A stretch of DNA of 38,422 bases. Origin: a virus. Each line of letters begins with the position of its first letter. Position 1 is the first letter of the stretch. Under the pieces are notes generated by a model that did no database searches, was not told where the DNA came from, and saw nothing but the letters and a program-made list of their open reading frames with translations. The translations under genes were made by a program, and so were the position numbers. The stretch spans positions 1-38,422 of the IMG/VR virus record IMGVR_UViG_3300032268_000817. The stretch is one strand, 5' to 3'. Below are positions 1 to 38,422 of this stretch, one piece after another.

Positions 1-624
1 ATGGAACAAATGATTGAAATGATGAGTCAGACAGGACAAGGTGTTGCAGGAAAAGTATCTTTAGAAGATGCTGATGATGATGGTGAAGAAGGTGGAGAAG
101 GTGGTGGAGAAGAACAACCTGACACAAAAATAGTTGCTACAGGTATGATTTTCCCTATTTTATGTCATGAGATAATCAAAGGATTAGAAGAGGCTAAAGG
201 TAGACATGGTCATTCTAAAAACCCTGATGTTCGTGAAAAAGTTAGAGGTGCTGTTGATGTATTATCAAATGAACCGATGCAATTGAGAATAGGCCCTGAA
301 ATTGTAGAAAAAATAAGATTTGCCTTACCCGATGAAATGTTTGATGAATCAAACAAAGGCCTAATAAACTGGTTCCATATCTTGTTATACCAAGTGCCAG
401 CTCAGGAATTTTTGGAAATCGTAGGTAATGCTATTTCTGAAGACCAATCTAAAATCAGTAGAGCAACTTCAAGGTTTGAAGAAATTATGAAGGAAGCGAT
501 GCAGATGAAAGAAGAGTTTGAGAATTACAAAGAAGAAAATGACACAGAATCGGACAGTGATGACGATGATGAAGATGACTTGGATGATTTCTTAGGTAGT
601 TTGGGTATATCGAGACCCAAATAA
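1..624 (+). CDS. Acidic hypothetical protein upstream of terminase (may be 5'-truncated)
   Basis: The frame is open from the first base of the window, so the ATG at 1 may be an internal methionine and the true start may lie outside. The 207 visible residues have a Gly/Glu-rich acidic stretch (about 22-40), a predicted helical core (about 45-175) and a very acidic tail (about 178-200). I do not recognise the family. Its stop is six bases before the GTG of the terminase gene, so the two are probably co-transcribed. In T4 the small terminase subunit gp16 occupies this place. Position alone is not enough to name it that, and no DNA-binding motif is visible. Confidence 0.7.
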   Translation: MEQMIEMMSQTGQGVAGKVSLEDADDDGEEGGEGGGEEQPDTKIVATGMIFPILCHEIIKGLEEAKGRHGHSKNPDVREKVRGAVDVLSNEPMQLRIGPEIVEKIRFALPDEMFDESNKGLINWFHILLYQVPAQEFLEIVGNAISEDQSKISRATSRFEEIMKEAMQMKEEFENYKEENDTESDSDDDDEDDLDDFLGSLGISRPK

Positions 625-630
625 TGATTT

Positions 631-2391
631 GTGACTAAAGAACAATTAATTATAGAAGTAACGAAGTGTATGAGGAATACTCCTTATGCACTTCGAACTT
701 ATTTACAGACATACGATAACACAGTTTCAAAGTATGTTCCCTTAGACCTTTTTCCTGACCAAGTAAGTTTGATTGAAGACTACGATAGTCACAATGAAAA
801 TATTGCATTGAAATATCGTCAGGCGGGTGTATCAACAGTTACCGCAGCTTGGGCTTCAAAAAAATTGGTATTTGCCAAAAAACAAAAACCTGAAAAGATT
901 CTAATCATTGCCAATAAGTTAGATACATCTGTCGAGATGGCTAACAAGATTAGAAGTTTTACAGAACAGTGGCCGGCATGGGTCGGTGTTGGATTTTCAA
1001 AAGAAAAAAACTCTCAAAGACACTTCAAACTTACAAATGATTGTGAAGTTAAATCTGTTGCAACATCTAAAGATGCCCTGAGAGGTTATACCCCAACCAT
1101 TCTTATCTTTGATGAGGCGGCGTTCATTGAGGCTGACGGAGATTTCTGGTCAGCGTGTATGGCCTCACTATCTACGGGTGGTAAGGTTATTGTTGTTTCA
1201 ACTCCTAACGGATATGACCCAATCTATTATGAAATCTATGACCAATCTTTGAGAAACATGAACGATTTCAAAATATCTGAAATGTTTTGGTATCGTGACC
1301 CTCGTTATACAAAAGACCTTTTCATGGTTAAAACAAACGATTTGGTTCATTATCTTCTTAACAGAGAAGAATATTCCAAAGATTTGATTGTTGATTTATC
1401 GATTGAAAATCCATATGAAAGAGACCATGCTGTTACAACAGATTATATAGAACAAGGATATAAACCATGTTCCGCTTGGTTTGAAGGAATGGTTAAGAAA
1501 TTGAAATTCGATAGACGTAAGGTTGCTCAGGAATTGGAATGTAACTTCTTAGGTTCAGGTGATAACGTATTTGAATCTGAACTTATGCAGAATATTGCCA
1601 AGAATATGTTAAGAGAACCATCAGCTAAGTTGATGGGAGGGTCTCTATGGATATTTAAAGAACCCGTAAACGGTCACAAATATGTTATGGGTGTCGATGT
1701 ATCACGTGGAGATTCGGAGGACTTCTCGTGTATCCAAATCATTGATTTCGATGAAAGGGAACAGGTGTTAGAATATGTTGGAAAAGTTCCACCAGATGTT
1801 ATTGCAGAAATTGCGTATAAGTGGGGAACAATGTATAACGCATATTGTGTTGTGGATATCACAGGAGGTATGGGTGTTTCAACCGCAAGAAAAATGCAAG
1901 AAATGTCTTATGGAGGTGGTTTGTATGTCGATAATGTTGACACAAGTAATAAATGGAAATGGGACCCCAAATTAAATGAAAAGATACCAGGTATTAACTT
2001 CAATAGTAAAAGAGTTCAAATTATTGCGGCGTTTGAAGAAGGTATGAGACATGACTTTAGAGTGTATTCAAATAGATTATACAACGAAATGAATACTTTC
2101 ATTTATATCAATGGAAGGCCGGACCACCAAAAAAATCATCATGATGACTGTATAATGGGGATTTCTATGGCAATTTATGTTGCTGAGAAATCTTTCCAAT
2201 CTTTAAGTAAAGTTGCAAATCATACAAAAGCCATGTTAAATTCTTGGACGAGTAATGTTCACGAAAACAGAAATACATCTGATTTCTTTAATCCAATGGT
2301 TTCACAAATGGGTCAAGATTCAAGAGTATGGAATAATGGTGCATCTAAAAAAGACTACGAAACATATAAGTGGTTATTCGGAGGTCGATAG
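631..2391 (+). CDS. Terminase large subunit (T4 gp17-like ATPase-nuclease)
   Basis: This is the DNA-packaging motor that cuts concatemeric DNA and pumps it through the portal. The ATPase half shows a Walker A-like motif YRQAGVST (62-69), a Walker B ILIFDEAAF (157-165) with the catalytic acid, and the coupling motif STPNG (190-194). The RNase H-like nuclease half has acidic residues at D356 (GVDVSRGD), D409 (VVDITGG) and D505/D506 (HHDD), the pattern seen in T4 gp17. The length of 586 aa is close to T4 gp17. The start is GTG at 631. The first in-frame ATG lies at codon 14, inside what looks like conserved N-terminal sequence, so GTG is preferred. No Shine-Dalgarno is visible. It is followed by the portal gene after a late-type motif. 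Confidence 0.96.
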   Translation: MTKEQLIIEVTKCMRNTPYALRTYLQTYDNTVSKYVPLDLFPDQVSLIEDYDSHNENIALKYRQAGVSTVTAAWASKKLVFAKKQKPEKILIIANKLDTSVEMANKIRSFTEQWPAWVGVGFSKEKNSQRHFKLTNDCEVKSVATSKDALRGYTPTILIFDEAAFIEADGDFWSACMASLSTGGKVIVVSTPNGYDPIYYEIYDQSLRNMNDFKISEMFWYRDPRYTKDLFMVKTNDLVHYLLNREEYSKDLIVDLSIENPYERDHAVTTDYIEQGYKPCSAWFEGMVKKLKFDRRKVAQELECNFLGSGDNVFESELMQNIAKNMLREPSAKLMGGSLWIFKEPVNGHKYVMGVDVSRGDSEDFSCIQIIDFDEREQVLEYVGKVPPDVIAEIAYKWGTMYNAYCVVDITGGMGVSTARKMQEMSYGGGLYVDNVDTSNKWKWDPKLNEKIPGINFNSKRVQIIAAFEEGMRHDFRVYSNRLYNEMNTFIYINGRPDHQKNHHDDCIMGISMAIYVAEKSFQSLSKVANHTKAMLNSWTSNVHENRNTSDFFNPMVSQMGQDSRVWNNGASKKDYETYKWLFGGR

Positions 2392-2399
2392 TATTTATA
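2392..2399 (+). promoter_or_regulatory. Late-type motif TATTTATA upstream of portal gene
   Basis: Exact TATTTATA, beginning just after the terminase stop codon and 28 nt before the portal ATG. It belongs to the series of same-orientation octamers before late genes in this window. A promoter role for the gp55-like sigma factor is inferred. Confidence 0.5.
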
Positions 2400-2427
2400 T
2401 TATCGAAGTATTAAGTAAAATTGTATC

Positions 2428-4281
2428 ATGGCAGAACAGAATTTAACAGTTTGGCAACGATTATCCAAAACTTTTGGTCCAAATTCCCTTTTGGGTCAAG
2501 ATTATCCAACTTTCAAGTTTGATAAGAAAGAAATATTACGCACAAAAAGTAGAGAAGAATACGAGAAGGAAAAACTTCAAGCTCAACAATCATTCTATTT
2601 AGCGGGTCAATGGACAAAAGTTGAAAATAATTTATATTCTCAAGCCATCTACTATGAGCCATCAAGATTATCTGCTCAGTATGATTACGAATCAATGGAG
2701 TATACTCCTGAAATTTCTGCCGCTTTAGATATCTACGCTGAAGAGTCAACAACAACAAACGAAGATGGATTTATTCTTCAGATTTATTCTGAATCGAAAA
2801 GAATCAAATCCGTATTAGCTGACTTATTCAATAACGCACTTGATATCAACACTAACCTCCCGATGTGGACAAGAAACACCTGTAAGTATGGTGATAACTT
2901 CATTTACTTGAAGTTAGACCCTGAGAGAGGAATCGTTGGATGTCAACAACTACCAACAATTGAAATTGAAAGACATGAGGTAGGTGCGAGTCAAAAGATT
3001 TCAGTTCAGATTGAAAAGACTGAACCGAACAAAGCCTTAACATTTACTTGGAAGAACAAAAACATGGAATTCCAAACTTGGGAGATTGCTCACTTCAGAT
3101 TATTGGGTGACGATAGAAAGCTTCCTTACGGAACATCTATGTTAGAAAAAGCAAGAAGGATTTGGAAACAATTATTACTTTCTGAAGATGCGATGTTGAT
3201 TTATAGAACATCAAGAGCTCCTGAAAGAAGAGTATTCAAAGTATTCGTCGGAAACATGAATGATGACGATGTTGAAGCATATGTTCAACGTGTTGCCAAT
3301 AAGTTCAAAAGAGAACAAATTGTTGATAGTAAAACAGGAAACGTTGATATGAGGTTTAACCAAATGGCGGTTGACCAAGATTACTTTGTTCCTGTTAGAG
3401 ACCCTGCAGCACCAAGTCCAATTGATACTTTACCTGGTGCTACAAACTTATCAGAGATTGCCGATATTGAATATATCCAAAAGAAATTGTTAACAGCACT
3501 TCGTGTTCCAAAAGCATTCTTAGGATTTGAAGAAGTTGTTGGTGATGGTAAGAATTTATCTCTCCAAGATATTAGATTTGCCAGAACAATTAATAGGATT
3601 CAAAAAAGTATGTTGCAAGAACTAAACAAAATTGCAATTGTCCATTTATTCTTATTAGGTTTTGAAGATGAATTATCAAACTTTACTTTAGGTCTTTCAA
3701 ACCCATCTACACAAGCTGACCTATTAAAAATTGATGTTTGGAAAGAAAAAGTATTATTATACAAAGATTTAGTTTCAGACCCAGGTAATGGTATTCAAGC
3801 AACTTCATCTACATGGGCTAAAAAACATATCTTCGGTTGGTCTGATGAAGAGGTTAAACTTGACTTACAACAACAAAGAATCGAAAGAGCTGTAGGTGAA
3901 GAATTGAAAGCAACTGCAACAGTTATCACCAAGACAGGATTCTTCGATAACATCGACAAGCTTTACGGAACAACAACAGGAACCACAACAACACAAGGTG
4001 CTGAAACAGAAACGGAAAGTCCCCTACCATCATTTGGAGGAGGAGGCGAACCATCTGGACTACCTGAACCAGCAGGAGGAGAATTAGGAGGGGGTGAAGC
4101 TCCACCACCGGCAGAAGCGGGAGGGGGTGAAGCTGAAGTAACACCTGAATCAAGAATGAAGGACTTTAATATTTTAATTGAAAATAACATGATTGAGGGC
4201 GATGAATTCCTCGATTTAGGAAAAGCTAGAGAATCTTTAGGAGAAATTTCGAAAGAATTGGATAAGTTATTAAATTCATAA
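2428..4281 (+). CDS. Portal protein (T4 gp20-like) with low-complexity C-terminal extension
   Basis: The portal forms the dodecameric ring at the head vertex through which DNA passes and on which the prohead is nucleated. The assignment rests on position between terminase and prohead protease, length (617 aa against about 524 in T4), and gp20-like features: TPEISAALDIYAEEST near 91-106, an RAPERRVFKVFVGN segment near 266-279, and the LRVPKAFLGFEE region near 367-378. From about residue 515 the protein has a Thr-rich, then Gly/Pro/Glu-rich linker of roughly 60 residues. It ends in a charged helical tail (about 575-617). T4 gp20 has no such linker that I know of. The linker may tether the tail to the core or to packaged DNA; this is speculative. 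Confidence 0.93.
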   Translation: MAEQNLTVWQRLSKTFGPNSLLGQDYPTFKFDKKEILRTKSREEYEKEKLQAQQSFYLAGQWTKVENNLYSQAIYYEPSRLSAQYDYESMEYTPEISAALDIYAEESTTTNEDGFILQIYSESKRIKSVLADLFNNALDINTNLPMWTRNTCKYGDNFIYLKLDPERGIVGCQQLPTIEIERHEVGASQKISVQIEKTEPNKALTFTWKNKNMEFQTWEIAHFRLLGDDRKLPYGTSMLEKARRIWKQLLLSEDAMLIYRTSRAPERRVFKVFVGNMNDDDVEAYVQRVANKFKREQIVDSKTGNVDMRFNQMAVDQDYFVPVRDPAAPSPIDTLPGATNLSEIADIEYIQKKLLTALRVPKAFLGFEEVVGDGKNLSLQDIRFARTINRIQKSMLQELNKIAIVHLFLLGFEDELSNFTLGLSNPSTQADLLKIDVWKEKVLLYKDLVSDPGNGIQATSSTWAKKHIFGWSDEEVKLDLQQQRIERAVGEELKATATVITKTGFFDNIDKLYGTTTGTTTTQGAETETESPLPSFGGGGEPSGLPEPAGGELGGGEAPPPAEAGGGEAEVTPESRMKDFNILIENNMIEGDEFLDLGKARESLGEISKELDKLLNS

Positions 4282-4289
4282 TATTTATA
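4282..4289 (+). promoter_or_regulatory. Late-type motif TATTTATA
   Basis: Exact octamer overlapping the end of the portal gene and 15 nt before the ATG at 4305, in the sense direction of the gene. Confidence 0.5.
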
Positions 4290-4304
4290 TTCAAATACCA
4301 AAAA

Positions 4305-5003
4305 ATGACTTTCGGACAAGTAAAATCCATTATTGAAAAAAATCTTATTGAATCGTATAGAAACGAGAAAGAATTTAAAAAATCTTTAAGAGAATTTAAG
4401 GAAAATGTTCTCAACAGTAAGTCGTTGTCCAAGGTTTATAACTTGTATGACCAACTATCAACTTCTCAAGGTCTTAGCTCTTCTGATGCGAACGAATATC
4501 TTAATGAAGGTATTAGTCTTATTCAAAGATTATTACCAACAATTAAAATGCCAAAAAGTATATCTGAAAGTAATTCTAATTTATACTCAGATATCGACAC
4601 TTTAGTTTATATAAACAAACTTAATATCCACGAAAGATTACAATCTAGGAAAAACATTATTAAAGTTTTGACCTCAGAAAACAAAATTGTAAAAGAGTCT
4701 ATAAAAATTCCAATTAGCTCGATGGTGAAAATTGCGAATCAAACTTTGGAGAATTATGTTGATACAATGGATGAGCAATCTAAGAAAACTTTTATTGAAA
4801 TTCTAAAATCTGATGGTGAAAATCTGAAAGAAGATTTTTCTGTATTAAAAGAAAAAACTATCGAAAAATTGAATTCAGTTCTTGGTGAGCAAAAAGAAAG
4901 TGATATTATTGAAAAAATAACTGAAACAATTAACAAATTAAAAGGAGAAGAATTCAATCAAATTAACTATTTTAAATTAGTTAATTTAGAAAAGAATTTA
5001 TAA
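4305..5003 (+). CDS. Hypothetical helical protein, possible prohead core component
   Basis: 232 residues, rich in Lys, Glu, Ser and Ile, apparently almost all helical, with no recognised domain. The N-terminus carries an amphipathic helix VKSIIEKNLIE (6-16) that ends in L-I-E. This fits the L/I-x-E cleavage pattern of T4-type prohead proteases and resembles segments in four other proteins here. T4 has small core proteins (gp67, gp68) between portal and protease genes, so a core or internal protein is a reasonable guess from place. The late-type motif 15 nt upstream supports late expression. Its stop overlaps the end of the convergent bS21 gene by six bases. Confidence 0.75.
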   Translation: MTFGQVKSIIEKNLIESYRNEKEFKKSLREFKENVLNSKSLSKVYNLYDQLSTSQGLSSSDANEYLNEGISLIQRLLPTIKMPKSISESNSNLYSDIDTLVYINKLNIHERLQSRKNIIKVLTSENKIVKESIKIPISSMVKIANQTLENYVDTMDEQSKKTFIEILKSDGENLKEDFSVLKEKTIEKLNSVLGEQKESDIIEKITETINKLKGEEFNQINYFKLVNLEKNL

Positions 5004-5186
5004 TTCGTTAACTTTTCTTTGTTTATAAATTGCTTTTAACTTCTGAGCTCTTTTCTCAACAGAGTTTTTTGTGAATTTTTTTCTATTCATCAACTGTTGA
5101 TTCTGTTTGGTCTTGATAACTTTAGACTTCAAAGTCTTAAGAGCTTTCTCAATGTTTTCGTTGTTTTTAATTTCTATAATTAACAT
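4998..5186 (-). CDS. rpsU: Ribosomal protein bS21
   Basis: 62-residue basic protein that matches Bacteroidota bS21 in length and layout. It starts MLIIEIKNNENIEKALKTLK, followed by a Lys-rich middle, then FTKNSVEKRAQKLKAIYKQR, aligning with the family's N-terminal strand, basic helix and the F-x-K/KPS-x-x-KR segment. bS21 binds the 30S platform near the anti-Shine-Dalgarno end of 16S rRNA. It is the ribosomal protein most often reported in phage genomes. It is the only minus-strand gene in the head region and overlaps the preceding convergent gene by six bases. A late-type motif variant (TATTTATT) ends seven bases before its ATG. I see no strong Shine-Dalgarno, unlike what is described for host rpsU mRNA in Flavobacterium. 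Confidence 0.85.
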   Translation of the reverse strand: MLIIEIKNNENIEKALKTLKSKVIKTKQNQQLMNRKKFTKNSVEKRAQKLKAIYKQRKVNEL

Positions 5187-5193
5187 ATTCTGA

Positions 5194-5201
5194 AATAAAT
5201 A
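5194..5201 (-). promoter_or_regulatory. Late-type motif variant TATTTATT upstream of bS21
   Basis: On the minus strand this reads TATTTATT, 7 nt before the bS21 ATG, with one mismatch to the common TATTTATA. Confidence 0.4.
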
Positions 5202-5282
5202 TTAATGTTTTTTGTAATTTTTTGACATTAAGTTTTATATGTCTTATTTTTATTAAAATAAACTATAATAACATGAAATTTA

Positions 5283-5711
5283 ATGAAAAAAGGAAAAAGT
5301 GTAAAGTTGAATCTTTACAGTCCAATTAAATCAGTATATGGTACTGTCGATTCAAAAAATTTGAAATCAATTTACATTAATATCCAATCTTGGGTATGTC
5401 CCAAAAACGACCACGATAACTGGCATAGGGTCGTGTGTAATCTCAATCGTGAAATAAAACATTCAGTATTCAATTCAATATCGCAAACAGTTTTTATGGA
5501 TAAAAGCATTGTTGATTTAGATTTAAGAACGAGTGGGATTTCAGTAGGAAAAAAATCTTTTTTTAATTTAGAAGTAAATTTATACACGAATGAAGAATTA
5601 GACTTTAAATCTCAGGAATTAAAAGACTCGGTTAAAAGAATCGTTAAAAACATTTTTACAAATAACCTTACAAACAATTCTTATTTTGATTTTTATAAAA
5701 CCAAAAAGTAA
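5283..5711 (+). CDS. Hypothetical protein
   Basis: 142 residues and no family recognised. It looks like a mixed alpha/beta protein with alternating polar and hydrophobic strands (VKLNLYSPIKSVYGTVD near the start, FFNLEVNLYTNEELDF around 96-111) and a Lys/Asn-rich C-terminal helix. The ATG at 5283 was chosen because the ATG ten bases earlier (5273) is in another frame that closes soon. The roughly 96-base gap between this gene and the divergent bS21 gene is very AT-rich and must hold its promoter. I see no exact late motif on this strand there. It sits within the head gene block just before the protease. Confidence 0.7.
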   Translation: MKKGKSVKLNLYSPIKSVYGTVDSKNLKSIYINIQSWVCPKNDHDNWHRVVCNLNREIKHSVFNSISQTVFMDKSIVDLDLRTSGISVGKKSFFNLEVNLYTNEELDFKSQELKDSVKRIVKNIFTNNLTNNSYFDFYKTKK

Positions 5712-5739
5712 AATAACAACTAAACTTACTCAATCAGTA

Positions 5740-5747
5740 TATTTATT
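5740..5747 (+). promoter_or_regulatory. Late-type motif variant TATTTATT upstream of protease
   Basis: TATTTATT ending 12 nt before the prohead protease ATG at 5760; one mismatch to TATTTATA. Confidence 0.4.
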
Positions 5748-5759
5748 TCTAAAAGAGTT

Positions 5760-6476
5760 ATGAAGAAATTAAGAATTCTTGAGGCAAATGAATCAGGTCA
5801 TGGGATTTTGATTGAAATGGATGCAGGTTATGTGTCTCCTCGTGAAGATATGAATGCCGCTTTTTTAAAAGAGGCTGTCAAAATGGATTATAAAAATCCT
5901 TTTGAATTTTATGCTGTTCTACAAAAATATGACACTCCAAATAGAAATGGTAGATTCTATCCTGAAAGAATACTCAAGAGAGAGGCTGAAAGATATAAGA
6001 AGATGATTGCTAAAGGTTTATCAACTTCAGAATTAAACCATCCAGAATCTTCTTTAATTGACCTCGATAGAGTTTCGCATATAATAACAGACGTATGGTG
6101 GGATAAGAATATATTGATGGGTAAATTGAAATTACTCACTTCACCAGGTTTCCATGAAAGAGGTATCGTTTCAACAAAAGGTGACCAAGCGGCCAATCTA
6201 ATGAGACAAGGGGTTACTATGGGTGTTTCATCAAGAGGTGTTGGTTCCTTAAAAAAGGTTGGAGAAAGAAATGAGGTTCAAGATGACTTCGAGTTAATTT
6301 GTTTTGACTTAGTATCTTCACCTTCAACACCAGGTGCTTATCTTTTCACAGATGTAAATGAAAGAGAAAAATATGAAGAAAATCTTGAAGAAGAAAAGAA
6401 AGTTTCTCAACCTGAAAAGAATTTAGACAAGTCTATTGATTTGATGAAAAAACTTACCGATTTTTTGGGTAAATAA
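5760..6476 (+). CDS. Prohead core protease (T4 gp21-like, S77 family)
   Basis: This serine protease matures the prohead by cutting the capsid protein and core proteins after L/I-x-E sites. The length of 238 aa is near T4 gp21 (212 aa). Typical features are the FYAVLQKYDTPNRNGRFYP segment (50-68), the probable catalytic His94 in ELNHPES, and the probable catalytic serine in GVSSRG (S157 or S158), followed by a DFELICFDLVSSPSTPGAY block. The C-terminal 40 residues are charged and may be removed on activation, as for gp21; that is by analogy. It lies between the portal and scaffold/capsid genes as in T4, with a late-type motif 12 nt upstream. Confidence 0.94.
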   Translation: MKKLRILEANESGHGILIEMDAGYVSPREDMNAAFLKEAVKMDYKNPFEFYAVLQKYDTPNRNGRFYPERILKREAERYKKMIAKGLSTSELNHPESSLIDLDRVSHIITDVWWDKNILMGKLKLLTSPGFHERGIVSTKGDQAANLMRQGVTMGVSSRGVGSLKKVGERNEVQDDFELICFDLVSSPSTPGAYLFTDVNEREKYEENLEEEKKVSQPEKNLDKSIDLMKKLTDFLGK

Positions 6477-6486
6477 AATTAAAATT

Positions 6487-6696
6487 ATGGACGAAAAGTA
6501 TTTTGTTGCAAAAATCACCTATGACCTTCCTGATGAAAACTCTGGAAAAATTAAAAAAATCAGAGAAGAAAAATTAGTAAAAGGTTTTTCAGTAACTGAT
6601 GTTGAATCGAAGGTTACAAAAAAATATGAAGGATTCTCACACGATTGGAGAATTACCTCAGTCTCAGAGAGTAAAATCGATGAAGTAATTGATTAA
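6487..6696 (+). CDS. Small protein resembling DUF4494
   Basis: 69 residues. The pattern of a beta strand FVAKITYD, a charged turn, then a KxxEEKLVKGFSVTDVESKV strand-helix and a WRITSVSESKIDEVI end resembles DUF4494 proteins of Bacteroidota and their phages. This is recognition by eye and not an alignment. The function is unknown. It begins ten bases after the protease gene, so it is co-transcribed, and it is followed directly by a hairpin terminator. Confidence 0.7.
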   Translation: MDEKYFVAKITYDLPDENSGKIKKIREEKLVKGFSVTDVESKVTKKYEGFSHDWRITSVSESKIDEVID

Positions 6697-6702
6697 AAAT
6701 CT

Positions 6703-6729
6703 AAAGTGGTCCTAACGACCACTTTTTTT
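6703..6729 (+). terminator. Rho-independent terminator after protease operon
   Basis: Perfect 9-bp stem AAAGTGGTC (6703-6711) / GACCACTTT (6717-6725) with loop CTAAC. The T run covers the end of the stem and continues to 6729. Confidence 0.88.
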
Positions 6730-6741
6730 ATTTTATTGAAC

Positions 6742-6749
6742 TATTTATA
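6742..6749 (+). promoter_or_regulatory. Late-type motif TATTTATA
   Basis: Exact octamer between the terminator and the ATG at 6764 (14-nt gap). Because a terminator lies just upstream, the next gene needs its own promoter. This makes it one of the better-supported copies. Confidence 0.58.
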
Positions 6750-6763
6750 ATAAACTTTTTAAA

Positions 6764-7084
6764 ATGATTTTTATTATAAATTACAGAGACCAAAGTTCCA
6801 CACTTTTAAGTGCAACTACGTGGTCAGAAGCAACTGCATATGCAGAGGGAACAGGAAAACAAATCGGTTCTATCAATGAACCTGTAAACCCAATATTGGT
6901 TTTAAATTCTCCTCTAACTGACAATTTTTATCAAATTACTTTGAAGAACACAACTACAGGTGCTCTCTCACTCTATTTTGTATTTGAAGAGGATTACCAA
7001 TCTTTGAATACTTGGATTGAGTCCCAAATATCTATGGAGATTTTAAATCTACAAAATATTCAAAGAAATTACGTTTCACTATAG
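6764..7084 (+). CDS. Hypothetical small protein in head operon
   Basis: 106 residues with no recognised family. The sequence looks like a compact alpha/beta fold: strand MIFIINYRDQ, helix WSEATAYAEGTG, then strands FYQITLKNTTT and ALSLYFVFEE, and a final helix. It is flanked by late-type motifs on both sides and lies between the protease and scaffold genes, so late expression and a head-related role are likely but unproven. Confidence 0.7.
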   Translation: MIFIINYRDQSSTLLSATTWSEATAYAEGTGKQIGSINEPVNPILVLNSPLTDNFYQITLKNTTTGALSLYFVFEEDYQSLNTWIESQISMEILNLQNIQRNYVSL

Positions 7085-7114
7085 GTGAAATAATACTTTT
7101 TTCTTAATTGACAC

Positions 7115-7122
7115 TATTTATA
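7115..7122 (+). promoter_or_regulatory. Late-type motif TATTTATA upstream of scaffold
   Basis: Exact octamer 22 nt before the scaffold ATG at 7145. It is the nearest copy upstream of the major capsid gene, which has none of its own. Confidence 0.52.
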
Positions 7123-7144
7123 AGTTAAATTAAACAATTTTTCT

Positions 7145-8770
7145 ATGCAAGAAAATAAAGACGTAGTACAAGAGGCACTAATTCGAATGAAACAAGTCGA
7201 AGATGTAATCGCCGAAAATGCAAAAGGAATACTTGCTTCAACTATGAAGGAAGAAATCAACCAATTAGTAAAAGAATCTCTATCTGAACAAGATGATGAC
7301 GAGGTTGAATTAGATGTAGACATGGACGATGACACTGAAGAAGTGGATATGGACATGGATACTGATAACGAAGACGAAGTCGAAATGGATATGGACTTAG
7401 ACATGACTGACATGGATTCAGAATCTCCTATTGATTTAACAAACGCTTCTGACGAAGAAATTCTAAAAGTTTTCAAAGCTATGGGTGAAGAAGACGGTAT
7501 CATTGTAAAGAAGGATGGCAAAGACATTCATCTTACTGATAACAATTCTGACAACGAATACTTAGTAAAACTTGGTGAATCTATGGAAGAAGAAATGGAC
7601 GAACAAGAAGAAGAAGACGAATACGAAGAAGAAGAAATGGACGAATCATCACATTATGGTGGTAAAAAAGGTGACATTTCTAAATCTCGTAAAGACTACA
7701 TGGAAGAAGACGAAGATGTAGATGCGGTTATTGAAAAGTTATTCTCATCGGATTCAGATGACAGCGAAGGTATGGATGTTGAAGATGAAGATGAAGAGAT
7801 TATGTATGAAATCGAATTTGACGAACAAGACGATGACGACATGGAAAGTGACGACGACATGGATGATGTTGACGAAATGGAAATGGACGAGCAAGAAGAA
7901 GAAATGGACGAGCAAAATTGGGAAGAAAGCTTAGATGAGGCTTACAGTCACAAAAAAGCACCAGGAATTACAGGAAACGGACCTAAGTTCTCTTATAACA
8001 AATCTGCTAAAGGTGGATTTAAAGAAGATAAGAAAGTAGGACCTAAATCTGTAGGAACTGGTAAAGCTAAGTTTGAATACAAGAAAGGCGCGAACATGGA
8101 AGGAAAATCTAAAGTAGTTAAAGCTGAAACGAAAGAAGGTAAATTCGGAGGCAACAAAGGAGACGATTCTCGTTCTAAAAGAGACTACGAACAAAAGTTT
8201 GGTGGCAACAAAGGTGACAAATCTAAAACTCATAGTGGAAAAGATTATGAGAAGACTGAAACTAAAGAAGCTGCAAGAACTTATGGTATGGGTTCTAAAG
8301 AAGGAAGAGGTCTTAGAAAAGGCATCACTAATAACAGAAACTATGTTTATGGTAAAAATGGTGTAAAAGTTGAATCTCTTGAATCAGAAGTTAGTATGTT
8401 GAGAGAAAAGAATGAAGAGTATAGAAAGGCATTAAATGTGTTTAGAGAAAAATTAAATGAAGTAGCAATCTTCAACTCTAATTTAGCATATGCAACTAGA
8501 CTTTTCACTGAACATTCAACAACTAAGAAAGAAAAAATAAATATCCTGAGAAGATTTGACGGAGTAGAAACACTTAAAGAGTCTAAATATCTCTATAAGT
8601 CTATCAAAGACGAATTAGGTCAGGTTGATTCAAAATCAATTAACGAATCAGTTGGAAACAAGATAAACAATACAGTTTCAACTGGTTCATCAACAACATT
8701 GATTGAATCAAAAACTTATGAAAATCCACAATTCTTAAGAATGAAGGATTTGATGACAAAAATTAAATAA
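7145..8770 (+). CDS. Prohead core/scaffold protein (gp22-like by position), highly acidic
   Basis: This is probably the internal scaffold on which the capsid assembles. It is placed between the protease and major capsid genes like T4 gene 22, but at 541 aa is twice as long. It has an N-terminal helical region with INQLVKESLSE (38-48, ending L-S-E), a long Asp/Glu/Met run (about 50-97 and 130-265), a Lys/Gly-rich basic section (about 270-385) with repeated GGNKGD/GGKKGD units, and a C-terminal coiled coil (about 395-500). Opposite charges on successive segments are striking. The L-x-E motif suggests cleavage by the prohead protease. Assignment as scaffold is by context and composition, not clear sequence similarity. 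Confidence 0.82.
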   Translation: MQENKDVVQEALIRMKQVEDVIAENAKGILASTMKEEINQLVKESLSEQDDDEVELDVDMDDDTEEVDMDMDTDNEDEVEMDMDLDMTDMDSESPIDLTNASDEEILKVFKAMGEEDGIIVKKDGKDIHLTDNNSDNEYLVKLGESMEEEMDEQEEEDEYEEEEMDESSHYGGKKGDISKSRKDYMEEDEDVDAVIEKLFSSDSDDSEGMDVEDEDEEIMYEIEFDEQDDDDMESDDDMDDVDEMEMDEQEEEMDEQNWEESLDEAYSHKKAPGITGNGPKFSYNKSAKGGFKEDKKVGPKSVGTGKAKFEYKKGANMEGKSKVVKAETKEGKFGGNKGDDSRSKRDYEQKFGGNKGDKSKTHSGKDYEKTETKEAARTYGMGSKEGRGLRKGITNNRNYVYGKNGVKVESLESEVSMLREKNEEYRKALNVFREKLNEVAIFNSNLAYATRLFTEHSTTKKEKINILRRFDGVETLKESKYLYKSIKDELGQVDSKSINESVGNKINNTVSTGSSTTLIESKTYENPQFLRMKDLMTKIK

Positions 8771-8799
8771 ACAAAATAAAACAAAACAAATATTTTAAA

Positions 8800-10608
8800 A
8801 TGGGAGCATTATTAGAATCAGGTCTTGTTGGTAACATCGGTCTCAAGCACCTTAAAGTTATCAAAGAAGACACAATCGGAAAATGGGACAAATTAGGATT
8901 CTTAGAGGGTCTTAAAGGTCACATGAGAGAGAACGTAGCTCAACTTTACGAAAACCAAGCGTCATACCTTATTAACGAAGCTTCAACAACTTCAGATACA
9001 GGTGCTTTCGAAACTGTGGTTTTCCCTATCGTTAGAAGAGTTTTCTCTAAATTATTAGCAAACGATATCGTATCAGTACAAGCTATGAACTTACCAATCG
9101 GTAAATTGTTCTACTTCGTACCTAACATTCAGAACTATGAAACAGGTGGTGATTACAATTCAAACGAAGGAACTCACTATTCTCCTTATGGAGCACCTAA
9201 TGGACCGTTATCTCCAAACGCTGGATATAACTACAACACTGGTAGAACATTGTATGACAAGTTCTATGAAGGTGAAGAACCAGCATTAGACCCACCAGGT
9301 TTATATGACTATTCTAAAGGTTCATTCTCTGCTGTAACAGGTTCTGCTGTAACTGCACAATGGAATAATGTAACATTAAACCTTGACCCTTACGATTATG
9401 CTGAAGGTAATTACAGAAAAGTATTACTTATCATGTCAGGTTTCGCATCTGATGGTGCTGGTAAATTAATCGGTCCTGATGGTCAACCAATCGACAACGA
9501 ATCATTCTTATCTGATTTGACTATCTACGGTAGTACTGCTGGTACAAACGTAAATACTGCAGGTGGCGGTCCTTACTTATTTAGAGTTGTAACTCAAAGA
9601 TATGGTAAAGGTATTGTTCAATACGGTAATAACAACTCAACATTAGTATTCCCTACATCAAAAACAGGTGGTGGTCAATATGACAACATTTGTGATGTTG
9701 AAGGACAAATCTATCTTGAAGTAGATTTACAAGTTCCTGCATGTATCTCTTGCGGTGGTTCAATCGACGGTTACACAGGTTCAACTTTCTCTTCTACAAC
9801 TGTAATAAACCAAGCGTTTACACCAGTTTATAGAATTTATAAGAACTTAGAATTCGAAGATAAAATTGGTGAGGTGTCATTCGACCTTCAATCAGTAACA
9901 GTTTCTGTAACTGAAAGAAAATTAAGAGCACAATGGTCTCCAGAGATGGCACAAGACGTTGCGGCATTCCACAACATCGATGCTGAAGCTGAATTAACAG
10001 CTTTACTATCTGAGCAAGTTGCGGCTGAAATCGATAGAGAAATCTTAAGAGACCTTAGAAAAGGTGCAGCTTGGAACTTAAGATGGGATTACAACGGTTG
10101 GAAGAGATTAGGTACTAACGCAGTTCCTTACACTCAAAAAGACTGGAACCAAACGCTTATCACAGCAATCAACCAAGTTTCTGCTCAAATCCATAAGTCT
10201 ACTTTAAGAGGTGGTGCTAACTGGATTGTTGTTTCTTCTGAAATCAGTGCAATTTTTGATGATTTGGAATATTTCCACGTATCAAACGCAGCTCCTGAAC
10301 AAGACCAATACAACATGGGTATTGAAAGAGTTGGTACTTTAGCTGGTAGATATCAAGTGTATAGAGACCCTTACTTCCCACCAAACCAAGTGTTATTGGG
10401 ACACAAAGGTACGTCTTTACTTGACACAGGTTATATCTACGCACCATACGTTCCATTACAACTTACTCCTACAATGTACAATCCGTTCAACTTCACTCCA
10501 ATCAAAGGTATCATGACTAGATACGCTAAGAAGATGGTGAACAACAGATTCTACGGTAGAATCACAGTTGATGGCGTAAGAACATTCGACTTAAAAGAAT
10601 TGAGATAA
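8800..10608 (+). CDS. Major capsid protein (T4 gp23-like)
   Basis: 602 residues forming the head shell. The N-terminal third matches gp23-type proteins: a helical propeptide, then FETVVFPIVRRVFSKLLANDIVSVQAM and PIGKLFYFVPN. The C-terminal part has QWSPEMAQDVAAFHNIDAEAEL and the REILRDLRKGA region. There is a clear maturation site LINE/A after Glu60, equivalent to FLTE/A after residue 65 in T4 gp23. The protein is longer than gp23 (521 aa); the extra length seems to lie in the middle (about 110-330), possibly an enlarged insertion domain. The start context is A-rich without Shine-Dalgarno. The gene ends just before a strong terminator. Confidence 0.96.
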   Translation: MGALLESGLVGNIGLKHLKVIKEDTIGKWDKLGFLEGLKGHMRENVAQLYENQASYLINEASTTSDTGAFETVVFPIVRRVFSKLLANDIVSVQAMNLPIGKLFYFVPNIQNYETGGDYNSNEGTHYSPYGAPNGPLSPNAGYNYNTGRTLYDKFYEGEEPALDPPGLYDYSKGSFSAVTGSAVTAQWNNVTLNLDPYDYAEGNYRKVLLIMSGFASDGAGKLIGPDGQPIDNESFLSDLTIYGSTAGTNVNTAGGGPYLFRVVTQRYGKGIVQYGNNNSTLVFPTSKTGGGQYDNICDVEGQIYLEVDLQVPACISCGGSIDGYTGSTFSSTTVINQAFTPVYRIYKNLEFEDKIGEVSFDLQSVTVSVTERKLRAQWSPEMAQDVAAFHNIDAEAELTALLSEQVAAEIDREILRDLRKGAAWNLRWDYNGWKRLGTNAVPYTQKDWNQTLITAINQVSAQIHKSTLRGGANWIVVSSEISAIFDDLEYFHVSNAAPEQDQYNMGIERVGTLAGRYQVYRDPYFPPNQVLLGHKGTSLLDTGYIYAPYVPLQLTPTMYNPFNFTPIKGIMTRYAKKMVNNRFYGRITVDGVRTFDLKELR

Positions 10609-10626
10609 TCTATTCTTTGACGATAC

Positions 10627-10656
10627 AAAAAAGGTCCCCAAAAGGGACCTTTTTTT
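10627..10656 (+). terminator. Bidirectional rho-independent terminator after major capsid gene
   Basis: GGTCCC (10633-10638) pairs with GGGACC (10644-10649) around loop CAAAA. The A run before and T run after extend the stem and give a U tract on either strand. It lies between the capsid gene and the convergent minus-strand gene ending at 10655, so it can serve both. Confidence 0.88.
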
Positions 10657-10879
10657 ATTTGGATAATCGAGTTGAGTTTAATACACGTAAAGACTTTGAG
10701 ATTATTTCAGACTCTTCTAGAGTGAATAAATTTTTTTGATAACACATGTTGATTGCCAATCCAATCATATAAACAGATTGTTCTTCATTAAGTCCATCAA
10801 TAAGATTTGATATGTCGGTTGGAGAAAAGTATGAAATTGTTTCAAATAATTCTCCAATTGGTTGTTTTTTGTCTTCCAT
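10655..10879 (-). CDS. Hypothetical small acidic protein
   Basis: 74 residues and no family recognised. It appears all-helical, with ELFETISYFSPTDISNLIDGLNEEQ and a Leu-rich C-terminus. It is convergent with the capsid gene and divergent from the Cys-motif gene. A candidate host-type promoter precedes it (boxes at 10928-10931 and 10903-10910). This suggests expression independent of the late genes, though the evidence is short-motif only. Confidence 0.65.
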   Translation of the reverse strand: MEDKKQPIGELFETISYFSPTDISNLIDGLNEEQSVYMIGLAINMCYQKNLFTLEESEIISKSLRVLNSTRLSK

Positions 10880-10894
10880 AATAAAATGTGTTGA

Positions 10895-10902
10895 TATTTA
10901 TA
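10895..10902 (+). promoter_or_regulatory. Late-type motif TATTTATA
   Basis: Exact octamer 11 nt before the ATG at 10914. It abuts the candidate minus-strand host-type -7 box at 10903-10910. It also helps decide the start, since an earlier in-frame ATG at 10812 lies upstream of it. Confidence 0.52.
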
Positions 10903-10931
10903 CAAAGGTAATCATGTTAAAAAGAAAACAA
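10903..10931 (-). promoter_or_regulatory. Candidate Bacteroidota-type promoter
   Basis: On the minus strand TTTG (10931-10928) is followed after 17 nt by TACCTTTG (10910-10903), matching the TAnnTTTG -7 box of the Bacteroidota primary sigma. The spacer is somewhat short. The ATG of the gene at 10879 is 23 nt downstream of the box. Confidence 0.3.
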
Positions 10932-11630
10932 ATAAAAGAAGCCACAGGCTCTGGTAGTTCAGGAAAATTCAAAGTTCCTATTGTGTTAGCACCACAAGAT
11001 TGGGAGGAGGACCAATTAGGTCCGTTTGTTGAGCCTGTATATCATTACACGAATGCTGAGTTAGCATATGAAGAGGCTGATGGGGATTTTAAAGAGAGTC
11101 CTGCTAAAAGAGCCGCAATTGAAAGAAGAACAAAAAAATTATCTAAGATTGATGATTACCTAAAAAAGTTCTATACAGGTCAAAATGATGAGGACGGTAG
11201 TAATATCGGTCAGATTGAAAATCCTGAAGAAATTATAAAACAAGCCGTGGGTCCTTTAAAAGAAGAGTTTCTTAATGAAGATTTAGCGGTATGGTTTGGA
11301 ACTAAAAATAAACCGAAAGGAAGTAAACAACCTAAGGGTCCTTGGGTTAATATTTGTAGAAAAGAAGATGGTAAACATCCTCCGTGTGGTAGACCTGAGG
11401 CTAAAGATAAAGGATATCCAAAATGTAGAGCTGTTGGTGTTGCATCCAAAATGAGTGCATCAGAAAAAAGGTCTGCATGTCAACAAAAGAGAAAAGCAGA
11501 AAAATCTGAACCAAAAACAGGAACAGGTAACGCACCTACGATGACAAGTTATAAACCGAGAAACGAGGGAATTAAGAACTTGATTAGAAAAGTATTGAGA
11601 GAAAACACTAATCCAACTTCTTCAAAATAG
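10914..11630 (+). CDS. Cys-motif protein with DUF5872-like region
   Basis: 238 residues from the ATG at 10914. The frame is open back to 10812, but that start would run through the divergent gene and the promoter region. The C-terminal half (about 122-205) has WFGTKNKPKGSKQPKG, then WVNICRK, PPCGRPEA, YPKCRAV and KMSASEKRSAC. This Cys/Gly/Pro-rich pattern resembles DUF5872-type proteins of large viruses and phages, by recollection and not by search. Four cysteines could bind a metal. The C-terminus has the helix IKNLIRKVLRE (220-230) ending in L-R-E, a possible prohead protease site shared with other proteins here. It may be a head internal protein. Confidence 0.78.
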   Translation: MLKRKQIKEATGSGSSGKFKVPIVLAPQDWEEDQLGPFVEPVYHYTNAELAYEEADGDFKESPAKRAAIERRTKKLSKIDDYLKKFYTGQNDEDGSNIGQIENPEEIIKQAVGPLKEEFLNEDLAVWFGTKNKPKGSKQPKGPWVNICRKEDGKHPPCGRPEAKDKGYPKCRAVGVASKMSASEKRSACQQKRKAEKSEPKTGTGNAPTMTSYKPRNEGIKNLIRKVLRENTNPTSSK

Positions 11631-12018
11631 TTTGGAGAGAATGTTGAATATTATTTTTAATTTCATCTTCTAAAAGTTGTCTCTGACCTTCTAAAACTTT
11701 ATCAAAACTTTCAATAATTTGTTTAAAACCATTATTATCTGATAAATAAACTGAGTAACTATAAACATGGTTTATCAGGTTTATTGTATGATTTTCGATA
11801 ACAATAAACATATTTTTGTTTTCATTTTTGATAAACCTTTTGTTGGAAATTGGCGCAAACGTCAGTTTGGAATCGGGGTCAGAAATTAATTTCTTACAAA
11901 TCTCAACAGTTATTTTTTCCTCTTCAGGTATTGGGAACGAAGGGTCAAATCTTTCTTTTAAAGTCAGATATATTTTAAACAATAGACGAGGGATATATCC
12001 CACAACTTTATTTTCCAT
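11608..12018 (-). CDS. Hypothetical protein
   Basis: 136 residues, no family recognised. Predicted mixed fold with an N-terminal helix (VGYIPRLLFKIYLTLKERF), a central strand pair (KNMFIVIENHTINLIN) and a long C-terminal helix. The 3' end overlaps the convergent Cys-motif gene by 23 bases. It has the best host-like promoter of the window directly upstream, with the -7 box four bases from the ATG. This implies a nearly leaderless transcript and possibly early expression. Confidence 0.7.
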   Translation of the reverse strand: MENKVVGYIPRLLFKIYLTLKERFDPSFPIPEEEKITVEICKKLISDPDSKLTFAPISNKRFIKNENKNMFIVIENHTINLINHVYSYSVYLSDNNGFKQIIESFDKVLEGQRQLLEDEIKNNIQHSLQTILKKLD

Positions 12019-12022
12019 GTGA

Positions 12023-12053
12023 CAAATATAAGGAACTATTTAAAAATTAACAA
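12023..12053 (-). promoter_or_regulatory. Bacteroidota-type promoter TTG-N20-TATATTTG
   Basis: On the minus strand TTG (12053-12051), a 20-nt spacer, then TATATTTG (12030-12023), a full match to the TAnnTTTG -7 box at consensus spacing. Only 4 nt separate the box from the ATG at 12018. Confidence 0.48.
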
Positions 12054-12511
12054 TAGGCACCTGAGCAATGTTTTTTACCATCTAATCCAGGCATACTTCC
12101 TTTACACACTTGAACCGCATATCCGTTCGCATATGCGCTTGGATAAACTTTAAATTTTGATTTTGCGGCCGATTTTCCTCTTGTACATAGTTTCGTTCCA
12201 GTTTTTTTCTTTCCTTCTTGAATATCTTCATAATCTACATATGATTCTTGTTTCTTTGTTTCATTCATCATGAAATCAAAAACTTGGTCCATACTAGTTT
12301 TGGCTTCACTAACATGGTCGTCAGCCCAATCGTGACCGTCTTGGATTATACCATCAACTACGTTAGGGTCTAATTTTAACAACATCTCACATTGTCTTTT
12401 AATTTGTTCTAAGTTACTAAAGAACATGTAATTTGTCGTTTGTTCTTCTTTCAATACTTTTTTTACTAAGTTTGAAATGTCCTTTTCTGTTAGTCTAATT
12501 ACCTTACTCAT
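12047..12511 (-). CDS. Hypothetical protein with C-terminal PSAYANG/Cys motif
   Basis: 154 residues. The N-terminus has IRLTEKDISNLVKKVLKE (5-22), an amphipathic helix ending in L-K-E, one of five such segments in the window and a candidate prohead protease site. The C-terminal 55 residues are basic and Cys-bearing: TKLCTRGKSAAKSKF, YPSAYANGYAVQVCKG, KHCSGAYC. Short proteins with a PSAYAN motif recur in T4-like and other large phages; their function is unknown to me. Its start overlaps the stop of the upstream gene (ATGA), so translation is coupled to the preceding tail gene. Confidence 0.75.
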   Translation of the reverse strand: MSKVIRLTEKDISNLVKKVLKEEQTTNYMFFSNLEQIKRQCEMLLKLDPNVVDGIIQDGHDWADDHVSEAKTSMDQVFDFMMNETKKQESYVDYEDIQEGKKKTGTKLCTRGKSAAKSKFKVYPSAYANGYAVQVCKGSMPGLDGKKHCSGAYC

Positions 12512-14010
12512 TTTCTATTTACGATTTGGAATGTTAATTGTTTTTTATAAGTATCTTTCTCCCCACTAGTATTCACCTGTATGTCAACATAATATTGATT
12601 TGGAATTTTGTCTCTCATACTAAACATAAAGTAATACTCATTAGGGGTTCTATTAATTGGAGTCCAATCTTGAACCTGAACCTCAGTAGTTCCTTCTTTA
12701 ACGTAAACTCTGTAGAATGCAGAAACGTCCAAAAGAACTTGTTGTGCTGTGTAAGCCTTCTTGATTGTAATACCTACCTTTCTAATATCTGAAGATAATA
12801 TGTTCTCGTTCTGTAGAATACCATAGAATTCAAATCCATATTTTTGAGGTTCTTTCGAGATAGAACCAATCTGAACTCCAGCACTATAATTCTGTAATGT
12901 AAATTGATTTGTTACATTTGGTAAGTATTGACCATTAATTGAAAGATTTTCCCAAACATCATAAAAGTTACATGGAACAGGACAAGACAAAAACGCATTT
13001 GGAACAATTACCTCATAAACACCTTTTGTTCTCAAACAAGTTGTTAATGCTGATAAACCATCCCAAAGTTCTCCATCTCTACCCTCAATCCTAACAGTTG
13101 GATTGTAATCTAAATTAACTAAATCACCATTCTGATAAACATAAAGATAAAGTTTGTTTACTTGATTCTTTAAAAATTGATTTCTGTCATCTTCAATTAA
13201 GTCATCGTATGTTGTTAGTAGATATGGTTGATAGAATGTTTGTGTGTATTTTGAAAAGAATGCAACACTATAACTGTCAGTCAAACCTGTTATGTTTTCG
13301 ACAGCAGGAACGTATGCTACTCCCCAACCTGTAACGCCTGTAATACTACCACTTAGGATACCGTTTATTTCATCGGTCATATCCATGTTAAGGTCTTCAT
13401 TACCAAGGTCAAAGTGTTGAGCCGCGATGATTGTAAGACCTGAGTAGTTCACAAGTCCCGTATTTCGGTTGTCATAGACCCCTGGTTGAGACCAATTCCT
13501 TATTGTGGTAGTTTGATACCAATTGGAAGGACGAGTCGAAAATGCCCTACTATCTACGTAAGTTAGGGGGGACATACCACCTGTGGCTGATGTTTTGTTA
13601 ATGTTGAAGTCATTGTAGTCGTATCCAACACCTTCATCCCAAAATTGTGGGTTTCCTGTATCACCTGAAGTTTTCGGAATTCTGAATAATATTAAATCGA
13701 ATGATGTTGCTCTTCTTCTTTCATCTGACATGAATGTATTAAGTAACTCATTATCAAAAGATGATGTGTTTGTCATCTTTAAAGTGTGAGTCATTGCGCT
13801 TGTGCAGCCTGTTGAGATTATACCTTGTTGAATATCATCGATTAATAGAGCTAAGTCTAAATCAAACAGATATCTTGTATAACCATAGTTAGGAACTACG
13901 AAATCTGATGCTCCGAAGTTTAATTGAACTACAGGATTTCTTGCAGTGTTGACATACGAATTTGAGGTAATCGTATTGTTCTTATCGATATATGACCTTA
14001 AAATTGACAT
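12508..14010 (-). CDS. Putative tail/baseplate structural protein
   Basis: 500 residues, predominantly beta by appearance. The N-terminus (SYVNTARNPVVQLNFG then YTRYLFDLDLALL, 18-56) resembles beta-sandwich proteins of Bacteroidota phages that begin with a NANTGxNPV-like motif and are annotated as tail or DNRLRE-type adhesion proteins. The C-terminal 80 residues (DVSAFYRVYVKEGTTEVQVQ and onward) look like an Ig-like domain. It lies next to the baseplate hub gene and has its own late-type motif, which supports a virion role. The exact part (wedge, fibre or host-binding) cannot be told. Confidence 0.72.
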   Translation of the reverse strand: MSILRSYIDKNNTITSNSYVNTARNPVVQLNFGASDFVVPNYGYTRYLFDLDLALLIDDIQQGIISTGCTSAMTHTLKMTNTSSFDNELLNTFMSDERRRATSFDLILFRIPKTSGDTGNPQFWDEGVGYDYNDFNINKTSATGGMSPLTYVDSRAFSTRPSNWYQTTTIRNWSQPGVYDNRNTGLVNYSGLTIIAAQHFDLGNEDLNMDMTDEINGILSGSITGVTGWGVAYVPAVENITGLTDSYSVAFFSKYTQTFYQPYLLTTYDDLIEDDRNQFLKNQVNKLYLYVYQNGDLVNLDYNPTVRIEGRDGELWDGLSALTTCLRTKGVYEVIVPNAFLSCPVPCNFYDVWENLSINGQYLPNVTNQFTLQNYSAGVQIGSISKEPQKYGFEFYGILQNENILSSDIRKVGITIKKAYTAQQVLLDVSAFYRVYVKEGTTEVQVQDWTPINRTPNEYYFMFSMRDKIPNQYYVDIQVNTSGEKDTYKKQLTFQIVNRK

Positions 14011-14020
14011 CTACTTTATC

Positions 14021-14028
14021 AATAAATA
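14021..14028 (-). promoter_or_regulatory. Late-type motif variant TATTTATT
   Basis: Minus-strand TATTTATT, 10 nt before the ATG at 14010. It sits in the 18-base gap after the hub gene. Confidence 0.42.
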
Positions 14029-15576
14029 TCAATTCAAACGAATATTTTGATTTAAGATTTTTTTAACTGCTTGTTGTAGTTCTGTAAGGATATTGTCGAC
14101 TGTGGTTCCGTCTTGTGTAACGGGAACTGGAGGTAAACCAGGGTATGCGTGAGTGTGTGTTACAAGGTATCTGACAATTAGATTAATAAGTTCTAAAAGT
14201 TCTTCACCTCTCACCATACTTGATGTGTTTGGAATGATTTCGTCAAAGAATGTTTCACCTGATATTCCATAAAGTGTTCCGTCAAAATTGATTACTTTTT
14301 TACCTGGTATTGATGATTTGTGTGAAAGTAAAAATACATTATCTGAACCAAGGGCTCCGAATGTAGTTGGACCGGCTTCGTATGATTGTTGTTCGATTTC
14401 TTCAATCTCTGTTTTGGTTGGTATACCTACAGTATTGTTTTTCCAAATTAAACCAAAACCTGGCTCATCATTTGGATTCAATTTGATACCAGCATAAATT
14501 TCTGATAGGTTTTTTTGTATTATATCAGTATTACCTGTTGGACAAACTGCGGATGGAACAGATTGAAAGTTTGCAATATTAAATGCTGGATTAAGTTGTT
14601 CTGTGGTGATGTTACTTGGTCTGAAATAAATTGGGAACTTGTTAGTGTTTTCACTGAACAATCTTACCCCTGTTCTTGTTGTTGTTCCATCATTACATGC
14701 TCTAATAAAATTATTGATAAATTGAATTGTATCTAATTTTGATTTTAAGTTGAATGATTCAGATGCGACTAAGTTTTTTAAATTTTCAGGTAACACCGAA
14801 GATGAAGTTAATTGTTTCGAATTTGTTCGAGAATCAGGTTTCAATTGGTATAGGTAAACTGCCCCACAGAATTTTTCTGCATTGTTCTCAGGGTTTGTGA
14901 TAACCCATTCAATCAAATATTTTACTTGAACAGTAACTTCAAATGTTTTTGTAACTGTTTTGTTTGGTGCTGTTTTTTTAACTCTATCAAATTGTGATAA
15001 CTGTAAAAAGGCTCTTTTGTCGTTTGCGGTGAAGTTGATATTGGATTGCGGAATCGATTTGTATTTTCCTGCTCTTAACAATATATCTTGTTTCTTCACA
15101 ATTAAGTCAGCATTTCCTCTACCTAAAATGGCGTTGTCACCTGGTTCAGGATATAATCCAACCTCTGATTTGTTTGGATAACTTCCATCTTGGTTTTTAA
15201 TATTACGTGGGGACTTAAGTTGCATTCCCGTTCCCGTAAACTTATCACCACCTACGTTGTATTGGTCGAATAAAGCATTCGGTGAATAGAAATTATTTTG
15301 AACGTAATATTGGTTTTGATATTTGAAGTCTTTGTTTACGTAGATTATTTGAATAATCTCATTATTTTCAGGAACTTGATATACAAAATAAGGTAAGAGA
15401 GGGTTGAAAACAAATGGGTCTCTTGCAGTCCATGGGTCTTTTTGGGGATTCCAATTTTCAACTGACTTGATAATATCTTCATAGTTATCAATTCTTAACC
15501 TAGCACGAACACGTCCCAACATTAATGGGTCTTGGTTATCGATAACCACACACTGAAAAAATATTGAACTACTCAT
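14029..15576 (-). CDS. Baseplate hub/spike protein with gp5-like OB-fold
   Basis: 515 residues. The N-terminal segment CVVIDNQDPLMLGRVRARLRI (9-29) is the hallmark of the OB-fold domain of T4 gp5-type and VgrG-like baseplate spike proteins, which sits at the tail tip. No lysozyme domain is evident in the middle. The C-terminal part contains ELINLIVRYLVTHTHAYPG, a segment typical of such hub proteins, followed by a helical end. It overlaps the upstream 67-aa gene by one base (start and stop share base 15576), consistent with an operon running from 18277 to here. Confidence 0.8.
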   Translation of the reverse strand: MSSSIFFQCVVIDNQDPLMLGRVRARLRIDNYEDIIKSVENWNPQKDPWTARDPFVFNPLLPYFVYQVPENNEIIQIIYVNKDFKYQNQYYVQNNFYSPNALFDQYNVGGDKFTGTGMQLKSPRNIKNQDGSYPNKSEVGLYPEPGDNAILGRGNADLIVKKQDILLRAGKYKSIPQSNINFTANDKRAFLQLSQFDRVKKTAPNKTVTKTFEVTVQVKYLIEWVITNPENNAEKFCGAVYLYQLKPDSRTNSKQLTSSSVLPENLKNLVASESFNLKSKLDTIQFINNFIRACNDGTTTRTGVRLFSENTNKFPIYFRPSNITTEQLNPAFNIANFQSVPSAVCPTGNTDIIQKNLSEIYAGIKLNPNDEPGFGLIWKNNTVGIPTKTEIEEIEQQSYEAGPTTFGALGSDNVFLLSHKSSIPGKKVINFDGTLYGISGETFFDEIIPNTSSMVRGEELLELINLIVRYLVTHTHAYPGLPPVPVTQDGTTVDNILTELQQAVKKILNQNIRLN

Positions 15577-15779
15577 TATTTACGTGAATCAAATTCTTTT
15601 AAAATTCTATTATAAGTTTCTTCAACTTTGTCTAAGTGGTATGTTGATGCAATTATATTTGCTTTAATTACATCAAACTCATCACTTAGTTTTTCCATCA
15701 TTTCAATCAATTTGGCGTTAGGTAAATTTTTTAATTCACCTAAAATCATGGTAATATTTTCTAACTCTTGTTTTTCCAT
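15576..15779 (-). CDS. Small helical protein in tail operon
   Basis: 67 residues, likely a coiled coil throughout (LENITMILGELKNLPNAKLIEMMEKLSDEF and more). No family recognised. It sits between the large tail protein (five bases upstream) and the hub gene and may be an assembly chaperone or small baseplate part. This is position-based only. Confidence 0.68.
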   Translation of the reverse strand: MEKQELENITMILGELKNLPNAKLIEMMEKLSDEFDVIKANIIASTYHLDKVEETYNRILKEFDSRK

Positions 15780-15783
15780 AATC

Positions 15784-17910
15784 TTATCTTGGAAGTGTTA
15801 CCCATCTTGGAACACTGCCGGTTTTGTCAGGAACAATAAATGTATCAGATACACCATTTTCGGCTTGTTCATCCTTATCACCTTTTTGCATTGCTAAAAA
15901 TGCCTGTAGGTTTATATTTGGTGACCCATCAGGTAATGTTCCTGTTGGTATACCTAATTCCTGCATATATTTTATACCATTAATGGTTGCTCTTTCAGGA
16001 GATTCTCCTGGTAAGAAATCAGATAGAATTGCTAAGATTACAGGTATTTTAGACCTTGGTCTTGGTAATCCGTTCAGAATGTTGATAATATTATTAATGT
16101 TATCTAATAGAGATTTACACTTTCGATAATCTTCTAATCCTTTGATAATTTCACCAGCAAGTTGAGTCGCAATACCAACTAATCTCAATATTTTCTTATA
16201 TCTTTTCTTTCGTTCTGAATTCGATATGTCTTCAATTATTGCACCTAACAAACCAAGTATGTCTTTCTTAAGTAATTCGAAAAGTGTTCTGATGAATATC
16301 GCACCAATTTTAGAAATAACTTCAATACTGAATTTTTTAAATTTTTTCAGAAAAGATGTTGCGTCTGTAATAATGTTATTAACTTGGCTATTAGTTGTAG
16401 TTGCAGATTGAATTTGTGTGTTTGCACTTCCAACTGCGGTATTATAATTATTTACGGCTGTTTTTTCTAACACGTTTGTCATTACCATAATAGGTAATAA
16501 AGTCTTAGGACTTAGGGCAGCACTTGCAACTGCTAAAGCAATATTTTGAATCAGATTATTTCCAATAGAACCCGCTGCGTTGAAATTACTATTTGTGTAT
16601 AATTTCCAGTTAGGGTTTTGGGTTACACTGTCAATGATGTTCTCAATAGATTTAACTTGTTGGTCTATTGTTAGACCACTTAACTTAGCACCTAAATCTA
16701 CAAGTTGTGCTGTTATGTTTGCAGAATTTATTGGAAGCTTTACGTTGTCACAATCTACAAGTTCAATAACACCGTTTTGAACATTTGATACTTGTAAATC
16801 GATATTTCTCAAATCAGCTTCTGTAAGTTCAAAGAAACTATCATCAATACCATCAAGTTCGGCTACTTTGGAAACACCGCTTACATCAATTTCTCTTCTT
16901 GAGTCGAAACACAATCCTAAAATTCTCTGAGCTATCAAATAGAATCTTGAACCTTGAGAAATTTCACCTGCACCTAATCCTGCTTGACTACTAACAAAAT
17001 TAAATAGAAACTGCATGATTTGGGTTCCTAAGTTTTGTGTGTCAAATAATTTTATGGTGGAAAAATAATCATTAAGAAACTCACCAACAGTGTTTCCTGT
17101 TGTTGATAGTTGATTTGGTATTTGACTACCAGTTCTATCAATTAAGGCAACTTTGAAAAAATCACCGAATACTCCAAACTCATTTGTTCTTTGGTATTGG
17201 ATATCCATTAGATATTGTCCGCTAGTTCCTTGATAAAATTTTTGATATGTTTGTTGAAATGATTGGTTGGGTTGTGATATCAATTCGTTCAACTGTTTGT
17301 TCATTGGAAAGTATTTTGGACCAGCGTATGGTTTGAAAACACCATCTGTAACTTCTGGTTTATCTTGTTCGTAGAAAATTGAACCAACTGGTCTATCAAC
17401 CTGTTGTTTTAACATACCACTTGCTAAACTAACCAAATCCAAGTTTTGAACTGGTATTGTAATTGTGCTACCTGATGGTAGTAAATCTAATGGTGTTACT
17501 TGAAAAGTGGATGCGGGGACTCCTTGATATTTTTGTTCTGAGGTGCAACCTAAGCTCTTGAGAGCAGCTTCTTGTATAATTGATTTAATCTCAGGTTCCG
17601 ATTTTATTGCGGTCTGTAAAATTAAATCTCTAACGAAATTTTGTGTATTACCACTACCACTTGTCAATCCTATCAAGTCCAACATATTTCCCATTGATGT
17701 TGGAACTTTTCTCTGAAATCTTTTTTGTTGTTTGGATATTTTATCTAGTTGTTCAGATACTTTTTGAGAGGCTGGTTGTTTTGAATTTGCAGCTTGTCTT
17801 CTAAGTTTTTTTTGAGATTTCGAAGTTTCTGCATAAGTGTTTATTGCAGACAAATTACTGTTTGCCTGTTTCGCAGCACTTGATACATCAACAGATTGAC
17901 TTTGTTGCAT
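15784..17910 (-). CDS. Large putative tail/baseplate protein
   Basis: 708 residues, family not recognised. The N-terminal 70 residues are Gln/Lys/Ser-rich and probably coiled. The middle (about 130-330) looks globular. The C-terminal part has two long hydrophobic stretches, about 450-483 (NIALAVASAALSPKTLLPIMV) and about 537-560 (FIRTLFELLKKDILGLLGAII), unusual for a soluble baseplate part and perhaps membrane-interacting. The last residues DKTGSVPRWVTLPR look like an exposed tail. It lies in the late operon next to the hub gene, one base after the stop of the preceding gene. Candidates are a baseplate component or a protein that acts on the host membrane during injection. Confidence 0.75.
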   Translation of the reverse strand: MQQSQSVDVSSAAKQANSNLSAINTYAETSKSQKKLRRQAANSKQPASQKVSEQLDKISKQQKRFQRKVPTSMGNMLDLIGLTSGSGNTQNFVRDLILQTAIKSEPEIKSIIQEAALKSLGCTSEQKYQGVPASTFQVTPLDLLPSGSTITIPVQNLDLVSLASGMLKQQVDRPVGSIFYEQDKPEVTDGVFKPYAGPKYFPMNKQLNELISQPNQSFQQTYQKFYQGTSGQYLMDIQYQRTNEFGVFGDFFKVALIDRTGSQIPNQLSTTGNTVGEFLNDYFSTIKLFDTQNLGTQIMQFLFNFVSSQAGLGAGEISQGSRFYLIAQRILGLCFDSRREIDVSGVSKVAELDGIDDSFFELTEADLRNIDLQVSNVQNGVIELVDCDNVKLPINSANITAQLVDLGAKLSGLTIDQQVKSIENIIDSVTQNPNWKLYTNSNFNAAGSIGNNLIQNIALAVASAALSPKTLLPIMVMTNVLEKTAVNNYNTAVGSANTQIQSATTTNSQVNNIITDATSFLKKFKKFSIEVISKIGAIFIRTLFELLKKDILGLLGAIIEDISNSERKKRYKKILRLVGIATQLAGEIIKGLEDYRKCKSLLDNINNIINILNGLPRPRSKIPVILAILSDFLPGESPERATINGIKYMQELGIPTGTLPDGSPNINLQAFLAMQKGDKDEQAENGVSDTFIVPDKTGSVPRWVTLPR

Positions 17911-17911
17911 A

Positions 17912-18277
17912 TTATCTCAATTTATAGGTCTCTTCATCCGAAGAAACATCTTTCTCAATCAAGTTTTGTATTAAATCATCATCCAAATCAGAAAGTGTAA
18001 ATGATTCTGTATTTGCATTAGATTTCTCCCAAATACTTGATTGTAATTTGGAAAGACTGATTTTCTTTTCAACACACTCGTTTACGATTTTTTGTTGTTT
18101 TTCAATCACTGGTCCAATTGTTGTCATGTCTTCTGCGTCCTTTAACATGGCCAACATTTTATTTTGTATTCTAATAGCAGTATTTCTCTGCTCTACTAAC
18201 TCATTATAAATCTCTTGCATTAAAGCAAGAATCGATTCTTTACTGAAATTTATTTCTTTTCTCTGTGGTCTAGGCAT
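17912..18277 (-). CDS. Hypothetical coiled-coil protein
   Basis: 121 residues. A long helix (about 12-85) rich in Glu, Lys, Leu and Ile, then an acidic end (DLDDDLIQNLIEKDVSSDEE). No family recognised. First gene of the tail operon. A TATTTATA motif lies only 3 nt before its ATG, so if that is the promoter -7/-10 box, the transcript would start at or next to the AUG. An alternative start at Met20 would give a short leader. Confidence 0.7.
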   Translation of the reverse strand: MPRPQRKEINFSKESILALMQEIYNELVEQRNTAIRIQNKMLAMLKDAEDMTTIGPVIEKQQKIVNECVEKKISLSKLQSSIWEKSNANTESFTLSDLDDDLIQNLIEKDVSSDEETYKLR

Positions 18278-18280
18278 ATC

Positions 18281-18288
18281 TATAAATA
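18281..18288 (-). promoter_or_regulatory. Late-type motif TATTTATA between sigma and tail operon
   Basis: Exact octamer on the minus strand in the 16-base gap between the gp55-like gene and the ATG at 18277. It is 3 nt from that ATG and five bases past the sigma stop codon. Confidence 0.55.
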
Positions 18289-18293
18289 GTTTT

Positions 18294-19043
18294 TTATTGA
18301 TTTTTCATCCTAGTCTGAATTCCGATGTATAGTTTTTTGAATTTTTTGATAGACCCACGAATTTCTTTTGTGCTAAGATTGGTCATCTCTCTTAAGGATA
18401 ATAGAATTATGTTTTTGTTGAATTTGTTATTTTCGTTACCACTAAAAATAGTTTCATAGTTGTCAAACAAATCAACTAAGGCAAATCCTAATTTTTTTTC
18501 GTTTTCATTCAAATTTTCACCATCAATAAATTCTTTCAATTCGGAAACATATTCAGTTAGAATTAGATTAGTGTCAACAACATCATCATCAATTCTGTAA
18601 ATCATGTCAGGTCTTTCTTGAATCGATGTTGATATGTCTTCGTATGATACTTTTCTGTTTGTTTCTTTTTGGTCTTTGATGATTTGACCCATCAAATAGT
18701 TTTTACATATTGTTCCAAAATAGGAATATGCCTTTTTGTTTTTTGAAGGTTTGAATTTCTCTACCTTCGTCATTAAAAATGAGTGAGTATCGCAATGAAT
18801 CTCTTCAAAGTTCATGTCCTTACGATATAGTTTATATCGTCTTATGATTGATGAAATCATCTTGTCCAAAGGGGCTCTAAGGAATTCGTTATAAATTTTG
18901 TTCCGTTCCATAGAGTCCTCTGTTATCAAAAATTTTCTGACAGCGTTTTCTTCTCTGACATCAAAATAATTTTCTTTTACAGCCTTTCTACCCCTTTTTT
19001 TTGATGAAACATCTTCTGTTGTTGCAGTAAGAGTTTCTGACAT
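18294..19043 (-). CDS. Late-transcription sigma factor (T4 gp55-like)
   Basis: 249 residues. It should direct host RNA polymerase to late promoters. Residues 50-135 show sigma region-2 character: IYNEFLRAPLDKMISSIIRRYK, then DMNFEEIHCDTHSFLMTKVEKF, then KKAYSYFGTICKNYLMGQIIKDQKE, the same order as in gp55 (helices, a 'Y-FDE.KYKNPHAYITQACFNAF'-like segment, RIKKERKE). The N-terminus is Lys-rich and disordered; the C-terminus is an additional helical part longer than in T4 gp55 (185 aa). Start overlaps the stop of the GT2 gene by one base. It is the last gene of the middle operon, and a candidate late promoter follows at once. It could instead be a host-type ECF-like sigma, but the context favours gp55. 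Confidence 0.8.
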   Translation of the reverse strand: MSETLTATTEDVSSKKRGRKAVKENYFDVREENAVRKFLITEDSMERNKIYNEFLRAPLDKMISSIIRRYKLYRKDMNFEEIHCDTHSFLMTKVEKFKPSKNKKAYSYFGTICKNYLMGQIIKDQKETNRKVSYEDISTSIQERPDMIYRIDDDVVDTNLILTEYVSELKEFIDGENLNENEKKLGFALVDLFDNYETIFSGNENNKFNKNIILLSLREMTNLSTKEIRGSIKKFKKLYIGIQTRMKNQ

Positions 19044-19849
19044 TAGTCATTTTCTGGTTGATATTTTATGACTCTGTCGTCAGTGAAAAAGTATTCTCTC
19101 TTAGCAGACGCAATCCAAAATTTTACTTCATCTTCTAAAATTTTATCATCACCATATCTATATCCCCAGAATATTGAACCTTCTCTTAAGTTTGAGTGTC
19201 TATATCCTAAACGAGGAATTGTCATAATTGAAACTGAGTTATACGTTAATCTTAAAAGAAGTTCGTAAACAAAAGTTAATTTTATTGAAGGTTTGAATCC
19301 TCCAAAATCTTGTAAAACTTCTTTCTTAATAACAGAACCTGCTGTTTGGAAATTTTGATATTCTTGTAATGTATCGTTTGTTAGGTATCCAATTTCTTGT
19401 GAAAAGTTTGCTGCGAACGTAGCTTCATTTGTAAAACCTGCGAAAGCTTCTTTCTCGTCAGTGTCAACTACGATAGGTAAAAATATTTGAACTTCAGGAT
19501 ATGCTTCCATGTATTTCTTAACATTTTTAAACCAAATTAACGAATACTCATCGTCAAATTCGAATAAAGAAATCCATTTACCTTTAGCGTTTTCGACACC
19601 AAAGTTAACTTGAGCACAATAGTTTGGTTCTTTATCCCAAAGTAATTTTGTTACATTTATATTTCCGAAATCATATTCATTCAATAAAGTTACTAATGTT
19701 TCTTCTTGAGTATGAACGATAACAAGTTCTTCGAATTCGACTTGTTGTGTTTGAAGTGACTTAATAGCCTTTTCAAAATATTCATTAAAATCTTTTGCTA
19801 ATGCTGACTTGATTGGTAATATTACCGAAAGTGATAGTTTGTTATCCAT
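19043..19849 (-). CDS. Glycosyltransferase family 2-like
   Basis: 268 residues. The N-terminus LSLSVILPIKSA and helix-strand alternation are those of a GT-A fold. Acidic metal/nucleotide-binding motif FEFDDEY is at 96-102 in place of the usual DxD. C-terminal half has FQTAGSVIKKEVLQDFGGF, a usual GT2 acceptor-side segment. It would transfer a sugar from a nucleotide sugar to an unknown acceptor. One-base gap to the upstream GT-B gene and one-base overlap with the sigma gene place it in the middle operon. Confidence 0.85.
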   Translation of the reverse strand: MDNKLSLSVILPIKSALAKDFNEYFEKAIKSLQTQQVEFEELVIVHTQEETLVTLLNEYDFGNINVTKLLWDKEPNYCAQVNFGVENAKGKWISLFEFDDEYSLIWFKNVKKYMEAYPEVQIFLPIVVDTDEKEAFAGFTNEATFAANFSQEIGYLTNDTLQEYQNFQTAGSVIKKEVLQDFGGFKPSIKLTFVYELLLRLTYNSVSIMTIPRLGYRHSNLREGSIFWGYRYGDDKILEDEVKFWIASAKREYFFTDDRVIKYQPEND

Positions 19850-19850
19850 A

Positions 19851-20903
19851 TTATAATTCAGTTTTTGTGATTTGTTCTTCGAATGAATCTGCTCTTGTTG
19901 TTAAAAATGTTTCAAACAAATTAACGACACTAGTTTCAAATTCTTGTTTATTTTGGTATTTTACCGCAGTTTCTTTCATGTGGTCATACAATTCAGGTTT
20001 GATACCGTCTTCTAACCAATTTTGAATAAAATCAGCGATGAAGTCTGACATAAGTGTTACATCAGTAACCCATATCCCGTTATCTTCTGTCATCCACTCA
20101 GGATGTAAGTCAGGGATTTTACCGATTGTTGGGACGCCACAAGCCATCGATTCTAATGGGAATGTTCCGAATCCACTTTTATCGTCAATCCAAATACTTA
20201 AGAAACATTCTTTCAAAGACTTTGCAAAATCTTTTTCAGATAAACCTCTTAAATCTCTGAATGTAAACCATCTGTATTGTGGAAACTTCAAATAGAATGT
20301 TTTGATTAAATTAACCGCATCGCTTTGTTCTTTTGTGTGAACGGCAATTATTGGCATTGGAGGTGTAAGTTTTGGTGAAAAGCTCTCTCCGATGTATGGT
20401 TTAACAATATCAAAGGTCGATTGTCTCATTACTCTTTCGATATAATCTTTTTGAAGATTTGAAGTTGTAATACATTTGTAGAATCCGAACTGAGCCCATC
20501 CTTGACCTGGTTGTAACGTTTCTAACATGTTGGAATATTGTTGTGTTAAAACAATTTTTGCACAAGGTAGTTTTGAAACTTGTTCCATAATGAATCCAAA
20601 AATTTCAGGAATGATTAAAAAATCTTCAGGAGATATTTCTAAGTTTTGACCTTCGATTGCTTTGTGAGGTAATGTCATATATTCTTCACCTAACCATGAG
20701 GCGACACCTACATAGTCATTCTTTTCGTGAAGCATAATTGGATTAAATCCGTCTTTTCTAAGAGCATTTGCCATTTGATAAATTAATCTAATAGATGCCT
20801 TAGCATTACCTTTTGTATCTTGAACAAAAAAGTAAATTCTTGCTTTTTTCTCTCTTAAATTTTGAATTGAGAGTTGAACTTTTTCTGTTGCTAAATTTCC
20901 CAT
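19851..20903 (-). CDS. Glycosyltransferase, GT-B fold (GT4-like)
   Basis: 350 residues. The C-terminal nucleotide-sugar-binding segment SGFGTFPLESMACGVPTIG (243-261) with Glu251 is typical of GT4-type enzymes. The N-terminal domain starts ARIYFFVQDTKGNAKASIRLIYQMANAL, the usual acceptor-side Rossmann half. No membrane segment, so it is cytosolic. One base separates its stop from the start of the 93-aa gene upstream and one base from the GT2 gene downstream. Confidence 0.86.
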   Translation of the reverse strand: MGNLATEKVQLSIQNLREKKARIYFFVQDTKGNAKASIRLIYQMANALRKDGFNPIMLHEKNDYVGVASWLGEEYMTLPHKAIEGQNLEISPEDFLIIPEIFGFIMEQVSKLPCAKIVLTQQYSNMLETLQPGQGWAQFGFYKCITTSNLQKDYIERVMRQSTFDIVKPYIGESFSPKLTPPMPIIAVHTKEQSDAVNLIKTFYLKFPQYRWFTFRDLRGLSEKDFAKSLKECFLSIWIDDKSGFGTFPLESMACGVPTIGKIPDLHPEWMTEDNGIWVTDVTLMSDFIADFIQNWLEDGIKPELYDHMKETAVKYQNKQEFETSVVNLFETFLTTRADSFEEQITKTEL

Positions 20904-20904
20904 A

Positions 20905-21186
20905 TTAATAGTGATTGATAAGTTTTTTATTTAATAATGAATTGAATGCCAGTTTGAATGGAATCGTAGTTTGTGCTGATGATTTGATACCTAATTTATC
21001 GTCAATATCATCATTTTCGGAGAGAACTACCTCAAGTAACATTTTTACAAGTTCGAACTTAATTACGTTAATTCTCATTTCTGTTGCACCTGTCATTGGT
21101 TCTGAAGAAGGACTATCTGACATATCGAGATACCTTTCAACTTCATCCAAGTCGACAAAGTAATTTTCATTTAAAAATTTAATCAT
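20905..21186 (-). CDS. Hypothetical small protein
   Basis: 93 residues, not recognised. Acidic N-terminal half (NYFVDLDEVERYLDMSDSPSSEP) and a helical C-terminal half (KFELVKMLLEVVLSENDD, then FKLAFNSLLNKKLINHY). Overlaps the upstream HAD-like gene by four bases, so it is translationally coupled within the middle operon. Confidence 0.68.
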   Translation of the reverse strand: MIKFLNENYFVDLDEVERYLDMSDSPSSEPMTGATEMRINVIKFELVKMLLEVVLSENDDIDDKLGIKSSAQTTIPFKLAFNSLLNKKLINHY

Positions 21187-21773
21187 TTTATTTCTTTAAT
21201 TTTTTCTTCAAGTTCTTTCAATTTTGAGATTGAATACTTTGTTTTAATGTCTGAGTTGTATGTTGTGTCGTATTTAACCACAACTTTTCCTTCAGGATGG
21301 TTTAATAATAATTGTGGATTTGCTGTAAGTAAAATGTCTACGGAATCCCAAAGAGAATTAATTGTGGATTCACTGTAAAATTTTACAGTTTCAACCAAAC
21401 ACCCAAATTTAGATATGAAAAATAAAGATGCTGGTTTAGATTTACCCATTTCATCTGAAACAACAAGAATGTCGTGTTCGTCACGCATGTTTAAATAAAA
21501 ATCGTTGAAATCCATCATTGATGAAGTTTCAACAGAACCAGCGTGTCCAAAAATTTCCATCGTATGTTCTTTGTATAGGAAATTATATACATCATCTTCA
21601 TCTTTAAATGCGAGATGTTCTGAAATATTCAAGGTAGTCAAATCGGAAATAACTTTGTATTCAAATTCAGTTTCTTCTTTAAACGGATTTTCTATATACC
21701 ACTTTTCATATTCCTGTTGTATTTTTCTTAATGTGTCTCTTAAAACGCCATTAAGTTCAATTCCTATTTTCAT
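21183..21773 (-). CDS. HAD-like protein with altered catalytic motif
   Basis: 196 residues. The start MKIGIELNGVLRDT has the spacing of HAD motif I (hhhDxDGxhxD, as in MKIGIDIDGVLAD of 5'-nucleotidase-like proteins). Here the nucleophile Asp is Glu and the second Asp is Asn. The remainder fits a small HAD: HDILVVSDEMGKSKPASLFFISKFG (motif II/III-like) and SVDILLTANPQLL. As the phosphoryl-accepting Asp is missing, phosphatase activity is doubtful; it may bind a ligand or protein instead. Overlaps the PhoH gene and the following gene by four bases each. Confidence 0.75.
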   Translation of the reverse strand: MKIGIELNGVLRDTLRKIQQEYEKWYIENPFKEETEFEYKVISDLTTLNISEHLAFKDEDDVYNFLYKEHTMEIFGHAGSVETSSMMDFNDFYLNMRDEHDILVVSDEMGKSKPASLFFISKFGCLVETVKFYSESTINSLWDSVDILLTANPQLLLNHPEGKVVVKYDTTYNSDIKTKYSISKLKELEEKIKEIK

Positions 21774-22504
21774 TCTTCGTATCTTTTTAAAATTCCAGTA
21801 ATCAAAGGATTTCTTACAATATCTTGTCCACCAAATTCAAAAGTTCCGATATCATTCATATCCTGAAACTTTTGCAATGCATCCCAAAGACCCGTATGTG
21901 TTTTATCTTTGTGTCTATCAAATTGTTCTAAGTCTCCTGAAATAAAGAATTTAGAGTTGAATCCAATTCTTGTTAAAAGAAGTTTCATTTGACTTGGAGT
22001 AGAATTTTGTGCTTCTTCAAAGATTAAAATTGAATTGTCAATATTCATACCTCTCATGTAAGCTAATGCAAAAACTTCAATAGCTTCGATGTCTTTTAAT
22101 TTTTCTCTTACATCTTTACCAATAATTTTATTCAAAAGATAATAAGATGGGAAAATATAAGGGTCTAATTTTTCTTCTACATTACCAGGGAGACTTCCTA
22201 ATTTTTCTTCTGCCTCAACTGCTGGTCTTACGATTATTATTTTCTCATAAGGAGTTTCTGGGTCTACCAATAAGTCTACAGCACATTTCATTGCTATATA
22301 ACTTTTACCGACACCTGCAGGACCTGAACATATTGTTATTTGATTGTTTGTGAGAATGTCATAATAATGTTTCTGACTCTCTGATAAAAATTTTTGTTTA
22401 GTTTTCTTTTTTACGATTGAACAAATTAAATCTTTTTTACTTTTAAAATTTCCCTCACTTACTGTGGGAGTTGGTTGTGGACTTCTTCTCGTCAATTTAC
22501 TCAT
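21770..22504 (-). CDS. phoH: PhoH-like ATPase
   Basis: 244 residues. Walker A GPAGVGKS (61-68), the IIIVRPAVEAEEKLGSLPG block (89-107), Walker B ILIFEEAQN (159-167) and the SGDLEQFD sensor region (189-196) are all present and intact. PhoH-like proteins are common in large phages; they are P-loop ATPases thought to act on RNA, but their role in infection is unsettled. Length is typical of phage PhoH without the PIN domain. It lies five bases downstream of the epimerase gene and overlaps the HAD-like gene. Confidence 0.95.
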   Translation of the reverse strand: MSKLTRRSPQPTPTVSEGNFKSKKDLICSIVKKKTKQKFLSESQKHYYDILTNNQITICSGPAGVGKSYIAMKCAVDLLVDPETPYEKIIIVRPAVEAEEKLGSLPGNVEEKLDPYIFPSYYLLNKIIGKDVREKLKDIEAIEVFALAYMRGMNIDNSILIFEEAQNSTPSQMKLLLTRIGFNSKFFISGDLEQFDRHKDKTHTGLWDALQKFQDMNDIGTFEFGGQDIVRNPLITGILKRYEE

Positions 22505-22509
22505 TTTTT

Positions 22510-23601
22510 CTATTTTATTTTTATCCGACTTAAATCACCTGATTTTCTCTTGAATATAGTATCTCCATCGGGGCTTTCATAAATCCATATTGTATTTTTG
22601 TCAACGTTGTCAACTTCAGACTTAATCCAATTATAAGTTAACTTCATACCCGTGTCCAATGGAAAGGATACATTGCTACCTATTTTTTCTTGATATAGTT
22701 TATTATCTGAATTCCTACCGTTAACCCCTAAGGGACATTTGAAACCATATTTTTGTATGAAATCATCACCCTGTAAATTTTTGATAGTTAGTTTCTTACC
22801 TGAAAGAGTAATTGCAATTTCTGCAAGTTTGTTTATAGTAACCATTTCTTCACTACCAATATTAACTGGTCCTGAGAAATTACTATCCATAAGTTCTAAG
22901 ATTGCTCTTACACACTCATCAACATATAAGAATGAACGAGTTTGATTACCATCACCCCAAACTTCAATCTCATCTCCATCTTTAGATTCAGCAACTTTTC
23001 TACACATTGCTGCAGGAGCCTTTTCTCTCCCACCAGTCCACGTTCCTTGTGGTCCATAAATGTTATGGAATCTGGCGATTTTGACATTTAACCCATAATT
23101 TTTTTGGAATGCCAAGTATAATCTTTCAGAGAATAGTTTTTCCCATCCATATTCTGAATCTGGGTTCGCGGGGTATGCTGAACTTTCTTCACAATTAGGG
23201 TTTAATGAGTCTAACTGATTGTGTTCAGGATACATACATGCTGATGAAGAATAGAATATTTTCTTAACTTTTTTGATGACACATTCTTTTGCAACATTGA
23301 GATTAATCGTTGCTGAGTTGTGCATTACGTCTGCGTCGTGTTGACCTGTGAATATATACATTGCTCCACCCATGTCAGCGGCTAGTTGGTATACTTCGTC
23401 AACATCTTCTTCAATAACTAATTTAACAACATTGGGGTCAGTTAAATCACCAACAATAAATTCGTCACAGATTTCATCTTGGAAGAAATATTCGTGTTTT
23501 TTTAAATCACAAATTCTAACGTGATTTCCCCGTTCTTTTAGTTTTTTTGCGAGATGACCTCCGATGAAACCACCACCACCTAATACAACTATTTTTTTCA
23601 T
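22510..23601 (-). CDS. GDP-mannose 3,5-epimerase-like SDR enzyme
   Basis: 363 residues of the extended short-chain dehydrogenase fold. NAD-binding GGGGFIGGHLAKKL (8-21). Residues known from plant GDP-mannose 3,5-epimerase are conserved: Cys122 in SSACMYPE, Tyr151/Lys155 in YGWEK, Lys194 in GGREKAPAA, Arg297 in GRNSDN; LAADMGG (73-79) and RFHNIYGPQGTW are also shared. The expected reaction is GDP-D-mannose to GDP-L-galactose or GDP-L-gulose, a donor for the neighbouring glycosyltransferases. It has a short insertion (about 279-294) and an extra C-terminal 35 residues (EVDNVDKNTIWIYESPDGD and onward) not typical of the family. A related sugar epimerase specificity cannot be excluded. Confidence 0.88.
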   Translation of the reverse strand: MKKIVVLGGGGFIGGHLAKKLKERGNHVRICDLKKHEYFFQDEICDEFIVGDLTDPNVVKLVIEEDVDEVYQLAADMGGAMYIFTGQHDADVMHNSATINLNVAKECVIKKVKKIFYSSSACMYPEHNQLDSLNPNCEESSAYPANPDSEYGWEKLFSERLYLAFQKNYGLNVKIARFHNIYGPQGTWTGGREKAPAAMCRKVAESKDGDEIEVWGDGNQTRSFLYVDECVRAILELMDSNFSGPVNIGSEEMVTINKLAEIAITLSGKKLTIKNLQGDDFIQKYGFKCPLGVNGRNSDNKLYQEKIGSNVSFPLDTGMKLTYNWIKSEVDNVDKNTIWIYESPDGDTIFKRKSGDLSRIKIK

Positions 23602-24386
23602 TGGTTTTCATTTTTAATCCAGTAAACTCCACATCTGTCTACTGTTACTAATGTATCTTGAATGTTTCTTGATTGTCTAAAGTCGTGTGTGCAATCTCTT
23701 GCACCCTTCAAACAAAAGTCATCGATAATACAAACACCTTTGTCTACGAGTTTATCGTAACAAGAATAGAATACATCATGTGTTGATTCATACATGTCAC
23801 CATCCATTCTTAAGATTGCTAAATTCTGAACTAATTCATTATTAGGTAATGTTTCGCCAAAAAATCCTTTAATGAAAATAACTTTTTCATCAAGACATTT
23901 GAATATTTTAAAATGATTTTGAACTTGTTCTAAAGAAATTGCTAATTTTGTTTGGGTATAGTGTGTATCTCCATCGTCCTGCATAAATTTTCCACTTGGT
24001 TTTGGTAGACCGGCAAATGAATCACAAACAAAAACTTTTTTGTCCATACCATACATGTCACAATATAATTTCATGAATATAGTTGCTCCACCTTTCCAAA
24101 CTCCAGTTTCCATTAAATCTCCTTCAATGTTGTTCTTTCTTACGTAATCCAACATTTCGTGTAAATTATTCATTCTTTTTAAACCAATCATTGTAACCGC
24201 ATCTTCGGGCCAATCTAATCCCTCAAGACGATGTTCATCTATTGGTCTTGCCATAATTTCTCTTATCACGGATTCTTCAGGAAAAGCTCCACTCTCAACC
24301 CAATTGTTAACTAATGTTGCGTCCCCTACTCTACCGATTATTACGTATTTTAGAAATTCTAATTTTAATTCATTACTCAATGACAT
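23598..24386 (-). CDS. TylF/MycF-type sugar O-methyltransferase
   Basis: 262 residues. SAM-binding segment GDLMETGVWKGGATIFMK (89-106), VFVCDSFAGLPKP (118-130), LAILRMDGDMYESTHD and VCIIDDFCLKGARDCTHDFR are the characteristic TylF family blocks, with acidic residues for the metal. These enzymes methylate sugar hydroxyls in macrolides and surface glycans. Four-base overlap with the epimerase gene and overlap of 14 bases with the gene upstream indicate one operon; the substrate is probably the sugar made or moved by the neighbours. Confidence 0.9.
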   Translation of the reverse strand: MSLSNELKLEFLKYVIIGRVGDATLVNNWVESGAFPEESVIREIMARPIDEHRLEGLDWPEDAVTMIGLKRMNNLHEMLDYVRKNNIEGDLMETGVWKGGATIFMKLYCDMYGMDKKVFVCDSFAGLPKPSGKFMQDDGDTHYTQTKLAISLEQVQNHFKIFKCLDEKVIFIKGFFGETLPNNELVQNLAILRMDGDMYESTHDVFYSCYDKLVDKGVCIIDDFCLKGARDCTHDFRQSRNIQDTLVTVDRCGVYWIKNENQ

Positions 24387-24969
24387 AATTCTTATTTTTT
24401 AAAACTGTTAATCCATTATTGTTTTCATAAACTTTATATAATTCCCAAGATTGTCCTAATTCTGTTAATAAGAAATCTTCAACAGCGGTCATTAGTCCTT
24501 GTTTTATTCCTGGGTCTGATTTTACAAGAGCACTGGCGTGATTGTATATTACTTCATCAATTCTACCAAAATGTTCCGTATCATGAAGAACAATGTATTT
24601 GGATGATTTATTTGAATGTAATTCTAATTCTTTAATTAATTGATTGTAAGTGTGTAACGTGTCAATAAATAAAAGTTCAGTGGGTTCAATTTCTAACTGA
24701 AGAACGTCTTTCTCCTCGAAAGAATAATTGATTGAATATTCGTTACATAGATTAATAACTTCACCAATATTTGGGTTTGTTACAATATCATAACTAATCA
24801 TTTTTTTGGGGTTAGAATAAACTAAAGGCCATGTCGATGAGACCCATCTAACACCCATTTCTGTAATGTGTGAACATTCTTTACCTAAATTGTATAAAGT
24901 TTCTAAATGTTCGTTAATATCTGAGGAGGTGCTTTTGTGTAGATTGTATTTAGCTAAAATTTTTTCCAT
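24373..24969 (-). CDS. Class I methyltransferase-like protein (CmcI/cephalosporin hydroxylase-like)
   Basis: 198 residues. Helix then ITEMGVRWVSSTWPLVY (36-52, a motif I equivalent), MISYDIV, LLFIDTLHTYNQLIKELELHS and YIVLHDTEHFG match the SAM-dependent fold of CmcI-like proteins, several of which act on sugars or lipids. Which group it modifies is not clear. Overlaps the TylF-like gene by 14 bases; 36 bases separate it from the glycosyltransferase upstream. Confidence 0.78.
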   Translation of the reverse strand: MEKILAKYNLHKSTSSDINEHLETLYNLGKECSHITEMGVRWVSSTWPLVYSNPKKMISYDIVTNPNIGEVINLCNEYSINYSFEEKDVLQLEIEPTELLFIDTLHTYNQLIKELELHSNKSSKYIVLHDTEHFGRIDEVIYNHASALVKSDPGIKQGLMTAVEDFLLTELGQSWELYKVYENNNGLTVLKNKNYVIE

Positions 24970-25005
24970 AATTTTAATTTTATCAAATAATAGGATAAAT
25001 CAAAA

Positions 25006-25653
25006 TTATTTGTAGGATAATTTCTTAAGTTCAAATATTGATTTCATATACTCACAATCTTTGAGCCTATCGTATGTTTTGATTCTATAATGATAATAAT
25101 TCGTTGGAGTAGTGTTGTTTACCGTCTGTATATCAAATCTTGGTGCGGGAACTGGACTAATACTCAGATGTCTTAATAATAAACCTAAAGCAACATCATC
25201 AATAAATCGGTGCTCCCAATATTCTTGTTTCAATAAAACTAAATCAACAACATTTTTTGATACAATAAATCCAGAACCTGACGCAAAAATTATACCGTGA
25301 TGATTTCCGATAACTCCAGAATAAAAATTGTTTCTTGGTTTGTCTTCTAAGTAATCTTTTAACATTTGTTTATCAACATATGAACTTGAGTTTGTTCTGA
25401 AAATGTAGTCGTAGTCTCGATTTTTTAATAATTCAAAAGACTTAAGGGTTTTGTGCCCACAATTTATTAAAGATTCAGGAACATTTGTTTTAATTAAATT
25501 ACCATCAATCTCATCCTTATCGTTGTTTCCTACAAGGAAAAATGTGTCAACACCATCGACCTCAACGGAATTCCAAGATTCATTTTGGGATTCAAAAAAT
25601 TTGGTGTAAATTCCACCATCTAGGTGTGTTAAAGTTACTATTAAAATTTTCAT
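25006..25653 (-). CDS. Putative glycosyltransferase (GT31-like GT-A)
   Basis: 215 residues. ILIVTLTHLDG start, YDYIFRTNSSSYVD (81-94) where a DxD-like motif would stand, then FASGSGFIVSKNVVDLVL and FIDDVALGLLLRHLSI near the C-terminus, the layout of beta-1,3-galactosyltransferase (GT31)-type enzymes. The usual DDD is replaced by RTNSSS, so metal use may differ. Start overlaps the upstream glycosyltransferase stop by one base. Confidence 0.72.
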   Translation of the reverse strand: MKILIVTLTHLDGGIYTKFFESQNESWNSVEVDGVDTFFLVGNNDKDEIDGNLIKTNVPESLINCGHKTLKSFELLKNRDYDYIFRTNSSSYVDKQMLKDYLEDKPRNNFYSGVIGNHHGIIFASGSGFIVSKNVVDLVLLKQEYWEHRFIDDVALGLLLRHLSISPVPAPRFDIQTVNNTTPTNYYHYRIKTYDRLKDCEYMKSIFELKKLSYK

Positions 25654-26378
25654 TAATATAAAAGATTTACCAAGTTGTTAATTTCATTTTCATATTGTGT
25701 AAATGGTCTCAATAAATGTGAATCAATATAAAATCCAGAACTTACTCTTTCTGAGTTATATTTCCAATTTATTCTATCAATTCTTCTGTCGGCAGGACCA
25801 TTCCAACCTCGTTTCAAAAAGATAACGTTTTTATTTATTTCATTATATTGGTTAACCTTTTCAAAAAGATACTTTTGGTCGGTATACCATGTTTCATTTC
25901 TGTTGTGTAGTAAATTACAAAATTCTTCCCATGATAGATTTAAATCAAAAATATTTTTGAACACCTGAGATTTTGCTGCAACGTAACACATTGGATACAT
26001 GTTTTTTCTTAAACACTCAGGGTTGTCAGACGAGTGAATAACCATGTTTTCAGAATTTAATCTTGAACAAGTTCCTTCAAAATAATTTTTTGATAGTGGC
26101 AACATATCAATATCGGAAATCAAACAGTTTCCTTCTAAAAAATTTGCCAAGTAAAATCTAACAATTTGGGATTGTAGTCCAATATCAATACCTTCAACCT
26201 TTTTGAACTTTTTGACTAGCCCAAATTGGTCTTCATAAATTTCAGAATCTTCGTCAGAAATCAAACCAAGAACGGGTTTGACTTTGAAAACTTGAGACCA
26301 TACCTTTGAAACTGTCGGCCAAAAGTCAAAATAATAAGGGTTCGTGTCAGAACCAATTAAAACGTAATCTAAGCTCAT
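25653..26378 (-). CDS. Putative glycosyltransferase (GT-A, DxD)
   Basis: 241 residues. NCLISDIDMLPL with DID at 89-91 is a DxD motif at the end of a beta strand, preceded by QIVRFYLANFL, typical of GT-A enzymes that read nucleotide sugars. C-terminal KRGWNGPADRRIDRINW is distinctive. No transmembrane segment. Four-base overlap with the upstream gene. Confidence 0.75.
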   Translation of the reverse strand: MSLDYVLIGSDTNPYYFDFWPTVSKVWSQVFKVKPVLGLISDEDSEIYEDQFGLVKKFKKVEGIDIGLQSQIVRFYLANFLEGNCLISDIDMLPLSKNYFEGTCSRLNSENMVIHSSDNPECLRKNMYPMCYVAAKSQVFKNIFDLNLSWEEFCNLLHNRNETWYTDQKYLFEKVNQYNEINKNVIFLKRGWNGPADRRIDRINWKYNSERVSSGFYIDSHLLRPFTQYENEINNLVNLLY

Positions 26379-27043
26379 TTAACATAATTTGTGATTGCTC
26401 GCCAGTCTTCATTGACAGGAAGTTCATCTATACCAATTCTTTCTCCAACAAATCTCATATCATCTCTTTTGGTTGGAAAAGGTTTTTTCTCAAAAAAATC
26501 ATCGTGAACAACTTTATCAAGTTCGAATGCATTATAGACCATTTTTAAAAAGGTTTGGTCAATACCATATTTGTTTTCTTTACCAACAACAAATTTCTTA
26601 ATCATTTGTGTAAGTGGTAATTGTTTTCCTTTGATTCCCCACATACCAGCTAATATCCCCAATTTGTTATTACCATAAGGAATACCGTGACCTGGATGGT
26701 CTCTCATAACGTGTAAAGATTTTCTAGTTTCAATCCAAGAATTTACTGCATCTCTTTCTCTCAAATTAATTCTTGAGTCAGTATCTCTGAAAATTACAAG
26801 TTCACAATCGTCTATGTCTGCAGCAAAGAATCTCCAAAAACATCCATATTCAAAGTCATCGACTTTAATAAGAATGCAGTCAAGTGTTTCTAATTTGGAA
26901 ATAGTTTCAGATGGAACTGAATTGTCATAATACAATATCATTTTCCAATCAGGATAAATTTTCCCCATAAGTTCGGCATTTCTTATTGCCCCAACATTAT
27001 AGAGTGGTTTGTCTCCCCATAAACTAAAGCTAACGTATTTCAT
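26375..27043 (-). CDS. Putative glycosyltransferase (GT-A, DTD)
   Basis: 222 residues. MKYVSFSLWGDKPLYNVGAIRNA start, FWRFFAADIDDCELVIFRDTDSRI with DTDS at 87-90, and GIDQTFLKMVYN later. This arrangement recurs in capsule and phage glycosyltransferase-like proteins. Start and stop overlap the neighbours by one to four bases, so it is part of the same operon. Confidence 0.75.
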   Translation of the reverse strand: MKYVSFSLWGDKPLYNVGAIRNAELMGKIYPDWKMILYYDNSVPSETISKLETLDCILIKVDDFEYGCFWRFFAADIDDCELVIFRDTDSRINLRERDAVNSWIETRKSLHVMRDHPGHGIPYGNNKLGILAGMWGIKGKQLPLTQMIKKFVVGKENKYGIDQTFLKMVYNAFELDKVVHDDFFEKKPFPTKRDDMRFVGERIGIDELPVNEDWRAITNYVK

Positions 27044-28455
27044 TACAGAACCACCTCCTTTGTCACTGTGTGACCTTGTGTCTTATGTGAATCGGCTTGA
27101 ACGTGTTCAATCAAACCAGGGAAGAATGATACAGGAACTTGATGTAACAAACAGTAGAATGTAACAGCTCTTTCTTGAGCGTGTCCACAGTTTACATCAT
27201 CTTTAAGATATCCGATAAGTGGAGATACCCATTTCATATATTTTTCAAATGTTGTATATTCGAATGTCACATTGTTTGTTGTTCCCCAAAGTGGTTCTCT
27301 ACCAACTCTGAGATTCTCGGAAATAACCTGTCTAAGATATGGTTCAATATCAATTTTATAGTGAGATTTGATTGCTTCGAATAACGTTTTAACCCAATCA
27401 GGATTATCAATAAAATGATAATTTCTCATACTGAATGGGAAATAACTGATAATCTTCGGATTGTGTTTTAACAAATTATTAAGGAAGAATGTAAATCCGT
27501 CTTGTGGGTTGGTATCATATTCCAAAAGTTGGATATATTTTGTTTTACACATTTGGTGTCTCCAAATGGAATACCAAGCGGTAAAGGCTGTGAACTTTGG
27601 ATATTGTTCGATGTTGTGTTTGAGGTCTCTTACAATAATTACGTTAGGGTAGTTTTCAATGTCTGTGAATTCTCCTTTTCCTACATACATAAAAACCAAA
27701 TGTCCCATTCCATCGTATTTTCCTGACTTTATGTTGGATTTAATGATGTCTTGGTCGTGACACATTATGTATGTTGTAAGATTATTAATTTCTTCTTCTA
27801 AAAGAACTGGTAATATATCCTCATATTTTTCTGCAAAGATTTCTCTGTTCTTATCCCACTGTTCGTTTGTTTCACCAATAGAAAGGTGAGTTACCCTCAC
27901 ATCATAAGTTACACCAACGTTCACATCTTCCAAATAATTTTCAAATGAAAACGTTACATCATAGAAGTGGAACCCATCTACTTCTTCATTAAAGTTCTTT
28001 TTGATTTTTCTTTTGTCTAAAGAAATGAATAGACCATCGACCATTGTGGTTGGGGAAATCTTTCCTTCGTTTGTTGAATACTTTGATTCCCATTTTTTTC
28101 CATCTTTGGAATGGTTTACAATTCCTCTCATGGTGATTGGTTTTTCCCACCATCTACCAGTTGGAGGCATGTATGTGCTACCAGCTAAACCAATGATTCC
28201 ATAATCGGTGGTTTGGAAATTAGATAATAATCTCTTACCCCATTTCTTTGTTTCGAATAACAAATCGTCATGACACAAAACAATTATGTCAGTTTTTGAT
28301 TCTTCTAAGATTTCATTATAAACTTGTGATAATGATTTTTCTCCGTTGTTAATCTTTTGGATTATATCAACGTCAACACCACATGTCTTTTTTATTTGTT
28401 CTATAAATTTTGGATTATCTTCTCTTGTTGAAAATCCTACAGTTATTTGTCCCAT
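27043..28455 (-). CDS. Two-domain glycosyltransferase (StrF-like N-terminal domain)
   Basis: 470 residues. The N-terminal part (1 to about 220) has ITVGFSTREDNP, IIVLCHDDLLF (57-67), YGIIGLAGSTYMPPTGRWW, DGLFISLDK and FHFYDVTFSFE, the pattern of StrF-like GT2 domains. The C-terminal part (about 225-470) begins again with a strand TTYIMCHDQD and has YIQLLEYDTNPQDGF and GHAQERAVTFYCLLH, looking like a second glycan-acting domain of the DUF4422/DUF5672 kind. This may be a bifunctional enzyme. The upstream 56-aa gene overlaps its start by 13 bases. Confidence 0.82.
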   Translation of the reverse strand: MGQITVGFSTREDNPKFIEQIKKTCGVDVDIIQKINNGEKSLSQVYNEILEESKTDIIVLCHDDLLFETKKWGKRLLSNFQTTDYGIIGLAGSTYMPPTGRWWEKPITMRGIVNHSKDGKKWESKYSTNEGKISPTTMVDGLFISLDKRKIKKNFNEEVDGFHFYDVTFSFENYLEDVNVGVTYDVRVTHLSIGETNEQWDKNREIFAEKYEDILPVLLEEEINNLTTYIMCHDQDIIKSNIKSGKYDGMGHLVFMYVGKGEFTDIENYPNVIIVRDLKHNIEQYPKFTAFTAWYSIWRHQMCKTKYIQLLEYDTNPQDGFTFFLNNLLKHNPKIISYFPFSMRNYHFIDNPDWVKTLFEAIKSHYKIDIEPYLRQVISENLRVGREPLWGTTNNVTFEYTTFEKYMKWVSPLIGYLKDDVNCGHAQERAVTFYCLLHQVPVSFFPGLIEHVQADSHKTQGHTVTKEVVL

Positions 28456-28613
28456 TTCTTTTTGGCGGTTTTTATTATTTCATGTTGCTTCATCTCAGGA
28501 TTTTTTTTAGATATGGTAATACATTCTAAGATAAACTCGGCAACGAGCCTTTTTTTCTCAAGTTTTTTTATGAGTTCGATAATATCATCTAAATTTTCGT
28601 AATACTTTCCCAT
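28443..28613 (-). CDS. Small helical protein, 56 aa
   Basis: A short open frame fills what would otherwise be a 168-base gap. It starts at ATG 28613, ten bases after the dUTPase stop, and ends overlapping the next gene by 13 bases. The product is charged and helical: MGKYYENLDDIIELIKKLEK, then RLVAEFILECITISKK and a C-terminal KKKWDK. Position, spacing and amino-acid composition like its neighbours support it as real. Function unknown. Confidence 0.68.
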   Translation of the reverse strand: MGKYYENLDDIIELIKKLEKKRLVAEFILECITISKKNPEMKQHEIIKTAKKKWDK

Positions 28614-28623
28614 GTGAATTTAG

Positions 28624-29229
28624 TTAAATACCAGTGCTTCCGAATCCATTGTCACCTCTATCTTGTTCATCAAAATTATCAGTTTCGATTAGTTGAATGA
28701 ACTTTCCGTTCATTACAGGACAGATAACACCTTGAGCTATTTTCATTCCTTTTTCGATTTTGACAGGAGATAATGTTGAATTGAATACGATTACTTTGAC
28801 TTCACCTGAATATCCTTGGTCTACAGTTCCTGGTGTGTTTAACACGGTTAAACCCATCTTGAGGGCTAATCCACTTTTAGGTCTAATTTGTAATTCATAT
28901 CCCATTTCAAATTGGAAAGAAAGTCCTGTTGGAACTAATACTCTTCCGAGAGATGGAATCTCGACACTCTCAGTTGAGTGAAGGTCGAATCCTGAATCTG
29001 ATGGATAATTGTATGATGGCATTACCGCATCATCGTTAAGTTTTTTTACCTTGACAACTTTCATTTGCATGGAGTCATATAACTGTTTCTCCATTTCATC
29101 CCATTCCTCATCTGTTATGTTGTCTACTATTTCAGAATAGTTTTCAGTTGGTTCGTAACCAGCCTCTTCTTTAAGTTTTTCGAATAAACTTTTTAGTTCT
29201 TCGATTTGGTTGTTGTCTAATACACTCAT
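28624..29229 (-). CDS. dut: dUTPase with N-terminal helical extension
   Basis: 201 residues. Hydrolyses dUTP to dUMP, keeping uracil out of phage DNA and feeding dTMP synthesis. All five trimeric dUTPase motifs are intact: I SDSGFDL (77-83), II RPKSGLA (116-122), III NTPGTVDQGYSGEV (131-144), IV GMKIAQGVI (161-169), V RGDNGFGSTG (191-200). The enzyme core starts near Met56; the first 55 residues are an acidic helical extension not found in most dUTPases. Initiation at Met56 is possible, but the upstream frame overlaps the exonuclease stop by four bases in the operon style, so the longer form is preferred. Confidence 0.95.
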   Translation of the reverse strand: MSVLDNNQIEELKSLFEKLKEEAGYEPTENYSEIVDNITDEEWDEMEKQLYDSMQMKVVKVKKLNDDAVMPSYNYPSDSGFDLHSTESVEIPSLGRVLVPTGLSFQFEMGYELQIRPKSGLALKMGLTVLNTPGTVDQGYSGEVKVIVFNSTLSPVKIEKGMKIAQGVICPVMNGKFIQLIETDNFDEQDRGDNGFGSTGI

Positions 29230-29927
29230 GATAATGTCATTAATTTTGATACTACGTCTATTAATACTGATACGTCTTTTTCACAATATTTTACAATTCC
29301 TTCGTAATCTTTTTTTACCCAAAAAGCTTCATGAACTTTATTTCCTGTAACCTCCATAGTCTTTGAAGATTCAACACCTAAACATACACACATTAATTCT
29401 AATGAAGCGATTGAACCATATCCACCGTATTGCCACAACTCTTTTGTGTCTAAAGCTTTTATCTCCCATGGTTTTGTGTCATGACCAGGAAGTATCTTTG
29501 GCGGAAGTAATCCGTTCATAATCATTCTTTTTGCTAACACAGGAATATCAAAACCCTTGACGTTGTGTCCACAAAGATAGAAACCTAAATTTCCAATCCT
29601 ATGTAATAGTTTTTGAACGTCTTTTAAAAGTTTCTTTTCGTCAGGGTCACTGAATGATTGGATTTTTGTTTCACCACTATCTGTTACGAATGCGACTGAA
29701 ACACAAGCAATTCTTGAAAACTCAGGAACAAGAGCTGCTCTGTTTACGAACATTTGTTCAACACCCTTATCAGCGTCTTCAGGAAATCTTTTTTGAAACC
29801 AGTCAAAATAGTGTTCGAACTGAAATGAAAGAGGCTCTCTGTTTTTCTTCAGAGAGTCCCAATTAGGTTCGATACCAACTGTCTCAATATCTAAGAATAA
29901 AAATTTAGTTAGTGGTATTGATATCAT
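29226..29927 (-). CDS. 3'-5' exonuclease, DnaQ-like fold (PolB-exo2 type)
   Basis: 233 residues. FLFLDIETVG with D13 and E15 (Exo I), YLCGHNVKGFDIPVL with Asp127 (Exo II) and YCEKDV with Asp218 (Exo III) give the DEDDy catalytic set, Tyr214 included. The family resembles the predicted PolB-associated 3'-5' exonuclease domain. It stands alone with no polymerase domain and may proofread or degrade DNA or RNA. ATGA-type four-base overlaps with both neighbours. Confidence 0.9.
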   Translation of the reverse strand: MISIPLTKFLFLDIETVGIEPNWDSLKKNREPLSFQFEHYFDWFQKRFPEDADKGVEQMFVNRAALVPEFSRIACVSVAFVTDSGETKIQSFSDPDEKKLLKDVQKLLHRIGNLGFYLCGHNVKGFDIPVLAKRMIMNGLLPPKILPGHDTKPWEIKALDTKELWQYGGYGSIASLELMCVCLGVESSKTMEVTGNKVHEAFWVKKDYEGIVKYCEKDVSVLIDVVSKLMTLS

Positions 29928-31135
29928 ACTATAGATTTATAAAATTCTGCTCGTTCTTTTGTTACAGCGTTTAAGTCGTATTTGTCTTTTACTGTCTCGT
30001 AAAGTCTTTCACCCATATCTTTAACCATATTCGGATTCTTTACAAGTTTTTCGATAAACTTAGCCCAATCAGAGTGATTTCTATTCTCATCAACTAAAAG
30101 AGCGTTCCCATCAACAAAGTTACCATTTTCCAAACAATGTTTCAAATCTATTGTGTATGGACCTAAATTTGATGCGATAAGTGCTTTCTTGTAAAAACCA
30201 GACTCAATAACTTTCAATTGAGATTTCATTCTATTGAACATATGGTTTTTAATTGGTGCTAAAGATACGTCAAATTTTGAATAGTTTTTTGCATAAGATT
30301 GAACAGGTTTTGTCCATACACGAAGATATGATTCTGAATTTTCGTTTGAGAATTCTTCTTGGGTATAATTTAAAAGATATTTTTTATAATCTTCTGAAAC
30401 TATAGAATAATTTTGTGTAAAGATTTTTTCATATTGTGCCCACACAGTTTCGTGAGGTAGAATGTTTCTTTTCTTATGTTCTTTGGTTTGAGCATTTATT
30501 TCAGTAACGGTTCCTCTTGTATCAAAACCGCAGAGAACGTATTGTAACTTGTCTGAGTATCTTGTTAATTTGCTGAATGATTGGTCCAACAATTGTAAGT
30601 CGTGTAAGTGAGATGAACCTCCTAACCAACCAATTCTGATTTTGTCTGATTCAGGTGTTGGTTCTTTGAATTGAGATTCATTTGGATTGATTGCGTTTGG
30701 AAACACAACAACATTTTTATTGAATTTATTGATTTCATCAGCAAACAACGGTGTTGTTGTTGAAACATATTTTGCTGCTTTTAGATTTGCAACAATTTTT
30801 TCATTGATTTTATTCACAACAATCATGTCATGAATAGGATGCTCTTTTCCTGGCATCCAATAGTCATCGATATCTGCAACAGTTGCAATACCACTTTCGT
30901 TAAGTTTTTGTATTAACTCAAGGGACTTTTCAAAGTCAGGACTAATATTCCTATGGAATGAAACAATTTGATAATCTTTGAAAAAATTCAAATCATTCAT
31001 AGGAACATCATAAACGATATCAACATGGAAATCGTCAGGATATTGAGTTTGTAAAAAAATGTGAGGGTCTACTGACCTGAATTTGCCCACCCCTGTTCTG
31101 TCAGAGGGAACTACTAAAATTTTAATTTTTGCCAT
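29924..31135 (-). CDS. Glycosyltransferase, GT-B fold
   Basis: 403 residues. KIKILVVPSDRTGVGKFRSVDP start; IATVADIDDYWMPGKEHP; FPNAINPNESQF; then IRIGWLGGSSHLHDLQLL at the start of the C-terminal Rossmann domain, and MKSQLKVIESGFYKKALIASNLGPY as the GT4-like nucleotide-sugar region. This type, with a DDYW motif, is known from other phage and bacterial surface-glycan clusters. First gene of the middle operon after a 53-base gap. Confidence 0.85.
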   Translation of the reverse strand: MAKIKILVVPSDRTGVGKFRSVDPHIFLQTQYPDDFHVDIVYDVPMNDLNFFKDYQIVSFHRNISPDFEKSLELIQKLNESGIATVADIDDYWMPGKEHPIHDMIVVNKINEKIVANLKAAKYVSTTTPLFADEINKFNKNVVVFPNAINPNESQFKEPTPESDKIRIGWLGGSSHLHDLQLLDQSFSKLTRYSDKLQYVLCGFDTRGTVTEINAQTKEHKKRNILPHETVWAQYEKIFTQNYSIVSEDYKKYLLNYTQEEFSNENSESYLRVWTKPVQSYAKNYSKFDVSLAPIKNHMFNRMKSQLKVIESGFYKKALIASNLGPYTIDLKHCLENGNFVDGNALLVDENRNHSDWAKFIEKLVKNPNMVKDMGERLYETVKDKYDLNAVTKERAEFYKSIV

Positions 31136-31188
31136 TAAATTGTATTATATTGGGAAATATAACACTTTAAAACAAATAAGAAAAGTCG
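31136..31188 (-). promoter_or_regulatory. Intergenic region likely to hold the middle-operon promoter
   Basis: No TATTTATA is present. On the minus strand a TATAAT hexamer (31149-31144) lies 8 nt before the ATG at 31135, and an AT-only inverted repeat (TTATATT/AATATAA) overlaps it. No good -35/-33 box at the proper distance. It is the only gap before the twelve-kilobase operon, so a promoter is expected here. Confidence 0.25.
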
Positions 31189-31809
31189 TTAGGATAATTT
31201 TTTAACTTTAGTAACTCTACCTTCAAATTGGTGTTTTCCAACTTTGAATAGGAACATCTCGTTAGTTTTTTCAGTAGATTCTGTGACTAAACCATTTTCT
31301 TTCAACGCACTCCTAACTGCCTCGTTAATCATTTTTTGAATTACTTTGTAATCAATACCTTGAGATTGAACTTGCGGTTGAGATTGTGAAGTTTGTTGTT
31401 TTGGTTTTGCAGATTCAGGAACATAATTACCATTACCCTCTTTCATTAATCTCGAAGCCTTTTCAATTAATTCACTAGATAATGTCATCTGAGGTTGTTG
31501 AGGTTGAGAAATTGGATGTTCCATCATTAACTTTTTGATTTCGTCAGGAAGTTTTGAATTTTTAATCGCATCTACTGAAGGAACTCCAACTGGTTTTGTG
31601 TTCGGAACTTGAGACAAATAAGGTTGTTGAACTTGTTGTTCTTGTAAAAATTCCTGAGGAATATTGTATTTGGCTTGAGGGATGTCAAAATCCTGAGCCA
31701 TTGGCATTGATGAATATGATGATTCAGATATTGAATTACTTCTTTTCATTTCATCATGTCTGTCCATGATGGCTTTTGATTTGATAAGTTTGTCCATTAA
31801 TTGGTTCAT
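31189..31809 (-). CDS. Gln/Pro-rich hypothetical protein
   Basis: 206 residues, largely disordered by composition: Gln, Pro and Ser in 30-150. N-terminal and central short helices (MNQLMDKLIKSKAIMDRHDE; LSSELIEKASRLMKEG). Near the C-terminus VIQKMINEAVRSALKE (156-171) ends in L-K-E, one of five similar helices in the window. It ends with FLFKVGKHQFEGRVTKVKKL, likely two strands. No family recognised. It is in the operon driven by the late-type motif at 33795, so probably a virion or assembly protein. Confidence 0.7.
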   Translation of the reverse strand: MNQLMDKLIKSKAIMDRHDEMKRSNSISESSYSSMPMAQDFDIPQAKYNIPQEFLQEQQVQQPYLSQVPNTKPVGVPSVDAIKNSKLPDEIKKLMMEHPISQPQQPQMTLSSELIEKASRLMKEGNGNYVPESAKPKQQTSQSQPQVQSQGIDYKVIQKMINEAVRSALKENGLVTESTEKTNEMFLFKVGKHQFEGRVTKVKKLS

Positions 31810-31812
31810 AGA

Positions 31813-32193
31813 TTAAAATTTTGAATTAATAATAACGCTAACCATGCTTTTGTCACCATTTATATTGTATCCAGGTTTCATTTCTGTAAAATTTTCTCCT
31901 GTTGGCTTCAAAGATAGAATTTTATCCAGTCTGAAAAGTCTCCAACCAGGTAATGGTTGCTCACCTTTGTAGGCTGTGTGAGAAGAACCTTCGTTATCCC
32001 ACGCCCTTACAACTTTATTTCCCGCTTTACTAACCCCCAAACAGACAGGTTCAATATCTCTTAAACCACGTCCACCTGGTTCATCACCATCATAGTATAT
32101 AACGCACTTCTTTTTGTTCTTGATACAATCAACAACATCATCTATCGATGCAAGTTCGCAAATTAAACCTTTGAGTGATTCTTGGAGTTTCAT
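31813..32193 (-). CDS. Stand-alone WYL-like domain protein
   Basis: 126 residues. KKCVIYYDGDEPGGRGLRDIEPVCLGVSKAGNKVVRAW then PGWRLFRLDKILSLKPTG follows the pattern of WYL-type SH3-like domains (R-x-IEP-x-x-LG, WR-x-FRLDKI). In bacteria these sense ligands in transcription regulators; here no DNA-binding domain is attached. The gene starts where the 100-aa gene upstream stops (one shared base) and is within the late-type operon. A virion or regulatory role are both possible. Confidence 0.7.
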   Translation of the reverse strand: MKLQESLKGLICELASIDDVVDCIKNKKKCVIYYDGDEPGGRGLRDIEPVCLGVSKAGNKVVRAWDNEGSSHTAYKGEQPLPGWRLFRLDKILSLKPTGENFTEMKPGYNINGDKSMVSVIINSKF

Positions 32194-32495
32194 TAAGATA
32201 TAGGAAAATTAGGGTAAGGTTTAGAAGAGTTAAATTTGTTTATTTTGATTTCATTTTTTCTTTCTATCACATCATCAATAGTTCCAGCAGCTGAATTGTA
32301 AACATCCAAGAATACACCAGTTCCTCTACCGAGTCTGTCCCCGTCAGCTAAAGCATCTTCGTTCGTTGATGAATATGGATTACCTGCTGCGTTGTAATCG
32401 TTTCTTGGAATTAGTTTTGCTCTTTCAGCGTCTGCAAAGGCAGTAAGTGCGTTCGGAACGTTTTGTGATAAGTCGACTGTAATTTCGTTCGCCAT
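32193..32495 (-). CDS. Hypothetical protein, possible small virion protein
   Basis: 100 residues, not recognised. Begins ANEITVDLSQNVPNALTAFADAER, followed by a Gly/Asn/Asp-rich turn-rich section (AAGNPYSSTNEDALADGDRL) and FLDVYNSAAGTIDDVIERK. Sits four bases after the gene upstream. Composition and context are those of a small structural protein, but this is only a guess. Confidence 0.65.
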   Translation of the reverse strand: MANEITVDLSQNVPNALTAFADAERAKLIPRNDYNAAGNPYSSTNEDALADGDRLGRGTGVFLDVYNSAAGTIDDVIERKNEIKINKFNSSKPYPNFPIS

Positions 32496-32499
32496 ATTT

Positions 32500-32967
32500 T
32501 TATAATTTTGAAATTATTTCGTTTATTCTTTTAAGGCTTTCAGTAACCGCAGCATCATATTTTTGCATTGTCGATGCGTGTTTTTGAGAAGGTCTAACAT
32601 TGGTGAAATCTTTCTTCTCATGTGGTTTAATAAACTGATTGGTCATACCAGTTTCTTTTTTATTATCTTTTGTAACCTTTAAAGTTTCTCTCATTTTCCT
32701 TAATTCGTTGTTCACCCAATTTTTCATTTGAACTCCACCATTAAGAACGAATGAACCTTCTTTATGATTACCTTTAAAATTATCAAAAAAGTTTTTGATT
32801 CTTTTCAGTTGTTTATAACTGATGAATTTTTTTCCTTGAAGTTCTTGGTTTCTTTTGTAACCTTCACTATCCTTATCGACATCACCAACCTTACTTAGAG
32901 AAACCCTCATGTGTTCTCTCATGTTTCTTGGAAATTCAATTTCTTTATCGTATAAACTTTTATTCAC
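32500..32967 (-). CDS. Basic hypothetical protein
   Basis: 155 residues, strongly basic, helical. Segments such as GKKFISYKQLKRIKNFFDNF and KNWVNNELRKMRETLKVTK look like nucleic-acid or core-binding helices. The C-terminus SLKRINEIISKL includes an I-N-E. Overlaps the upstream gene by eight bases. Possible internal head protein; no family recognised. Confidence 0.68.
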   Translation of the reverse strand: MNKSLYDKEIEFPRNMREHMRVSLSKVGDVDKDSEGYKRNQELQGKKFISYKQLKRIKNFFDNFKGNHKEGSFVLNGGVQMKNWVNNELRKMRETLKVTKDNKKETGMTNQFIKPHEKKDFTNVRPSQKHASTMQKYDAAVTESLKRINEIISKL

Positions 32968-33778
32968 TTGATAACATTTTAATTAAATCTTTTTTAGAAA
33001 AACCTTGTTTCTCCATTTGTTTTATTAAAGATTTCATATTCTTTTTTAAAAATGAAGGAATTTCTTCATCATTTTTCTTTTTAGTGACTTCAGAGTTGTT
33101 TGAATTTTTCTTACCCATCAAAATATCTTCAACTACCTTAATCATTTTTTGTTTTTGAATTTCAGATAAAGTTGCTCTTGTTACAAAATTCTTGTCTTTT
33201 TTGAATTTTGAATTTTCATCTTTTTTTCCTGATGGGTCTTTACCTTGTTCTAAAGTTCTTTCCCAAGCATCTGGTTCAGCCATTTTTAATTCGTCTCTAA
33301 AATATTCAAAAGTTTCTTGACCATTCATATCTTTTGTTTCCTCAAATCCAAAAGCACCCGACATATCTTCTTCTTTAACTTCGTCAACAGATTCACCGTA
33401 ATAAGTTCTGTAACCACGAGAAATTGGGTCGTTTGTAATTCTTGCTGCGGCAACTGTTTGGTCCATAGTTTTTTTCGGATGTAATTTTGGGTCTAATATT
33501 GGAATTTTAGAATTTGAAAATGCTCCGTCTATGTTAACCAATTCTTCTAACTCACCTGTAATTTCTTTCGATGATTTTTTCTTTTTTGATTTGGCACATT
33601 TATTCAAATATTTTTTGATTACCTCAACTTTGTCTTTTGGTATTTTCATCATTACATCTTTTTTTCTTGCTTCAGTTAAAGTTTCTTCTACAGAATAGTA
33701 TAATGAATAATCATTTCCCTTATCTCTAAGGAAAAAATAATATGGCGATGAATAAAATTCTTTGTCTATAGTAATCAT
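32960..33778 (-). CDS. Lys-rich hypothetical protein
   Basis: 272 residues, very rich in Lys, Glu and Asp. An N-terminal part (MITIDKEFYSSPYYFFLRDK) followed by a Lys run near 60-70 (CAKSKKKKSSKE), a region with AAARITNDPISRGYRTYYGES, and a helical C-terminus. No family recognised. First gene of the minus-strand late-type operon; the TATTTATA motif lies 16 nt before its ATG. Confidence 0.7.
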   Translation of the reverse strand: MITIDKEFYSSPYYFFLRDKGNDYSLYYSVEETLTEARKKDVMMKIPKDKVEVIKKYLNKCAKSKKKKSSKEITGELEELVNIDGAFSNSKIPILDPKLHPKKTMDQTVAAARITNDPISRGYRTYYGESVDEVKEEDMSGAFGFEETKDMNGQETFEYFRDELKMAEPDAWERTLEQGKDPSGKKDENSKFKKDKNFVTRATLSEIQKQKMIKVVEDILMGKKNSNNSEVTKKKNDEEIPSFLKKNMKSLIKQMEKQGFSKKDLIKMLSSE

Positions 33779-33794
33779 CTGTTTCTTTTTAATC

Positions 33795-33802
33795 TATAAA
33801 TA
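33795..33802 (-). promoter_or_regulatory. Late-type motif TATTTATA (minus strand)
   Basis: Exact octamer on the minus strand, 16 nt before the ATG at 33778. It lies back to back with a plus-strand copy at 33816 in the 53-base divergent gap. Confidence 0.57.
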
Positions 33803-33815
33803 CTAAGAGATAAGG

Positions 33816-33823
33816 TATTTATC
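33816..33823 (+). promoter_or_regulatory. Late-type motif variant TATTTATC
   Basis: TATTTATC, 8 nt before the fibre gene ATG at 33832. Seven of eight bases match. Confidence 0.47.
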
Positions 33824-33831
33824 ATTAGTTT

Positions 33832-36741
33832 ATGTCATATCAGAATATTAATCAATACAATTATAGAAGGTGGGCGTTAATTCCATTCAATGAAATCACC
33901 GACATTTGCCTTGCATCAGATGAAAAAGACTATGACCAAGAGGTAGTTTTTTCTCCTTTGTTGATTGGTGAAAATGATGGGAATCGTATGCCGTTTAAGT
34001 TTGATATCAATCATTCGGCAACAACTTTATGTCAATCGGCAACATGTTCTTTTGATAATCAAACAATTGTTTCTGAAAACTATTGGAACCCAACTGATAC
34101 TGACCCGAACTTTTGTCCTATAATCACTGACTTATGTGATGTTGGTTTAACAGGTATAGATAATGGACTTGTTAAAAAAATGTCTGGTGAAACAATTCAA
34201 ATTAATACGGGTTTATATTCAAGTATCTCAGACAAATATAGTAGATACAAATATGATAGGAGAATGAAAATGCACCCTATCACAGGTTTTACCACAACCG
34301 CAAATAGACTTTGGAATGATAACTCATATTCATATGACTTGTCTTATTCAAATGAAAATAATAGTGTAGGATGGTTTGCAAAATTAAATGGTGGATTCTT
34401 TCAAGGATTTTATAAAATAGCCGGATATGATTACCAAGTTTTTCCTGAAAGAGTTAATTTGGGATGGACAAGTGAATTCTTGTTAAGATACAGATGGACT
34501 GGTGATACTTCTGTTGGTTTAAATAACAGATACCCTGATAATAAAGGAACATTCTTTTTCATGGGTGCGAGAGCTGAAAATAAATTCTACCACTATGCTG
34601 AAGGAAGTCCACCTCAAGATACAGGATATACAAGAGTAACATCAGGTTTGACCTGTATGCATACTTGTGGTTGCACAAGTAGTGCTAACACAGCCTCGAC
34701 TTGTTATTCTGTTTACCAATTATCAGGAATTACAAATACAACTTGTGGATGTGGATGTCCATGTAGTTGCACAACATCAGCTCAATTTCCTGAGAAAGAC
34801 CCATTGTATGATGGCGTTTCGAACGGATTATCTCTGAGGTTGAGTGGTGATAGTGGTAACCCGAGATTATGTATTAAGACATATAGGATTACAGGTGGTT
34901 GCGAATCTACAGGAACTTGTTTGACAGGATTGACATATGTCACTGGAACTTCAGTAACTGAATGGTGCTCTACGAGAGGTATCTTTGATGACTGTAGAAA
35001 TACAACATATATCAATGTTGAACACTGGGTTCAAATCGATGCCGTGTTCCAACGTAATGAATATTTTTCAGGATGTGACCTTTGGGATAAAGGTGGTCTT
35101 GGATTAATTGTGTCGGATGAATATACCGCTACAACAGCCAATAACAGTGTAAGTTTAATTAAACCTCCAATAACCCACGCAGATGTTTATGACCCTGAAA
35201 CAACTGAGGTGGTTACATTCACAGATATTTGGATGGAGGAGAAAAATTACAGATTGGGTAAGTTGAAACTATTCGTGAATGGAAGACTGTTCATGGTTGT
35301 TGAAAACTTCGAAGAAATTATTCCACACTTAGTTAACGTTGAAAAGGAAAAACAAATTGGTGTTGGTTATAACATTTCTTTAGGTGGGGGAACACAAGGT
35401 CTCAAGGATAACTTAACATTTTCAGGAACTTGTCCCGCAACGGTTGATGAAATAGTTTATCAACAAGACCCTGAATGTTTAACAACACATGACTTAGATA
35501 ATACAATTTACTCAGGATTAACAACTCATATCAGACTTGAGGAAATTTTCGGTGGAAGTATGATAGGAGATATCAGTGCATTTAGAATGTATACTGAGCC
35601 CCTCAACGCTAGCCAAATCGCACATAACTTCAGAGTCTTAAAGGCAAGATATGATTTGTTAGACCCTAATTGTCCTAACTGTAGAATCATTGTTCCTGAT
35701 AATGATTTGACATACTTAGCATTCCCTTGCAACGATTTATATTATGAGTCATACGATTGTCCAACACCTACACCAACAGTAACTCCAACGGTAACTCCAA
35801 CCATTACACTTACACCAACAGTTAGTCCTACCTCTACGGTAACACCAACAGTTAGTCCTACCTCTACGGTAACACCTACTATTACTTTAACATCATCAAT
35901 AACTCCGACAGTTACTGAAACACCAACTAATACTCCAACTCCGAGTATAACTCAGACACAGACTTCAACAATTACACCAACAGAAACACCAACAGAAACA
36001 CCAACGACCACACCTACGGAAACTCCAACTCAAACACCAACCATAACTCCTACTGTTACTACAACAGAAACTATAACACCAACGCCAACTCAAACAGAGA
36101 CTCCCACTGAAACCCCAACGAACACACCTACTTTAACTCAAACGCCAACTCCAACTAACGCAAGATTTTCGTTCTTATGTTGCACTGGCACAACGGCTGT
36201 TGAAGCTTGCTCTTGTTCTTCAGAAACTGTAACAATATGGGGTAATTATTCTAATTTTGATGAGAATGATTTATTTTATAATAACGCAACAGGTGAAGTT
36301 ACTATTGATATGTCAGGATTTTATGTTTTTGGTTCAATTAGCATAGAATTGGATTCCAATGGTATTATTGTTGGGTCATACAATTTATGTCCAACGGTTA
36401 CTCCAACAATCACTCCAACAATATCATTAACACCTACTAATACGCCAACACCAGGACTTAGTCCATCACCGACTCCTACTGTTACTGAAACCCCAACTAA
36501 TACACCAACAGAGACTCCAACAATGACACCTACCGAAACTCCAACAAATACTCCTACAAATACTCCAACGAATACAGAAACACCAACAGTAACACCTACC
36601 AATACAGAAACGCCAACAAATACGCCAACAAATACACCAACTCCTACGGTAACTCCGTCTGAACCATACTTCTTATTATTTGAAGATGATTCAGTTGCTA
36701 CCGCAGAAAATAACGATAATATTGAAATAGATATAACATAA
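33832..36741 (+). CDS. Large fibre/adhesin protein with LamG-like region and Thr-Pro tracts
   Basis: 969 residues, probably a tail fibre or head-surface adhesin. N-terminal and central regions (1 to about 640) are beta-rich; residues about 465-620 ([17 protein letters not shown], then [25 protein letters not shown]) fit a concanavalin/LamG-like lectin fold. Residues about 274-320 contain nine cysteines in two clusters. Two mucin-like TPT tracts follow (644-776 and 854-943), separated by a small beta domain (777-853) that ends in LCP; each tract begins right after a Cys-Pro. The last 26 residues are acidic. Transcribed from the divergent gap with a late-type motif. Host target unknown. Confidence 0.83.
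35761..36159 (+). repeat. Thr-Pro repeat tract 1
   Basis: Degenerate repeat coding for T-P-T-x units (residues 644-776 of the fibre). It includes a perfect 30-bp tandem duplication, 35812-35841 and 35842-35871, a sign of recent slippage or recombination. Confidence 0.85.
36391..36660 (+). repeat. Thr-Pro repeat tract 2
   Basis: Second T-P-T-x repeat tract (residues 854-943), rich in TPTNTPT and TPTETPT units, after the small beta domain. Confidence 0.85.
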
Positions 36742-36754
36742 AAAATAGATTAAA

Positions 36755-37348
36755 ATGGCAAATACAAAAATCAGTGCATTACCACTATACACAGGAGACA
36801 CCACGGGTGTTTACCTTGTCATGGATAATAGTGGTCTAACCGAAACCTTCAAAGTTTTAAAAGAAACATTAATAGGTTCTTCAGGAACAAGTGGTTCATC
36901 AGGAACTAGCGGAAGCTCAGGTTCTTCAGGAACATCAGGTTCTTCGGGTAGTTCTGGTACAAGTGGAATTTCAGGTTTGTCTGGTACAACAGGTAGTTGG
37001 ACGGTGACTCCAGGGACTAATAACTACAGTTTTACAGTTGCTATTAATAACACATATAACTTATGGGTTCTTGGAAACATACCAAGTGGTATAATAGTTT
37101 ATAATGCTACCGTAAGCGTAACTAATAATAATGTACCTGTAATTGGTGTTCAGTATGCATGGAATTATACTGGAGCGGGTAGTCCAATATTGTTAACAAG
37201 TATACCTGCACAGATTATAGGAACCGCAGGTGCAATATCCACCGCTTCACCTGCTGTAGGTACATCAACAAATACATTTGTATTTGGTATTGAAAACAAT
37301 ACAGGTTCAAATGTTACGGTTAATTATGGATATTTGAAAATAAGTTAA
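36755..37348 (+). CDS. Collagen-like fibre protein
   Basis: 197 residues. N-terminus ANTKISALPLYTGDTTGVYLVMDNSG (2-27) is a frequent start of phage fibre and appendage proteins in this group. Then thirteen Gly-X-Y triplets (41-80), mostly GSS and GTS, likely a trimeric collagen-like stalk, and a beta-rich C-terminal head (about 83-197, FTVAINNTYNLWVLGNIPSG and onward). Gly-Ser-Ser triplets without proline are unusual but known in phages. 13 bases after the big fibre gene, so co-transcribed. Confidence 0.85.
   Translation: MANTKISALPLYTGDTTGVYLVMDNSGLTETFKVLKETLIGSSGTSGSSGTSGSSGSSGTSGSSGSSGTSGISGLSGTTGSWTVTPGTNNYSFTVAINNTYNLWVLGNIPSGIIVYNATVSVTNNNVPVIGVQYAWNYTGAGSPILLTSIPAQIIGTAGAISTASPAVGTSTNTFVFGIENNTGSNVTVNYGYLKIS
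36875..36994 (+). repeat. Gly-X-Y collagen-like coding repeat
   Basis: 9-bp-period repeat encoding thirteen G-S/T-S-type triplets (residues 41-80), prone to length change by slippage. Confidence 0.85.
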
Positions 37349-37349
37349 A

Positions 37350-37910
37350 ATGTATACAACAGACTGCAATTATTTCAACATAACAAACTACAATAATGTC
37401 CAAGAAGGATATTATAGGTGGACAGGGTGCACAGGTATCGTAAGTGTTTCACCAATCAATACGTTGGACTCAACATACCTTTGTGCTAAAAATGTTACAG
37501 TCGAACAATATGGTGCACCCCTTACAATTGTTTTTGCGGGATTATGTCCATCGAATACACCAACACCAACAATGACACCGACAATCACTCCAACACCTGT
37601 CACACAAACTCCAACACCTACACCAACGATTACACCAACAATTACCCAAACATTTATCCCGAGTTACAACTTATGGTCTTCAGGATATTTTGAAGATGCT
37701 TGTAATTTAGTTAACATACCTCAACCAGCTAACGTTACAATCTATAGCACAATTCCTTTCACTTCATTAGTTGAAGGTGATTTTGTTTATGGAAACCCTG
37801 CTCAAACAATTCCACCTGATTCACCAGCAAATATTATATCAGATGGTGCTGTTTGGATTCAAATAAACATATTTAATGGTCAGGTCCTTGACGTTGGTAT
37901 TTGTAATTAA
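37350..37910 (+). CDS. Small modular fibre protein with Thr-Pro linker
   Basis: 186 residues. N-terminal beta module (1-66) ending in GLCP, a TPT linker (67-101, coding 37548-37652), and a C-terminal beta module (about 104-186) ending in VGICN. Same build as the C-terminal half of the 969-aa protein: module, Cys-Pro, TPT tract, module. It starts one base after the collagen-like gene. Likely virion surface. Confidence 0.8.
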   Translation: MYTTDCNYFNITNYNNVQEGYYRWTGCTGIVSVSPINTLDSTYLCAKNVTVEQYGAPLTIVFAGLCPSNTPTPTMTPTITPTPVTQTPTPTPTITPTITQTFIPSYNLWSSGYFEDACNLVNIPQPANVTIYSTIPFTSLVEGDFVYGNPAQTIPPDSPANIISDGAVWIQINIFNGQVLDVGICN

Positions 37911-37925
37911 AACAAAAGATTTAAG

Positions 37926-37933
37926 TATTTATA
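37926..37933 (+). promoter_or_regulatory. Late-type motif TATTTATA, 3 nt from start codon
   Basis: Exact octamer with only GAC between it and the ATG at 37937, the same spacing as the copy at 18281-18288. Confidence 0.52.
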
Positions 37934-37936
37934 GAC

Positions 37937-38380
37937 ATGGCAGTATGTGGTGTAACAATTTTTAGTGAAAATTTAAGTGGTCTTACGGCAAACGTAACGT
38001 TTTACCCATGCTCAGGAGGAACCATATCTTTAGGTGACCAAGTGTTCCCATTCAACTATGTTGATGATTATTATTTTGGTCAGTTTGATTGTTATGTTCC
38101 CCTATATGATTACAACTACATATTAGAAATTCCTTGTCCATCACCAACATACGAATTAATTCCTACAGGTGAATTATTATATGACATAATTCCTTTGGAT
38201 AATTTGTCTGCATTAGACATACCTAATGGTGAATTATTGTATGAAACAATTCCTTTGGATAATTTGTCGGCATTAGACATACCTAATGGTGAATTATTGT
38301 ATGAAACAATTCCTTTGGATAATTTGTCGGCATTAGACATACCTAATGGTGATTTATTATACGCCATAATTCAAAATTAA
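37937..38380 (+). CDS. Small beta-module protein with 20-residue tandem repeats
   Basis: 147 residues. Beta module with four cysteines (1-67) ending in IPCP, the same boundary as the TPT-linked modules. Instead of a TPT tract it is followed by a 20-residue repeat, units at 75-94, 95-114, 115-134 and a partial at 135-147 (core IPNGELLYETIPLDNLSALD-like). Probably a surface or fibre protein. Whether the repeat is a stalk or a binding array is not clear. Confidence 0.78.
   Translation: MAVCGVTIFSENLSGLTANVTFYPCSGGTISLGDQVFPFNYVDDYYFGQFDCYVPLYDYNYILEIPCPSPTYELIPTGELLYDIIPLDNLSALDIPNGELLYETIPLDNLSALDIPNGELLYETIPLDNLSALDIPNGDLLYAIIQN
38161..38372 (+). repeat. 60-bp tandem repeat
   Basis: Units 38161-38220, 38221-38280, 38281-38340 and a partial 38341-38372. 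The second and third units are identical over 60 bp; the first and last differ at several bases. Confidence 0.95.
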
Positions 38381-38413
38381 ATTTCAATAAATAAAAATTT
38401 CAATAAATCATAA

Positions 38414-38421
38414 TATTTATA
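38414..38421 (+). promoter_or_regulatory. Late-type motif TATTTATA at window end
   Basis: Exact octamer in the last bases of the window, after the final gene. Predicts a plus-strand gene starting just beyond the window. Confidence 0.45.
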
Positions 38422-38422
38422 A

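Follow-up and report, generated by a model that had tools for sequence, protein, structure and literature searches.

The octamer TATTTATA is probably the core promoter of the late genes in a T4-like phage clade, where it would be read by a gp55-type sigma and would give leaderless mRNAs wherever it lies close to the start codon. We analysed a 38,422-nucleotide viral stretch (IMG/VR record IMGVR_UViG_3300032268_000817; the window) for which an earlier note had suggested a late-promoter class served by a gp55-like factor. That suggestion gains support: the box is strand- and head-specific and over-represented before the virion genes of a cultured relative, and the window encodes what is likely a diverged gp55-type sigma. 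Comparative sequence analysis establishes the placement, strand and conservation of the box, its contrast with a second promoter class, the homology of the sigma and a bimodal spacing to the start codon. The phages that use the box are a large, mostly uncultured, T4-like group with Bacteroidota-type hosts, and the box provides a rule for locating late genes in this major group of aquatic phages.

Placement of the box in the window

All 13 copies listed in the earlier note, nine on the + strand and four on the − strand, lie where it placed them, and those followed by a gene within the window stand 3 to 28 nt before its start codon. Exact TATTTATA boxes at 2392–2399 and 4282–4289 (both +) stand ahead of the gp20 portal gene (2428–4281; ATG 28 nt on) and ORF 4305–5003 (15 nt). 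The form TATTTATT, with T as its eighth base, precedes ORF 4998–5186(−) from 5194–5201(−) by 7 nt, ORF 12508–14010(−) from 14021–14028(−) by 10 nt and, from 5740–5747(+) by 12 nt, ORF 5760–6476, which is the prohead protease gp21 (PHROG_207/PF03420 match). The exact box at 6742–6749(+), 14 nt before ORF 6764–7084, has an AGTGGTC..GACCACT hairpin and T-run upstream, seen on direct view of the sequence; that at 7115–7122(+) lies 22 nt before ORF 7145–8770, whose product is acidic and scaffold-like by position. The exact copy at 10895–10902(+) falls inside the longest form of ORF 10812–11630 and 11 nt ahead of the in-frame ATG 10914, where we infer that this gene starts. Two further exact boxes, at 18281–18288(−) and 37926–37933(+), are only 3 nt from the ATGs of ORF 17912–18277(−) and ORF 37937–38380, and a last exact one at 38414–38421(+) closes the window, its next gene lying beyond it.

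A divergent pair is formed by TATTTATA at 33795–33802(−), 16 nt ahead of ORF 32960–33778(−), and TATTTATC at 33816–33823(+), with C as its eighth base, 8 nt ahead of ORF 33832–36741, whose product is fibre-like and PT-rich; the same pair, 13 nt apart, recurs in large relatives. The − strand run headed by copy 33795(−) holds the glycan and nucleotide genes, so the window does not show the absence of the box from that operon that had been claimed. Five more copies of the 7-mer TATTTAT (8536, 11741, 24664 and 38386 on −, 25832 on +) are in coding sequence or have no following gene, and in the window neither gp17 (631) nor the major capsid gene (8800) is preceded by a box of its own.

The signal is one of placement and strand, not of whole-window abundance. 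Over the whole window the exact octamer occurs nine times against 3.6 expected, a mild excess reached by 4 of 100 shuffles, and TATTTAT shows no excess (18 against 17.6 expected); whole-window counting alone, being near chance, was uninformative and was rejected as evidence. Counting by strand against shuffled sequence, as the earlier note had proposed, brings out the signal at the 22 transcription-unit heads: the 50 nt before their ATGs hold seven copies of TATTTATA against 0.32 expected and 11 of TATTTAT against 0.94 expected, head counts that none of 2,000 dinucleotide shuffles matched for either word, with two copies in the opposite orientation.

The box and a second promoter class in related phages

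A motif search upstream of genes in related phages, likewise proposed earlier, ranked TATTTAT first of 6,341 7-mers in three large relatives for heads versus operon genes (z 12.9), and it also ranked first for strand (z 7.7). At related loci, which are not independent and were only partially de-duplicated by shared words or N-termini, TATTTAT precedes 57–63% of same-strand heads whose gap is 10–44 nt; where the gap is below 10 nt, no more than about 1% of genes have it. The gap between gp17 and gp20 carries the box in 52 of 52 window-like and 55 of 55 immuto-like cases. In immuto, a cultured phage that infects Flavobacterium sp. LMO8, the box is found at 20/40 virion-region heads versus 10/76 others (P=3.5e-5), and the host-type promoter at 0/40 versus 28/76 (P=1.4e-6). 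Box heads in a further relative, G001, include portal, tail sheath, gp21, tail fibres and endolysins, and tail, portal or sheath matches are absent among its host-type heads. The association of the box with virion genes, which rests on these relatives, is an enrichment and not an exclusive rule. TATTTATA is shared by clades only ~25% identical in terminase, all with the same sigma type; LR756508 has this sigma type, yet lacks TATTTATA. A literature search for TATTTATA as a phage promoter yielded no relevant paper and no earlier description.

The host-type promoters, TTG-N19/20-TAnnTTTG, are a separate second class within the same phage genomes. The likeness of the box to TAnnTTTG, pointed out in the earlier note, does not amount to a shared element: true promoters of the host type stand apart as a group of their own, and the −33 part is missing from box heads. 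In F. psychrophilum, TAnnTTTG has been mapped at −12 to −5 (PMC9723704). The Bacteroidota sigma-A promoter (TTTG/TTG at −33, TAnnTTTG at −7) resembles TATTTATA in having a box near the start; unlike the TATTTATA class, which has neither, it carries TTTG/TTTA and a TTG 19–20 nt upstream. Upstream of the box we found no spacing peak for a −33 TTG, columns near background and no conserved −35 element. A host-type (Bacteroidota sigma-A) promoter in the window, TTG-N20-TATATTTG at 12023–12053(−), lies 4 nt ahead of the ATG of ORF 11608–12018(−), and the box-to-ATG distance of this class peaks at exactly 4 nt. Box and host-type promoter are anti-associated (4 observed versus 9.4 expected, P=0.016). 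The immuto host-type form, TTG-N20-TAnnTTTA, marks non-virion genes. Because gp55 of immuto-like contigs lies in a non-virion region, motif analysis of its flanks was dominated by host-type promoters, and promoter motifs in these contigs were therefore taken from the terminase region.

The extended box is RTATTTATW (R, A or G; W, A or T). The description of TATTTATA as the reverse complement of the T4 late promoter TATAAATA is literally true but misleading, since the two are reverse complements only because the flanks TAT and ATA mirror each other; in the same register TAT-AA-ATA becomes TAT-TT-ATA, a two-position change at −10/−9 that keeps A-12 and A-8. Like the T4 late promoter (gp55, gp33, gp45), it is an eight-base, AT-only, −10-type box without a −35 element that stands before virion genes on either strand and goes with a gp55-type phage-encoded sigma. 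It differs in having TT where T4 has AA, and in its distance to the ATG, 14–28 nt in T4 and 3–5 nt in about half of this clade's genes. Small clade-specific changes to one box are also seen in the T4 relatives KVP40, 44RR, S-PM2 and Aeh1: the late promoters of the first three are close to that of T4 and Aeh1 has a/gC at −13/−12 (PMC2988020), but none described there has TT at −10/−9. Orientation distinguishes the two words. Sense:antisense ratios of TATTTATA are 7:1 in the window, 18:3 in immuto and 6:0 in Mel-JY01; for TATAAATA the window gives 1:7 and immuto 3:18, unlike the T4 type, versus 12:5 in T4 and 2:0 in C48C1 (T4-type gp55), and ATAAATA in Syn33, a further control, gives 5:0. As a separate observation, TATTTAA in RM378 has a ratio of 11:3.

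A candidate gp55-type reader

The likely reader of the box is the product of ORF 18294–19043(−), a putative diverged gp55-type sigma of 249 residues with a sigma region 2 and, at its C terminus, a helical domain alignable to sigma region 4. The ORF is unannotated in every record found and has >450 close relatives in IMG/VR; the assignment gives this conserved protein a likely function. Single-sequence PHROG and Pfam scans at default cut-offs gave no sigma match, and profiles were therefore needed; the assignment rests on distant profile similarity. By hhalign the family matches T4-type gp55 over 112 columns of sigma region 2 (Prob 92, E 5e-7). Of all ORFs searched with the sigma profile, those of immuto, LR756508 and Mel-JY01 gave full-length homologues (E 1e-12 to 1e-14), and T4 gp55 came next after the clade members. 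One cultured-phage homologue of the protein is YP_010114565. The PHROG 'late sigma transcription factor' is matched by 23/37 members and Sigma70_r2 by 21/37, each match individually weak and under the usual cut-offs. The top Foldseek matches of the predicted structure (mean pLDDT 73) are sigma factors, the best at E 0.016. Unlike profile A1, a second, deeper profile (A5) run against the PDB retrieved neither T4 gp55 nor any sigma above noise. The patterns of Mel-JY01 gp55 found no relatives in IMG/VR.

Alignment with T4 gp55 keeps the tyrosine of the −12 pocket (T4 Y97, window Y108), whereas T4's −9 residues N13 and H95 and −8 residue T99 align with V29, Y106 and G110. The exchange of AA for TT at −10/−9 together with altered pocket residues may represent a natural base-for-residue swap that bears on how gp55 reads DNA. 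The window sigma is also longer, with its sigma-4-like C-terminal domain, and by eye its end, FKKLYIGIQTRMKNQ, lacks a clamp-binding motif such as the L-x-F-Y-like end of most T4-type rows. The PF02916 clamp matches T4, the positive control, and not immuto, Mel-JY01, LR756508, RM378 or five relatives, which may be fragments or carry a diverged clamp; a search for a bacterial-type clamp in relatives found none.

Spacing, predicted leaderless mRNAs and rival explanations

The distance from box to ATG is bimodal: 3–5 nt in 76 genes, 11–16 nt in 45 and 6–10 nt in four. A pyrimidine precedes the ATG in 66/79 versus 159/328 (P=7e-9). A hairpin and T-run lie ≤60 nt upstream of 18/81 short-spaced heads, versus 2/328 operon genes and 1/152 in the reversed control, and at several short-spaced heads the T-run reaches right up to TATTTATA-N3/4-ATG, so that no other promoter would fit. 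Bimodal spacing, pyrimidine–ATG junctions and abutting terminators lead us to predict that mRNAs of about half of the box genes probably start at the AUG, among them those of ORF 17912–18277(−) and ORF 37937–38380. In the former, 49/51 distinct orthologues keep TATTTATN-N3..5-ATG before the conserved N terminus MPRPQRKEI.

In the mechanism that we propose, RTATTTATW would be the sole core promoter element of late (virion and lysis) genes across a large T4-like clade. The gp55-type sigma would bind host RNA polymerase and read the box as a −10-type element, with no need for a −33 element, and expression would be late in time. Transcripts would start 3–5 nt downstream of the box, so that a distance of 3–5 nt would give a leaderless or nearly leaderless mRNA and one of at least 11 nt would leave a leader some 7 nt long or longer. 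Early genes, and others outside the virion set, would use the host sigma-A-type promoters in the forms given above.

It is possible, though we doubt it, that the box is a late promoter whose short-spaced copies do not give leaderless mRNAs, because transcription begins upstream or translation at a downstream start codon. In its favour, few Bacteroidota mRNAs are leaderless: the share is 5.5% in F. psychrophilum (PMC9723704), and in B. theta leaders shorter than 10 nt make up about 3.7% (PMC7366714). An in-frame ATG also occurs within the first 30 codons of some short-spaced genes. Against this, the N terminus is conserved from residue 2 in those 49 orthologues, a pyrimidine adjoins the ATG, the box distances show a trough at 6–10 nt, and terminators leave just 11–16 nt before the ATG. 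Were the leaderless prediction true, it would provide a cultured phage–host system in which to study the translation of leaderless mRNAs in a phylum that initiates without Shine-Dalgarno sequences. A broader reading, to which we incline a little less than evenly, is that this T4-like lineage rebuilt late transcription for a Bacteroidota-type RNA polymerase, with a two-domain gp55-type sigma that reads TATTTATA and works without the gp45 clamp route; about half of the late units would then be leaderless in hosts where such mRNAs are rare.

Recognition by the host, either by sigma-A accepting a −33-less variant of TAnnTTTG or by an alternative sigma with a phage activator, would leave the gp55-like protein otherwise employed. 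We regard it as unlikely: box and TAnnTTTG have TA in common at their first two places and host-type promoters coexist in these genomes, but the box lacks both TTTG and a −33 element, virion and other genes are split by promoter class, and TATTTATA recurs in distant clades that share this sigma type. That the box recruits ribosomes, as a translation-initiation signal in hosts without Shine-Dalgarno sequences, is quite improbable. Its closeness to the ATG, nearly fixed in about half of cases, would suit such a role, but starts inside operons, which must be translated just as much, almost never carry it, and the two separate spacing modes, the terminators directly upstream, the back-to-back divergent boxes, the anti-association with host-type promoters and the 4-nt spacing peak of a known host promoter box all speak against it. 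That the box is just a word to be expected by chance where intergenic DNA is rich in A and T, as near-chance whole-window counts might suggest, has practically no likelihood: the shuffles and the strand comparison refute it, and the statistics of placement and conservation speak against it.

Placement of the box in the window and its relatives

The record spans 38,422 bases and covers part of a T4-like phage genome, with PHROG and Pfam matches to terminase gp17 (631–2391), portal gp20 (2428–4281), prohead protease gp21 (5760–6476) and major capsid gp23 (8800–10608); ORF 7145–8770 is scaffold-like by position only. The 602-residue capsid protein carries extra sequence in its first half, its Gp23 match lying mainly within residues 341–587. 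Every coordinate assigned by the earlier note to the box TATTTATA (7-base core TATTTAT), proposed as a late promoter element, was right when rechecked in the window sequence. What is notable about these copies is where they are placed, not how many there are. Exact TATTTATA occurs 9 times in the whole window (3.6 expected), an unremarkable total, and TATTTAT 18 times (17.6 expected). Within 50 nt of the ATG, TATTTATA stands at 7 of the 22 heads (the first genes of transcription units) and TATTTAT at 11, against 0.32 and 0.94 expected. None of 2,000 shuffles reached either head count, bearing out the start-codon enrichment that the earlier note had proposed to check.

At 33795–33823, back-to-back boxes 13 nt apart serve divergent genes, an arrangement also seen in large relatives. 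Repeat-rich surface genes follow, with PT/TET repeats (33832–36741 and 37350–37910), GTSGSSG repeats (36755–37348) and the 20-residue repeat NGELLYETIPLDNLSALDIP (37937–38380).

Related IMG/VR contigs were recovered with ORF 18294–19043 and with gp17, hundreds in each case. Across 160 related loci, which are not independent, there are 635 exact TATTTATA copies, of which 344 lie between genes, in the sense orientation and 5′ of a start codon, nearly all within 30 nt of it; intergenic DNA makes up 6% of these loci. TATTTAT precedes 57–63% of same-strand genes with a 10–44 nt gap but at most 1% of those with a gap below 10 nt, a contrast that persists once near-duplicates are removed (30–40% versus ~1%). 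Motif discovery in relatives, also suggested earlier, agreed: with no preset motif, comparison of heads with operon genes (those closely packed behind them) in three large relatives ranked TATTTAT first of 6,341 7-mers and TATTTATA first of 9,958 8-mers. The gp17–gp20 gap contains TATTTATA in 52/52 window-like and 55/55 immuto-like contigs, two sets of relatives, while the flanking bases vary.

Sense to antisense ratios for TATTTATA are 7:1 in the window, 18:3 in Flavobacterium phage immuto and 6:0 in phage Mel-JY01; as controls, the same script gave 12:5 for the late promoter word TATAAATA in T4 and 5:0 for ATAAATA in cyanophage Syn33. In phage C48C1, whose gp55 is of the T4 type, the ratio for TATAAATA is 2:0. 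LR756508 is an exception, having neither TATTTATA nor TATAAATA before genes despite carrying the new sigma type. Mel-JY01, whose host is listed as Microcystis, has both the sigma and the TATTTATA box of this clade, so that cyanobacteria may also be among the clade's hosts, or else the host label needs checking. In Rhodothermus phage RM378, a more distant phage, TATTTAA is sense-biased before genes (11:3) and may be a related late box.

The candidate sigma and the register of the box

ORF 18294–19043(−), the 249-residue protein proposed to read the box, has no sigma match at default thresholds. A sigma profile built from 27 of its relatives recovered full-length homologues in immuto (78174–78872; YP_010114565, annotated hypothetical), LR756508 and Mel-JY01 with E values of 1e-12 to 1e-14, and T4 gp55 was next best after these among all ORFs searched (6e-4). 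T4 gp55 was again the top match in a PDB search (E 0.18), and profile–profile comparison with eight T4-type gp55 sequences gave Prob 92 and E 5e-7, covering sigma region 2. The commonest matches among members, each weak individually, were the late-sigma PHROG and Sigma70_r2. Structural matches to the predicted model (mean pLDDT 73) were nearly all sigma factors (best E 0.016). Since these alignments span both sigma 2 and sigma 4, the C-terminal domain is probably sigma-4-like. The T4 clamp-binding C-terminus is absent, and PF02916, found in T4, was not found in this clade's genomes, where a diverged clamp could escape the search. In the immuto record the sigma is unannotated, and the stretches examined list no promoter features.

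The box had been read as an inverted T4 element. In the T4 register it is instead a two-base variant, because A-12 and A-8 are retained and A-10 and A-9 become T. T4 gp55 flips A-12 (Y97), A-9 (N13, H95) and A-8 (T99) (PMC7892883). In the profile alignment Y97 aligns with Y108, invariant in 38 members, H95 with Y106 (Y or F among members), T99 with G110 (G or Q) and N13 with V29 (V, I, K, Q, S or T). The changes in the box and in the aligned residues make a consistent, predicted base-to-residue correspondence. As variants of the T4 late box have already been described in silico, similar in KVP40, 44RR and S-PM2 and changed at -13/-12 in Aeh1 (PMC2988020), we place TATTTATA beside them. No description of TATTTATA as a phage promoter was found in the literature searched, with many subscription journals outside it.

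Two promoter classes

The cultured Flavobacterium phage immuto carries TTG-N20-TAnnTTTA, the Bacteroidota sigma-A pattern, at essentially a single spacing: 20 nt separate the two parts at 31 sites, against 2 antisense. These host-type sites precede 0/40 virion-region heads and 28/76 others, whereas the TATTTAT box precedes 20/40 and 10/76, with heads carrying both types scored as box heads and virion regions drawn by hand from the record's annotation. The large window-clade genomes have TTG-N19/20-TAnnTTTG (49 sense versus 14 antisense across the two spacers), and the presence of this class supports a putative Bacteroidota-type host for the clade. In these genomes a host-type promoter and a box share a head 4 times where 9.4 are expected (p 0.016). 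In the relative G001, boxes precede genes with matches to portal, tail sheath, gp21, tail fibres and endolysins. Genes downstream of host-type promoters match peptidases, tRNA nucleotidyltransferase and others, as well as protease PHROGs including ATP-dependent and head-maturation types; tail, portal or sheath matches were not found among them.

The window's one clear host-type site, TTG-N20-TATATTTG at 12023–12053(−), stands 4 nt ahead of the start codon of ORF 11608–12018 and supports a probable Bacteroidota-type host and a predicted leaderless transcript (an mRNA starting at AUG). In immuto, at ~60–76 kb, a long conserved promoter-leader, GTTG-N-TATATTTAGGTATCAATAATTAAAACA, is common to non-virion genes, suggesting a common leader that serves translation too.

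Predicted leaderless transcripts

Distances from the 8-mer to the ATG, after de-duplication, are bimodal, with 76 genes at 3–5 nt, 45 at 11–16 nt and 4 at 6–10 nt, whereas T4 boxes lie 14–28 nt before the ATG. A pyrimidine precedes the ATG in 66/79 short-spaced genes, compared with 159/328 operon-internal starts (p 7e-9) and 30/53 of the longer class (p 0.001), as expected if the first transcribed base were the A of the ATG. The F. psychrophilum sigma-A box TAnnTTTG occupies -12 to -5 (PMC9723704); TAnnTTTG-N4-ATG would therefore start its transcript on the A, and this is precisely the spacing at which host-type promoters of the phages are commonest (11/41). Of 81 short-spaced heads, 18 have a hairpin terminator within 60 nt, and a T-run adjoins TATTTATA-N3/4-ATG at several. 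The family of window gene 17912–18277 has this short-spaced arrangement in 49/51 distinct orthologues, and conservation of the protein starts at residue 2. In mapped Bacteroidota, leaderless or very short leaders account for ~4–6%, so a high leaderless fraction in these phages would be unusual.

Many short-spaced genes (loci L258–L293; window 12047–12511(−)) begin with a segment like MKYIITESQLxxLI or MSKVIRLTEKDI, found in 27% of short-spaced genes versus 8% of operon genes; one possibility is that this recurring N-terminal segment targets proteins to the head or is cleaved off.

Follow-up and report, generated by a model that had tools for sequence, protein, structure and literature searches.

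In Bacteroidota, the choice of mRNAs by the bacterial ribosome hinges in its clearest known case on one small protein, bS21. McNutt et al (2023; PMC9976891) describe extended Shine-Dalgarno (SD) sequences as characteristic of rpsU, the gene for bS21, in much of the phylum, and report that the extended SD of Flavobacterium johnsoniae rpsU is best used by bS21-free ribosomes, which results in autoregulation. Phages that encode a bS21 were described by Chen et al (2022; PMC9723584) in a set of 47 phage genomes, with eight complete bS21-encoding genomes of 293–331 kb. These freshwater Bacteroidetes jumbo phages, grouped in clades a–e, transcribe bS21 at a high level, late and together with the core structural genes (PMC9723584). 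The only viral bS21 that has been tested, that of Pelagibacter phage HTVC008M, was studied in a foreign ribosome: it enters E. coli 70S ribosomes, and in-vitro translation then falls to about 5% (PMC6375957). With a bS21 of their own but no regulatory SD, such phages offer a naturally occurring test case for specialised ribosomes.

The DNA analysed here is a virus record of 38,422 bases (the window) and represents part of a T4-like myovirus genome. The virus is probably a T4-like myovirus of Bacteroidota of jumbo size; two contigs of 317 and 321 kb that carry the same gene block have a large terminase (TerL) about 87% identical to that of the 38-kb window. The terminase, portal, protease and capsid genes around bS21 all lie on the plus strand (Table 1). 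A second small antisense gene, of 74 aa, follows the capsid gene (10655–10879, minus strand); its bS21-like orientation is kept in relatives whose contigs extend there, and profile searches gave no informative family match for it.

Table 1. Features of the bS21 locus and the surrounding head genes (positions in the window).
Feature	Position	Strand	Evidence or remark
Large terminase	631..2391	+	PF03237, phrog_2
T4-like portal (gp20)	2428..4281	+	PF07230, 258 bits
Conserved 232-aa gene, convergent with bS21, 6-base overlap	4305..5003	+	
Phage rpsU, bS21, 62 aa, Tyr54	4998..5186	-	PF01165, 7jil match, selection, AlphaFold
TATTTATT, late-motif variant	5194..5201	-	7 nt upstream of bS21 start codon
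TGTCAAAAA box (TTTTTGACA on + strand)	5219..5227		intergenic alignment
Promoter-like TTTG-N20-TATTTTTA for 142-aa gene	5221..5252	+	
Conserved 142-aa gene, divergent from bS21	5283..5711	+	AlphaFold pLDDT 91
Prohead protease (gp21-like)	5760..6476	+	PF03420; TATTTATT upstream at 5740-5747, as for bS21
Major capsid protein (gp23)	8800..10608	+	PF07068, 242.7 bits

A preliminary description, made from the sequence alone, had assigned the product of the minus-strand reading frame, which starts with ATG, to bS21 of Bacteroidota type, and both parts of this assignment are borne out. The match to the Pfam profile PF01165 is significant (E 2.9e-11; 43.3 bits, where the gathering cut-off is 27 bits) and covers profile positions 2–55 of 55, while the best PDB match is F. 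johnsoniae bS21 (7jil; E 3.6e-9, residues 1–57). The NCBIfam model TIGR00030, which defines the cellular S21 equivalog, scores 26.2 bits, under its cut-off of 28.95, so that the phage protein is not filed as a cellular equivalog; this is in keeping with a diverged viral bS21. For this small, highly basic protein AlphaFold predicts two helices (12–34 and 41–61) with moderate confidence (pLDDT 81.5), and all eight matches of this model in a fold search against the PDB were bS21 chains, though weak ones (E at least 1.8). No close copy was present in the annotated isolate phages of the collection, and the best match came from a 735-kb metagenomic phage (55% over 42 residues).

Tyr54 of bS21 helps to hide the anti-Shine-Dalgarno (ASD) of the 16S rRNA. 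This residue, the aromatic at position 54 that marks the Bacteroidia type, is present in the window protein. Among 84 distinct family proteins, position 54 or the aligned site is Y in 77, H in 3 and F in 2, and in the remaining two proteins, each one residue shorter, the Y or F is displaced by a single position; we count the aligned position as aromatic in 84/84. Such family-wide retention argues that the ASD would stay hidden, as with the host protein, rather than be freed.

A scan of IMG/VR returned 575 relatives, from which 80 loci were kept; one cut at the contig start was left out, leaving 79. Two further scans provided 38 more distinct family sequences, the most distant of them about 44% identical to the query used. 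Compared with close relatives, bS21 shows dN values of 0.014–0.044 and dS values of 0.33–2.2, the changes falling mostly at third codon positions, and strong purifying selection acts on the gene. In the 79 family contigs, and likewise in the 38 that are more divergent, bS21 runs opposite to the block of terminase, portal, protease and capsid genes. It converges with the equivalent of the 232-aa gene and, where the contig extends there, diverges from the 142-aa gene. The placement had been called odd in the preliminary description. This view has to be abandoned, as site and strand are the same in every family contig checked and the arrangement was published in 2022 (PMC9723584). The six-base overlap given in the preliminary description is exact, the 232-aa gene ending at 5003 and the bS21 stop codon occupying 4998–5000; in relatives the convergent overlap is 4, 6 or 9 bases, with one pair of genes that abut, and the divergent gap to the 142-aa gene is 82–104 bp. 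That a small antisense gene overlapping its neighbour might be a non-functional passenger or antisense noise is a reading to which we give almost no credence: dN is far below dS, the place and strand are fixed even in very divergent relatives, the promoter region is conserved and relatives transcribe the gene (PMC9723584), and the selection and conservation data refute it. An AT-rich inverted repeat, found by eye past the bS21 stop and within the end of the convergent gene (4961–4987), is a possible transcript end. One other contig holds a host-like bS21 without the family neighbours.

Host and phage genes differ upstream of the start codon. SD energies were calculated by pairing a 13-nt 16S tail, AUCACCUCCUUUC, with the 25 nt upstream of each start; we take this to be the usual Flavobacterium tail, and it may not be that of the phage's host. 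The threshold for a strong (extended) SD was -12.9 kcal/mol, about -13. By this measure all 80 Flavobacterium rpsU loci have a strong SD (-17.2 to -21.7 kcal/mol), as do 26 of 30 loci from other Bacteroidota (at or below -12.9 kcal/mol). For the window bS21, described earlier as having no evident SD, the 16S tail pairs at -0.1 kcal/mol at best, which amounts to no SD, and the family agrees: in 76 distinct phage upstream regions the median is -1.1 and the best value -8.4 kcal/mol, with none (0/76) at or below -12.9 kcal/mol. Letter-shuffled phage upstream sequences likewise have a median of -1.1 kcal/mol, and phage bS21 leaders therefore hold no SD trace. The contrast (80/80 against 0/76 strong) strengthens the earlier idea that the phage gene may escape the autoregulation of host rpsU. 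What appears to be new here, judged from sequence comparison, is a viral bS21 without the strong SD switch that limits host bS21; Chen et al (PMC9723584) and the accessible parts of McNutt et al (PMC9976891) do not mention the lack of an SD in phage bS21, which has possibly been reported elsewhere. The host-strong versus phage-absent contrast is directly testable in F. johnsoniae.

Two other ideas on initiation at phage genes were rejected. General SD use by phage genes is incompatible with the finding that only 1 of the 42 window genes has a strong SD, and that one inside an upstream reading frame. This sole SD-like stretch, AAAGGAGGTGG (-17.8 kcal/mol), precedes a glycosyltransferase-like gene (26375–27043, minus strand), sits within the 3' end of the upstream frame and may be a coincidence. 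An alternative ASD of the UCUCA type was rejected because TGAGA occurs in 0/41 phage upstream regions.

The claim of a late-type motif variant before bS21 stands as well: the motif is TATTTATT, to be compared with TATTTATA before other late genes. The window has nine copies of TATTTATA, eight of them in sense just before gene starts and the ninth at the contig end. In relatives, sense TATTTAT precedes the portal (36/36), the 232-aa gene (37/37), the protease (39/39) and the scaffold (28/28), is almost never found antisense, and is absent upstream of both the 142-aa and the 69-aa gene in the relatives examined; it also precedes the terminase and portal genes of Flavobacterium phage immuto and Microcystis phage Mel-JY01. 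Among the 76 distinct bS21 upstream regions, TATTTAT is present in 27 and ATATTTG in 33, with one or the other in 60 and neither in 16. ATATTTG is similar to TANNTTTG, the -7 element of the host, which has G at -5 (PMC6847099). In some clades ATATTTG lies 6 nt before the ATG, which would leave a leader of only 1–2 nt. Leaderless bS21 as a general rule was dropped, since TATTTAT stands 17–21 nt upstream of the bS21 start in more divergent relatives. The late expression of the phages of Chen et al has its counterpart in the window in the late-type motif, from which late timing is predicted.

The region between bS21 and the 142-aa gene contains a further conserved element. The (A/G)TCAAA core of the TGTCAAAAA box is found in 45/45 upstream regions of nearer relatives. 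We rejected it as part of the bS21 promoter, because a -33 element of the divergent gene explains it at least as well. The Bacteroidota -33/-7 consensus is TTTG/TANNTTTG (quoted in PMC6847099), the promoter-like TTTG-N20-TATTTTTA comes close to it, and 44 of the 48 distinct intergenic regions have TTTGA at an 18-nt spacing to a TATTTT core; the TGTCAAAAA box probably supplies the -33 part of a promoter for the 142-aa gene. This gene is strongly conserved, and its product is predicted with confidence (pLDDT 91) to adopt a novel-looking fold. Searches found no sequence relatives and no clear PDB fold match, and one good structural match, an uncharacterised myovirus protein (TM about 0.8). The gene is a candidate for bS21_CN, the neighbour that Chen et al report as co-transcribed.

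Phage and host proteins differ in the first helix, where positions 18, 19, 21, 23, 24 and 27–30 are near-fixed in phages and occupied by other residues in hosts. The window residues S21, V23 and Q28, near-fixed in phages, correspond to R/K, F and T in hosts; we counted the phage-specific residues of Chen et al as present, with the Asp change falling at position 24 of our alignment and not at 25. These differences suggest that the function of the phage protein may differ. They are the main support for the reading of Chen et al, in which the changed helix would do more than keep ribosomes replete and would make the 30S subunit prefer phage over host mRNAs; according to these authors, the divergence lies at the expected site of mRNA binding (PMC9723584). 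We consider this rather unlikely, given that the window genes have no distinguishing SD (1/42 strong) and resemble ordinary SD-less Bacteroidota starts, and that no common mRNA feature on which selection could act was found among the phage genes.

In a tree of 126 bS21 rows, 49 from phages and 77 from hosts, the phage sequences form one clade apart from the hosts on a branch with support 97/98. The tree, proposed in the preliminary description, separates the phage copies and does not single out a donor, the alignment having few columns and the branches being long. The picture fits a single ancient transfer from a Bacteroidota host, after which the gene was inherited together with the head block. 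Identification of the present host through bS21 was given up, as the closest bacterial matches share only 47–59% identity and come from several different Bacteroidota groups. One Bacteroidota genome has a bS21 gene without an SD whose product lies, on a long branch, next to the phage clade, and several Bacteroidota genomes have two or three bS21 copies each.

Taken together, the best explanation, to which we assign a probability of roughly 0.6, is a functional, late, SD-independent phage bS21 that would work in the host 30S subunit with the ASD hidden and escape the feedback on host rpsU. To the bS21 identity, selection, synteny, late-type motif and missing SD established directly here, it adds 30S incorporation, SD-independent synthesis and host rpsU repression as conjectural steps. 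The protein would be produced late during infection, under a promoter of its own, and take the place of host bS21 in host 30S subunits; Tyr54 would keep the 16S 3' tail hidden, and subunits so equipped would support initiation on the SD-less mRNAs of the phage. Because the phage bS21 mRNA has no extended SD, its synthesis should escape the host autoregulatory loop, and subunits kept bS21-replete could damp new synthesis of host bS21, perhaps by repression of host rpsU. Against this explanation we count the HTVC008M result, the TIGR00030 shortfall, the helix-1 differences and the 16 of 76 upstream regions without a motif. A bolder version, which we offer tentatively, is that late, SD-free phage bS21 (nearly leaderless in some clades), blind to autoregulation, silences the SD-dependent host rpsU by keeping the ASD hidden, so that ribosomes are re-equipped with the phage version during capsid production.

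An alternative is an inhibitory role, in which the phage protein would poison or stall translation by the host, or a role off the ribosome as an RNA-binding or virion protein. The bS21 of HTVC008M strongly impaired translation by E. coli ribosomes (PMC6375957), and stalled phage protein synthesis in some Bacteroidota phage–host pairs is cited in PMC9723584. We judge such a role improbable: the E. coli result may stem from a mismatched ribosome, and late timing and Tyr54 retention suit the working ribosomes needed for capsid production.

Compared with described systems, the window agrees with every testable feature of the phages of Chen et al (PMC9723584), and the basic discovery was published there in 2022. 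Both have a reverse-strand bS21 between two hypothetical genes in the TerL/portal/protease/MCP block of a T4-like myovirus, of Bacteroidota type with an aromatic residue at position 54, and diverged at positions 21, 23, 24/25 and 28. No structural difference was found between them; the window, a 38-kb fragment, is apparently not named in that paper (PMC9723584), which contains neither an SD comparison nor an analysis of the late motif. The bS21 of HTVC008M is likewise phage-encoded, but of alphaproteobacterial type and host, and not of the ASD-hiding Bacteroidota type. The RpsU of phage Mel-JY01 (WWT39311.1; L195:10557-10784) is likewise encoded within a related head block, with a portal 40% identical, but its gene follows the protease and shares the strand of the head genes, and it is a 75-aa protein of a different bS21 type; head blocks therefore seem to have gained bS21 on more than one occasion. 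F. johnsoniae bS21 (7JIL; PMC9976891) has nearly the same length as the phage protein, the same layout and Tyr54, and differs from it at about nine near-fixed positions of helix 1. Its gene has an extended SD and is subject to autoregulation, whereas the phage gene has no SD and a late-type motif.
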